Origin: Micractinium sp. NFX-FRZ
Lineage: Eukaryota; Chlorophyta; Trebouxiophyceae; Chlorellales; Chlorellaceae
Assembly (NCBI GenBank): GCA_029339195.1
Contig: JAPTJF010000037.1
Location: 172,344 to 236,343, forward strand
Length of the DNA: 64,000 nt
Reading direction: 5' to 3'
Part shown: one piece after another, positions 1 through 64,000 of the stretch
Layout: every line of letters starts with the position of its first letter
Position numbering within the stretch: position 1 is the stretch's first letter
Made by a program: the position numbers and the translations under genes
The notes under the pieces: generated by a model
What the model was told of the DNA's origin: nothing
The model's database searches: none
What the model saw: only the letters and a program-made list of their open reading frames with translations

Positions 1-1614
1 CCCCCACCTCCCTGCCACCCCCACCTGTGTCCACTATCAGCGCCTCCACGCCGCCTGCATTGGCCACTTGGTCTGCGGTCAGCAGGAAGGCAGCCACCAC
101 CACCACCTGGGCAGGGGAAGGGTGCAGGGTGGGGGAGACAGCGGGTGTGAGGGGTGCAGCAAGCAGGTGCAACATGGACAGCAGCGTTGGACTGCGGTCA
201 GCATCTGGCAGGGGAGGATGCGAGGGAGGGGCGGACAGAGGGGCAGGGGTCATGGGTAGGCAGCAGCCGGCAGAGGCAGATGGGAACAAGAGGAGACTGC
301 CACTGCTGCCGCAAGGGGACCCACCCTCTCCACAACAGCTGCAGCCTCCAGCGCTGCCCCCCAGCACGACCTGCCCCACTCCCCCCCACCCCTCCTCTCC
401 CCGCACCTGCACGATCTGCGAGAGGTCCACCGTCCCCCCAAAGTAGGCCGCTGTCAGCCCCGCCAGGGCGCCCCCCTGCGGCATGGTGTGCGTGCAAGGC
501 ATGCATTCTAGCAATGCTGACAGCAAAGAGCCCCGCCAGGGCGCCCCCCTGCAGCACATTTGCAAGGTTGGCAAGCACCATGGCAGCCTGAGAACATCCT
601 GATGCCAGGGACCAACAAAGGATGGCAGAGGGCAGAACATTTGCACCCCGTTGACCGGAGTCACGGCCGCTGCTTGCAGCACCCACTCTTCTGCCTCCAA
701 CCATGTGTGCCACGCCGCTCGCCGGCTGCTGGCCGCCCCCCCTTCCAGAGTTGGAGCAGTGCCCTGCTATGCACCTGCAGTATGTTGCGCACGCCGCTCA
801 GCGTGCCGTCTGTGGGGCTCAGGAACTGCTCGGGCTGGATCTTGTTCAGCCTGAGCTCCTGGAGGGTGTAGGAGCGCTTGGGGACCTGCAGTGCCATCAG
901 ACGGGAACACGAGGTGCTGAAACGCCTGGTTGGCACACTTACATATACGGCCTGTTCCCCGCCGCACTTCATGTCTTGCTGGCGTCGTTCGCTTCAGCCA
1001 GCACGAACAAGCCTAAATGGCGAGCACAGTGCCCCCACCTGTTGCGCCTTGCCGTACGCCCGCAGTGCCCCCTCCTCTGCCAGCGCCGCTGCCAGGCTGG
1101 TGGCTTGTGCCTCTGCTTGCTGGCCCTCAGCAGCCTGCACGGGGGGTACATGCACGTCATCGGTAAGGTGATTGCAGCGAGCAAGAGAAAGGCAGGCAAG
1201 CTGGCAATGCCTGGGGGCGGCACATGGGCAAGCACGGATGGCTCCCGATTTGGCCAGCAGGGGCGTGGTACGCGAAAACACAGGGGGGCCTCTCACCAGG
1301 AGCCGGTCCAGCTCTTGCAGCCGTTGCCCCAGGCTGCTTGTTGTAGTAGCGCTGCTTCCAGAGGCGGCGTTTCCGCTGCTGCTGCCTTGCTCTGCACGGG
1401 CCATCAACGATGGGCGGCCGCCCTGCGGCTGCCGCTGCTGCCACTGCCGCCGCCGCACCACCGCCACTGCCGCTGCCGCCGACCTGCCGGTGGGCCTCCG
1501 GGACGGCTGCCACGGGCAGGAAAGCCGCAGGCAAACTGACGGAGCGCCCTCCTGAGCAGGGCCTGCGTTTGTGCGGGCGCCAGTCGCGGGCAGGTGTGCG
1601 AGGTGAGCAACCAT
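1..1614 (-). CDS. Plastid M41-like 'stress-regulated' membrane protein, 5' part only
   Basis: Five exons are visible on the minus strand: 1614-1297, 1134-1039, 885-775, 475-407 and 106-25. The last donor lies at 24, so the 3' end is outside the window. All internal junctions keep phase 0. The N-terminus is Ala/Arg/Ser-rich (MVAHLAHLPATGARTNAG...), as in a chloroplast transit peptide. A predicted coiled segment rich in Gln/Ala/Glu follows, then the block KRSYTLQELRLNKI, QFLSPTDGTLSGVRN and LQGGALAGLTAAYF. A hydrophobic segment, VVVVAAFLLTADQVANAGG, precedes EALIVDT. From memory this order matches plant plastid proteins annotated as stress-regulated or FtsH/M41-like (KRSYTLEELRLNGI..LSPVDATLGS..LQLAALLGGF..). 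The HEAGH-type metal site of that family would lie beyond the edge. The start at 1614 is the first ATG of an open exon. The family call is from memory. Confidence 0.55.
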
Positions 1615-2101
1615 TGGGAACGGGCTGCGCGTGTTTCGGATCGCTTCTGTGATAGCTGATCAGTCAAAACTCACCCACAGGTAGCGAAACTGTGCACCTC
1701 AGTCGCAACTTTCCAAGTCCTCGGCCCGCTTCTGCATGGGTGAGCCAGCGAGCAGAAACGATCCGATGGCGCGCTAGCATTTGCACAATCGTCTGTGAGC
1801 GTGGTAGCGGCGTTTCCACAGCAAGTGGGTTGCTCAGCCCCACCCTCGCCGCATTTCCGTCTTGGCACCACCGGCCCCTGCTTGCCAGCGCCTCTTCTAC
1901 GCTTTAGGTGAATCGAGGCCGCTATTTTTACGTAGCGAGAGCACCGGCAGATCTTTCTGCGGCCCACCGCGGCAGTGGCGGCGGCGGCGGCGGCGGCGGC
2001 AGGCAGTAGTGCGGTTGACCCCACGGGCAGGCCTCTTCACGCAGGCACTTTCCTTCGTTCCGGAGTCCCCGGCTGATTGGAGGCTTCAGCAAGGCGACAC
2101 C
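1615..2101. other. Divergent spacer, no gene seen
   Basis: This 487-bp spacer lies between the minus-strand plastid gene and the truncated DRG2 copy. It contains a (GGC)n run near 1977-2000 and an ATTGG (inverse CCAAT) at about 2075. I see no convincing TATA box or reading frame. Similarity to the DRG2 promoter at 9054-9255 is not apparent by eye. Confidence 0.5.
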
Positions 2102-2461
2102 ATGGGCATCCTGGAGAAGATCAAGGATATTGAGCACGAGGTAAGGGGGCTGTGCACCAGCAGATGTGACGGTGGCGCAGTTTGGCGGTGCGGTGCGGAG
2201 TGGGTGGCGGCAGGCATGTCTGTGGGTGCAGCAAGCTACAGGGGTTGCATATAAAGCCAAGGACTACAATGATGCACAGGAGTGCTGGGATTGGAGGGGC
2301 GAGCAGCAGCATGCACTGCAGGTGTGCTAGGCCGCGGCAGGGGCGGCAGGCGGTGCCCGAGCGCCCCGCTCGCTCCCCTGATTGCTCTGTTTCTTCTCCT
2401 GCTTCTTTCTCTTGCTCTACAGATGGGCAGGACACAGAAAAATAAGGCCACCGAGTTGTCA
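2102..2461 (+). pseudogene. Truncated second copy of DRG2 exons 1 and 2
   Basis: Exon-1-like DNA at 2102-2140 encodes [13 protein letters not shown] followed by a GTAAGG donor. Exon-2-like DNA starts at 2423 after CTCTACAG and encodes [11 protein letters not shown]. The same two exons open the intact DRG2 at 9256-9294 and 9475-9516. Exon identity is high but the introns (282 and 180 bp) show no recognisable similarity. Codon by codon, differences before the break are eight synonymous and one conservative (Glu/Asp). After GAG at about 2455 the sequence leaves the family, though that frame stays open to 2902. No GTPase motifs follow. It may be a dead fragment, the head of a chimeric gene, or one side of a rearrangement that displaced a paralogue. 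Confidence 0.7.
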
Positions 2462-3062
2462 CGGCGGGAGTGTGCACTCTCAGCGCGTCCATTCGCGCTG
2501 CTCTCGCTGAACTCAGTTCCCACAGCTGTCCCTCTGAAGTGTTCCTGCTGCCGCACCCTGCCGAGCCCCTCTCCTGCTGCTGCCCCGTGCTCCTGTCATC
2601 CATCTGTTCTATATCAGATACTTGTGCAATTCCCGGCATGCTTACACATGCTCCCCAGCTCAAGCAAAGGTACAAGGCACAGGCATTGTGCTGCCAGGCA
2701 GGCAGGCAGGCATAGCGTTGGGCAGGAGGCGTGCCAGCCAGGCAGTCGGGTGACGATGAAGCAGGATGCATGTGTTTCATTCTTGGAGGCCCACGAGGGG
2801 ATGATGCATGAGGGGTGTTTACAATACAAGATCATGGGATCTGAGGGGCTTGATGGAGTGAGGAAAACATGGTGCATGCTGTGTGATGTGACGATTAGGT
2901 AAATTGCTGGTTGCGGGAAGAAAGAAAGCGTGCGTGCCCGTCTTTGACACGGCTGTGTGGCTTCAGGGAGCCAGCGGGCGCTCCCTCAAGCTCAGGGCGC
3001 CTTAGATGGGCGTACTAGTCGTGGTGCACGCCCAAAGGCGGGCGCCAGCAGCCCAGGATGCC
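2462..3062. other. Downstream spacer, no confident gene
   Basis: This is mostly non-coding sequence between the broken DRG2 copy and the 3' end of the minus-strand SNM1-like gene. The frame opened by the DRG2 fragment continues to a stop at 2902 but shows no recognisable domain. A (GGCAGGCAGGCAGG) run lies at 2696-2712. On the minus strand a TGTAA at 2823-2819 could be the 3' signal of the SNM1-like gene. Confidence 0.4.
2819..2823 (-). terminator. Putative TGTAA poly(A) signal of the SNM1-like gene
   Basis: TGTAAAC reads on the minus strand about 240 bp past the stop at 3063. UGUAA is the usual poly(A) signal in green algae. Assignment rests on position and motif only. Confidence 0.35.
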
Positions 3063-6000
3063 TCACCCCAGTGCCATCTCCTGCACATCCTCCTCCTCTG
3101 CAGCGGCCGCCCAGGCCGCCTGCGCCACCGCTGCTGCCGCCTCGCCTGCCCCCTCCTCCTCATCTGAATCTGTCCAGTAGCGCCTGCACATCCCCTCCTC
3201 ATCTATCTCTGCCTCTGCAGCGGCCGCCCGGGCCGCCTGCGCCACCGCTGCTACTGCCCATGAAGGAACCCGGCCCCCGGCGGCGGCTGCCGCGGCTGCC
3301 GCCTCCTCCTGCTCCTCCTCCCCCTCCTCTGCCTCCTCCTCGCCTGACTCCTCCCCCTCCTCTGACTCCTCCTCCTCTGACTCCTCCTCCTCCTCATCTG
3401 CCCAGGTGCAGAGGTGGCGGCTGTCCCGGCTGGAGGTCAGGCCCAGCACGTGCTTCTTGCGCAGCCCAAACTCGTCGTGCAGCAAGCGCACCACGCTGCG
3501 CATGCCCTGCGGCGTGCTGTGGTCGGAGTAGCTGGCGCCAATGCTGACCACGCCGCCCTTGGTGTTGTAGTCTGCTGTGGTGCCCTCCAGCACCAGCGGC
3601 ACGCTGCGCCTGCGGCTGTAGTAGCCAGCTGTCTCGGGGTACAGCACGCGCAGCACCTCCAGCGCCCCCAGGCCTTTCTGCAGGCGAGCAGGGCAGTGCA
3701 GTGCATCGCCATCAGTCGTGTATGCGCAAAAGAGGGGGCGCGGCAGGTGGGCAGCAGGCCTGCAGGATGCGCATGCAAACCGGCGAAGAGGCACGCAGGG
3801 CGGCAGGCAGGCAGGCAAGGGGTAACAAACACTGGCATCCTTGCCCGTGCGCTGGCAACCCCGCCCACATCAGCTGCCCACCTGGCGTGCTTCCCGTAAG
3901 CCAGGCAGCCGACAAACGACTCACTCTGCTTCCCACTACTGCCCTCAACCCAACACCCAACTCCCGCGCACCGGGTCTGCGTGCCTCAGGTAGTCCAGCA
4001 GGCGGGCGGAGCGGCCAAAGGAGGTCCCGGCTGTGCGCAGGCTCACAACAAACACCTTGGCCTTGGTGGGGTCGGTGGTGAAGCCCTGCTCAGCCATGGC
4101 CTCGTATCCCATCATTGAACGCTGCAGCCATGGGCAGGAGGGCAGGCGAGCGGTGCTAATTCAGAACGTTGAGGGTGCAGGCACCAGCAGTGGGCAGACA
4201 GTGCACAGGTGAGGTAATGAGACGACACACGGCTTTGCCGGTGGAACCCTTCCGCTACCAGCCCTCCAGCCTCTGTTCCGCCCATCGGGCACCCTTGCCC
4301 TCTCAAGCTGACGAGCAAGCAGGCCTTCTACAGTTGCCACCGCCCCACCCACCCACCATCATGGCGGCGATGTCGCGCTCCAGGTGCACCTTGTTGCCAG
4401 GGCCAAACACCTCCTCCGCCAGCTTCAGCGCCAGCTGCGGCCGTGTGCTGCACCGGTGTGCTGGCACGACCACAGCGTGGGGCTTCATGTACGCTCCAAA
4501 GGGCCTGCAGGGGGGAGGGGATGAGAGGACGGAGGAGGGGTTTGGTGGGGGACAGTGGCGGCGGGGCGGGAAGATGTGGGCACGGCGCGGAGCTTCACAC
4601 GTTGAACAGGCCGAGGCGGGCGCGTCGTGGCTGCAAAGGGCAAGGGAGACGATGGGGCACGCACAACACGATCTGAGGGTAGGAGCGCGCATAGACAATT
4701 GAGTGCCATTGCAGTACGCGCTGACGAACTAGGCAGGGCAGGCACGAGAGGCAGTGCAGTGCAGGCGGCAGAGCTCTCATACCAAGCATGCACCGGCATC
4801 CGGCAGGCAGACAAAGATGCATGCAGCAGCGGCGGCACCAAAACGCACAGAGACTTGCGGCATTGGCCAGCTGGCAGCAGGAGGCAGGGCGCACCCGAAT
4901 GTCGACTTCACGGTCTGCAGCAGCTCGCGCGTCCCCGCGCCCCGGGTCATCCCCTGCCCGCTGCCCGCCTTCACCCGGGTGTCATCCACCACCACCTGTC
5001 CCCAGAATGGCCGGCGCTGGTCGGCGCGCAGCGCCTGCATCACGCTGTCCACCCCCTTCTTCAGGCTCTCTGCCAGGCTGGCAGCCTGCGGGAAGCAGTC
5101 GTCACCCTGCAAGGAAGAAGTGCATTGCGCGTCAGTGCATGGCAGGCAAGCAGGCAGTGCTCTGCATTGCTGTCCTGAGCCTCCCATGGGCCATGCAGCA
5201 GGGAGGATTGTGCTGGTCTCATGGCAGGCCCAGAGGAGTGCACGCAGGGAAGGCAGGCAGGCAAGCTGGCAAAGCGGCACGGTGAGCCCACCCCTGCCCC
5301 ACACACCTGCATGTTGTGCCTGCCATTGCTGCATGTGCTTTGCCTGCCGTCAGCCATGCAGGTGCGACACCCCACCCAAGGCAGTGCCCCTCAGCGCCTC
5401 ACCTCATCCGCGCACACATCACCCAGCGCAATGTCCACACGCCCGCTCCTAGAGCCGATCACCATGGAGGCGCTGCCGTGAATGTGGAGGGCTGGTGCGG
5501 GGTAAATCAGCAGCGGGCCTAGGCCGCCCTGTGGCAGGGCAACGGTCAGCTTGCCCTCAGCCAGCGGGTGCAGGCCACACATGGGGCCCGTGTCGCCCGG
5601 GCACTCTCCCGGCCCGTCACGCATCCGCTCATGGAACCCTGACAGGGTGACGAGTGTGCCGTACAGCGAGCGCTCGCCGCTGGTCAGCTGCTGCTGCCGC
5701 GCCAGCGAGCCGTGCCCCGTGAAGTGGTCTGCAGCAGCGGCGGCAGCAGCAAATCGTCTGGTCTTGCAGTCTGCTGATCTGGCCAGCCTTCAATGACCAC
5801 CGTCACTCACCCGCTGTCCCCTCAACCCCTTCCACACCTGGGCACACATGCGCGCTCACATGCTCCTGCCCCACTTGCATCATTGGCCCTTCCATCTCTC
5901 CCCTGTGAGTCCCATCCCACTTCTCCTACTCTGCCCAGCACTGTGCCCTCTTCTGCCTGTGCCGTGCTCACCTCTGTGACCGCCTGCACTCCCCTCATCG

Positions 6001-9000
6001 CCTTTCTGGAGGGGCCCTCCTCTACTCCCACACACCGCTACTCCGCTCCCGCCCTCTCTACTCCTCAGAGCTGCATAACACTCACCGTCGTGTGCGTGAG
6101 TCACTATGTGGCGCGAGATGCCGTCGGTGGCGGGGTTGCCGTAGTCCACACAGATGTGGCTGTCTTGGTCGCCCAGCACAGCGCACGCCAGGCGGTGCTC
6201 CTGCAGGAGACGTTCAAGAGAGAAAAGGAAAGGGAGGGGAGCGGAGGACGGAGATCTTTGTCAGCCAGTGCAGAGCTGTGCGCAGAAGGCTTGCTTTCCT
6301 CCCTCCTTGCTTCCATGCACACTGTGTGCATGGCAGAGCATGCAGCCGCCATTGCAATTTTCAGGCACGCACCCAGACCTCAGGGGGCCCCACATACCAG
6401 ACCTTCCTCCACATGCTCTACACCGCAGCCCTCACTGATGTGTTGGCAAAGGAGGCAGGTACATGCAGGGGCGTACATGCAGGCAGCGGCGACATGCAAG
6501 GCAGCCTGAATGTACGCGTGTTGCTTGGAGGGTGGCCCGCTCACCTCTGTCACCTCGCCCTCCGGCGCCTCCGCATCCTCGTACTCCCCCTCCAGCGCCA
6601 CCTTGGACCATGCCCTGCAGGCATATAACACAGGCACACAATGGATCAGGGCGAGGCCAGCGACCCGAAGTTGTGCAGGGGCAGCCTGGGGGAGCAGGAC
6701 ACTCACATAAAGAGGGAGCCAACCGGGCAGCTGCCTCACAGCGTGCTTTGAAGCGTGCCGGGCTGAGCCCGCCTCCCTTACTCCCTGCACGCACCCCTGC
6801 CAGCCAGCCCATCCCAACGCAGCATACCAAGCACGCACTTTCTAGCGGGTGCCTCACCTGGTCAGCTTGGCGTCTGTGCCAGGCAGGCAGTAGCCAACCA
6901 CGCGCGCCTTGGCTGCGTGCTGTGGGATGGCCTCCACCCGGCGCAGCTGCCCCGCCGCCACCGAGCGCCCCAGCTGTTTAGTGGCAGCAGCCACAGTGGC
7001 TGCGCCGCCTGCCAGCTGGGCCACCTCTCCTGCAGTCGCTACCATGCCCGCACTGATGCCGCCCTGCGCCAGAAATGCCGCCACGCTGGCGCCTGGGTAG
7101 GTCTGGGCTACAGCCGCCATGGAGTCCCTGCACAGGCAGGGGGTGCGCACGAGCAAGCAGCGGTGGGCAATGTGAGCAAGTCACAGGCTTACAAGACTGA
7201 GTTCGAGGGCTGCACCATCAAACCCGGCCCAAAGAGCATGTCGACATAATCTGCCCTCGCGCCCGTAGCCCCAATTACATTGAGGACTGCAGCTCAATGA
7301 TGCTCAACACCAGTGCCAAATCTCTGGGTGCCTTCGTGCAAAGTAGATGGATCACCACTTGCTTTGCAAGTGATCATTGCAAGGCGTGCAATGCACCCAC
7401 CCGTGTGTATCATCACAGGAAGGACGTGCACCAGAGGTACACACCCCGCGTAGCCCCTGCCGGCCCTGCCCCGCCACCTCTATAAATCCACCCCGAGCCC
7501 CTCCCCCTCAGCCCCTGCCCACCAGTTAGTCCCGGGGTCAATGCCCCCTCCTGACCCCACCTCAACCCACGATACGACTCTGCCCGCGCCGCTGTTCCCC
7601 TTCACATGTAATGTTTCCTCAGCCCTATACCCCGACCCGCCTATCCCCCACCCGACTCACTGAATGCTCTGCTCAGAGGTGTCCCAGCGGGTGAAGAACA
7701 CGTAGGAGCGCTCTGAGTCGGCCTCCATCACTACCTGCATGGGCACCGCCACCTTGCGCAAGGGCGTGGCGCCGCCCCACAGGCTCTCCCCAGCGGGCAG
7801 GGGGCCTTGCGTGACAGAGTTGTTGAGGGCCAGGCCCACTGTGTCAATGTTGGTAGTGGCAGGCACTGCCAGTCCCTTCTGCTCCATCATGTGCCGCACA
7901 GCAGCAAGTGTCTGGGGCGCGGTGGTGAACTCGTGTGGGGCAAGCCCGGCGGTGTACTGGCGCACCAGCTCGGGCGTCTGCACCAGTGCCGCCTGCTCCT
8001 TCCACTCCCTGCCACAGAAAGGAGGGACAGGCGGAAAGCAGGGAGCAGGTAGGTGCGACCGGGCTCTGGTGCAGGGACACACCTTGGCGCAGGCTCGGGA
8101 GCAGGAAGCATGTATGCTGGCTCCCGACGCCCCGTTGCTGACCTGGCACCCTGCCCATGCAAGGCCGGTGGCTAGGTTCCCGCCCCGCTGGTGCAAGGCC
8201 CACCTGATGGTGTCCTCGGGAGTGTCCACGTGGCAGTAGGCCACGCGCCGCCCGCCGCCAATGCGGCGCGCCTCGCCAGTAGGGTCCACTGACAGCAGGC
8301 GCAGGCGCGTTTGCCCGCCCGCCCCCGCCGCCGCTGCAGCAGCGGCAGCCGCGCCGCAAGCCGCTCCGGCTGCAGAGGTCTCCGCCCCCGCTGCTGCCTC
8401 CCCGCCTGCTGCCGCCTCTGCCCCTGCATCTGAAGACACTATGAAAGGGTGCAGCCCCTTCCACATGTCCTTGTAGGTGAGGTTGACGCCGCTGGCTGCG
8501 GACGCCTGGATCACAGCCTCGTTTGGGGGCAGGATGACGCCGGGCGGAAAGATGCTAGCCACCACCCGCGCCACGGCCGTGTCCTTGAAGGCGCCGGTGG
8601 CTTTGAGCATCCAGTCACTGCGGGCATGAAGGGTAAGCGCAGTAATAAGTAAGTTGCAGGAGAGGCACAGCTTCTCTGAATCAAGACTGCAGAACACCAT
8701 GGGCGGCTGGCCCCCGCCGGAGGCGGCTGCCAGCAGAAGCCGCGGAGGCAGCCCGCTCCCAGAGCCCTACTACGCCATGCTCACTTGATGACCTTCTCGC
8801 GGGTGCTCCACAGGGTGTACCCATTGCGCGGCGTGCCCCCGACAGTTCTGGCCGTAACCTTTCGAAGGGCAACGATGAGCCCCCAGCCCAGGGGCCCATC
8901 CACTCGCGTGGGCGTGACCATGGGGCGCAGGCAGTTGAAGGCGTCCATCGGATTGCAGCCAGTCCACTCCTGCACGTCAGCCTCTGTGAACACCAAGTTC

Positions 9001-9053
9001 GGCTCGAGGTGCCGCACCACCTCCGCCCTATTCATGTGAGTTTTGGGAGGCAT
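3063..9053 (-). CDS. Divergent SNM1/PSO2-like metallo-beta-lactamase/beta-CASP protein
   Basis: Eleven exons with consistent phases give 978 residues: 9053-8785, 8617-8204, 8008-7661, 7127-6858, 6614-6545, 6200-6086, 5728-5403, 5106-4895, 4504-4357, 4121-3972 and 3677-3063. The first ~455 residues (NLVFTEADVQEWTG..., an Ala/Gly linker, then an Ala-rich segment) match nothing I know. From about 458 a metallo-beta-lactamase pattern appears: CVDYGNP, then IVTHAHDDHFTG (HxHxDH at H492/H494/D496/H497, split across two exons), PALHIHGSAS (H577/H579) and IALGDV (D599). Beta-CASP-like motifs follow: VVVDDT (D645; compare LDTT of SNM1), a 'VVVPAH..LKLAEEVFG' helix and ASYSDHSTPQ (H827; compare YSEHSS). 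The tail is highly acidic (Glu/Asp) with Ala-rich repeats. SNM1-family enzymes are 5' exonucleases in cross-link repair. Nuclease activity here is inferred. The gene is head-to-head with DRG2. Confidence 0.6.
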
Positions 9054-9255
9054 TCTGGCGAGCTAAGGATCTCATACAATGCAAGCAGGCCGTGTCCAAG
9101 ATCTTGAGAGCTTGAGAAGACGCGCCGCCTGACGTGGCGCCTCTTCTGTCTTGGCAGCTTCTTGGCAGGTTAGCGGCCCGAAGCCAGATCAATTTCTTCT
9201 CCCCGAGACCACTTGCGCACTTCAAATACCCAATAGCCTCCGCGCAGCCGGCACG
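9054..9255. promoter_or_regulatory. 202-bp shared promoter of the SNM1-like gene and DRG2
   Basis: The two start codons face each other across only 202 bp, so promoter elements and both 5' UTRs must overlap or abut. A CCAAT lies at about 9231-9235, just upstream of DRG2. No TATA box is seen. Confidence 0.5.
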
Positions 9256-12200
9256 ATGGGCATTCTAGACAAAATAAAGGATATAGAGCACGAGGTAAGC
9301 ACAGCGGGGCATAAGTGGTTGTATTGAAAGGTCGGGGACGCGCCGCAGCGGAGTGAGCCACTCCCGTGCCACCGCCGCGTCCTGCCGCCACTGCCGCCGC
9401 TTCCGCAACGCTGCGTCGGCAGGCAGCACACACCGCCCTAACTTGCTTCTCGTTCGGGTGGTCTTGCTCTGCAGATGGGCAGGACACAGAAGAACAAGGC
9501 CACAGAGTTTCACATGGTTTTTTCTGCTGCCGGATTTTTTCTAAAGAAGCTACCCTCTGCGTGCCGTCCTCCTGCATTCCTGCCTCTGTGCTGTGCTGGC
9601 CGCTGGCGAGCCGGCGGCGCTGCCGCCTGCCTGCCTGCCTGCTGCTGCACAGAGTACCACATGGAGAGCAGCCGCAGTCGTTTTCTGCTGCTGCTGGTGT
9701 TGCTGCTTGCTGGCCCGCCTGTGGTGTGATCAAAATCCTTCTCTCTTTCGAATGACTGCAGGGCCAGCTGAAGGCCAAGCTGGCCAAGCTGCGCACACAG
9801 CTGCAGGAGGGCACATCCAAGGTGCGGCGCTGCAGGGCGGTGGGCATGGGTGTACTGGCCGGGCGCCTCTCCTGAAGGAGTGAGCCTGAAGGACCTGGTT
9901 GCTGGGATTGCTGGGGCGGTGGTGACATCAGCTCCAGGCCATGGCGCTCCCCCCCCATGCCTGATCACCTTACCTCCCCTCTGCCCCCCTGCCTGCCCCA
10001 ACAAACAGAGCGGCGGAGCTGGCGACGGGTTTGAGGTGCAGAAGTACGGCGATGGGCGGGTCGCGCTCATCGGCTTCCCCTCGGGTGAGAGCCCCTCGCA
10101 GCGTGACCCTGCAAGGGGGACGGGATGTGGCTGCATCAGCTCGCTGGGCTGGTTCATGCACAGCAGACACTTCTGCGCAGCCTTTTACAGCTGCTGGGTC
10201 ACAAAGTGTTTGCACAGGCTGCCCAAGACTCGCTCCCCAGCTCAAAAGACAGCTATTGCAGTCCAGCCCACCGACCCAGGGCCCGATCTGCACCCAGACT
10301 TGGCCTCTCTTCCCCCTCTCACGCACAGCAAAGTGACCTTTTGCCTCCCCTATGACTGTGCGCAGTGGGCAAGTCCACGCTGCTGACGGAGCTGACGGGC
10401 ACCGACTCGGAGGCGGCGGGGTACGAGTTCACCACGTGAGTGAGGTGCCGGGCAGGGATTGTTACGAGGGCAGAGGACGGGCATCAGGGGCAAGGAAGGC
10501 CCCAACAGCAGGGGCATGGGGCGGCAGAGGCTGGCAGAGGCGGGGGTAGGCCGGGTAGACGGCGGGGTACGAGTTCACCACGTGAGTGCACCGCACGGGG
10601 TCCGGAGGAGGGGCGGGGGCAGCAGCCCTAGTAGGGGCGGGGGAGTCCTAGTAGGGTGAGGCTGGCCTGCTCCCCGGGCCTCATCCGCTTGCCATGTGTG
10701 CTGTGGTCCCATTCCTTTCAACCTCTTCATTCTCTGCTTGCTTCCTTGCAGGCTGACGTGCATCCCCCGGCGTCATCCACCTGCCATGCGTGCTGTGGTC
10801 TCACACCCCGCAATTTCTTCCTTCCCCTCTTGCTTCCTTGCAGGCTGACCTGCATCCCGGGCGTCATCCACTACAACGATGCCAAGATCCAGCTGCTGGA
10901 TCTGCCGGGAATCATTGAGGGGGCAGCAGAGGGCCGAGGTGTGTTGCAGGGAGGGGCAGGGGGCTGGCAAGGGCAGCTGAGGGCGGAGGCCAAGCAGGAT
11001 GTTGGCGCCCGGCACAGCAGGGAGAGGAAATCCAGCAATGGTGGCCTGCGCGCCTGCTTGCAGCGGGCACAGGCACACCCTCCCCAGTCTGCTTAAATGT
11101 GTTTAGTCTAGCCCAAGGTGTTCACAACCCAACCGACACCCATGCCTGCCCTGCAGGCCGCGGTCGCCAGGTCATCGCTGTGTGCAAGAGCGCTGACCTG
11201 CTGCTGATGGTGCTAGATGCTGGGAAGCCGCACTACCACAGGGAGATCCTGACGCGAGAGCTGGAGTCGGTGAGCTCTGGTACTGCAGATGGGATACTCC
11301 AGAGGGCAGGGTGGGAGGCTAAGGGAAGGGGGCGGTACTACTGCCTACTACTATAGGGGAGACTGACGCAAGAGCTGGAGTTGGTGAGCTCTGGTACTGC
11401 AGATGGGGTAATGCAGAGGGCATGGTGAGAGAAGGGGAAGGGGGGCGGCAGTACCACAGCGACACTTTGATGGGAGAGCGCAAGGGGGGGGGGGGGGGTG
11501 GCAGGGGTCGGGAGAGGGAGTTTTAAGGGCCATAAGAGGGCAGGAGAGTCAGGGAGCAGGGCAGGCGGAAGCGGGAGGTGGAGGCGATGGTTGGGCTGCA
11601 AAGTGGGGCTGTGTCTAGGCTGTTTTGGTTCCCAAAATCACCAGCAAGAACACGAGGCCCTGCGCACTGACCGACGCACATGCACCCACGAACGTCACCC
11701 TTGCTGCCCTCTGCAGGTGGGCATGCGCCCTGACCGGTCGCGCCCCCGACATCATGGCACACAACAGACTGCGCTCCATGCACCACACACACTCACTGAC
11801 CCCACATTCAACGCCCCATGCCGCCCTCGGCAGGTGGGCATGCGCCTGAACCGCAAGCCGCCCAACATCACGTACAAGAAGAAGAAGACGGGCGGCATCG
11901 CCATCAACTCCATGCTGCAGCTCACACACCTGGACGAGCGCATGGTGCAGCGCATCCTGCAGGTGCGCTGCGCTGTGCTGTGCATGCTGTGGTTGTGGTG
12001 TTAAGTCGCTGGTGCTATGCTGTGCTGTGTGCGCTGTGGATGTTGTGCCACTGTTGCTGTGTTGTGACATGCCTGCACCTTACAAAAGCTGAGCACGCGC
12101 ATGGTTCAGCTGGCGAGCTGACGTGCCATGCTTTGCACACAGTGCAGATGTGCACGAGACGTGCATGCTGGGCATACCTCGTGCCGCCCGCCCCCCCCGC

Positions 12201-14584
12201 CTCATCCCCACCCCGCATATGTCTGCTCCTCACCCACCCTACATTACAGGAGTACAAGGTGCACAACTGCGACCTGCTGTTCAAGGAGGACTCCACGGTG
12301 GACGACCTGATCGACGTCATCGAGGGCAACCGCCGCTACGTCAAGTGTGAGTGAGCCGGGCACGTCCGAGCCGCCGGCCCTGCTGCTATTGGCTAGGCAG
12401 GGTTGCCGCAGTGCGGGGCTGCATTGCGTGGGCGCCTGGCACGCCTGTGTGAAGCGTGAGTGAGGGGGGGGTGCGCGGGCTGTGCCGCTGGATCCCCTCC
12501 TCTTCCAAGGGCCCACATTCTCAAGTGTGCTTTGTGAACCCCTCTTTCATCCCCACAGGCCTGCACTTATACAACAAGATGGACCTGTGCAGCATGGAGG
12601 AGGTGTGCTCGATTCTTTCCCCCTGTTTCTTGCAGTGATTCACCCCTTTGTTTGGACGCTCCTCTCCCCCCACGCAGGCCTGTACGTGTACAACAAGATG
12701 GACCTGTGCAGCATGGAGGAAGTGGACGAGATTGCGCGGCGGCCCCACTCCATCCCCATCTCCTGCTACCAGAAGCTCAACTTTGACGGCCTGCTGGCGC
12801 GCATCTGGTCCATGATGGTGCGATGGGAACATGGGGGAAGGGCCATACAGGGGGAGGGCCCCGAATGCATATATGTACTGTAATGACGATACATGGGGAT
12901 GAGCGGGGGGGCTGGAAGGGCGATTACGACCTGCTGTGCGCATGTGTGCATGTGTGGGGGGGACGAAAACGTCGGCTGTATGTGCATGCGTGCCCGTGCG
13001 TCTGTGTGTGTGGTGAAGGCCTGGCGGGGCAGCATGGGGCACTCAGGTTGGGAGCCCTCCTCCCTGCCCTCGTGTCTTTCCCACCAAGCTGCACCTCACC
13101 GCCCCCCTGCCGACCTCCCCCTCCTCTGCTCCCCTCCTCTGCTCCCCCGCAGGGCCTGGTGCGTGTGTACACCAAGAAGGTGGGGCACAAGCCCGACTTT
13201 GGGGACCCAGTCGTGCTCAGGTGGGCTGGAGGGGCCTTCGTCTTTGGTTCCCAGGGGTGAAGGGCGTGGGTGCAGAGCAGCCAGTGGTGCTCAGGTGGGC
13301 AGGGAGGCTTTATTGTTCGTGGGGGTTGGGTGGGGGTTATGCGAGATGACTGCCCTTTGCCACCCGTGTTTCGAACCTGCGACGGTGCCCTTCCTGCTCT
13401 GCCACCGCAGTGAGGACCGCGGCGGCACCAGCATGCAGCACTTTTGCGAGATGATCCACAAGAGCTTGGCCAAGGAGTTCCAGTACGCACTCGTGTGGGG
13501 CACCTCCTCCAAGCACATGCCCCAGCGGTGAGCCCCCTGCCTGCCCTTGTTTCACCAGCGTTTGGTGGTGTTCGGCATTGTGAGAGCTGTGCTAGAGAGG
13601 CGCAGAAGCGACCCGCCTCCCGCTCTGCCCGCCCTGCTGCTGCCCCTGTAAGCTGAACCAGTCCGGCCTGTTCTGTGGCCCGCTCTCACCTTGGCTTGGC
13701 TCCCCTGTCCTCAACCCCACGCCCTCGGGCTGTAATCTTCTTCTTCTTCTACTCCCCCCGTCCTTGCAGGTGCGGCCTGAGCCACAAGTTGGAGGACGAG
13801 GATGTTGTGCAGGTGGGGGCCTGCCTGGAGTGCCACTGCTGATGTGGTGTGGTGTGATGTGTGGATGGCAACGTTTTCTGGGTGCCGTTGTGAAATTTCG
13901 CCCTTCTTGTGGTGCTGGCGGGTGCTGCCGGGAGTGCTACTGGTGGTGGCTGGGCAAGCAAATCGAGTATCGACTGGGGGTGTAGAAACGCCCTGACTTT
14001 GCTTGCTCTTCCTCCCTCGTTCCCGCTTGCTTGGTGCGAGTGGCCGTTGCTGTGTCCCCTTGTGTGCCGTGCCGCAGATCGTGAAGAAGAAGATCATTGG
14101 CGGGGAGGAGGCGCGGGGCCGCTTCTCGCAAGTGCCCAAGGAGTATGTGCGCACCGTGGACAGGTGGGCGGGAGGGGTGATAAGGTCACACTGTTGTGTT
14201 GCTGCAGCGCTGTAAAATGATGGAATGCATGGGGCGGGGGTGGCAGGGGAGGGGGCACGGGAGGGGCAGCCCTGCCTGCCTGCCCGCCTGCATGCCTGGG
14301 GGATGCCGAGAGTGGGGCAGGCAGCTGAAGAGACAGCAGGCCTGGGGGTCTCCCGCCCTGGCCTCGTTGTCATCAAGAGGCGTGCTCTGTTGCAGGGGTC
14401 AAACGCTGCTCACATCTACCTGGCGCCTGGACTTGTGCACCTGCCCTGCTACACCTTGGGACGAGATCAAATATCAAAGGTCCCACCTGGCACCAGCACC
14501 CCTGCCTCACACCGGCACGCGATTTGCTGTTGCTTTTGTTGTGTGTTGTGTTGCAGGGTGAAGAAGGCGCCGCTGAAGTCGTGA
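9256..14584 (+). CDS. DRG2: Developmentally regulated GTP-binding protein, DRG2 type
   Basis: Fifteen exons join in frame to 400 residues: 9256-9294, 9475-9516, 9762-9821, 10009-10084, 10366-10435, 10844-10938, 11157-11269, 11834-11962, 12250-12346, 12678-12817, 13153-13220, 13411-13527, 13770-13812, 14078-14163 and 14557-14584. The N-terminal helical part reads [39 protein letters not shown], diagnostic of DRG2. GTPase motifs follow: GFPSVGKSTLL (G1), a G2 region before [19 protein letters not shown] (G3), YNKMD (G4) and SCYQKL (G5). The C-terminal TGS domain has [14 protein letters not shown] and [17 protein letters not shown] GTPases bind a DFRP partner and associate with translating ribosomes. 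Length is slightly above the usual ~365 because of a basic C-terminal extension ending VKKAPLKS. The donor after exon 2 (GTTTTT) is weak. Introns carry at least five exon-edge echoes. Confidence 0.93.
10561..10588 (+). repeat. Echo of DRG2 exon 5 donor junction
   Basis: These 28 bp are identical to 10415-10442, which spans the end of exon 5 (YEFTT) and its GTGAGTG donor. The copy lies 146 bp downstream inside the intron. Confidence 0.9.
10741..10780 (+). repeat. Echo of DRG2 exon 6 acceptor junction
   Basis: CTTCCTTGCAGGCTGAC and the following ~25 bp recur at 10833-10872, where they form the real acceptor and start of exon 6 (LTCIPGVI). Similarity extends upstream as an approximately 92-bp tandem unit. 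Confidence 0.85.
11356..11430 (+). repeat. Echo of DRG2 exon 7 donor junction
   Basis: This repeats the end of exon 7 (LTRELES) plus donor and about 40 bp of intron from 11243-11315, displaced by about 114 bp with few changes. Confidence 0.85.
11707..11756 (+). repeat. Echo of DRG2 exon 8 acceptor junction
   Basis: CAGGTGGGCATGCGCC and flanks precede the real exon 8 acceptor (11833/11834) by about 117 bp, with near-identical sequence over ~25 bp and looser similarity beyond. Confidence 0.8.
12556..12606 (+). repeat. Echo of DRG2 exon 10 acceptor and first codons
   Basis: An acceptor followed by codons for [15 protein letters not shown] lies about 118 bp before the true exon 10 (12678), which encodes [15 protein letters not shown]. 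The decoy contains the G4 NKMD motif. Confidence 0.9.
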
Positions 14585-14760
14585 GGTGGACGCAGGCACG
14601 GCAGGCAGCGCCAGCTCAGCCAGGCCAAGGCAACAGCACAGCTCGGCCAGGCAGGCAGCAGCTGGTAGGCGGGTTGGGCGGCAAACACCTCTTCAGAATG
14701 CATGTTGCGCAGCACACAAACCGCTAGTGCTGCCCTGTTCCTCTGCATGCATCTGCTGGT

Positions 14761-14765
14761 TGTAA
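14761..14765 (+). terminator. Putative TGTAA poly(A) signal of DRG2
   Basis: TGTAATG lies 177 bp downstream of the DRG2 stop, in the spacing expected for the green-algal UGUAA signal. Confidence 0.45.
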
Positions 14766-15160
14766 TGTGTTGACAGCTGTCCTCAGTGCACACAGGGAGT
14801 GGGCAAGCAACAGGGAGGGAGGCAAGGGAGCAAGCTAGGAGAAGGGGATGAGGGGAGGAGGGCAGGCAAGGGGAGGGAAGCCAACAGCGCACAGCATGCA
14901 ACAATGAATGAGCAGGCATGAAATGTGGGGGCACGGCGGGACCCGCGCGGCGCGGCTCTGCGGCTAGTGACACAACGGGGCGGGCTGCTGCAGGGCGTGT
15001 GCGTGGCTGCAGCACACCGCCGCAAGAAGATTTCACACTGCGGGCAAAAGAATTGTACAAGGGGTGGGGGCTGTGTGGCACGTCGGGGGGAGCCTTTGGG
15101 TTGGGTTCGGATCGGTTGGGGGCGGCTGGCGAGACTGCCATGGGATGAGAGAGAGCGGGA

Positions 15161-15195
<35 letters not shown>
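15161..15195. repeat. GT/GC microsatellite
   Basis: About 13 GT units are followed by about five GC units, an alternating purine-pyrimidine tract able to adopt Z-DNA. It lies in the 3' spacer between convergent genes. Confidence 0.9.
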
Positions 15196-15417
15196 CCTGT
15201 GTGTGGTGGCGGTGGTGGTAGCAGAGTGGCGTGAAGGGGGAGGTGTGTGTGTGTGTGCGGGGGGGTGGGGGGGAGAGGTCCCGCCTGGCAGCGGGGGCTG
15301 TCCCAGCCAGGCGGGGCCCAGGCGAGCTGGCGCCCTGCCCGCAGCCAACCAGGTACGCTCGGCAGGCATGCCAGGCGTGCTGCAACGGGCACAACCCTAG
15401 GGTCAACCCCTGGCTGC

Positions 15418-18400
15418 CTACATTCCGGCAGACGGGACGCGGGCGATGCGGCCCTGCGCGCGCGGCGCAATCCCAAACTTGCGCCTCACTGCATCAAACA
15501 CTATCAACTCGTCCAGCCCATGGGCGCACGGTTCTAGGTAGGCCAGGGCGGAGAGGGCGGCGGTGGAATGTGCCCGCTGCTCTTCATTGGCCAAAGCCAG
15601 CCAGCTTCCAAGCTCGGTGCTGTGTGTGCCCTCTCCACCGCCCCCGCTGCTGCTGCTGCTGCTGCTGCTGCCGCCGCCCTCGGGCGCCTCGCTGCGCTGC
15701 TGCAGCAGCAGGGCCAGACTGATGGCTGCGCCCGTGGTGGTAACCTCGTGCACGTGCTGCTCAGCTGCCAGGGGGATGCTGCCGGGCCCGCCAGTGGCGG
15801 TACCACTCAGCGGTGCCCCCGGGGCGTACACCGCAGCTTCTGCGGAGCTGCCGCTACTGCCGCTGCTGCTGTTGCTGGTGGAGATGCTGTCACTGCTGCT
15901 GCGACCTGCGCCGGCAGCAGCCGTCACGGGGGCAGGCTGCTGCTGCGCGTGAGCACCGCCGCTCCTGCTGCCGTTGCTACTATGCGCTGCCGGCTGGTGC
16001 TCCACTGCCACTGCAACTGTTTCCCTCACAGCTGCCTCCGCTGCCGCCGCTGCCTCCTCCTCCTCCTGCTGCTCCCGCTGCGCGCGCTGGCTCTCTGCTG
16101 CCAGCATGCGGTGCCACTCCTGCCCCAGCGTCTCGTTGAGGTACTCCACACGCATCCACAGGTACTGCAGGAGGGCAGGGAGAGGTGCACTAAAGTCAGA
16201 TTTCATGAAAGGCACCTGAACAGAAACAGTACTCCACACGCATCCACAGGTACTGCGGGCGGGCAGGGGAGAGATACACTTTGGTCAGACTTTACACAAG
16301 CACCTGAACAGCGTCTGTGTAAAATCCTGCCTCACAGCTTGCCTGCCTTAGCCTGCACCAGCGTGGCTGGCTGGCCAGGGGTCGGTCGCAGCTGCCCTGC
16401 AGCCCCCACCAGACAGCATTGCACACCAAACTTAAACCTGCTCACAACCGGCTCAAACTGGCACCCCACCTGCCCCGTGTCCAGCAGTTCCATCTCGCCA
16501 TCCACTGAGCACCCCCGACAGCGCCTCACCCTGGGCTGCCAATACATCTGACTCTCGCACCAGGGGGGTAGTTTACCCATCCACTACCACCCACGCCACC
16601 TCGCCCCAGGCTGCCAATATACCTTCCTATTCTCAGCGGTCTGCCCGTCTCTCACTCCGCTTCAACCTACTCCCTCCTCAGCTGCCTGCCCGTCACTCCT
16701 CACCTGGACCAGGGTTGCCAGCCGTGGATTGGTCTCCCCATCCACTAGCACCTTGGCCCCCTTCAGGCTCTCAAACCCGTCCTTGCCACCCCGCAGGTAG
16801 GCCTTGGTGGCCACCTGCAGGGGCGGGGGTGAAGCAGAACATGAGGGGGAGTGAGAAGAGCGTGGCAGTGGGTGCGAGAGGTGTGCCAGGTGGCGGCCCG
16901 GTGTGGGGAAGAGGGACGAGAGGCGACGCTTGGGATGGAGCGGAGAAGATGGAGCAAAGAGGAATTGAGACATGCGAGCTGCTGGGCAACGGCAGGTCCA
17001 TTGCACATTCGCCCACCCGCAGCAAGCACGTTCCTTGCAGCGCCACCCAGCGCATGTCGCGGCCCTCCCGTCCACACCACCCTGTGTGCTTCCCCCCCTG
17101 CCCCCTGCCCCTGTAAAGCAACGTGCGAGACGGAACACAGCGCACCTTGAAGCGCCTCCCCAGCTCCAACGGCTCCCCCGCCACCCGCACGCTGCCGGGC
17201 ACCACGCGGCTGCCTGCGGGCTGGTCGGAGTCGTAGGCAAAAGAGATGCCAGAGACCTGCAGGGGAGTCGGGGGGCGAGCAGGGGACGATTGCAGGGTCA
17301 ATAATTATTAGCACGCACATCATTGCCCATCCGCCCGCTCCCCCAAGCAGCCTGCCCGCCTTCTCCAGCTCACGTTGCTGATGTCTCACGCCCTCCCAGG
17401 CCTCTTTTCAAGCCTCGTCTGCGTCTGCCCTCCCCCGCCCACTTGCCCACCCTCCTCCACACACTTGCAAGCCCGCCCTCCCCACCCAACCTGGCCCAAC
17501 CTTCCCCCGAATCGCAGCCCCGCAACCCCACCATCGTCCGCACGGATGCCCCCATCCCACAGCGCTTGCCTGCAGGAACCGCCATTCCAGTTGCTTCTCC
17601 AACAACACCTCGCAACCTGCCCCTCCCCAGCCGCACCCCTCCCCACCCACTTGCTTACCTGCAGGAAGCGCCCCTCCAGCGCGGGCCAGCTGCCCACCCC
17701 CGTCTCCAGCGCCCGCAGGATGTCGGCACCGCTGAGGTCTAGCAGCACCAGCTCGTCGGTGAAGGGCAGCATGCTGCAGTGTGGCGGGTGGGGGGTGGGG
17801 GTTGAGCAACAGGGGAAGCAGTGGGTCCACATTTCATGTGGAAACGAGCAGCACCATCTCGTCGGTGAAGGGCAGCATGCTGCGGTGTGGAGGGTGGTGG
17901 TTGAGCAACAGGGGAAGCCGTGGGTTAACATTGCATGTGGCACACACGGGAAAGGCCAGCTCATCGGTGAAAGGGCAGCCTGTGCTGTGGGCTGGTACTG
18001 GTGGGTGAGGCCAGACAGGGAAGGACACGCGTGCCGGGCCCTGCCGCCCTCTACCCCGCCTGGCTCGGAACTGTGCCTGTGCGTGTGACCTTCTGCCACC
18101 CTCCATCGCCTTCCTTGAGTTCAGGATGTTGTGCTTGTACCTAACCTACTCAACGCCCGCCGGCCCCCGCCCCTCACCTCACAAAGTCGCGCATGATCAG
18201 CTGCCCGGCCGCGTGCACCTGGTCGCTGCGGATGGTGCCGCCGTTGAAGAAGGCGGCGTCCGCGCCCAGGCTGATGCGCATGATGTCGGCAAACAGAGAG
18301 CCGACGTTGGACTCGGAGCGGCGCACGGTGTCAAACCGCGCGTCAAGCGGGGTGTGGGTCCACCCCAGGGGCTCGTCCATCTTAGTGCCTGCGAGCGGGT

Positions 18401-21400
18401 AGAGTGGGGCGGAGGAGAGGAGAGGGTGGGGTTACGTGAGGGGGCAAGTGAGAGTGCAGGTGGGGGGTACACATTTGAGGGAAGCGGTGGAGTGGGACCA
18501 CCCACTGGCACGGCTCGTCCCAGCCTCATCCCAGCCTCCCACCTGACCTCTCAGCAGCGACCTCTGAGCAGTGACCTCTCAGCACCTGACCACCCAGCAG
18601 CGACGCCGCCTCTGTGCTCAACGACCGATACTCAGGTACTTCCGCACCACTCCACCCAACCTACCAGCATGCTTGCAAACCCAGGGCAAGGGAGAGAAAG
18701 GAGGGAGTGCCGCAGCCTTGAGGTCTCCGTACTTGCGCACCCATACACCCCACCTGCTGTGGCTTTCCGCCGCAGCCACAGCAAAAGAAAGGGAGAGAAG
18801 AAAGAGTAGCAATTGCCGCACCTATGAGGTCCATATACTGCTGCACCAGTCTATCCCGCCCTACTAACACTTTGCACAACCAAAGCATATCCAGGAGGGA
18901 AGAAAGAGTAGAAAGTGCCGCACCTATGAGGTCCAGGTACTGTTGCACCACCCCTGCCATCTCGGGATCTTCGGCCACGGAAGAATCGATCTCCACCCGC
19001 TCCCACTGAGCATCCGGGCGGTCTGCAGGAGGGGAGGGGGAACAGGGGCGGGTGGAGCCATGCAGCAGGTGGGCAAGTGGGAGCAAGCGGTGGTCTGTGG
19101 GGTGGTCGTGCGCAGGCTGGCGGGAGGGCGGGGGGAGGTGGCAGCTATAGGCAGGCACACGGCACGCGTGTGCTTGCTCCTGCCGATCCTCTCATCCCAC
19201 ACTCACCGGCTCACCCCCCACGCACAATCACTCCCGCACTTGCCAGGCTGCCTGCAACCAAAAATAGCATCTATTGTGCCCGAGACCCCCCGCTTGCCCC
19301 TGCCCCGTCCCCCCCCTGCACCTGCCAGGCTGGCGGGCACCTCCAGGCGGATCACAGAGAACTCGCGGAAGTCGGTGCCAGACTGCAGGCACGTGGGCAG
19401 ACACATGCACGCAGTGGGACTGCAGTTGGGTGAGGGAAGGGCGTGGGCGGGTGGATGCAGGCGCACGCCGTTGGGACCCTGGGGGCGGGGTACTGCAGGG
19501 CATGGTGGGCACTTGCTAGGCGGCGGGCGTGGCACATATGGCGGCCACACCCACAACGTGTTCACACTGACAGCAGCTGGCGGAGGAAGGCAGGGAGCAG
19601 ACCAGGGCGGCTGTGGAAGCTGGGCGGGCACCTTGAACACCAGAGTGCCGTGCGGCTCCGATCTTGTGATCTCGTAATGGTGGTCGTGGCCGCCCAGCAC
19701 CAGCTGCAGGCACCGGCAAGGCAATGCACAGGCCACACGATTAAGCGCCGCGAGCCGCGTTGTGCCCGGCGGTGCCCCCAACGGTCCCCCCGACGGTGCC
19801 CCCGGCGGTGCCCCCGACGGTGCTCCCTGGTCAGCCGGCACATCCACACCGCCCCAGCCTCTCTCGCTCCGTCGCCCTCCCACCACCTGACATTGCGGGG
19901 ACCTCTGCCTGCTGCCCGCCTGCCCCCCACCTATCCCATGCAACCCAGCACTCCGCCGAACATAGCAAAGCACACCCGGCCTTCTCCCACCTCTCCCATG
20001 CAACCAAGCATCTCTGCCCAACCCAGCAAAGCACACCCAGGGTTCTCCCCCCGCCCCACCCAGCTCCCCCGGTGCTGCCGCACCTGAATCTCCGGCACCT
20101 CTGCCGCCAGCACCAGGTCGTTGGGGGTGCGCATGTGGGTCAGGGCAACAATGAGGTCTGCCCCGTCTGCCGCAAGCTGCCCCGCCAGCCGGCGCCCCTC
20201 GGTGCAAAAGTCGAGGAACTCAATGTCCCCCTCCTCGATTGAGGGGATGGTGAGCAGCCACTGCGGGGGAGGACAAGAGAGCAGGCGGCAGCAGGGGATG
20301 GGGGGTTAGCACGGCCAACCAGCAGGCCGCCGCCAGTGCAGAGACCGCAGAGCGGCTGTGAAGCTCGCCCATAACAGGGCTGGTGAGGAGCCAGTGCGGG
20401 CAGTGCAGAGGAAGCAGGTTGGGGTGCCAGAGGCATGCAGGGGGCAGTGCCAACGGGCTATCACCAAGTGGAGCATTGTCCACAGTGGGGGCAGGTGAGC
20501 AGCAGCCACGCTGCGGCGCTGCAGTCCACCTTGCCCGCCGCCGCCCTGCCCACCACTCCACTCCAACCCAACCCAACACATGCCGAACTCCCCTGCCCCT
20601 GCCCTGCTGTGCTGCGCTGCCGCCCGCTCGCTCACCTCTCGCTCCACAAGGCCCATCAGGCCCACCCGCACGCCCTGCCACTCCACGATGCGCGTGCGGT
20701 CGGCGCCGCCCAGCGGCTCCCCGGTGCGCACATCAAGCACGTTGGAGAGCAGCCAGGGGAAGCGGAAGCTCTGCATGTGCTTCTGCAGGGTGGCCACGCC
20801 AAAGTCGACTGCAGGCAGCAAGCACGGCATGGGAGGGAAGGTTGCACACGGCAGGAGCAGCAGCGCCGGCTGCAGAGGCGTCAGCAGCACCAGCAGCAGC
20901 AGTAGCGTCAGCAGCAGCGGCAGCAGCAGCGCCAGCTGCAGCATGCATCAAAAGAGGGCAACTGCATGCAGGCAGCCTGCCAGCCGTAGCCAAACAGACA
21001 GGCAGACGGGCAGGCTGGCCTGCATTCAGCGTCAGGCCCTCCCAGCCCGGCCCCTCCGCCCTCACAGTCATGGTTGCCTATGCAGGCGGCGTGCACTCCT
21101 ATGCAGTTGAGCACCGGCACCATCTGCTCCCCGCGCGTGAAGGCGCTCATGAGGCTGGGGTTCAGGCAGTCTCCAGAGAACAGAACCAGCGGCTGCTCAG
21201 CCTGCTGCACGCGGCGCGCAGCGGCGGCAAAGCGCGAAGCGCCGCCGATGGGCTCCACGGCACGCGGCTCAATGTTGTACACCTGCAGATGTGGGGCGGG
21301 AGGAGAGCAGAGGTGGCGAAGGTGGGGCGGGCGCCGACAATGTAACAGGCAGGGTTGGGCGGGGAGAGGGCATGGGTGGGCGGGGGCGACAAAAAGGTGG

Positions 21401-21961
21401 GGAGTGACGGAAGCGCAGGCAGAGTGGGCAGGCAGGCAAGGGTTACAGCAAGGCAGCGAGGAAAGGGATGGGGTTGTTCTGTCAACCCATTGCATTCGCT
21501 TGGACAGCAAGAAAGCACAACACAACACGACTGTGTGCAGACGCAGCAAGCAGGCGCGTGCACGGGGTGGCGCTCCTTCCCCCACACAGACCCACGGCAG
21601 CGGGACGCACGTCGTTGAAGTGCAGAATGGTGAGCCGTTTGTGGTGCTCTCCTTTTGAAGATACACCGCCATCTGGGGTGCCTGCTGCTGAGGAGACGAG
21701 CACTCGCCACTGCTGCTGGTGGCACCACCGCCGGCGGACTGCCCGCTGCCAGCCGCCGCTGGAGGGGGCGGCCCGCTGACGGCGGCCCTGCAGAGGCAGT
21801 GACACGCAGGGGGCGGAGGCAAAGAATGACACCGAATCTGGTATGCGTTGATTTGAACTGAGCAGGGCACGCAGAGGGCGTTCGCTAGCGCAGTGGGCGC
21901 TAGGTCTCACCAGGTGCTCGCTGCCCAGGGACCCCGCCTGTCGCAGGCAGCTGCCTATCAT
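15418..21961 (-). CDS. 5'-nucleotidase family metallophosphatase
   Basis: Thirteen exons join in frame to 773 residues: 21961-21911, 21787-21611, 21282-21066, 20808-20636, 20260-20084, 19703-19632, 19382-19322, 19022-18924, 18388-18178, 17773-17659, 17256-17146, 16814-16704 and 16164-15418. The N-terminal calcineurin-like domain shows LHFNDVYNIEP (metal site 1), FSGDCLNPS, CIGNHDFDFG (catalytic His/Asn-His-Asp block), ALTHMRTPND and VLGGHDHHYE. The C-terminal substrate domain shows ESNVGSLFADIMR, AAFFNGGTIRSD and GISFAYDSDQPAGSR. This is the UshA/CD73 fold acting on nucleoside monophosphates or similar esters. No signal peptide is evident, unlike secreted CD73-type enzymes. The ~250-residue tail is unusual: Gln/Glu/Ala coil, Ser/Gly-rich stretch, then an ordered end (FDAVRRKFGIA). 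Substrate cannot be fixed from sequence. Confidence 0.9.
16229..16256 (-). repeat. Echo of 5'-nucleotidase last-exon acceptor
   Basis: These 28 bp are identical to 16141-16168, which spans the acceptor of the last exon (YLWMRVEY). The copy lies 88 bp upstream in the gene's sense. Confidence 0.9.
17752..17985 (-). repeat. Three-copy echo array at the 'MLPFTDELVLL' exon acceptor
   Basis: The real junction (acceptor then MLPFTDELVLL) is at about 17752-17780. A close copy starts at 17858 (MLPFTDEMVLL) and a weaker one at 17960. Spacing is 106 and 102 bp, with shared intron sequence between copies. Confidence 0.85.
18700..18950 (-). repeat. Three-copy echo array at the 'QQYLDLI' exon donor
   Basis: The exon end (VVQQYLDLIG, donor at 18923) recurs at about 18815-18855 (nearly identical, including flanking AAGAAAGAGTAG) and again in degraded form at about 18709-18745. 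Spacing is about 102-105 bp. Confidence 0.8.
19770..19827. repeat. 12-bp minisatellite in a 5'-nucleotidase intron
   Basis: About five imperfect units of CGGTGCCCCCGA lie within an intron of the 5'-nucleotidase gene. Confidence 0.8.
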
Positions 21962-22239
21962 GCGACCTAGGCTGGCTTGCTGCTCCAGAAGGCCCAGAAC
22001 ACTTCTGAGCGCCAGCTTGCAAAAATGTCAGTTCGGTTGACAGCCACGGGGCGGGCGGAGCCTGATCCGAGAGCCCAGTAAGTGGATCTTCAATTGGCGG
22101 CAGACGCCGGCCCGCAAGGCCGCTCAGCTCACCTTTGGGAGCACCCCCGACGTGGCAGGGAAATGAAAGTGCGACGCAGGCGCTGTGGCGATCACAAAAC
22201 GCCATTGGGCAATATTGATCACATTTCGACACCATCAGC
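21962..22239. promoter_or_regulatory. 278-bp shared promoter of 5'-nucleotidase and alpha/beta hydrolase
   Basis: The start codons face each other across 278 bp. An ATTGG (inverse CCAAT) lies at about 22204-22208. No TATA box is seen. Confidence 0.5.
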
Positions 22240-24645
22240 ATGTCCTGCCGCGCTGCCCGCAGCGTTGCCCGAGTGAACCCTCACCTCCTCGCCTCCCTGC
22301 AGCAGAGAGCGCTGCTGCATGCCGGGCCAAACACACAGGCTGCATCATCAGCAGGCTGCCTGCACTTTGAAGAGGTTGTGGCGCCTGCCGCCGGCGCCGC
22401 CGGCGCAGCGGGCCATGCACCCGTGAGAACAGCAGTGTTCCTGCACGGCCTGCTGGGCACCGGCAGGTGGGCAGTAGGAGCTTCTCACTGGGCGCATGCT
22501 CATGGTGTTTAACGTTTCACTGCTCTCTGCCGCCTGCCTGCACAAGTGCAAACTTCTCCGTCGGTCGTGCAACCGCCACCCAGCCAGCCTCCTGCCTCCC
22601 GCCGCTGCCCCCCCACCCTCCCCCTGCGCAGGAACCTGCGCAGCGCTGTGTCCGACCTGTGCCGGCAGGCCGCTGCCCAGAGCGGCGTGGGCTGGCGTGC
22701 GCTGCTGCTGGACCTGCGCAACCACGGCAAGTCGGCCGCCCTGGGCCTGCACCCGCCCCACACGCTGGCGGCCGCAGCGCGCGACGTCATCCACCTGTGC
22801 CAGCACGTGCTGGGGGGCGGGCCAGATGTGCTGGCGGGGCACTCGATGGGGGGCAAGACGGCGCTGGAAGTTGTGCGGCAGCTGGCGCTGGCAGGGGCGC
22901 CGCCTGTGGGCCAGCCCCAGCAGGTCGGCCCTCACAGGCGGGGTGCAGTCCAGGCAAGGAGGGAGGGCAGGGTAGCCAGGGAGGGCAGCCAAGGCGGCAC
23001 TGGAGGTCTGTGATTGAGGGTGGGCAGGGGCACCCCGTGGGTCTGCAGGGAGGGCAGCGACAGTGCATCGAGATGTGTGCAGGAATGGCGCTGCACAGGG
23101 GGCGGCGCTGGTGGAGGGGTGGCCTATGTGGTAGGGGGTGGGCTTCGTTGGAGGGCAGTGCAGGGGGGACGAGCGCAGGGTGGTATGCCAATGCACTAAC
23201 GTGCTCCTGCCCGCTGACCCGCCTGCCCGCCCGTGTAGCTCCCATGCCCAAGGAAGCTCTCTGTGTGAGGCTCGCATCCGTGCTTCCTCCTGTGCCCTGC
23301 CCACAGTCGATGCACCTTCCCTTCCCGCCCCGCCCCTCTGCCCACAGGTGTGGGTGCTGGACGCACGGCCTACCGCAGTGCACACGCTGGATGAGGCCAC
23401 CCAAGAGGTGCTGAGCGTGCTGCAAGCGGTGAAGAGCGTGCCGCTGCCGCTGGCCTCGCGGCAGGCGCTGTATGCCCAGCTGGAGGAGCGGGGGATGTCC
23501 ACGGGTGAGTGCTGCAGGGAGGGAGGGGGCGGGTGGATTCTTTGGTTTGAGGGGGGTGGAGGCAAGTGCGTGCCAAATGCGTGCCACCTCCGCCCCGCCC
23601 CGCCCCGCCACCCTGTGCCCTCCCGCGATCTGCCGCCGCATGCTGCAGCGCTGCAGCAGTGGCTGGGCAGCAGCCTGCGGCAGGAGGGCCCTGGGCAGCT
23701 GGTGTGGACCTTCAACGTGCAAGGGGCGCAGCACATGTTTGATGACTACCTGCGCCTGGTGAGGCTGGAAGGACCAAAGGCTACTGACTGATTGGCAGGA
23801 AGGGCGGACAGCTGGCTGCTGGGTGCACCTGCTCTGGCGGGGCGTGCTGCCGAGTGCTCCATCTGCTCCCTCCCATGCCGCTCAATCAGGGGCCTCGCCT
23901 GCGCTCCCACGCCTGCGCTCACAGTGATTCCCTTGCCTGCGCTCGGCTGCCTGTGCAGGACTACAGCTCGCTGCTGAGGGCCCCGCCGCGGGGCGTGAAC
24001 CTCCACATACTGCGGGCCATGAGGAGCGGTCGGTGGTGAGGGAGCCCGGCACCTGTTTTTTCACCTGGGCTGCCCGCCCAGGAGCCTGCCTGCCTGCCTG
24101 CTTTTGTATGGTGCTGCTTTGCCACAAGCCTGCCTGCCAGCCAGCCTGCCAGCCAGCACATTTGCTGCCTGCTCATCTGTTCATTCTCAGTGTCCCAGAC
24201 TGAGCCGAACCGCGCCTCCTCTTCTCCCTGCGCTGCGCTGTGCTCCCCCAGGGACCACGACACCCTGGCAGCCGTGCGGCAGGCGGTGGCGGCAACAGCC
24301 CAGCCAGCGGCAGTGCGGGGACGCACCCTGTACCACGAACTGCCAGACGCGGGGCACTGGGTGGGTGGGTGGATGCTGTGGGAGAATTGCAACGTCTGCG
24401 TGAGGGACCTGCAGTCCGTGTGTGGGCTCGCACGCTATAGGCCTGCCTGCTGGATTGCACGACGTGCGTGCCTGGCCCTGCTCCTTGCACGGGTGGAGAC
24501 TGAGACCCTCCCACACGCTGTGCATGCTGTGCAGGTGCACGCCGACAACCCCAAGGGCCTGGTCAAGCTCATGCTGCCCTCACTGCTGGAGACGGCGGGG
24601 GCGGCACCGGCTGGGGCAGCAGCGGCAGCAGCAGCAGCGCAGTAG
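22240..24645 (+). CDS. Alpha/beta hydrolase, ABHD11-like
   Basis: Seven exons give about 360 residues: 22240-22466, 22632-22923, 23348-23504, 23649-23758, 23959-24035, 24252-24360 and 24535-24645. Phases agree, but the exon 2 donor (GTCGGC after CCCCAGCAG) is weak; an alternative donor 15 bp upstream (GTGGGC) is also in phase. The N-terminus (MSCRAARSVARVNPHLLA) is basic and may target an organelle. AVFLHGLLGTGRN is the oxyanion-hole region, LLLDLRNHGKS follows, and LAGHSMGGKTALEV carries the nucleophile Ser. DHDTLAAV sits near the acid position, and AGHWVHADNPKGL carries the catalytic His. The arrangement matches the ABHD11/YbfF esterase group. Substrate is unknown. The Ala-rich C-terminus is partly duplicated at 29284-29349. 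Confidence 0.85.
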
Positions 24646-25389
24646 CTGCACACCAGGCACGCATGGCATGGCACGTCATGTGGCGGGGCGGCGCCATCAG
24701 GGTCCATGGCGTGGGGCACGCTCTCATCCCGGCGTCTGCTTGTGCGCCCTGCCTGTCAGACATCCACCGAATGCCGACCGTGATTGGCTTATCAATGCTC
24801 GCATCAGCTCGCCAGCGCTTTGCTCCAGCAGGGCTGGCCTGGTATGTGCTGTTGCATTCAGAGCTGTCTGGGCAGGTTGGCGGCCCACCGCGTGCGCTTC
24901 CCCATGCAAGCAGCCCGGCCCGCTGCTTTGCCTTGCAACCAGCCCCGCGTGCTGGTCTGCAAAACGAACCCTCGTCACCTTGTGAGAGCCATGTGTGTTT
25001 CGAAGTGCTCCCTGCCCCTCCATGCATGCTGTCGCCGTCTGTTTACACACATTCATGAAAAGGGGGTTACAGTCCAGCCAGGAGGACGGGGGCATGTTGG
25101 CACAGCGAGCTTGCTGATCCCGGCAGGAACGCACAAGGGTGTTGAGGTAGCGTGACATTGGTTCAAAAAATACATTTTGCTTTGCACAAAGCATACAAGT
25201 GCCCCCGCCTGAGGCTGTGTCACACAGCAGGCATTGCATACCACTCACATGCGCGGCCTGCAGCAGCGGCCACCAGCCAGCGGCGTTCTCGGCACCTCCA
25301 CACACGTGGCCCCTGCCGTGTGGGCAGCTGCCATGAGCCAGCCACCCGGCTGGTGACCGATGTTCTGTCGGTAGGCAGCCCCTCCGCAG
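24646..25389. other. Convergent 3' spacer, no gene seen
   Basis: This spacer lies between the hydrolase stop and the uncertain 3' end of the minus-strand unknown gene. I find no conserved reading frame and no clear TGTAA on the plus strand. Confidence 0.4.
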
Positions 25390-26350
25390 TCAACACGTCT
25401 GATGCTTGAGAAGCGGCGCAGACATGTCGTCACAGCGCTCAGACCGCGCTGCACCGCGCCGTGCAGACCCCCGCTGAGTGCCGGTACCGCAGCCAGCCTG
25501 GCTGCCAACTGCTGGCGGCGCGGCGTGGGCCGCGCTGATTGCACCGGCAACATGTTGGGCTGCCACAAGGGGCCGGGCAGGGCAGGGCAGCGCACAATTG
25601 CTCAGTTGGCTGGGGCGGCCACTCGGCGGCAGGAACGGCAGGCGGTGGGCACGTGTGCAGGCAGGCGGGCAGGTGGGCGAGCAGGTGCAAAATGCTTGCC
25701 AAGCGGGGGTGCTGATGCGGCCAGGTAAGCAGGCTGGCAGACAAAACACTCCCGGCTAGCAGCTGGCGCGCCCCACACCCACCCATGGGACCTGCTCCCT
25801 GTCGCTCACCCTGTGCCAGCCCTGGTGGCGGCGTGGGTTCCGGCATCTCTGGCACATTGCGGTCCCATCGCTCCTTGCAGGCTGCGCAGCAGAGGGTGAT
25901 GGACAATGCAGGCAAACTCCTTGTGAAAGTGATGATGAGCAGCAGCTAGGCAGGGGCATTCGCCAAACAGGGATGGGCTTGGTTGGCGGCGGTGGCTCAG
26001 GCACCAGCCACGCGCCACGCAACACTCACCACACCTGGCCTGCACACCCTGCCGTGTGCCCCACTACCAATGCAAGGCATGCTGTGACAAGCAGCACATG
26101 CAAGCCTCCTGGGAACTTGAAGTAACCCACCTATGCGCGCACCGATCGATGCCTCCTCGATTAGCAGCGACCCCAGGTAGTCGTAGGCTGCCAGGGAACG
26201 CTCTTGGACGGTGCCTGGGCCGAAAGGCACCCCAGCCGCGATCTCTTGCTGCTCGAACGGCTGCAAGGCGACGAAAGCCCTGTCGGCCTCTTTGATGAGA
26301 TAAATAAGCTCTTGCAGCCTGGCTTCTTCTTTGCTGTGAAAGCCGCCCAT
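25390..26350 (-). CDS. Small unknown protein with a CxxC segment; 3' end uncertain
   Basis: A clear first exon, 26350 to about 26137, encodes a helical Glu/Leu-rich segment (MGGFHSKEEARLQELIYLIK..., then EQQEIAAGVPFGPGTVQE, AYDYLGSLLIEEASI). It ends before a GTGGGT donor. A second good coding block at about 25917-25805 reads LPALSITLCCAACKERWD then RNVPEMPEPTPPPGLAQ and ends at a GTGAGCG donor. A 10- or 19-nt microexon near 26010-26030 would join the two in phase. The last exon is unclear; one option ends at 25390. The Cys pairs (CCAAC) could bind metal. I recognise no family. The start at ATG 26350 is preferred, but an upstream in-frame GTG region or an extra 5' exon is possible. Confidence 0.4.
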
Positions 26351-26611
26351 TCTGGGCAGCGGCGGGCGCGCCGGCAGGTTTGCCACTGCCGCCACGGTGC
26401 CGCCGCTCCTGGCGGCAGGGCGGGCAGGCTCGCTGGCTACCCCGGGGCGCCTCGAGCTGTTGCAGAGCGCTGCTCAAGTGCAACACGTTAGCCTGGTGCG
26501 GGGACAGCCGGGGGCGACGCCTGAGGGCCCCAAAGAGAGAGTGCGGCAAGCTCGGGGGCTCGGCCACCAAACTTAGCAACTGGAGCCGTCGGTGGACAGT
26601 AGCACCTGCTG
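26351..26611. promoter_or_regulatory. 261-bp divergent promoter
   Basis: This lies between the minus-strand unknown gene and the plus-strand membrane-protein gene. No TATA or CCAAT motif is evident. The assignment depends on both start choices. Confidence 0.4.
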
Positions 26612-28906
26612 ATGCGAGGTGTCGAGCCTTGTTGGGGTTTCCCAACCCCACAACCCCTTCTGGCGGTACTGCGGTACAGTCCCTTCCCATTGAACCCGCT
26701 GGCGCGCTCTTCCAGAAACGGCACTAGATTCCGGTTCACACCTGCTGCCTCTGGACAACGCTGCCCCGACATAGTGCTAGGTTTGTCGGCAGCAGCACTC
26801 CCCTGTTTGGCCGGCTCCGTGGCCGCAGCCCGTCTCACGCGCAGTGCCTCGCACCCCAAGGTAATGTTGGCGGGCGCCATCATCTTCCAAGGCATCACTG
26901 GCGGCTGCCCAGCACCCGTCCTGGGTACCCGACGGAGCCAGCTGCCCCTCATTTACGGGATATATATATATATATATATGTGCTGGGCTGTGAGACAGGC
27001 CCACAACCGAGCGGGCGGGGGGGGGGGGGAAGTGAGGGATGGGGGCGGCGGTGCCGCCGCCAGGGGCGGCAGCGGTCACCCTCGTTTACGGGATGGCACA
27101 ACGGTCTGTCTGCCTTGATTGATAGTTTGCTGACTGTCCTGTGTGCTCCCTGCTGCCCCTGCAGCGCACCATGAAGCGCGCTAGGATTCCGCTGGCAATC
27201 ATGGCGCTGGAGGACATCAAGTCTGCGGTGCAGCACAGCCCGGCGGCTCCTTTCGAGCGTGAGAGGCTCCCTGCCACCCTCCCCGACTTGGCAGCTGAAG
27301 CTGCCCGCGAGCTCGGTAAGTGGACAGGCTGCAAGTTCGTGTACCTGCTTTCGTGAAACCGCATCGGGATTGGAAACCAGGCGCCATGACTAGGGCCAAC
27401 CTGGTCCCGGGGGGAGGGCACTGCCTCCCGCTGCGCCCCCGGCAGCTGCCGGCAGAGGCAGTGGGGTGCCCCACCACGAGGGTTCCCACCTTCACTGGCT
27501 CTTCACTGGCTATGCCACCTTCACTGGCATCCTCTGCCCACGCTCAAGGCCATATCCATCTTCTTCTGCTCCTGCCCAGACGGGGCTTGCCTCTTGACAG
27601 CATTGCATGTGGGTGAAGCCAGGACCAGGAGGCGGCAACTGTTTGGCACGCCTCAAGCTGCCCGCCCCGCACTGCCTGCCCACCCATGCTTGCAGGGCAG
27701 GAGCAGGACAGCCCAGTTGCTGATGAGCTGTGGCAGCTGGTTCAGCAGCCAGGTATGTTGCCATGCAGCATGCGGAGCCAGGGTGCACAGCTGGCGGGTG
27801 GGTGAGGGAGCCTGTGAAGGCAGCAGGCGCCAAGGGAGGCGCTGTGCAGCGGATGCTGCCTGGCCGGGGCAGCTGCCCCTGTGGGAACTGCTGTGATGTG
27901 GGGGGATGGGTGTTTGTGGTGGCAGCGCCCCTTGGATTCTGCAACCCACCACGTACCACAACCATCCACATGCTGCGCATGCAGTTGACAAGGTTGTCAC
28001 TTTCGTGGACGCCATGACCAGCTGGCTGGCTGCTGAGCGGGCGCGGCGCGCCGCCGTGGACTGCCTGGCGCTGCCCTGGCAGGTGAGAGATGGTGCGGGG
28101 GGGGCGTGCATGCATGGAGCAGCCCCGCCACCTCAACAGCCGCTGGCATGCCATGGTCGTTTTGCAGGTGATCCCAGCTGCCACGGGGCACGCTGGCCAG
28201 CTTGCTGCCACTTCCCCATGTGTGGGCTGCCGCCACAGACGGCGCTGGGCTGGCCGCCCTCCCCTCCCTTGCATCAACCCACACGTTGTGCTGCCACCCA
28301 CCACTTTGCTGCTTGCAGGGCCTGCTGCGGCTGCTGCACACCCGCCAAGTGCTGCTGCTGGGGCGCGTGCTGCTGCTGCTGCTCTACCTCTGCCTGGGCG
28401 GGTGGGTGGTAGCGCTGCTCAACCTGGTGGGCATGGCCCCATACATGGTGGCCCTCAGGTGGCTGCTGCAGGCGGTCGGGACCATGTGGGCCGCCATGCT
28501 CATCATGTACATCATGCATGTGGTGATCACACCGCTTGCCTTTGCACTTTGGACGGTCGCCTTCATCATCGTACTGCTCTATGCGCTGTTTGAGTCAAGC
28601 AAGGAAGACCTGCCGCTGCGCCGGGGGCACATCAATGCTCTGGCTCGCCTTGAGGGTCTGGATGTGGCAGCCATTGTGCCGCAGCACATGCCCCACATGC
28701 TAGCCATGATCCAGGGCTGGCTGGCCGACTGCCACGCCACACGGCAGCATGCGGCGGCGCAGCTAAAGAGGCACGAGCTCTGGCTGAGCCGCCTCACCGC
28801 CTTCTCTGGCTGCTTCAAGCCGGCCTGGGTGGTGAAGGCTTGGGCGGCACAGGATGATGCTCGGCTGGCGGCAGCTGCCCAGGACGGCGCTGTGCAGCAG
28901 GCGTAG
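26612..28906 (+). CDS. Unknown membrane protein, possible TAG readthrough
   Basis: Five exons keep phase: 26612-26860, 27165-27315, 27696-27752, 27985-28082 and 28319-28906 (380 residues). The first exon has a basic then hydrophobic stretch (VLGLSAAALPCLAGSVAAA), possibly a targeting peptide. The next exons are helical and soluble-looking (MALEDIKSAVQ; PVADELWQLVQ; TSWLAAERARRAAVDC). The last exon holds two to three membrane segments: LLLGRVLLLLLYLCLGGWVV, MWAAMLIMYIMHVVI and LAFALWTVAFIIVLLYAL. An Ala/His/Gln-rich cytosolic helix ends at TAG. I recognise no family. Beyond TAG the same frame runs 37 more sense codons of the same character to TAA at 29018-29020. The first intron holds a TA microsatellite. 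Confidence 0.6.
26961..26979. repeat. TA microsatellite in intron 1
   Basis: (TA)9-10 lies within the first intron of the membrane-protein gene. The flank CTCATTTACGGGAT recurs as CTCGTTTACGGGAT at about 27081, so the tract sits inside a local ~134-bp duplication. A run of G lies at 27017-27029. Confidence 0.85.
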
Positions 28907-29020
28907 GCTGCCCATGAGCGGGCTGCGGCAGCGCTGCTGGAGGCCGGGCTGGTGCCCCAGCAGGAGGGACAGGCAGCGCAGCAGGCAGCGGCAGGCGAGC
29001 AGGAGGCGGCAGCAGCGTAA
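28907..29020 (+). other. In-frame coding-like extension after TAG
   Basis: The 37 codons following the TAG at 28904 encode an uninterrupted Ala/Gln/Glu-rich helix (HERAAAALLEAGL, EQEAAAA) ending in TAA. Composition and GC-rich third positions match the upstream exon. It is either a C-terminus lost by a recent nonsense change or a readthrough extension. Confidence 0.5.
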
Positions 29021-29899
29021 GCCGCCGGCAGCTGCTGCAGCCCCACCCCTGACAAAGGCACCAGCACATTCTCCCCTACACTTGCCTGGGTTCCCTCCCT
29101 GGCTTCTCTTTTTGTTCTGTTCGTGTCTTTAGCCAATTCCCTGTATGCACTGAAGACCGCTGTCAACACATTACAACGAAGAGATGCATGCAGAGAGACA
29201 TGACTTCAGCGGCCGCCAGCTATTTATGGCACCTCCACACGTGGGCCCTGCTTTTTGGGGCGCCTGCCAAGAGCCAGGCTGTTGCGGCACCGGCTGGAGC
29301 AGCAGCAGCAACAACAACGCCAGCTGCGCATCAGGCACGCATGGCATGGGCAGCGGCCTTCCAGTGCGGGCAGCGGTTATGTATGCCCGCAAGCAAACTC
29401 ATGCCTGACGAAGTTCCCACTGCGCCCGTCTGCGTAAAACAGCGCACTTTGGCAGTTGGGGTGGGCACGGACGGCTCCAGTTCCCACCCAAATCACATGT
29501 TAAGCCCCGGGGGTACAGAATGCGTTGCAGCCCGCTCTCTCATTGCCCACCCTCCTGGCAGTACATGGTTTGGGGGCATATGTATAAAGTACCTGGTAAT
29601 ATGTGTATTGAATACACCTCACCCAAATATATCACCTCCTGCTGGCCAGGGGGAACTGTGCGCCACCGTGGCGCCAGCAGGGCCATTCGGCCATGCCGCC
29701 GTTGCGCATGTTATGGCGTTGCGGCAACATCATACAGCTTCAGACACCTGGGGGATTAAGTGCGAGCGCATGCAAGCCTTAATCGGCCGCGCAATTGCCT
29801 GCCGCAGTTGAGTTCCGGCCCTCTCGAGCTTCGCCTGCTCTAAAGGTCACTGCAACACGCCCGGAGCTTCCATATTTCTGAAGATCTCCAAGTGCTGCG
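29021..29899. other. Intergenic region with AT-rich patch and hydrolase-3' fragment
   Basis: No supported gene. A copy of the hydrolase 3' end lies at 29284-29349. A patch near 29575-29640 (CATATGTATAAAGTACC, AATATGTGTATTGAATAC, AAATATATC) is strikingly AT-rich for this genome and may be promoter or transposon-derived sequence. Confidence 0.4.
29284..29349 (+). repeat. Dispersed copy of the alpha/beta hydrolase 3' end
   Basis: GCGGCACCGGCTGG, an imperfect AGC/AAC run, then CAGGCACGCATGGCATGG match 24601-24671 (end of coding and start of the 3' UTR of the hydrolase) in the same orientation, 4.7 kb away. Confidence 0.7.
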
Positions 29900-31280
29900 A
29901 TGGTGAGGGGGACAGGCTGGGAACACGGGTAGAACTCCGCGAGCTGCACGCTTGGCCTAGGCGGCAGCCTGCTGATGTCGCCAATGTGCACAAATGCGAG
30001 TGTCAAGATCGCTGACCGAGCCAGCTACAAAACAGTGTCTGTGCCCAGTCTGCTGTGCCGCCGCTACTCTTGCTTGCCGCCGCTGCCCAACGTCTGCCGC
30101 CCCGGCTTCGGCTCCCCACCACGGCAGTGCAGCCAGCTCGCCGGGTGCCACCTACTTCTAACATGCCAACCAAAAACACACTTTGCATACCTTTGTTCCC
30201 CATCCGCCGCCCCCTGTCTCTCCCCCCTAACTCTTCAGGGGGCCTGCTTCTCCGAGCCAAAGGCCAGCACCCAGTATGGCCAGCCGCAGTACGGTCAGCC
30301 CGGCTACGCCCAGCCGCAGCAGCCGGGCGCGTATCCTCCCGGAGCCTACCCGCCGCAGCAGGCAGGGGGGCCCGCTTACTACCCTCCAGGCACGCAGCCG
30401 CCGCCCGGCTACGGCAGCCAGCCGCTGCCCGGCTACGGCAGCCAGCCGCTGCCTGGCTACGGCAGCCAGCCCGGCTATGGGCAGCCTCCCCCACCTCCTC
30501 CGTCTGGCTACTACCAGCAGCCGGGGGCTTACCCGCCGGGCTACTACGCCCAGCCACCACCTCAGCCGCAGTACGTCAAGCCCCCCAAGAAGCACAGCGG
30601 GCACAGCGGGCACGCGGCAGCGGCTGGCGCCGGGGCGGGCCTCATGGGCGGACTGCTAATGGCGGACATGATGCACGACAGCCACTCTCACAGCGGCAGC
30701 GACAAAGGTGCATGGCCGCCAGCAGGAGTGTGCTGCCGCTGGCAGCAAGGCTGTTGCAACAACAGCACACATGCGGCACCACTTTCGGCAGTCAGTGTGC
30801 TTCCCTCCTACTCTCCCTCTCCTCCGTTATGCCCGGCAATCTCGGTTTGATCGGCCCTTGTTGCCCTTTCCCCACCCCACCGCACTTCCATCAGCCACGA
30901 CAACTTTCTTTCCTCCTCCTCCCCCTAATTTCCCCACTCTGCTGGTTCTCTCAGTTCCCCATCCCGGCATCCCCCTCATGCAGACACCCCCACACTCCTG
31001 CCCTGCCCCTCCTCTTCTCAGGTGCCCCTCTCGGCTCCCAACCCGACCATGCCCCCTGCCGGCTGCCCTTCCTTCTGCTCTTCCCCCAACCCTCCCCCCT
31101 CCCGCCCTCCATCTTCCTGCAGACAACTCCCACCACTCCAAGTCCTCACGGCACTCCAGCAGCCACGGCAGGAGCAGCTCTCACAGGGGGGGCGGCTCCG
31201 ACGGCGGCGGCGGCGGCTCCGACGCGGGCGGCGGCTCAGATGGCGGCGGCTCCTTTGGCGGCGGCGGCTTTGACGATTGA
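29900..31280 (+). CDS. Predicted N-myristoylated Gly/Pro/Tyr-rich protein
   Basis: The proposed exon 1 contributes only the ATG (29900-29902), immediately followed by a GTGAGG donor. Exon 2 (30239-30707) opens with GGG GCC TGC, giving MGACFSEPKAS. Exon 3 is 31123-31280. The product has 209 residues. MGxCxS is a classic dual-acylation signal: Gly2 for myristoyl, Cys4 for palmitoyl. The body has (Q)YGQP and PGAYPP/PGYGSQPL repeats like plant XYPPX/GPRP proteins. A hydrophobic Ala/Gly segment follows (AAAAGAGAGLMGGLLMADMM), then a Ser/His-rich and Gly/Ser/Asp tail. In plants such proteins sit at the plasma membrane and are stress-linked. The polypyrimidine tract before 30239 supports the acceptor. 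Alternatively an unspliced frame starts at 29975, but it lacks any recognisable N-terminus. Confidence 0.7.
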
Positions 31281-32410
31281 CAAGTGTTGATTGTGGCATA
31301 TGATGGGGGCCAGAGGCACAGCGGACGCCGCAGTTGTGGCTTGTCTGCATTGTATTGCCCTTTATGACTGTTGCAGACGTGCACCCGTACTCGCGACAGA
31401 TGTGATGGAACTGTGCAAGCAAGCAAGCAAACGCAGCTGGATGCAGTGCACATGCACATGGTGGGGACACATACTTGCAAGCGGAACAGCAACGGAGGTG
31501 CTTGAGTGCGGTGTGAGACAGTGAGCGAAGGAGTGTGGGGCATCCGTGGGGAGCAGGAGCCACTGCGGTGAGAGTGTGCGGAGAGTGTTGAGAGGTGCGG
31601 TGGCTGGTGGAGGCCCGAGATTGCAAGTGAGAGTGGTGTGAAGGTGAGTGTGTGCTTCCGTGGGTGGGTAGGTGGGCGGGGTAGAGTGGCGCGGGGCATG
31701 GTGGAGGCGAGGGGCTAGTCCATGTGTATGCACAGTCGCCGCCCAGCCGGGAGTTTGCAGGTCCTCCTGAACTGTGCGCCCGAACTGTGCGCCCTACTGT
31801 GACCATCAGCTGCAAGCAGTTACAAGATAGGAGGGGTTGCTTAGCCGCGAGCTTGTGGCCCAAAGGTGTCTGGCAACCTGAAAGCTAGCAAGTGCCAGCA
31901 AGAGGCGTCCATGCAACCACACATGTGCGAGGGGCACATGCACTGCCGGAAGGGCGCTCCCCCACTCCGCCTACGCACCAGACAGGGGGGCCGATTCTGG
32001 AAGGGGCGCGACCAGGCGATGGGAGCGACCTGCACTCGAAAGTGGGGTGGTGGTGGTGGTGCGTGTGGGCGCGGTAATGGGTGGGCAGGGCACAGCGGGC
32101 GGCGCTGGTGCCGTGGCAGTCACTGCTGTGGCCTGGGTCCCGGATGGACGTGCACACAACTCGCATGCGGAAATGGTACGCTCCGTGAGCAGCCCAGCTG
32201 CAGACCGCGCCACACCAGGTCTCCGCTGCAGGGCTAATGCATGTCTGAGGCTCCGCGCAAGCAGGGCTTGGCTAGGCGGCACGTTCCTCGCACCTTCCAT
32301 GAACCTTCCGCCGGCACCGCTGCCGCAATCCCCAGGCTGGCAGGCACTCAGCTCAGGGCGCCTGACAACCCAGGATCCTCCTCCCCACCCTATCCCATCC
32401 CACCCCTTAC
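31281..32410. other. Long convergent 3' spacer
   Basis: 1.1 kb between convergent genes without a supported coding region. TTACA at 31820 (TGTAA on the minus strand) is a distant candidate poly(A) signal for the secreted-protein gene. A cluster of GTG-rich sequence lies at 31550-31690. Confidence 0.4.
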
Positions 32411-34722
32411 TCACAGGCGCATCACCGCCGGCCTGTTGCTGTTTAAATCGTCGCCAAACGCCACATACGCCCAGCCGTCAGAGGGCGACAGCACCAGGCT
32501 CATGGTGTCTCCCACCAAGCCTTTGCTGCGCACCAACCCGAAGCGGACGTCTCCCATGGGCGCCCAGCTGGCGCTTCCACTGGCCCAGCGCCGCACGGAA
32601 ATGCGTGGGTCGGGCGAGGCGCCGGCACGCATTTCGGCGTAGGCCACTAGGGGTGTGTGGGAGGCATCTGCTGCCAGGGCAAAGGGGTCGCTGGCCCGGC
32701 CAAGGTTCCCCAGCTGCCGCCAGCTGCCGCACTGAGTGAGCTCCAACACTTTGACTTCCGGTGAGCCCTGGAGGCATGGGGAGCAGGGGTTGGGGAGGAG
32801 GCGAGGGTTGAGCAGCAAGTGAGCGCTCGCTCGAGGGGAGGGGAGGAGAAGGGGGCGTGAGCAGTTGCGTATGCTTTTTGCAGGCCATCTGAAAAGAGAA
32901 TCAACCGGTGTTGGCTCCTCCACCCATGCCGCCCCACCCGAAATTCCATAAACTCCCAGCCCACCCACAAGCACACCCACACAAAAACCCATAGCACACA
33001 CATGCACGCTTGCTTGCATGCTAAGCTGCCCTCCCCCAGTGCCTCACATCGAGGGAGTAGGCCGCAAAAACGGAGTATGCAGCTGGGCTTGAGTGGCGTC
33101 CTGCCACGGCCAGAGCCAGGCGCCTAAGGGGCCAGGCCTCTCCAGGGGCATCCGGCAGCTCCTGCCCCAGCGGTGCCCACCCCTCGTTGTCATCGTAGTA
33201 CATGGCTCTGGCTCGGGAGGCGCCCGCCACCTTGTATAAGATGTGCGGCGTGCCGGCGCTATCCAGCGCAAGGCGCACCTCTACTGCTGTGCTGCTCAAA
33301 AGCCCACCCAGCGTCTGCCATCCGGGCAGCGCAGCGGTGGGCGGGGAGTAGCGCTGCACCACCACGGCACCTTCGGCGTTCACGTAGGCGAACACAGCTG
33401 CGCCTGAGGGGGCCACGGCCACTCCAAGCTGTGGGGAGTCGGGGGCGGGGGTGAGCGCTGCATCCGTAGGCGCATCCAGACGCGTAGACGTCTGGGTCTG
33501 GTACGTCGTCCCACTGCCCTCCGATACGTAAAGCTGTGCCGGATCTAGGTAGGGGGGCTCCCTGTAGGCCAGGAACTGCCGACCACCTGGGCCTGTGGCC
33601 ACAGCGACCATCTCGGTGGGCGATCCGATGCCCAACACAGTGTACCACGTCTTCTGAACCCACATGTACAGGCCCCCCTTGTTTGAGCGCCACTCGGGCA
33701 CGAAGTCCTGCAGGCACAAGCAGGCGGGCAGGCAGGCAAGCTGTTTATTTTCAACGATTGAGAGTTTGACTGCCTGAGTCGCGGACTGCTACAGGCAGTT
33801 GGATGGACGATTGAAGAAAACCATGTGTGGCTCCCAACTGAAAATGTTGGGGAGCCCTCAGCCGCGCGCCCTTGTGCTCCAGCCCGTGGAGGGCCCCACG
33901 CCTGCACCCACCGTGTGGGTTAGGAACGGCACTCCGTCCTCCGGGTCCACCGCAAGACTGATGTATGAAGCGTTCACCGCTGAATGGGCTCCCACCTCGG
34001 ACCACCTGCAACAGCAGTAGGGCCAATTGTGGTGCGGTGGTTGCAGCAACCTGTCATACCCTGAGCTTCGTGCTCCAGAATATGGCACCTTTTTCAACCG
34101 TGGCAGTTGGCAAGTAGCAGGCCAGCTTGAGGCGTGCACGCCATCACCGCCAGCAACACCAGCAGCAGCATCAGTCTAGCCGAAGCAGTTGGCGCATTGT
34201 TGCAGCCACCTGCACTCACGTGCCAAGTGCGCTCCCGGAGGGGTATGGAGGCAGGGGTCGTGGGGGCGGCGGTGGCGGTGACGGGGGCCTGCGGCACAAC
34301 AGCGTGCACAGAGGCCGGGCAATGACGTTGGTTGCAGCGGGAGCAGTAACACCGCACATGAGCTGAATCAGTCAATATATCAAATTTGAAGAGACACACC
34401 AGCCACCCAATTTAGAGCCGTGTGCTGGAGCGGGGCGGTGTGCAGCCGCATGCCAGTCCACCTGGGCGGGGGTGGGGGCGGAGGGCTCCTCTTTGGGGGT
34501 GGCGGCGGCGAGCGTTTTGGTGGGGGCGGCGGGCGCTTCACGAGCGGCGGCCTGGCTGGCGGCAGCACGTCAAAGAGGGTGAGCGACGCCCTGTCCTCCC
34601 GGGCATACAGGCCCAGCCTGGCGACGCCGCAGTCCGTGGAGATGCCAAGATAACGCTTGGAGCACTTGCTGCGGGACTGCAAGGCAGCGCAGCGGAAGCA
34701 ACAGGCAAGGCGGTATCATCAT

Positions 34723-34768
<46 letters not shown>

Positions 34769-36701
34769 TCAGCAAGAGCAGCAGGGCAGCATGCCACTGG
34801 CCCAGAAGCCTGCTGACATGCTGTAGCTTGCCAGCCACCCTGCCAGCACACGGCCAGCCAGTCAGCTAGCCAGCCAGGCATGTTGCTAATTGACCGCCCA
34901 CCCACCCACTTACTGGCAACTGAGCGGTGCAGCCGCGGTTGCCGGCGCCGCACTCCACCCTCCAGCTTGCCAGGTTGCTTGTGCTCAGGGTGACTTTGGT
35001 GGAGGCACACACGTTTGATGCATCCAGGAAGCTGGCGCAGGTGGTCCAGAAGGGAGGCTTGGGGGCTGGGCTGCGCGCCACTGCCTGCGCCAGCGGTGCA
35101 GGCAGACAGCGGGGCGGTGAGTGGTGGGCTGGCTCACCGGGCGGGCGCCATGGGCGGAAGGGCAGGCAGGCAGGCAGGCAGGCAGGGGCGATTGTTGAGC
35201 AAGTGCCAGCTTGGCGCCGAGGTGGGAAGGGGTCAGGGCCTGGGGAGCAGAGAGGGCGCACTTCAGCCTTGCATGAGCGCAGCCTGGGACACCCATAGCA
35301 AGCTTGACAAGCGACAAGCAGTGACAAGCAGTGACAGACTGGCCATTTCTCCCCTGGTGTTTGACGTGTATAGCTCCTCATTGTCCATCAGGGCAGGGCC
35401 AGCTCACCCTGATGTTGACCAGGTTGCCAGAGGAGGAAGCGGAGGTCAACAGCCAGTGCTGCTGGCCTGAGCCGTCGTCGGCAGGGGTGAGGCCAGCAGC
35501 GGCAAAGAACTGGCTGGCGCGCCTGCGTGGGAAGGGGGCTGCGGCAGAGCGCTCAGAGCGTGGGGTTGCAGTGTCATTGCCAGGCAAGGGTTAGGGGGTG
35601 GGTGCGGGCACGTGCGCCGGATACAAGTGGTGCCTGCCGCTGGTAGTATGCATGCCATACTGTATCGAACAGCCGCTACGCAGGACAGGCCGTGCAGGCT
35701 TGATTGGTCAAGGGTTTTGCACACCCCCGCAGGGGGACGTCAACATCAGGACGGCCCACATCCATTGGAGGGGTGGACGAGGCATATGCATGCACCAGGG
35801 CCATTCACCAAGCAAGCATTCATGGGACTGTTCCTGACAGCTGGTTGTCGACAAGCAGTGACGCCACTGCTTGTGCTCCATGGGGGGTGCCAACAGCACA
35901 CAGCCTCCCACTCACCCGCATGCCTTGGCAGTCGCAAAACCTGCACGCATGCGCACCGGGGGACCAGCATGCACCGCGGCAATCAAGGGAAGCCAGGCCA
36001 CAGCCACTCGCCATACATTCCACATGTCCGACACATAAAAACAGCACTGCACGGCGCTGGTGCAGACGGCCTGGCCCCCGCTAGTCCCCCCTCGACCCGC
36101 CCCAACGCATCTAGTCTAGTCTAGTCGCTACAGCGTTTCACATCCCCAGGAGGATTCAGCACATGCCCCAACGCATGCGGCACCGTGAGCGACTCACCCC
36201 GCACACTGCAGGTTGTACGCCCGGTGAAGCGGATGGCATAGCGTCCGACCTTGAGAGCCGCTCCTTGCACGCTTCCTGCACATGCAAACAGCTCCAATAC
36301 ATTAGGACGGCAAGACAAATATGGGACGCCTGTGCAGGGCTGCCTTCAAAGGGGGCGGAGGCACCGCCCGCACTGCGCTGGTACTGCCTGCGGCATTCCC
36401 ACCAACCAGCTGCTATGAATGCCTTCTGGCCCCACATAGTATCTCTTGCCACCACTGTACCTCAATGGTGTGCATGTACTGCGCAATAACTATGCCCGGA
36501 CAAAACATGTTCATCCCGGACTCTTTGGGTGCGGCTGCAGCCAGCGGCTGGCCGCCAGCGGCAGCCGGCGGGCAGCTGCGCTGGCAGCCACTGCCTCCTT
36601 GCAGCGCCCAGACCCACAGGCCGGCCGCCCGCGCCGTGGAACTCACCTGAAGATGCTAGAGCTAGCAGAAGAAGATGACAGACGGCGCGGACAGAAGTCA
36701 T
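32411..36701 (-). CDS. Secreted protein with proline hinge and propeller-like repeats
   Basis: Eight exons join in frame to 586 residues: 36701-36647, 36275-36198, 35538-35408, 35084-34914, 34676-34462, 34005-33912, 33707-33048 and 32767-32411. MTSVRAVCHLLLLALASS is a strong signal peptide. Next comes a Cys-containing domain (ALKVGRYAIRFTGRTTC; NVCASTKVTLSTSNLASW; CGAGNRGC; SKCSKRYLG) with a pherophorin-like feel but no firm match. A hinge, PPPPPKRSPPPPPKRSPPPP, resembles algal cell-wall glycoproteins and would be hydroxyprolinated. The C-terminal ~300 residues hold repeated 'W..LG' blades (WYTVLGIG, WQTLGG, WAPLGQEL, WRQLGNLG, WAPMGD) each followed by a hydrophobic strand, as in a beta-propeller. 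It is probably an extracellular-matrix protein; ligand unknown. The exon 3 acceptor was chosen for phase. Confidence 0.75.
34715..34767. repeat. ATC/CAG trinucleotide tract in an intron
   Basis: About six ATC units are followed by about eleven CAG units, between exons 4 and 5 of the secreted-protein gene. Confidence 0.9.
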
Positions 36702-37665
36702 TTTCGTGAATGGCAGGATGAGCTGCCTCGTGAGGGAGCCTGTGCGGCTTGCTCGTACGAAGTCGAGCTGCTGATGGAGGGGATCACTGGAAGGACTGCG
36801 CAGGCCCAGGGGAGGAAGGATAGGGAAGTGGCCAGGTCACCTGTCCGCTAGGAGGACGGCTGACCGTGCGCAGGGCCTGCTTGGATGGGTAGCCTTGGAA
36901 TGACACCAGTAGCACTCTGATCACGGGCGATCATCCACCACATACATCGGCACCCGTCTGGCAACACCGCCGCGTGTTTTGCTTGGCTGCCGCTCACCGC
37001 CGCCCAGTGTGGCCCCCAGGCCGCCAGGGCGGCCCTGTGACCAGCCTGGATGCTCGTCTCTGCTGGCCCCGCTCACGGTGCCATTGGTAGTAGATACGAT
37101 TACTGTACCGACTGTGTTGTTATGTAAGTGCCTCGCTGCGTGTGCCAGCCCCCCTAGGCGCCCGTAGGGCGCTCCTGCGCCGGCCACAGCCTGCACTTCC
37201 TTCCCTTGCAACTTGCGAGCTCACAAAAATAATGGATGCAGCTGCACAAGGGCCAGGAGTTGCAGGCATGCAGGCACGATCACGCCACTGCGCGAACCTT
37301 TTTTCTTTACACAAAGCCCGCCCTGACCGCCAGCCACAGGGCTGCGTTCACCAAGTGCGCCACCACACGGCCTCCTGCACAAAGTCGAAAGTACAAGTGC
37401 AGGGGCGTCAGCCGCCGGTGCATCAGGTGCCAGAGCATCGGGTGCCGGTGTGCCAGCGCACTCGCAGTGCCATTACATTCAGCCGCCAGCGCATTCAGTG
37501 CCAGCGCATCATGTGCAACCCACTGCCAGTGCCGCTGTGTGTCGGCTCTTGAGACACAGCCATGCATGGCAGCCGCCACGCCCACACCTGCCACAACCAT
37601 GCCCCCGAGGGAACGCCCCCAAGTTCCTCACAAAACCAGCAAGAGAGCAGTGCTCACCCGCCGTC
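36702..37665. other. Promoter region plus 3' spacer between two minus-strand genes
   Basis: This lies upstream of the secreted-protein gene and downstream of GLO2. Degenerate ~20-bp repeats built on GTGCCAGCGCA occupy about 37420-37540. TTACA at 37473 gives TGTAATG on the minus strand, about 190 bp past the GLO2 stop. No gene is seen. Confidence 0.4.
37473..37477 (-). terminator. Putative TGTAA poly(A) signal of GLO2
   Basis: TGTAATG on the minus strand about 190 bp beyond the GLO2 stop codon. A second TGTAAAG lies near 37306. Confidence 0.35.
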
Positions 37666-40600
37666 TCAGCGAAAGGTGTCCTTGGCCGCACGGATTGCGC
37701 CAAATGCCTCCTCATTGCTGGAGCCAGGCTGGACGCCCAGGCTGGCGCGGATGGCGGGGCTGTCTGCAGGGGCACGACAGGCGGGGCGCAGAGAGCAGAC
37801 AGGCACAACCGCTCAGAGCCGAGCAGCCGAGCAACATCACTGCGACGGTGCCGGTACTGCTGAGTGAAGCCAGCAGAAGCCAGCACAGCGGCACGGAAGG
37901 GCAGGGAGGCATGCCGAGCAGTGGCGGGGGCGGGGGTGGGCAGGCAGCTGGGGGGCATGGCAGGCACGATGGCGTGGGGGCGACAGGCGGACAGCTGGGC
38001 AGTTACGGTGGGTGTGCAGCTGGGCAGCCTGGCCCTGTTTGTCACTTTAACTGCGTCCTGTCACGCCTCACCTGGCCGCAGGAATGGGTTGCACTTGAGC
38101 TCGTCTTCCAGCATGCTGGGCACGGTGGGCTGCTGCTGTGCCCGCTTGGCCGAGATTGCTTCACTCATCCGCTTCAGGTCTGCACGGGATGCATGCCAGA
38201 CAGCGAGGGACTTACTTATGAAGAGCGGGAGGCAGGGTTCACCACATGCCGCCAGGCCCAAACGTCGCTGCGCGGCCTTTCTGTGCTGCCCGCCCTTCCG
38301 CAGCTGCCGCCGCAGCGCATTGCTGGCGCACCAGCGGCAGTGGTCTCCCAGGGGACAGCCTTGGGCCCTGTGCAACCTCTGCCACCCTCCCACCGCCCCG
38401 CCTGAAGCTCACCCTCGTTGCCTCCATCCACGTGCACCGCAAACCTGGGGAGAGGAGCAGAAGGGCACAGCAGGCAAAGCACATGGGGCAAGGGCGTGTG
38501 GGCGGCCGGGACCTCCAGGAGCGACAATCTTGGCAAGATGCGATGCCATGCGCTGCTGCATGCAGGCCATGCGCTGCGCCATGTCATGCCTGTCAGATGC
38601 CAGCTCAGCACCTGCTCAACACCTGCCGCACATCTCTGAGCCTGATCCTTGCGCTCGCCAGCTGGCAGCGGGACGCTGTGCCACCCAGCGGTAAACCCTC
38701 CACCTGCCCACCCTCAGTGAGCCCACCCAATCCTCCTCACCGTGCATTGCTCTCTGTGTACTCGTGTGCGCAGTACACCCGCGTGTCGCCCGGCAGCGGC
38801 GTCAGCTTGCTGAGGCTGGCCCACATCTGGGCGGGGGTGCCCTCAAACAGCCGGCCGCAGCCGAGGCTGAAGAGGGTGTCGCCTGCGGCGGGGCGGCGGG
38901 GCGGCGGGGCGGGCGGGCGGGCGGGAGGCGAGGAGGAGCAGGGGCGGTGAAGGGCAGGGGGGTGGTGAAGTGGGAGGCGCGGGGGAGGATGGAGAGGTTG
39001 GGATGGAGAACACAGGAGGGGGGCGCACCGCTCTGCAGTCCTGCATGACCTCCCTCCCTCCCTCCCTCCCTCCCTCCCTCCCTCAACCGCTCCCTCCAGC
39101 CTAGTCTTTCCCACTGTTCACATCTCTGGGAGCAAGGCTTCGACTCCAGTAATCCCAGCTCCCTCCCTTGCCCTCCCTTGCTCTCCCTCCCTCCCCCCCT
39201 GCCTCACCCGGAAAGAGCGCCTTGGATGCGGGGAAGTGGTAGGTCACATGCCCTCGCGTGTGCCCCGGGGTGTCGAAACACTCCAGCTCAGCAGCGCCCA
39301 GCTGGTACCTGCAGGTGAAGATTGGCAGGGTGAGGGCAGGGCAGGGCAGGGCAGGGCAGGCAGGGTGGGCCGGCAGAAGGTGAGGTTGGGGGGCTTCGCT
39401 CCAACGGCAGTTGGCTGCCGTGCTGCCTGGCGAGGCGCAGCATGGCATGCACGGTATTGCGACCACAACAAGACAGGCCGGGGTCAGGCAGTGCAGCGCT
39501 CGTGCCGCCCCCACACGATGCCAAGCAACCTATCTGGCTGCCCCATACCGCCATTCTCCAGCTGCGCATCACCAAAGTGCATAGATGCCTTCCTAAGCCC
39601 CCAGCTACCTGGCCTCGCACCCACCCACCCATCCCTTCCGCACCTGCACCCGCACGCCGCCTTCTTCACCCGCACACTTGTCCCTACGACGCTCCGCCCA
39701 CCCACCTTTCCTGCCATACACTCTCTCGCCCACCTCTCTCCCCCCCCACCCCTCAACCCACCTGTCGCCGTCCCCCAGCTGCACGTCAATGCCCGGGATG
39801 CGCGCCGCATCCGCTGCTGGCCCCACAACCGTGGCCCCATACTTCTCCTTCAGCTCCTCATTCCCCCCCACGTGGTCCCAATGGTGGTGGGCTGCAGACG
39901 GGGCAAGGAAGAGCAGCGGGCAGTGGGTGATGTGAGCAGTGGCAGCCGAAGATGAGCTGTGGGCGGGACACAGGGGAGTCTGCTTCAAGAACCCGCCGCC
40001 TCTCGCCAGCCCCTACTGCACGCGTGTGTTCCCAGCGACGGTGGAATAGCTGATGGGCAAGAGGAGGAGGCGCGGCGGGACACGCAGCAGTGGGCGCGAG
40101 CGCACCAACATGGACCCATGGCGGCAGCACAACCTGCCACGCACCCAATATTGCTCCACCCACCACCAGTGCTCCAGCACAGGTGCAACACCACAAGCCC
40201 CGCCCACAAACGGTTTGACCCACACATGCGTCAGCCTCCAGCGCTTGCGCTCCTTCACTCATTGCTGCCAGCCGGCGCTCACTCTACTAGTACTCTATAA
40301 CTAGAGCATGTGAGAAGCGCCCTGGCCCGCCGCCACTCACTGTTGAGTATGTGAGTCAGCTTCCAGCCCTTGCGCTCCAGGGCCGCCACAACAGGCGCCA
40401 CCTCAGCGGGGTCCACGACAGCTGTCACCCCCTGCTGTGGCTCGTGCAGCAGCCAGGAGTAGTTGTCCGACAGGCAGTGCACCCGCTCAATCTCCAGCAC
40501 CCCTGCACCCACTGCGGTGCCTGCTGCAGACATTGCGTGCACGCTGCTGCTGCGCAGGCTGCTGCTGCGGGGGCTGCGAGCTGTGGCAGAGCACTGGCGG

Positions 40601-41032
40601 GATGAGGGAGACGCGAGGCTGGCCGCGCTGGCACGGCAGCGGGGCGGTTGCTGGGGCTGCGAGCGAGGGGCCGCTCGGGTGGTGCTCGAGAGGGGGGCAG
40701 CAGCGGCGGCGCGGCAGGGGTGGCCTGCAGGTGGGCGTCCAGGAGGAAAACTGGTTCTTTGTTGGAGCTTGTAAGTTGGAATGTGTAGCTAGTTGGCTAT
40801 GACGAAGCAGGTGTGGGCCAATAGTGTGCAGGACAAGCAAAGTCGGCGACTGGCGGCGGCAGTGGCGGCGAGCCGGTGCCACCCAAACTGCTGGCACTGC
40901 GCCCCTGGCCGTGATCGGACCATCCAGGGCCCGACGAAAAGGCTGTAAAAACCAGCAAACCCGCACCCCACCTGCAGAGGAGGACAGCAGCAGCAGGTGG
41001 ACGCCGGTGGCCACGCTGCGGGTGGACAGCAT
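37666..41032 (-). CDS. GLO2: Hydroxyacylglutathione hydrolase (glyoxalase II), organelle-targeted
   Basis: Eight exons in continuous phase give 351 residues: 41032-40972, 40724-40341, 39891-39762, 39308-39208, 38882-38741, 38444-38413, 38179-38072 and 37763-37666. The enzyme hydrolyses S-lactoylglutathione to D-lactate and glutathione, ending methylglyoxal detoxification. It has [20 protein letters not shown] (HxHxDH binuclear metal site, completed across an intron), [33 protein letters not shown] and the C-terminal [17 protein letters not shown] and AIRAAKDTF typical of plant/mammal GLO2. The ~95-residue N-terminal extension is Arg/Ser/Ala-rich without acids ([20 protein letters not shown]), consistent with mitochondrial or plastid import. 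A second in-frame ATG at 40533 ([11 protein letters not shown]) could start a cytosolic form. It is head-to-head with the thiolase gene. Confidence 0.93.
39051..39083. repeat. (TCCC)n tract in a GLO2 intron
   Basis: About eight CCCT units, polypurine on the GLO2 sense strand. Another short tandem, (AGGGC)n, lies at about 39330-39360. Confidence 0.85.
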
Positions 41033-41293
41033 GTGCCTTGGCTGGGATCTAAAAGCGCCGGTACTGGGATGCGCAAATTGGGTGGCCGGCGGGACCAAAT
41101 TGGCCAAGACGCGAGGAAGCGCAGCACGGCTCAGCAGGGGTAGTGCAGAGTCAGCGTCACCAAATGGTCCCTTACGCGGCAGAACGCTTCTCCTGCACAT
41201 TTGTGGCGTCCATTGGGCCCTCGGACCAGCTGGAAGCATTGCTGACGAGCAGTCATCACTGTACGCGCCGCTCTGCGCTCCGACACGCCCAAC
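41033..41293. promoter_or_regulatory. 261-bp shared promoter of GLO2 and thiolase
   Basis: Two inverse CCAAT (ATTGG) motifs lie at about 41087 and 41213. No TATA box is seen. The pair links methylglyoxal detoxification with peroxisomal fatty-acid oxidation. Confidence 0.5.
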
Positions 41294-44200
41294 ATGCACC
41301 GCGCAGCGCAGCGGCAGCAGGTCCTCCTGGGCCACCTCGCAGCGGTGAGTCCCGCCACGCCCCGCGAGTGCGCTCCGACACAAATCACCTTGTCACGGTT
41401 TTGTGCGGCCGTCCCGCGCCGCGCCTCACCCCACACCGCCCCCGCCCTCCCGCAGGCCGCCCCCGGCGCCCAGGAGCAGCAGCAAATGAGCGCGCACCCC
41501 ACGTCGGCGGGCGACTCCGCCGCCTACGAGCGCCGCGCCCTGTCCTGCGACGACATCGTCATTGTCTCCGCCTGCCGCACCGCCCTCTGCAAGGCCAAGC
41601 GCGGCGGCTTCAAGGACACCCCTGTGGATGACCTCATCTCTACTGTGCTCAAGGAGACGATCCGCCGCTCTGGAGTGGAGCCAGAGGTGGGCGGGAGCGG
41701 GGGGCGGAGGGGCGGGCAGGGCAGCGGGGGGCAGGAGCAGGGTGACGGCGGAATGGGATTCTTACCAAGTTTTGTCAGGCGGGGTTGTGCCTGTATGAGG
41801 CTTCGAGTAACTTGGAAGACGAAGCTCGGTTGGTGAGCAAGGCGAGGCGGCTTGGAAGCAGGGCTGAGCATGTGGTGACGCCTGGAGTCTCATTTGTGCG
41901 GGGTGGATGTGTTTGAAGCAGCTGCCCGCCACCGCCACCTCACCCGTCCCGGCCCTCGCCCCGCACCAACATCTCTGGATTCATCCCCGTCTCTCCCACC
42001 CTCCGCAGGCCGTGGGCGACGTGTGCTTTGGGTCGGTGATGGGCCCCTCCTCGCAGCGCGCCAACGAGTGCCGCATCGCCATGTTCCTCGCTGGCTTCCC
42101 CGACTCGGTGCCCGTCCACACCGTCAACCGCCAGTGCTCCTCGGGTGAGAGTCTAGGCAGCCCCCCTGCTCCTGTGACAAATATTACACTCGTGCCAGCA
42201 CTCTTGAACATTGCCACACCGTCAACCGCCAGGGCCCCTCGGATGAGGCCCTGGGGCAGCCTCTGGTCCTGTTCCTCTCCCTCGTGTGAGCACTTTTTTC
42301 AGCACTGGCAAGCAGCGCATGCTTGCACCGGCAATTGCCTGCGTTCTTTGGTGGAGAAGCGCCCACTTGGCACCGACCCTGCCTCGCCCCTCCGTGCCCT
42401 GCTGTGTCGCCGCTCCGCCCGCCGCAGGCCTGCAGGCGATTGCCCAGGTGGCGGCCTCCATCCGTGCGGGCTACTACACCATTGGCATTGCGGGCGGGGT
42501 GGAGAGCATGACGACCAACCCGATGGCATGGGAGGGGGCCATCAACCCGCGGGTGGCCGAGAGCCAGTGCGCCCAGGACTGCCTGCTGCCCATGGGTGGG
42601 TGGGTGGGTGCCTCGGGCCTCCGTTGGTGGGGTGCTTGCCCGTTTGGGGGGTGCTTGCTGAAGAGGAGGGGTGTCACTGGGCCCAGGATTGCCTGCTGCC
42701 CATGGGTGGGTGGGTGGGTAGGGCGTCCATTGGTGGGGTGGGTGCCCGTTGGGGGGTGGGGGCGAGTGCGCACCCAGGACTGCCTGCTGCCCGTGGGTAG
42801 GCTAGCGGCCCAGGGGTGCCTGCTGCCTGTGGGTAGGCTAGCGGCCCAGGGGTGCCTGCCAGCCTAGAGGGGTGAGAGCTGATGGGATGTCGCACCCTGG
42901 ACTGCCCGCTGCCCCATGGCTAAAATATCAATCAAGATAGATGCCCAGGAACGCGGCTTATGTTTCTCTTGTGGTGCGCCCTCCTGTACTCTTGCGCTCA
43001 TCACTCCCCACTGCCCTCCCCCCTGCCCCCTGCCCCAGGCATCACCAGCGAGAATGTGGCGGCGCAGTACGGCGTGTCCCGCCAGAAGCAGGTGCGCTTG
43101 CCTGTGGTTCTGTGTGAGGGCGTCTGTTGCTGCGCTGTGGTGTGCTTTGGGATGCTGCAGACCGCTGTGGCGAGTTGTAACGCGAGCGCTCTCGTCTAAC
43201 TCTCACCCACCCTGCTTTAACGTCCCCCAACCCCGCCACCCACACCGCAGGACGAGTTTGCTGCGCGCTCGCACCGCCTGGCGGCGGCGGCGCAGGCGGC
43301 GGGCAAGTTCCGGGACGAAATCGTGCCGGTGCCCACCGTGCTCAAGGACCCCAAGACCGGTGAGCCGAGGCCTCAGTGTTGTCCGCCTTTCCATTGTTTG
43401 GATCACGGGGGGATGCTGGGCAGGGCGCAGGGCAGGGGTGCAAATGTGTGCTGCTGGCATCGTTTTGCATGAGGACCCCAAAGTGGGTGGGGCGTGAGGA
43501 CCCCAGAGTGCGTGGGGCGTGAACCAAGTAAGCGGTGCTAGGCAGGCGACTTTGGGCATGTGGAGGGCTGGGCGTATGCATGGGTGCGCACTGTGCAGCG
43601 CTGCTCTTGTGCAAGCTGTCCCACCGCTGAGCGCCATCAGCTAGCCTGCCCACCCGTCCCGCCCCCAGGCGAGGAGAAGCGTGTTGTGATTGACCAAGAC
43701 GACGGCATCCGCCCCGGCACCACGGCCGCCTCCCTGTCGCAGCTGCGCCCCGTCTTCAAGAAGGGGGGCACCACCACGGCTGGCAACAGCAGCCAGGTGC
43801 GTGACCGTATGAATAAAACGCCGCCGGCCACAGCGGCACCACGGGCGCAGTAGGCAGCGTGCAAACAGCCCATCTGCCACTGCGGGCCCTCAACCCGTCC
43901 CCCTGCCCTGCCCCGCCCTGCCGCTCCCTGCCCCCGCAGACCACTGACGGCGCGTCTGCGGTGTTGATGATGACGCGCGCTGAGGCGGCCAAGCGGGGCC
44001 TGCCCATCCTGGGCATCTTCCGCAGGTGAATTCCTCTGTCCATTCTTCTCCGGGGAGTGGGCAGGGTTTGCAGGGAAGCTGGGGCACGAAGAGGATGGGC
44101 AGCCAAGTGGGGGCTTCACCGTGAAGGGCACCTTGCGCAAGTGAGGCTGGCTGGGGGATGTGAGGAGGACGAGGTGGGGAGCATCTCACGCATGCAGCGG

Positions 44201-45665
44201 GGCAGCATGGCTTGGCGCTGAGGGGGTGCGTGATGGTGCGGGGGCAGCCAACCAGCCAACCAGCCAACCAACCAGCACATCCTCACGCGCGCGCCACCCT
44301 CCCTGCTTCTCCTCTGCAGCTTTGCCGCCGTGGGCGTGCCCCCTGCTGTCATGGGCATCGGCCCCGCCGTGGCCATCCCGGCGGCGGTGGAGATGGCGGG
44401 GCTCAGCCTGGACGACATTGACGTCTTTGAAATCAACGAGGCCTTTGCCTCCCAGGTGGGTGCAGCGCTGGGGAGTCCAGCTGGCAGGGTGGGGCGCTGC
44501 GGGGCGGGGCGGGGCGGGGTCATTGGCGGCGGCCACCCCTCCCCCACACCCTCCCCTCCCTCCACCCTGTGGGTGGCATGTGCAGCATTGCACACCTGGG
44601 CGCCCAGCCACACTGTGCCTTCCCCACCCTTCTCACTCGTTGTACCCCTCCCCTCTGCCTCCCCCTCCTCAGGCCACCTGTTCTGTTGAAAAGCTGGGTG
44701 TGGGCAAAATGGCGGCACCCCGGTTTTTACATCCTTTCCACTTTTCCTGCCTTACCCACCCGGTGCATTTACCCGTCCTACCCCCACCCTCAGGCCACCT
44801 ACTCTGTTGAGAAGCTGGGCCTGGACATGGACAAGGTCAACCCCAATGGAGGCGCCATTGCCCTGGGGCACCCGCTGGGCTGCACCGGCTCGCGCCAGGT
44901 GGGGTGCCGGAGGGGTTGTCAGATGGGAGAGGCTGGATGGCGTGAACCGGGGGGCACCGTTTGGACCCTGGAAGGGGCAGGTGGGGGCTTAGGTGCACGT
45001 CTTGCAAGAGAACGGGGCAGCAGCGCAGCAGTGTGTGCCCCTATTACCCATGTGCCCCTGTCTGTGCACCGCCTGCTGGCCTCCCTGCCGACGCTCCGCC
45101 CGCCCAGCCCCCCACTCGCAGACCCCCGCCCTGCGCTTGCGCGAAACAGCGGCTTTCTGAGTCCAGCCACTTTGCCTGTGGCACCATCTGACCCTGCCCG
45201 TGCTTCCCTCCCCTTGCCCCTGCCCCTTCCGCAGACTGCCACCCTGCTGTACGAGATGCAGCGGCGCGGCAAGGCGGCTCGCTTTGGCGTCGTGTCCATG
45301 TGCATCGGATCGGGTGAGTGCATGGGGGGAGAGAGGGAGGGGCAGGGGGGAGGAGGGCAGTGGAGGGTGTGCACGCTGGCAGCGGCTGCAGGGCGGGCTG
45401 GGTGTCACGTGATGTGGCGTGATGCGGTCGAGGGTGATCAAGATGAAACTTGCAGCCCGCTGCTTCTGCCAGCACTTCTTCTCCTGTCTGCCTGCCATGC
45501 TTGCCCTGACCTCACACTTCCCCACCCGCCCTGTTGTTACTCCGCCCCCCTGCAGGCATGGGTGCCGCTGCGGTGTTTGAGCGGGGCGGCGAGATTGATG
45601 CGCCGCCGCGCCGCGCCGTGAGCAGCCAGCTGGCAGGGCTCAGCCGCGATGCGCAGGTGGTTTAA
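41294..45665 (+). CDS. KAT2: Peroxisomal 3-ketoacyl-CoA thiolase with PTS2
   Basis: Twelve exons join to 463 residues, matching plant glyoxysomal thiolases: 41294-41344, 41456-41686, 42009-42144, 42428-42595, 43039-43091, 43251-43359, 43669-43796, 43940-44025, 44320-44455, 44794-44898, 45235-45313 and 45556-45665. It cleaves 3-ketoacyl-CoA with CoA in the last step of beta-oxidation. Exon 1 alone encodes [17 protein letters not shown], whose RQ-x5-HL is a textbook PTS2. Core motifs are [44 protein letters not shown] (acyl-accepting Cys), [42 protein letters not shown] (catalytic His) and [17 protein letters not shown] (second Cys). An in-frame Met at 41486 could start a form without PTS2. Introns carry several exon-edge echoes. 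Confidence 0.96.
42214..42250 (+). repeat. Echo of thiolase active-site exon donor
   Basis: CCACACCGTCAACCGCCAG plus flank repeats 42117-42150 (end of the VNRQCSSG exon and donor), displaced by 97 bp. The copy's donor GT is mutated to AT. Confidence 0.85.
42571..42900 (+). repeat. Four- to five-copy echo of the 'QDCLLPMG' donor
   Basis: The exon end CAGGACTGCCTGCTGCC|ATGGGTGGG recurs near 42681, 42773 and, decayed, near 42815 and 42890. Spacing is about 109, 92 and shorter. GTTGGTGGGGTG-type intron sequence is shared between copies. Confidence 0.85.
44668..44710 (+). repeat. Echo of thiolase exon 10 acceptor
   Basis: CTCAGGCCACCTGTTCTGTTGAAAAGCTGGG precedes the true acceptor and exon start at 44789 by about 121 bp. 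Confidence 0.85.
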
Positions 45666-45682
45666 CACACATCTTTAAGCTG

Positions 45683-45860
45683 TAGCGCTAGCCCCCCCCA
45701 GCCCCTGCTGGCCAGTTTTGCGCCCTGGGCACTGCGCTCACTCCCGTAATCTACCACTGCTGCCAGTCACAGCCGCTTGGCTGCGGCGGAAACTCCACCC
45801 CCTCTCCTAGCGCTAGTGCCCCTCTGCCTCTGGACCCACCCCCGCCCCCCCTAGCGCTAG
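45683..45860. repeat. Three TAGCGCTAG palindromes
   Basis: TAGCGCTAG occurs at 45683-45691, 45807-45816 (as CTAGCGCTAG) and 45851-45860 (as CTAGCGCTAG), each beside a C-rich run, within 180 bp. Confidence 0.9.
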
Positions 45861-45891
45861 CCCCCCTTGTCCTCTGTGCTGTGTAAGTTTT

Positions 45892-45896
45892 GACAT
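45892..45896 (+). terminator. Putative TGTAA poly(A) signal of the thiolase gene
   Basis: TGTAAG lies 227 bp past the thiolase stop in the convergent spacer. Confidence 0.4.
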
Positions 45897-46376
45897 CCTC
45901 CGACTGCCGGTTTTGACATCAGCTTAGCGAATCCCCCCCAATTTTGCTTCACCCCGATTTAGTGCGCGCCTCCCGTCCAAATGTCTTAGCGTATGCTTTG
46001 TAAAGAAGTTGAGAGAAGGAACAGGCCGGGCAGGAAGGGAGCTGCGCTAAGGACTGCTACTTGTGAATGGGCAGCTTCAAGTTTACACTTGTGGAGCGGC
46101 ATGAGGGGCATGCAATTGTGTCCCCTACAACTCGGTTGCTCACAGGAATCAAGCGTCTCATGCAGCCGCCGCATCAGTTATGGCCGCTTTTTGCCGCATG
46201 ATGTGCTTGTGCGCCTGCTGCGTTCCGGCCATACTTGTAGAGACTTCTATGTGAATTCGCAGTCGCCAGCTCGCAATCCCACCCCCAACAGTGGCACGGT
46301 ACCCGCGCGCAGCCCTCGCAGCCCGCCCCCTGCCTGCCACTCTTGCACGATACTGCACCCCACTCCTATGCTGCCA

Positions 46377-49561
<3,185 letters not shown>

Positions 49562-49859
49562 CGCTGCTCAGGTGGAAGGCGAATCTGCCCGTCAACAATT
49601 GCGGGCTTGAAAGCATGACAAACGCCCTTGCTGTCGGATCAAAAACCAATCCCCTTTCTTCCGACAGCCCCGCCGAAAAAAGCTCGCATTTTGGTCGCCC
49701 AGCCGCCCCAGCTCCCCTATCATCGTCAGCGATCATACATCCACAGTCAGCTGAGCCGGCACTCCGCAACACCGGCAGCCTACAGCCGCCTTACGACACC
49801 GTTGCCTCGCCGGTGGTGCTCCCGCACTCTCGCCAAGCACTCCCTACCGCCAACTCGCG
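49562..49859. promoter_or_regulatory. 298-bp shared promoter of CPX1 and the lumen protein
   Basis: The start codons diverge across 298 bp. A CCAAT lies at about 49645. Two plastid-targeted products share the region, suggesting co-regulation with chloroplast biogenesis. Confidence 0.5.
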
Positions 49860-51304
49860 ATGCAGCTGACTAGCGCAACCATCTTCAAGCCCGCAGCAGC
49901 AGCTGTGGCTCGCCCGAGCTCCCGCACCCGCTGGGTGCCTGTCGTGGCCGAGCAGCAGCAGCCAGAGGCGGTCAGCCGCAGGTGAGGCCCGCCCTGGATG
50001 GCAGGAGTGGCGTGAGATGCAGGGCTGGGGCTGGGCAGGCTGGTGGTAGCTGCTGCCGCCGCAGACCGTGCAAGGAAGGCGGGAGGAGCAGCCCAGCAGG
50101 CCGGCTGGTGCTGGTGTGTGCTTGGCGACAGCGCTTTGTGGTGCTGCCTGGTACCAGCAGGCAGCGTGTGGCCTGAAGTCAGGCACTTGCGCCTGCCTGC
50201 AGGGCTGCGCTGTCCAGCCTGGCGGCGCTGCCTGCGCTGTTGGCGGCGGCACCGGCGCTGGCGTTGGGCAAGGATGTGCGTCAGGCAATGAAGGAGTGAG
50301 TACTGTCTTGTTTTTGCTTTGGTGCATGATGGGGCCTGGGGGCGCTCGCCAGCACAGCAGCCCAACAGCCGAAAGGGGTGGGGCTGGGGGCAGGCTTGTC
50401 TGCTCCCTACCTGGCTGCTGGTCGGAGCCTCTGCCCAGACACGCCCGCCCAGGTCAAGGCAGCAAACCCAGCACCTGCCGGATTGCTTCTTTGCTGGTGC
50501 CGCAAACACTTGTGCAAGGCGGACGCCGGAGACGAGCAGTGCACTCAACTATCCTGTTCCCCCTCTGTATCCGCCCACTGGCAACAGCAGTCCCCTTGCA
50601 GCACGGAGGAGGCGTGCTCGCAGACAGCTGACACTTTTTCTGTTCCCCGCCTGCTTGCAGGAAGGAGGAGCGCAAGAGGAAGCTGAAGGCGAGCGCAGCT
50701 AAGATGAAGGCTACAGGCACCACCACCTCTGCCTTTGGCGACTCAAAGTATGGGCTTCCCGAGGACGCAACTTCCCCGAACATGCGCGCGCTGGCGGTGC
50801 GTCCCGTGCTGTGCTGTGCTGTGCGTGCAGGGTGCTGAGAGTGTGCCCATGTGTTGAACGTGTATTGTGTCCGGGGCATGCCGCATCCCCAGGATCACGC
50901 TGGTGGTATGTGCCCGAGGGCGGGTGTGGTGCTGTGCTGCCGCTGCGCTGTGGTGGTGTTGCGCTGCGGGGGCATGCCGCCACGAGCGCCGTGCTCAGTC
51001 TGCCTCGGGCACGGCGGGCAGTGAGGGTGTATGGGTCAATGTCAGCTGGGGCTGGGAGCGTTGTGCAGGCATGGGCACAGGTGTGCAGCTGCTTTTGTGC
51101 TGGTCGCTGGTTGGCACACACACACACTGGCACAGCGATGTGTCCTGCGCAGCCTGCCCCGCCCGCCCATCGGCACGCATTTGCTGACATGGCGACTGCA
51201 CTGCAGGCCGCACCCAGCCGAGGCTGCTGCCTGCCAGCCACTGATCTGCCCTGTTCCCTGCTGCCTGTGTGTCGCAGAATGAGCGTGCGCGGAGCGAGGA
51301 ATGA
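49860..51304 (+). CDS. Small predicted thylakoid-lumen protein
   Basis: Four exons (49860-49981, 50203-50295, 50661-50796, 51278-51304) give 125 residues. The N-terminus (MQLTSATIFKPAAAAVARPS) is a plastid transit peptide. A second signal follows: SRRAALSSLAALPALLAAAPALALG, a twin-arginine, a hydrophobic core and an ALA cleavage motif, as in Tat-dependent lumen proteins. The mature part, about 65 residues, is Lys/Glu-rich helix (KDVRQAMKEKEERKRKLK) then a conserved-looking TSAFGDSKYGLPEDATSPN segment. Size and processing resemble small lumenal photosystem-associated proteins, but I cannot name the family. The last exon has only eight sense codons. Confidence 0.7.
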
Positions 51305-51803
51305 GCGCGCAGTTCCGCGCAGGGCTGAGCGGCTTTGGGCTTGCGAGTGGAGGCCGCGTTTTCCCACCGGCAGCAGGGTGCTGCGATGACGATGATGATG
51401 ATGATGACGTTCCCAAATTGAGTTGATTGGAGACCCGTAGAGGACTGCATGTATCATGTATTCTGCACTGTGCGTGTTTTGTTGTACCACCATGCGAGGG
51501 AGCTTTGCGCCCGATTTTTGAGACTGGAGACTGGGCACGCTAATAGGCAGTATGTGCAGGCAGGACACGGGGAGGCTGGTTCGCCGGCGGTGGTGAGCAG
51601 CCTGCAACGTGCGAGGGTAAGAGGTGATTGAAATCGAATGCATCACTGAAAGAGTTGAAGCAGGGGAGGGGCTTGCAGTGTGCTTGTGGGTTGCTTGCAG
51701 AGCGCGGCAGCAGTACAGCGGCCATGCTGCGCGTACATCAGCAGCAGCCTTTGCACAATTTGCAGGGCGGCGCCGTCCTGAATCTTCAATTTTCGGTGCA
51801 ATC
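51305..51803. other. Spacer between lumen protein and PDI
   Basis: Contains a (GAT)n tract at 51384-51408. No coding signal. It should hold the 3' UTR of the lumen-protein gene and the PDI promoter; no TATA was identified. Confidence 0.4.
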
Positions 51804-54800
51804 ATGAAGACGGCGGCTCTCCTGCTCCTGGCCTTCCTGGCCTGCGCCAAGGCCGCGGGCGACGACCCCACCGTCTCTCTGCCCGGCGTGACGGACCTGA
51901 GTGAGTGCTCGCAGCGGTCCTGGAATCTAGATCACCTGCGTTCCAGCCTGCAGGCGCTCTCACCCGCCCCGATCGCCTCTTGCTTGCAGCTCCTGACAAC
52001 TACGCCAGCGAGCACACCGGGAAGAGGGCGGCGCTGATCGAGGTAAGCGTGTGGAATGGTGCTGCAGCCTTTGTGTAAGCAGCGTGGGCAGCGGCTTGGT
52101 ACTTTGTCCGCCCGCTCAGCGGCTTCCTTCACGCTCACAGCCCGCCCTGCTGCTCCCCTACCTGCTGCAGTTCTACGCGCCATGTGAGTGGCAGAGGGTG
52201 CCGGTCCGAAGGGCGCCATAGCGGGGAGCAGGGCTCTCCAGAAGCCGCGTGCCATGCACGGGCGGGCGGCAGTCGGCGGGTGCCACCGGGCGTTCATTCA
52301 GCACCCGGCGGCCTCCAGCCGTGCCATATAGCAGTCGCGGAGAGCTCAAGAGGCGAAAGGGAGGGCACCTAGCCAGCAGCCTGCGCCAGCTTTGCCACCT
52401 AGCCAGCTTTGCCCCCTGCCGCCATTTACTTGCCACGAATGTGCCCGCTGCCGCCGCCAGCACCCAACATCAGCCGCCATCCTCCGATGTGTCCTCTGCA
52501 GGGTGCGGCCACTGCAAGCGCCTGGTCCCTGAGTACACCAAGCTTGGGGAGGCCATTGCTGCCGATCCCAAGCTGAAGAACCGTGTGCTGATCGCAAAGG
52601 TGGACGCCGATGCCCACCGCTCCCTGGGTGCGCGGCGTGTTTCCTTTCCTTCATTCTCAACAGATCCGCCTTTGGGGGACAGCAACCTGTGCAGCACATT
52701 GTGTGCGGGGGTGGCGTGTTGTTTATGGTGTGCCTGGCGGCCAGCCTTGTGCCCCACCTTGCGAGCGCCGATAGGACAGCGCCCGCCCGCCTGCCACACC
52801 CAGTGCAGAGCCCTCCAAAGGGCATTGCCCACTGGGTTTCCAGTGCCTCACCAACCCTCTGCCGCGCTCCCCAAACCTCACCGCTTGCAGGCGAGAAGTT
52901 TGGCGTGCGCGGCTTCCCCACCCTCAAGTGGTTCCCCCGCGGCAAGGCCTCCGACCCCGTGGAGTGAGCGCTGCGCTGCGCTGTGCTGTGCTGCGGGTGA
53001 AATGGTGTGCTGTGCTGTGGGTGATATGGTGTGCTGTGCTGCGCTGCGCTTGTCCACCCCGCTGTTGGACACAACCGGCACGCTGTTGACCTTGCACCCG
53101 TACCTACCCGCAGTTCTGCCTTGCAGCTACAACGGCAGCCGCTACGTGGCCGACTTCCTCAAGTCCGCTCTGCTTGCTCTCCGAGACAACCCTCAAGCTG
53201 TTAGTCTTACACTCTTGCCCGTCCTCAACCCTGCAGCTACAACGGCGGCCGCTCCGTGGCCGACTTCCTGAAGTTCATCAACGAGCAGGTGGCAGCAGAC
53301 GCCGGGTTTGCGCGCGTCGACGCCCTGGTGCCGCTGGCACAGAAGTTCCAGGTGGGGCGCGGGAGGGAGACGGGAGCAGTGGGGCTTTGGGTGCTGGGCT
53401 GTATGTGCTAGGGCAGGGTGTGCACGCGTGGGCGCTCTGGTGCCGCTGGCCCAGAAGTTCCAGGTGGGGCGCGGGAGGGAGAGGAGAGCAGTGGGGCTTT
53501 CGGTGCTGGGCTGTATGTGCTGGGGCTGGGTGTGCAGCGAGGGGTTGCGATTACTGGTCCGGATGTGCGTGCGCGATGCAGCTCCAGCCAAGGCGCATGT
53601 GCGCGCGCCGTGGCCTGCTGGGCGTGCGCCACACCAGGCTTCATCCCCTCCGGCCTGCCTACCTGCCCCTGCCTGCCTGCCTGCCCTGCAGGCTGCCGCT
53701 GCTGATGCCAAGGCTGACATTGTGAAGGAGGCGGAGGCAGCTGTGGAGAAGGTGTCCGGTGAGTGGGGTGTGTGGGGTGTGTGGGGGCCCTCACAAGATT
53801 AGGGTCTCCCAAGCGGGGGGAGAGTGGGCGTCAGCGGGCCAGCCAGCCTGAGGGCGGGAGCTGGCGCCAGGGGGAGGGAGGAGGGCCGAAAGCTGCGCCC
53901 ATGCGCTTCGCCACGCTTACCACCGCTGTGCACCTGCCTGCGCCCCCGCCGCCACATCACCAATCCTGTTCCATCTCACCACGCCTGCACCTCCTATCAA
54001 CCTGTGCGCCACAGTGACGTCAAGAGAATGAGGGCTGCCACTGATACCAAACACCCTGCCATCATTCTGGCTGTGCAGCCGACGACAAGCAGCATGCGGG
54101 CCCTGCACCTGCGGTATAAGGAGACCGCCCTGTGCTGCTTCTGCTTGACACATATCCTCCTGGTCCCTCTTGCGTCCCCTTATGTGTGCAGCCGACGACA
54201 AGGAGAACGCGGGCCTGTACTTGCGGTTCATGAAGAAGGCGCTTGAGAAGGGCGAGGCCTACATTGCTGGCGAGCTGGAGCGGCTGACCAAGATGAGCGA
54301 GAAGCCAATGTCGGGTGGGTGGGTGGCTGGCTGGGGTGGCTGCGTGGCTGGGTGCATCACGGGGCAGGGTGGGTGAGGTCTGCGAGGGCTGAAAGGGTGA
54401 CGCTGCCTCGTCCCCACTCTCCGCCGCTCCCCTCCTTGCCTCCTGTGCCTTGCCACCGTGGTGCTTCCGTGCCTGCCTCGCTGCCCCGCCTGCCCTGCCC
54501 AGCACTTCTTCCCAGAGCCGCCAAGCTGGACAATGTGTGTCCCCCGCATGATATGCGTGCTGCGCTCACCGCCGCGCCCGCTGTGCCCGCTGCCCTCCCT
54601 TCCCGACTGCAGCCACCAAGCTGGACGAGGTGTCCCGCAAGATCTCCGTGCTTTCTTCCTTCACGGAGGCACCCGAGGAGGCCAAGGAGGCAGCGCCTGC
54701 CCCTGCCAAGGAGGAGGAGGTGGCAGTGGAGGAGGACGACGAGGATGATGACGAGGAGGAGGAGGCGCAGGCTGGCGGCGATGAGGAGGAGGTGTACGAC

Positions 54801-55331
54801 GACGGCCTGGATGACAGCATGGGCGCAGGTGAGAGCATAACTTCATCTCAAACTTGGTTCTGGGTGAAAGCAGGGGAAGGGTCGCAGGGGGTGACGCTGA
54901 GGTGGGGTGCGCTGGTGGCAGGTTGCAATTTTGGGGGCAGGTGAGGAGCGAGAGGGGCAGGGGGGCACGTGACAGGTGCACACGGAAACCGATGACAGGA
55001 TACGTGACGGAAAGGGAGGGCAGCGGGTAAAGGGCGAGGCTCCGAAGTCAACCGAGTGACGATTGGTGCGTGGCGCCGGGCTGGGAGCAGAGCCAGGGCC
55101 ACGGCAGGCCCAGCGTGCCGTCTGCTAGAGAAGCTGGGCCAGCAGCGACACAGCAGGAGGCACGGCGTGTCGCTCTTTCATCTTCTCATGCATGCGACAT
55201 GCCCCCTCCCCACCCCACGTGCAGAGATGGAGGAGGGCGGCGAGGGGGAGGAGGAGGAGGTGGACTTTGAGGATGGCGAGGGGGCGGCTGCCAATGATGA
55301 GGAGGATGAATATGATGATGCCGAGCTCTGA
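51804..55331 (+). CDS. Protein disulfide isomerase, single thioredoxin plus ERp29-C domain
   Basis: Ten exons keep phase and give 329 residues: 51804-51900, 51990-52042, 52171-52183 (13 nt), 52502-52627, 52891-52963, 53237-53351, 53692-53758, 54192-54314, 54613-54828 and 55225-55331. MKTAALLLLAFLACAKAAG is an ER signal peptide. One thioredoxin domain follows with FYAPWCGHCKRLVPEY (active CGHC, split by two introns) and VRGFPTLKWFP (cis-Pro). A helical ERp29 C-like (D) domain reads VPLAQKF, NAGLYLRFMKKALEKGEAYI, ELERLTKM and TKLDEVSRKISVLSSF. The rest is a very acidic Asp/Glu tail ending YDDAEL. Plant PDIL2 proteins have two thioredoxin domains plus D, so this is a one-domain variant. The C-terminal tetrapeptide DAEL is not a canonical KDEL signal. 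The acidic tail may bind Ca2+. Confidence 0.92.
53123..53175 (+). repeat. Echo of PDI exon 6 acceptor
   Basis: GCAGCTACAACGGC plus codons (YNGSRYVADFLK) lie 110 bp before the real acceptor (YNGGRSVADFLK). The decoy frame stays open across the gap, so its use would give a longer product. Confidence 0.9.
53434..53545 (+). repeat. Echo of PDI exon 6 donor, ~100 bp long
   Basis: CTGGTGCCGCTGGC through about 95 bp repeats 53325-53430 (end of ALVPLAQKFQ plus donor and intron) with few differences, displaced by 112 bp. Confidence 0.9.
54073..54125 (+). repeat. Echo of PDI exon 8 acceptor
   Basis: GTGCAGCCGACGACAAG and about 30 bp of coding-like sequence precede the true acceptor at 54186-54191 by 113 bp. 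Confidence 0.88.
54514..54555 (+). repeat. Echo of PDI exon 9 start
   Basis: AGCCGCCAAGCTGGAC and flank precede the exon 9 start (AGCCACCAAGCTGGAC at 54611) by about 95 bp. The copy's acceptor AG is preserved. Confidence 0.8.
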
Positions 55332-56506
55332 GCGGGGAGCCTCTTGATGGAACCTGTAGCTGCTGGTCGGATGGCCAGACGAGCACAGCTCTTGCATCCA
55401 TGCGTCCACAGGCTCCGAGGGATCCTGTTTGACGCCCTGCAGTGTGCGCCTTCCATGGAGGGTGGGCCGGGCTCAGCCCAGCGCGCGTAACGTGACGTGA
55501 CAAGAATGCGCTGGTGCTGACCAGGCCTTTCCCCTTTGCGGCACACAACGCTGCCAATGGCTGCACTCTTGCAGCGCTTGTGAAAGCTTGTCCCACCAGC
55601 AGCGGTGTGCCTTGGCGGTGCGGCCCTGCATGCTGTGCTGCGCAGCCGCTGTGCATGCTGCAATCTCTCGCCCCCCTCCTCTTCTCACCTACACCTCCAC
55701 GCCCCCACCCGCTGCGTTTTATTTCACATCATCACTGCTCTGCTACCTTTCTGCCGATTCCCAGCTGCCGCGGCTGTTGTAATGGACACACAGCAGGCAC
55801 AGCACGGAGCATTGAACGCAGAGGCAGGCTGCTGGCTGTGGGGGGCAGCCCTGGCTTTTAAGAGCTGGCCTGTTGGCACTGCACAGACGCCTCCTTTCTT
55901 TCTGCACAAGCTGAGCATGCTCTGCACCGGGTTGGGAGAGGGCTGTGTGCCAGGAGCAGAGCAGCAGGCAGCGGCGAGCACCTGCCGGATGTAGTGGGGT
56001 TGCGGGCAGTGGTGCGGCAGCTTGGGTGCATGTGTGTGGTGGAGAGGTGTTGCAGGCATTGCGAGCGGCTACATGGGAGCATGGAAGTGCGAGATGCAAG
56101 GGTCTGCGGTCATACCTAGCGCGGCCTGGCAGCAGCACTAATGCTCGTGGCATGCACTGAAGGCCGCGTGGCCTGCTGTGCACAGCAGGCTGCGCAGCAC
56201 AGGAGGCTGGCAGGCAGAGCATGCCAGCCTCCGTTGCTTGGAGTGGCATTTGTCGGCTGTGCATTTACATTCAAGCCCAGGCATGGGCATGTAAGGGCCT
56301 CCGCAGTACATCGTCCGTCTAGGGTGCCTTCAGTCGGTGACCGCCTGCAGTGCAAAGCGCACATATCGTCCCACGCCACCACTGCAGATTGTAGACTTGC
56401 TCAACCCAAGTGCAGCTCACAGCCTGGCATTTCCAGCCTGGCATTTCCACACAGGGGCAGGTGCTGCATTTCCAAATTTAATTTAATTTATTTCATGTCA
56501 TGCAAC
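55332..56506. other. Spacer between PDI and ABCG gene
   Basis: PDI 3' UTR with TGTAATG at 55778 (447 bp past the stop), then non-coding sequence. At 56473-56495 an AT-rich AATTTAATTTAATTTATTT run precedes the ABCG TATA box. No gene is seen. Confidence 0.4.
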
Positions 56507-56516
56507 TATATAAATA
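56507..56516 (+). promoter_or_regulatory. TATA box of the ABCG gene
   Basis: TATATAAATA is the best TATA match near any gene start in the window. It lies 197 bp upstream of the ABCG start codon and follows an AT-rich run, so transcription would begin near 56540. Confidence 0.55.
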
Positions 56517-56683
56517 GCCCCAAAGCTGCCTCCAAGAGTGCTCCTGCCTGCTACTTGGCAGCCACATGTCATGGGCTGGTCATGGCCTGCTACCCCCTTG
56601 CTACCCACCCAGCGACCAGTGCTACCCACCCAGCGACCTTGTGCTCACCTTAAACTGCCCCAACATCGTATAGCTCTTCAACC

Positions 56684-56716
56684 ATGCCCAAGCGTCAACA
56701 GACACTGCAACTATGA
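56684..56716 (+). promoter_or_regulatory. uORF overlapping the ABCG start codon
   Basis: ATG at 56684 opens a ten-codon frame (MPKRQQTLQL) whose TGA (56714-56716) overlaps the main ATG (56713-56715) as ATGA. If transcribed it would place a terminating ribosome on the main start, a termination-reinitiation layout. Confidence 0.5.
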
Positions 56717-59700
56717 TAGAGAAGCGCCTGACGATGAGCGAGGACGGCCCCCCGCTGTCCGGGGGAGTCTCCCTCACATTCAAGGACATCTGTTTTACAG
56801 TGAAGGATCGCATGTCCGGGGGCTCAAAGAACATATTGTGCAATGTGAACGGCAAGGTGAGGCGGCGATTGCGCTGCGCGCGCTGCCGGCGCGGCGGGCA
56901 CCATCCAACCGAACCTACCACACGTTTAAAGCGGTTCGGGCACGGGAAAACGGGCCGCGGTTGAACCGAGCACCGCCGCCGCCGCTGCCGCCGCTGCCGC
57001 CGCTGCCACTACTGGTCAGGTGCCAGCTCCTGCTGACCGCTTCCGCCGTTGCTGATTGCAGCTGGACTCTAACCGCCTGACTGTCATTATGGGCAGCAGC
57101 GGCGCTGGCAAGACGACGCTGGTGGGCCGGGCTGGCTGGGCCGCATTGGGCTGCGCGGGACTGTGCGGCGCCAGCTTGCCGCGCCCTGCCGCATCAGCTA
57201 GCCCCCTGGCCCCACTCCTCTGTTCAAAAGCCTTTCCACACACACCGCACCCCCACCCTCCTTCGAGTGCAGCTGGATGTGCTGGCCTGCAACCTGTTTG
57301 GCGGCGGCACCGTGAGCGGCGAGGTGCTGGTGAACGGGGAGCCGCGGCAGCGGGACCAGTTTAGCCAGATCAGCTGCTACGTGATGCAGCGGGGTGAGGC
57401 GGTGTTGGGCAGGCACCCATGGTGCTGGGCTCTGGGGTCTGCTGCAGCTGCTTTCCACCCCAGCACATCTCTCAAGCGCTCTTACTGCTGGCTGCCTGCC
57501 CCACCTGGCCCACCCCCACCTGTCTCGCCCTGTGCCCCCAGGTGTTCTGTGCTTCTCACTCCTGGACGGCGTGCATCCTCCCCGCCTCCCATGCCCACCC
57601 ACGCCTGCCTCCCCCGTCCCTCACTGGCCTGCCAGTGGCACCCCAACGGCGGCTCAAGCTCTGCTCAGCGCACCCACTGTGCCCAAAGCGCTGGCGCGTG
57701 CCCAGCGCCACGGAGCTAACACAGTTGGCTGCCTGCCTGCCCCCAACGCCCCACCCACCCTGATCTGCTGCAGACGTGCTGCTGAGCAGCTCCACGGTGC
57801 GCGAGGCGCTGATGGTGGCGGCGCTTCTCACGCTGCCGCGCGCCATGAGCAGGCAGGAGAAGGCGGCAAAGGTGGATGCAGTCATCACAGACCTTGTGGG
57901 TGGGCCGCACACGGGGGCGGGACGTTGGTGGGAGGGAGGGCCTCTGTTGAAGTGGGTTGGGCTGCACACGGAGGGCGGGACGTTGGTGGGAAAGAGGGCC
58001 TCTGTTGGGAGGAAGCCCCATGGTTGTTCATGGCGGGGGAGGGACGCGGCAGCAGCAGGCACGATTGCAGAGCTGTCTGCCCAAGTTTGTGCTCCTGGGT
58101 GGGGATGTGCTGGTTCTGGCCAGTCAGCCTGATGTTTGCACCCCGCCTCCCCAAAGCGTCACCCTCTCCTGCCCACCTGCGCCTCAGTCGTGCAAGCTCA
58201 GGTGCTCAGCATCGCATCACGCAGCCTCCTCTCCTCTCCTCTGCGCTACATGCCTTCCTTTCCTTGTTCTCTGCAGGACCTGGAGGGCTGCCAGCACACG
58301 CTGATTGGCGACGAGATGCTCGGCATGAAGGGGATCTCGGGGGGGCAGCGCCGGCGCGTGTCTGGTGAGCTACTGACTGGCTGCGGGCGGGCGGGGTGGG
58401 GTGGCCCCTGGATGCTCGGATGGGCATGCGGGTTGCACTTGCTGAATGGTTGGCTGGGTTACCAGCTGGGCAGAGCCGCCCACCCAGCGGGGGCTGTGCC
58501 ATCCAGACCCGTCGCTGCCTCGCCTCTGGCTGCTGCCACACACTAACTGCTCCTCTCAGGCAGCACGGCATTCTCGGCCGCTGCCCTGCCTGTGAGGGAA
58601 GGGCACCAAACCACCCACAGCACGCTCCTCTACCCCGCCTGTCAACAGCATTTTATTTGACAAACCACAGCATGCTTCTCGTTGCCCCCGCTCTGCAGTG
58701 GGCATTGAGCTTGTCAAGTCCCCTCGGGTGCTCTTCCTGGATGAACCCACCTCAGGTGACGCTGCTGACCTGGCACTGCTGACCTGGCACTGCTGACCTG
58801 GCGCTGCTGACCTGGAACCTGCCCTGGCGCGCGCCTGGCTTTTCCCACCACCTGGGCACTTCACGCGCTCTGGCCCCTCTGTGCACGCAGCGTGCAATGC
58901 ACCACACGCCCCTGGATGGGATGTCATTTGATGTGACCTGATGTGATGTGACACCTGCCTGCCATGCGTGTGCAGGGCTGGACAGCGAGATGGCTGCCAG
59001 CCTCATAGACACACTGGTGCGGCTGGCTCGGGAGAACCACACGGTGAGTGAGGAGAGTGGGGCGGGCAGGGCACCAGAGCGTTGGAGGCTCCCTTTTTGC
59101 TTGACAAGTGCAGCAGGGCATGGCTGTTGCGCCCTCCCTGTCGGTTGTGGCTGCGTGCGGCTGAGCAAGGGCAGGTGGACTTGCGGCAGCACAGCTTGGC
59201 TGCCACGCCTGGTTTGCTGGGCTGTTGGGAGATTGCCGGCCATGCTCGGCGTCCACCCTGCATGCCTGCCTTCCTGTCTCATGTGAGCCCAACTTGGTCG
59301 CCCCGCCCCTGCCCTCGCTGCCCTCCACCCGCTCGCACAGGTCTGCACCACCATCCACCAGCCCAACTCCTACATCACCAGCAAGTTTGGTGAGCAAGGA
59401 GGAGGGACAGGGGCAACAGCTTTGGATGTTGATGGTACAGTCTGCGCATGCGCACCTGGCAAGAACAATAGTTGTTGGGCATGTGCATAGGCAACAACAA
59501 GGATCGCGGCTGCCAGGCTTGCACCAAGGGTGTTTGGTGTGTTCCCCAACCCCAGGCACCCTCCCTGGCCGTGTCTCCTTGCCCCTGCAGACGACTTCAT
59601 GCTGCTGCACGCCGGCTCCTGCATCTACTCTGGCCCCTGGAGCGAGGCGGTCGACTACTTTGCAGCGCACGGCTGCCCCTGCCCGCAGGTACGCCCGTCT

Positions 59701-62700
59701 GCTCCCTTGCTCCTGCTCCCTTGCTCGTGCGCCCGTACGTTAACGCCCCCTTCACGGCATAATGGAAACATGCACTCACATGACTGCCTCCTGGTCTGTA
59801 CATCTCTCTGCCCCCTCCCCCCAGAACTGGAACCCCACCGACTACTTCATGAGCGTGCTGAAGGAGCGGGGGGACGACCTGGTGCTGACGTGGCAGAAGC
59901 AGGCAAGCAGGGGGGCCGGCCTCCCTCGAAGGTCGTGCTGCATTGCATGCTCCGTGGCCAGATGTGTGAGGCATGCTGGAGACTTAAGATGACAGAAGCG
60001 GCAGGGGAGGCACACAGGGCTTCCTGCGGGCCGCACAGGCGTTTGCTGCTTGTATTGCGCTGCCGTGTGGGCGGAGCGCGCACAGCGCAGCCTCCTGCCG
60101 CTGGCATGGTGCGGCTTTGCATGTTGGTTGACGGCAGCATTGCTCCTTCGTATCTCACTGACCTTGCAAGCTCACCTCGCCCCTCCGAGCGCAGGTGTAC
60201 CACTCTCAGGCCAACCTGGCAGCGCTGGAGGCTGGAGAGGTGGCGCATGGCGGGGGCAACGGCGCCGGCAAGGAGGCGCAGGCACAGGCGATTGAGGCGG
60301 CGCCAAGCGTCCCTTGGTACTACCAGGTGGGCTCATCTTGTATGCTGCATCAGCATGTGTATTTCTGTTTAGTCACACAACACAGCACAGGCCAGTGTGC
60401 ATGAGTTACCAGGTGGGCCCTGCAATACCTACACAAGAGTGCAAGAGGAGTGCCTTGCTGACAAGTGCAAGTGTCATGGCTCTCAAGCTGATGCATGCGA
60501 CTGCCGCCGTGTGGCTGTAGCTGGGGTGCTGCCGGTCGTGCCGCTGGGGAGCTCCAGGGAGCGGGCGCTCCCAATTGCGCGGCATCCCTCCCTCCCACAT
60601 GCCTCGCCCTGCCTAGCACCCTTAACTCCACCTGCATCACTCCACCCAACCCGCCTCTGCCTGTCGTCCCTCCAACTGTCTCCTGCCCCTCCCACCCCAC
60701 CCTCCCTATCCCTGCCCCAGGTCCACGTGCTATCGGGCCGCATGCTGCGCATGTGGTGGCGCAACCCTGCCATGCTCCTCTCGGAGGCATGTCAGTACGC
60801 TTTCATGGCAGTCTTCATTGGGCTCGTGTACCTGCAGTGAGTCTACACGCTTCATGATATTTATTGTTTAAACATATGAAAAATCTACCTGCAGTGCAGC
60901 ACATTAAAGCCCTTGTTGGCGCCCGTCGGCTGGGCGTGTTGCTAGGTTGCAGCCCCCCAACAGCCTGTCTTTCGCCCATCCGCCTGGCCGTCCGCCTGGC
61001 CCTCGCCTCTCTGCTCGCCAACCGGCCACCATCGAGCCTGTCTCCCACTACCGACTTGCCACTGACCAAGTGCTGCCCCGCCCCTGCCCGCTCCCCTGCC
61101 CCTCCCGCCACCGCCACCCGGCAGGGTGAACAACAGCCTGGCAACAGGCGTGAACGACCGCGCCGCATCCCTCTGGTTTGCCATGGCCGTCCTTTCCTTC
61201 ACACCAGGTACACACGCAATGCAGGCTGGCGGCTGAGTGGTCTTGGCTACATCGCCGGTGGTGCGCCCCGCCACCCTCCTGGCTGGGGCGCTGCTTGCCT
61301 TGGGCTGCAGTCAGCTGTCATTCTGTCTCATACCCTTCTCCTTACTTCCAACCAACCAAGCAAGCAATCGTTGAATCAATCAGTCAGTCAATCAGTCGCG
61401 CTTAGCTTCTGTCATGCTTCCCCCGTTGCAGGCTACACCGCTGCAGTCATCTGGGACAAGGATCGCCTGCTGCTGAGGCGTGAGACGCAGCAGGTGGGCG
61501 TGGGTGCGGCAACATATGCTGTGCCACTGTTATGTGCACTTCCGCTGTGGTTGTGATGGCGGGGCTGTTGAAGCACACTTACATGCCACATGCCTATTCG
61601 CCCGCATGCACTGGCACTTGTGATCTGTCTCCCTGCCTGCTTGCCTGCCTGCCTGCCTGCCCACCCACCCACCCACCCTCGTGCCTGCCGCGCAGGGCAT
61701 GTACAACGTGACCGCCTGGTTTGCTGCCAAGACGGGCACCACCTGGCCCGTGGAGATCCTGCAGACTGCCCTCTTCTGTGCCGTCATGTACTTCATGGTC
61801 GGCTACGTCAGCAACTTCTGGAACTTCCTCATCTTTACCGTCGCCTTCTGCCTCTTCCAGCTGACCAGCGAGACCATCGGCACCGTGTGCGCCATTGTCA
61901 CCGGCTCCTCGACCTATGCAGTGCTGGTGAGGGGGGCGCGAGGAGTTGGTTGTATGCGTGTGCTGGCTGCCACCTGCTTGTGAGCCGTGATGATGTGCTC
62001 ACGAGCGCGCGCGTGGGAAATGTGCCCTTGCTGGTGGGTGCTCGCATTACGTATGGGCCTGCTGATGCCTCCTTGCCACCTGCCTGCCGGCTGGGCAGGG
62101 CAGCAGTTGCCGGCCTTCCCAGCTCGTGCCGGCTGGTTGCCGTAGTAGCCCTTGACCAGCGCTGTCCTGCTGCATCGCACGCCTGGGTTGCGGAAGCTCG
62201 CTGCAGCGCTGTGCTGACCTGGCGCCACTTGCGCGCATGCAACGCCCATGTGCCCGCTCACCTCCCCCCCCAGATCCTCACCTTTGTGCTCCTCTTCCTC
62301 CTCTCCTTCTCCGGCTTCCTAGTCAGCGACGTGCCGGTGAGGAGGTTGTTGACACAACACATTACAGCATTGTGAGAGCAGGGCGACGCAAACGAGAGCT
62401 TGCGGGAACAACAGTGTGCACTGGCCGGGGAGGGGCAGAGAGCGAGCCAGCACCCAAAGGGGGGCGACGGGGGAGGCGTCCGGTCCCCAGCCACCGGCCT
62501 GTGTACTGCCAGTGTGTTCTCACATCCCTCCTTGGGTGTGCAGGTGTACTTCAAATGGATCTCTAAAGTCAGCTACCTCACCTATGCCTACGCCGCAGGT
62601 GAGCATGTGCCCCCTGCGTGTGCGGGCAGGGCATGCCTGGGCGTGCGGCCAGCCTACCGGCACTGTGCCACTAACCGCCATGCCCCCTCACCCTCCCCTC

Positions 62701-63249
62701 GCCCCTCAACTCATTTCTTCCATGCCCTCCCCCCAGTGATGGACAACGAGTTCTCCAACGTCACCTTCTACACCAAGGGCGGCGAGGCGGTGCCCGGCAG
62801 CATGGTCTTCAACAACGTCGAGACGCCGCTGGCGGGGGTGAGCGCCGTCAGCGCGTGCTTGCTTTCAGGAGAGAGAGCTTGCCGGGTTGGCTAGGGGGTG
62901 TCACGGGGCGCCCTCTCTCCGGAACAAGCTGCGCTGGGGCGGCGCCGCCTGGGGTGAGGCTGGGCTGTTGGGAAGCGGCCCCTGGGCGGCATGCTCCCGC
63001 ATTTCTCGTCTGGTCCCTGGTGCCTGGCTCCCCTCCTTGGCTGCTCTCCGAAGAGTCTGTACCCACGCACCTGTCTGGCTGCTTTCCTCACCTCCCGCTG
63101 TGTCCATCCATCCCCGCCTGTGGCCCGCGCAGGTCAACAACGGCCTCTCCATCGCCGCCAACCTGTGCGTCCTCCTCGGCATCACTCTGGCCGCACGCGC
63201 CCTCTGCTTCCTCCTGCTGCTGGGCATGGTCAAGACCAAGCGGCTGTGA
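56713..63249 (+). CDS. ABC transporter G-family half-transporter
   Basis: Nineteen exons join in frame to 614 residues, the usual size of ABCG/WBC half-transporters (NBD then TMD). Exons include 56713-56856, 57062-57121, 57273-57393, 57774-57895, 58277-58364, 58699-58755, 58976-59043, 59341-59389, 59591-59688, 59825-59902, 60195-60326, 60721-60836, 61125-61207, 61432-61493, 61696-61926, 62274-62336, 62544-62598, 62737-62837 and 63133-63249. NBD motifs: VIMGSSGAGKTTL (Walker A), ISGGQRRRVS (signature), RVLFLDEPTSGLDS (Walker B/D-loop) and TTIHQPNSYI (H-loop). TMD motifs: LRMWWRNPAMLLSE, RAASLWFAMAVLSFTP, ETQQGMYNVTAWF (with RE upstream), ILTFVLLFLLSFSGFLVSDVP and a final hydrophobic helix before KTKRL. 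The protein dimerises and exports lipids or other hydrophobic compounds. The exon 10 donor reads GCAAGC, a GC-AG intron. Confidence 0.94.
57902..58008 (+). repeat. Tandem 56-bp duplication just after ABCG exon 4
   Basis: GGGCCGCACACGGGGGCGGG with about 30 bp more recurs at 57958 as GGGCTGCACACGGAGGGCGGG. The unit begins seven bases inside the intron. Confidence 0.85.
58761..58815 (+). repeat. Short tandem CTGCTGACCTGGCA repeat
   Basis: Four imperfect units of about 15 bp start at the donor side of the intron following the Walker B exon. Confidence 0.85.
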
Positions 63250-64000
63250 GGGGCAGCGGGCGCGGCGGGGCCACAACACGCCGTGCGCCACTCCAGCGCT
63301 GCCTGCACGCTGCGCCACCGTGACACTCCCGGTGACATGCTGTGTCGGTGCGAGAATTTTTTGGGGGCACCGAGTCTGCCCCAAGGTAGCCTCACCTTGA
63401 GTTAGTGCACCCAGCAACCGGCCCCATCCTCGAGAAGCGCTGGAGGAGCCCTCTTGACCTGGCTTGGCGGCACGCCTCTCTGCGGGCTGACCTGGACCTG
63501 GACCCCCTCCTGCTGAGCCACGGAGTGCCCGGGCCGGTTGACCGCTTATGAGACCAGTAAGCGTTTAGCCCGGGCACACAGCTCCCATGATCCATACCAC
63601 ATCTCAGCTGCCATCTCACGTAGAAGGAGTGACATTCACTGCTATCCTCCTGATCCCGCGTCGCTCCCACACGCTCATCTGGGGCGTAGGCGTGCATCAG
63701 CTTTGGCTTCTCATTTCATTCCGATCTCAGTTGCCTCTTTGACCTCCTGAATATCATCTGACGCCTATCTCTGGTGCAATCTCACGGTCACTACCACAGT
63801 TTACCCAAACATACAGATGCACGCAGCAGAGGAGAGCATGCGCTGTCGACAGCGCACTGCAGCGTGGAGGCGGCGGGACATGCACCCAGCGTCGGCTCCC
63901 CTGCCGGGCAATTCTGCAGCATATATCCCGCACAAGCACCGTACTGCTCTTGTCCGCCTGCGCTGTGGCAACCACTGGCTTGCTGAGCACACCTCCCGTT
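63250..64000. other. Downstream flank, no gene seen
   Basis: This holds the ABCG 3' UTR and spacer. No TGTAA was found close to the stop, and no frame shows family features on either strand. Base composition falls slightly after 63540. Confidence 0.4.

Follow-up and report, generated by a model that had tools for sequence, protein, structure and literature searches.

Copies of exon edges inside introns of Micractinium sp. NFX-FRZ and the possible growth of introns from their ends

The introns of the green alga Micractinium sp. NFX-FRZ often contain a copy of one of their own bordering exon edges together with its splice site, which we call an echo. In a sample of 314 kb, 74 echoes are spread over 71 of the 429 introns, about 1 in 6. 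Of 401 donors tested, 39 have their exon edge and splice site repeated within their own intron, as do 35 of 410 acceptors; the null expectation is 0.06–0.07%. The first-pass annotation of the window (the whole stretch of DNA under analysis, 64 kb) had proposed that many introns are affected, and the sample bears this out, with echoes in direct orientation and far above the null. We think it probable, with some reserve, that echoes arise when segments of about 110 bp across an exon-intron boundary are duplicated locally and repeatedly, with the copy on the same side of the intron, and that introns grow from their ends in this way.

The assembly comprises 838 contigs of a 66-Mb genome. The sample was made up of the window and 25 fixed stretches on contigs 1–20. 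Gene models were ab initio and self-trained; some genes were missed and 39% of the sample was classed as intergenic. Junction tests used 401 donors and 410 acceptors from the 429 introns, short queries and targets being excluded. Alignments were scored +1 for a match, -2 for a mismatch and -4 for opening a gap, and the 99% and 99.9% null quantiles of the junction score were 11 and 13. A score of at least 14 defined an echo. The strong set holds 53 of the 74; the other 21 scored below 16 or had a match that stopped short of the junction. Low-complexity repeats were removed by a filter in the repeat, echo-search and step analyses.

Echoes in the window

Pairs of original and copy had been listed for the window from the start. 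When these were re-aligned with 60-bp probes, 16 of 17 proved to be genuine direct repeats scoring at least 14 over 23–57 bp, and in a separate alignment the match was up to 92 bp long. The pair 60321/60407 is not established; its 12-bp match scores 12, between the two null quantiles. The weakest accepted pair is 54611/54514, with a score of 14. The claim that the copies sit at exon-intron junctions holds for most accepted pairs, in which the original coincides with the edge of a predicted exon and the copy falls within the predicted intron next to it, but the match of 17752/17960 ends 3 bp before the junction.

On the forward strand, several echoes belong to an open reading frame that we take to be that of a DRG-type GTPase. 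The gene finder called no exon at 10415, 10833 or 11243 and only part of one at 11824, so these exon edges rest on the reading frame. A donor edge at 10414–10442 has its echo at 10560–10588 (step 146 bp, 29 of 29 bases identical), and the acceptor edge at 10829–10871 is echoed at 10737–10780 within a 92-bp tandem array of 2.3 copies (10659–10871). Next come a donor edge at 11241–11286, echoed at 11357–11400 (score 33), and an acceptor edge at 11815–11846, echoed at 11698–11729 (step 117 bp, score 23). Further along the same strand, an acceptor edge that starts at 12675 has an echo starting at 12556 (12556–12724; step 119 bp) with 43 identical bases in an exon part of 47 bp; the intron concerned is single copy in the genome.

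The forward-strand echoes in a thiolase gene lie at junctions backed by protein alignment. One donor edge (42116–42149) is echoed at 42214–42247, 98 bp away, where the GT of the echo has been lost. Behind another donor edge, ending at 42595, there are four successive echoes at +110, +201, +237 and +323 (42571–42919). An acceptor edge at 44788–44819 is echoed at 44667–44698 (step 121 bp). The remaining forward-strand pairs are an acceptor edge at 53232–53274 with its echo at 53122–53164 (step 110 bp), in which 53127–53162 was predicted as an exon; a donor edge at 53301–53377 with its echo at 53413–53489, forming a 112-bp tandem unit with matching intron flank; an acceptor edge at 54185–54227 with its echo at 54072–54115 (step 113 bp, score 24); and a weak pair, an acceptor edge at 54611–54633 and its echo at 54516–54538 (step 95 bp, score 14, or 17 in another search).

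On the reverse strand, exon 407–475 has an acceptor edge at 456–483 that is echoed at 529–556 over 20 exon and 8 intron bases (step 73 bp, score 25). The acceptor edge at 16141–16180 and its echo at 16229–16268 belong to an 88-bp tandem unit (16141–16311) in which 16238–16252 was predicted as an exon. An acceptor edge at 17741–17791 is followed by an array of echoes at about one and two steps, at 17847–17897 and 17956–17979 (scores 42 and 16), and a donor edge at 18894–18950 matches its echo at 18792–18848 in 51 of 57 bases, including 30 intron bases (step 102 bp). The window thus contains complete tandem units of 88, 92 and 112 bp. The short predicted exons inside the copies of 16141/16229 and 53233/53123 are probably echoes mistaken by the gene finder.

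The window also holds echoes beyond those listed. These are the array behind 42596 and the pair 13207/13281 on the forward strand, a donor edge at 13207–13226 echoed at 13281–13300 (step 74 bp, score 17) in a 190-bp intron. Weaker unlisted echoes occur in introns 17257–17658 and 47039–47565, the latter a donor echo on the reverse strand (step 162 bp, score 16).

Position, spacing and decay across the sample

The claim that the duplications are centred on junctions was upheld by a comparison of positions with 40-bp probes. Probes on the exon side of the junction found a copy at 29 of 386 donors and 24 of 392 acceptors, and probes spanning the junction at 31 of 397 and 32 of 399. On the intron side the counts were 18 of 389 donors and 9 of 389 acceptors. 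Duplications away from junctions are also present, and are several times rarer: 27 of 1,084 probes in the intron interior, 2 of 307 and 3 of 325 in exon 40–80 bp from the junction, and 1 of 1,252 exon probes more than 60 bp from it. No inverted copies of exon edges were found in their own introns (0 of 401 donors, 0 of 410 acceptors). Predicted stops and starts have echoes too, at 2 of 51 and 1 of 48 respectively, which is what one would expect were every duplication across a coding-sequence edge tolerated.

Echoes had at first been interpreted as what is left of intron gain in which exon segments containing AG|GT are duplicated in tandem, a mechanism established elsewhere (PMC3443670). In the geometry that we derived from this mechanism, the end of the upstream exon is copied next to the acceptor and the start of the downstream exon next to the donor. 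Such gain would leave direct repeats that carry splice sites within and next to introns, but the placement of the copies is wrong. Copies at the opposite end were found in only 2 introns of 408 and 1 of 414, all of them scoring below 16. In a separate search all 33 of 33 events had echo and original on one side of the intron, and the other intron of the exon held a copy of the edge in 0 of 353 and 0 of 352 cases. We therefore abandon this interpretation as very unlikely.

A preferred step of about 100 bp, also suggested early on, was confirmed: among the 53 strong echoes, 47 are no more than 162 bp from the original, at a mean of 110 bp (SD 19), and 45 of the 53 lie 73–137 bp away. Beyond 162 bp, the remaining steps are 203–282 bp. 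Nine repeats that are wholly intronic, in introns without a listed echo, have steps of 25–93 bp (Mann-Whitney P = 5e-6 against the echo steps). The matched exon part is mostly 10–54 bp, the remainder of a duplicated unit would be intron, and the match usually runs 5–9 bp into the intron with sharp outer borders. Both the narrow step and the limit of about 54 bp on the exon part are unexplained by random duplication and tolerance.

Introns with echoes are longer, with a median of 354 bp versus 235.5 bp (a difference of about 118 bp), part of which is expected anyway because longer introns have more room for an echo. In a stricter set of 41 introns the median is 360 bp, closer to the base value plus 110 bp (354.5) than to the base value for introns of at least 150 bp plus 36 bp (309). 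The stricter set has no echo among 122 introns shorter than 200 bp; a wider search finds one, in the 190-bp intron 13221–13410. Because echoes are same-side and echo introns are longer, the pattern points to growth of existing introns and not to their birth.

How do the copies age? An exon-only search gave 60 matches, and mismatches were counted in the 43 that lie within 3 bp of the junction, the other 17 being left out. There were 83 mismatches, 37 synonymous and 46 non-synonymous. The synonymous share of 0.446 is close to the 0.43 predicted for a neutral echo and a constrained exon, and the mismatches agree with that model. Transitions account for 44 of the 83, and 6 of 7 gaps shift the frame. 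An assembly artefact, such as merged haplotypes or false duplication at read scale, might be suspected from a step of short-read length and from the 838 contigs. We judge it improbable, since the non-synonymous mismatches, the frame-shifting gaps and the share of transitions are unlike a functional second haplotype, and arrays contain copies of unequal divergence. The merging of haplotypes was rejected on the same counts, as such copies would differ mainly at synonymous sites.

Echoes retain much of their splice signal. The GT is intact in 17 of 21 and the AG in 18 of 22, and the pyrimidine tract at echo acceptors is 0.79, compared with 0.77 at real acceptors and 0.56 in intron interiors. This retained context is what one would look for if echoes were functional alternative splice sites or exons under selection, but the scores of echo sites fall below those of real ones (4.0 versus 7.6 for acceptors, 4.1 versus 6.4 for donors) and their mismatches look neutral. 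Steps are evenly distributed modulo 3 (16, 17 and 20), and use of the echo would run into a stop in 31 of 53 cases (control 45%). A role as alternative exons was rejected for want of a frame signal in step or reading frame, and selection for splicing strikes us as highly improbable. The proposal that the process is active or recent was strengthened: copies range in age from identical to decayed, and since echoes are junction-centred, dense, direct and of spread ages, with a step near 110 bp, the process is recent or continuing. The original breakpoints of echoes are blurred by decay.

Flank divergence and the manner of copying

The intron flanks of echo and original were compared in 52 events from a slightly different detection routine than that behind the strong set; the simulations used the same 52 events. 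Flanks match clearly (z >3) in 14 of the 52; a separate run of 53 events with a different null gave 17. Some further events show gapped homology. Because of these, whole-unit duplication very probably accounts for at least some events. Matching flanks have 0.03–0.27 substitutions, about twice the divergence of the exon copy. No flank homology (z <1.5) was found in 27 of the 52 events, including 9 of 12 with exon identity of at least 0.97, and 8-mers are shared between unmatched flanks in 9 of 27, near the null of 26%.

Simulated neutral tandem duplication gives z >3 in 90% or 73–93% of events versus 27% observed, and in 50–67% when the indel rate is raised in the intron alone. We therefore rejected simple neutral decay of complete tandem units: none of five indel settings yielded the observed flank divergence, and neither did the intron-only indels. 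An intron evolving 5 times faster brings the figure to 32%, though such a rate has no independent support. This leaves two readings: introns turn over at about 5 times the rate seen in the exon copy, or the exon edge is copied on its own.

Copying of the second kind would carry only the exon edge and splice consensus, about 25–45 bp, either by gene conversion onto an ancient echo with diverged flanks or by templated repair using the splice consensus as microhomology. The exon copies in the 27 events without matching flanks are as similar as elsewhere, matches end at the short intronic reach and sharp borders given above, a 36-bp identical copy has unrelated, non-repetitive flanks, and the neutral simulations fail. 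Acceptor echoes without flank homology still lie in acceptor-like sequence (CT 0.73 versus 0.57, P = 1e-5, n = 17), so a short copy into a random place in the intron was rejected for acceptors, though not for donors. Against separate copying of the exon edge stand the clear or gapped flank homology of other events, donor flanks of the unmatched class that resemble intron interior (P = 0.17, n = 10), and the exon-derived parts, in which echo-echo divergence (0.166) is about twice real-echo divergence (0.076), as plain decay predicts. We regard it as possible but rather doubtful. A broader form of the idea, to which we give similarly tentative credence, is that junction-directed copying with a step of about 110 bp repeatedly places a copy of the exon edge, with its splice site, inside the intron, through duplication guided by RNA, a spliceosome footprint or strand-asymmetric G- or C-rich intron ends, or through conversion that refreshes old echoes, introns then growing in rings from both ends.

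An introner or transposon inserted next to the junction and flanked by a long target-site duplication would account for unrelated flanks between direct repeats of an exon edge. We find such an insertion scarcely credible. All 3 echo introns searched, from the 71, are single copy in the genome, any other match being only to their own exon edge. The stretches that separate junction and echo show no clear likeness to one another, with best scores up to 28.5 versus 28 when shuffled and means of 18.2 versus 16.7. A mobile origin was rejected on these two grounds.

Under the duplication of whole boundary segments that we favour, a direct-orientation duplication of about 110 bp would span an exon-intron boundary. 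One copy would retain the working splice site and frame while the other would fall within the intron. Such a duplication would be tolerated, at the cost of an intron about 110 bp longer, because the intronic copy is spliced out. Repeated events at one boundary would drive older copies inward, so that one intron could hold several echoes; in arrays the nearest echo is best preserved in 6 of 10, the order is opposite in 3 of 10, and there is a tie in 1 of 10. Free of constraint, the intronic copy would decay, yet its likeness to the original would outlast that of its intron flanks, in part because the exon it pairs with is constrained and in part because the intron seems to turn over fast. We infer the mechanism of duplication, this inward conveyor, the fast turnover and any reason for the step from the patterns described.

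Known systems and significance

Tandem duplication in plants through adjacent-nick repair or patch-mediated break repair has reportedly been described by Schiml (2016) and by Vaughn and Bennetzen (2014). Like echoes, the products are direct repeats, some tens to hundreds of bases long, that involve no mobile element. We know of no tie between such repair and splice junctions. Internal gene duplication is said to have been treated by Gao and Lynch (2009). It resembles echoes, according to PMC3443670, in being local, direct duplication within genes, at times across splice sites. Unlike it, echoes are junction-centred, lie on the intron side with a step of about 110 bp, affect 71 of 429 introns and often lack flank homology.

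Intron gain by tandem genomic duplication, the subject of PMC3443670, PMC2891723 and PMC4974935, likewise duplicates a segment with splice-site sequence; there an exonic duplication creates an intron, whereas echoes lengthen an existing one and the copy is same-side. Introners, presented in PMC9860276, are similar in changing intron content on a large scale in protist genomes, but no repeated element appeared in the three introns searched here and each echo copies its own exon edge. In symmetrical stwintrons (PMC8469720), splice elements are duplicated within one intervening sequence as well; echoes differ in carrying exon sequence and are known here from sequence, not from splicing. A literature search recognised no description of same-side junction echoes with a fixed step, which is weak evidence of absence given that subscription journals were mostly outside its scope.

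For annotation the echoes carry a warning, as the gene finder appears to have called at least two of those in the window as exons. The source of intron sequence and length has long been a question, since introns tend to decay before their origin can be read. In this alga, the marks in 71 of 429 introns may be read as steps of intron growth; extrapolated by length alone, there would be about 15,000 such introns in the 66-Mb genome. Each echo combines a clock, in the form of a constrained exon and its unconstrained copy, with a position and a splice site, so that one could measure how fast introns grow, which of two duplicated splice sites is chosen, and the apparent limit of about 54 bp on exon-like sequence within introns.

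Copies of exon edges at splice junctions

The window (64 kb, G+C 64.5%, no N) comes from a genome of 66 Mb in 838 contigs, and was analysed together with 25 further stretches of 10 kb, 314 kb in total. Gene models built ab initio over this sample with a self-trained two-strand hidden Markov model gave 497 exons and 429 complete introns (median 254 bp), with a donor consensus of about MAG|GTGAG and an acceptor consensus of a pyrimidine tract followed by GCAG|G. Intron ends in the sample are G+T-rich after donors, dropping from about 0.61 to 0.53, and C+T-rich before acceptors, dropping from 0.76 to 0.51. Of 12 proteins related to a predicted 91-residue protein, the one from Monoraphidium neglectum has 53% identity over 99%, and three closer ones have 77–79% identity over 67–75%. 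Values published for M. neglectum are similar to those here, 65% G+C and a mean intron length of 302 bp (PMC5966456), which makes a green alga resembling the Selenastraceae the likely source.

The window encodes a thiolase and a protein-disulfide-isomerase-like protein. Three others are putatively a DRG-type GTPase, a coproporphyrinogen oxidase and an ABCG-type transporter, named by sequence resemblance only. The 12 predicted thiolase exons align almost without gaps to residues 33–460 of Arabidopsis 3-ketoacyl-CoA thiolase 2, which supports their junctions. Three of these junctions have echoes, slightly decayed copies of the exon edge and splice site inside the adjoining intron.

When all 17 original/copy pairs listed by the first-pass annotation were realigned, 16 stood as genuine copies; for 60321/60407 the match was of 12 bp only. 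The accepted pairs differ, some being whole tandem units (periods 88, 92 and 112) and others an exon edge with splice consensus only. Across the sample, the exon edge plus 6 bp of intron was compared with its own intron interior. At a score of 14 or more, echoes were found at 39/401 donors and 35/410 acceptors, 74 echoes in 71 of the 429 introns, against 0.06–0.07% with introns of other loci as control. No inverted copies of the exon edge were found in its own intron (0/401 donors, 0/410 acceptors).

Are such copies truly concentrated at junctions, as had been claimed? Probes of 40 bp bear this out. Matches (donors, then acceptors) were found for 31/397 and 32/399 junction-spanning, 29/386 and 24/392 exon-side, and 18/389 and 9/389 intron-side probes, and for 27/1,084 at four intron-interior positions, where local repeats thus occur about one-third as often as at junctions. 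Slower divergence of exon-intron than of intron-intron pairs is expected to account for some of this gap, about 1.6-fold as calculated from the divergence clock. Exon probes 40–80 bp from the junction matched at 2/307 and 3/325, those at six overlapping deeper positions at 1/1,252, and exon edges against the intron on the exon's other side at 0/353 and 0/352.

Complex local direct repeats in the first 264 kb comprised 94 pairs at 40–300 bp, 5 at 300–600 and 4 at 600–3000. Other sampled loci contain an exact tandem duplication of 42 bp within a stretch annotated as intergenic (L020:21-62) and a coding tandem array of 33-bp period within a predicted exon (L005:5894-6107). At L012:8488-8518 the end of a coding sequence and its stop codon are copied 87 bp on, in a presumed 3' untranslated region (30/31 identical), in a form resembling the exon-edge echoes.

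In the isomerase gene, we infer that the predicted exon at 53127–53162 is itself an echo mistaken by the gene model, so that echo counts are, if anything, low. The gene finder missed the first exons of the putative DRG-type GTPase gene (9200–11850), where all four exon edges listed by the first-pass annotation have echoes; echo-rich genes may therefore be under-annotated.

Spacing and decay

The proposed preferred step of about 100 bp holds: 47 of 53 strong echoes lie within 162 bp of the original (mean 110, SD 19), 45 of them at 73–137 bp, and the remaining six are at 203–282 bp. The step shows no difference between donors and acceptors (P 0.85). Nine repeats within introns that lack a listed echo have steps of 25–93 (P 5e-6 against echoes). 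Median intron length is 354 bp with an echo versus 235.5 bp without; in a stricter set echoes occur in 0/122 introns below 200 bp versus 7/16 of at least 500 bp, and the wider set adds one in a 190-bp intron. This difference is not proof of growth, since longer introns give more room for echoes. One donor edge in thiolase intron 42596–43038 has four successive echoes. Among ten multi-echo arrays the nearest echo is best preserved in six, with the order reversed at L004, L016 and L019 and a tie at L025.

Decay was counted over 1,201 exon-derived sites, from 43 echoes that align right up to the junction. The 83 mismatches comprise 37 synonymous, 46 non-synonymous and no stop, a synonymous share of 0.446 against 0.43 predicted for a neutral echo of an exon changing only synonymously; each class amounts to roughly 0.055 changes per site. 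Of seven gaps, six are frame-shifting, and the strong echoes' steps are evenly distributed modulo 3. Use of the echo would lead to an in-frame stop in 31/53 (control 45%). Splice dinucleotides are kept in 17/21 (GT) and 18/22 (AG), and pyrimidine content is 0.79 in acceptor echoes, 0.77 in real acceptors and 0.56 in intron interiors. Echoes behave as unused DNA that was formerly a splice site or was copied along with one.

Frequently missing flank homology

Had a whole unit of about 110 bp been duplicated, the intron part would be expected to match as well. Clear homology between the intron flanks of echo and original (match strength z >3) was found in 14/52 events, with substitutions of 0.03–0.27 (mean about 0.15), some twice the exon-copy divergence. 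None (z <1.5) was found in 27/52; of the 12 events whose exon parts are at least 0.97 identical, 9 belong to this group. Homology at 42145 and at sampled loci L009 and L002:444 is diverged and heavily gapped. Simulated neutral tandem duplications run through identical detection reached z >3 in 90% (73–93% at other settings), in 50–67% when only intron indels were inflated, and in 32% with the intron five times faster. Within arrays, where both members of a neighbouring echo pair are intronic, divergence is 0.166 for exon-derived and 0.222 for intron-derived sequence; gap columns number 6 and 178, respectively, the echo search itself disfavouring gaps. Either the turnover of intron sequence is unusually rapid here, or the exon part has been refreshed or copied alone.

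Origin and tolerance of the echoes

Tandem duplication of AG|GT segments is described as a mechanism of intron gain (PMC3443670, PMC2891723), and had been proposed as the source of the echoes. It would put exon copies at the new intron's opposite end; they were found at only 2/408 and 1/414, and we rejected it.

The simplest reason for the placement would be tolerance: a duplication within an exon would break the protein, and one across an exon edge would be spliced out. Echoes at 2/51 predicted stops and 1/48 predicted starts, small numbers at ab initio ends, point toward tolerance as well. By itself it explains neither the narrow step nor the exon part, which ends near 54 bp with a single exception of 66. 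For these we infer that introns can hold only a limited amount of exon-like sequence and that competing splice sites must be a minimum distance apart. Searches of a limited literature collection found no earlier description of the density, preferred step and intron-side placement. The echoes are genuine and represent one form of internal duplication, an event type already known; they are present throughout the sample and have one unexplained feature.
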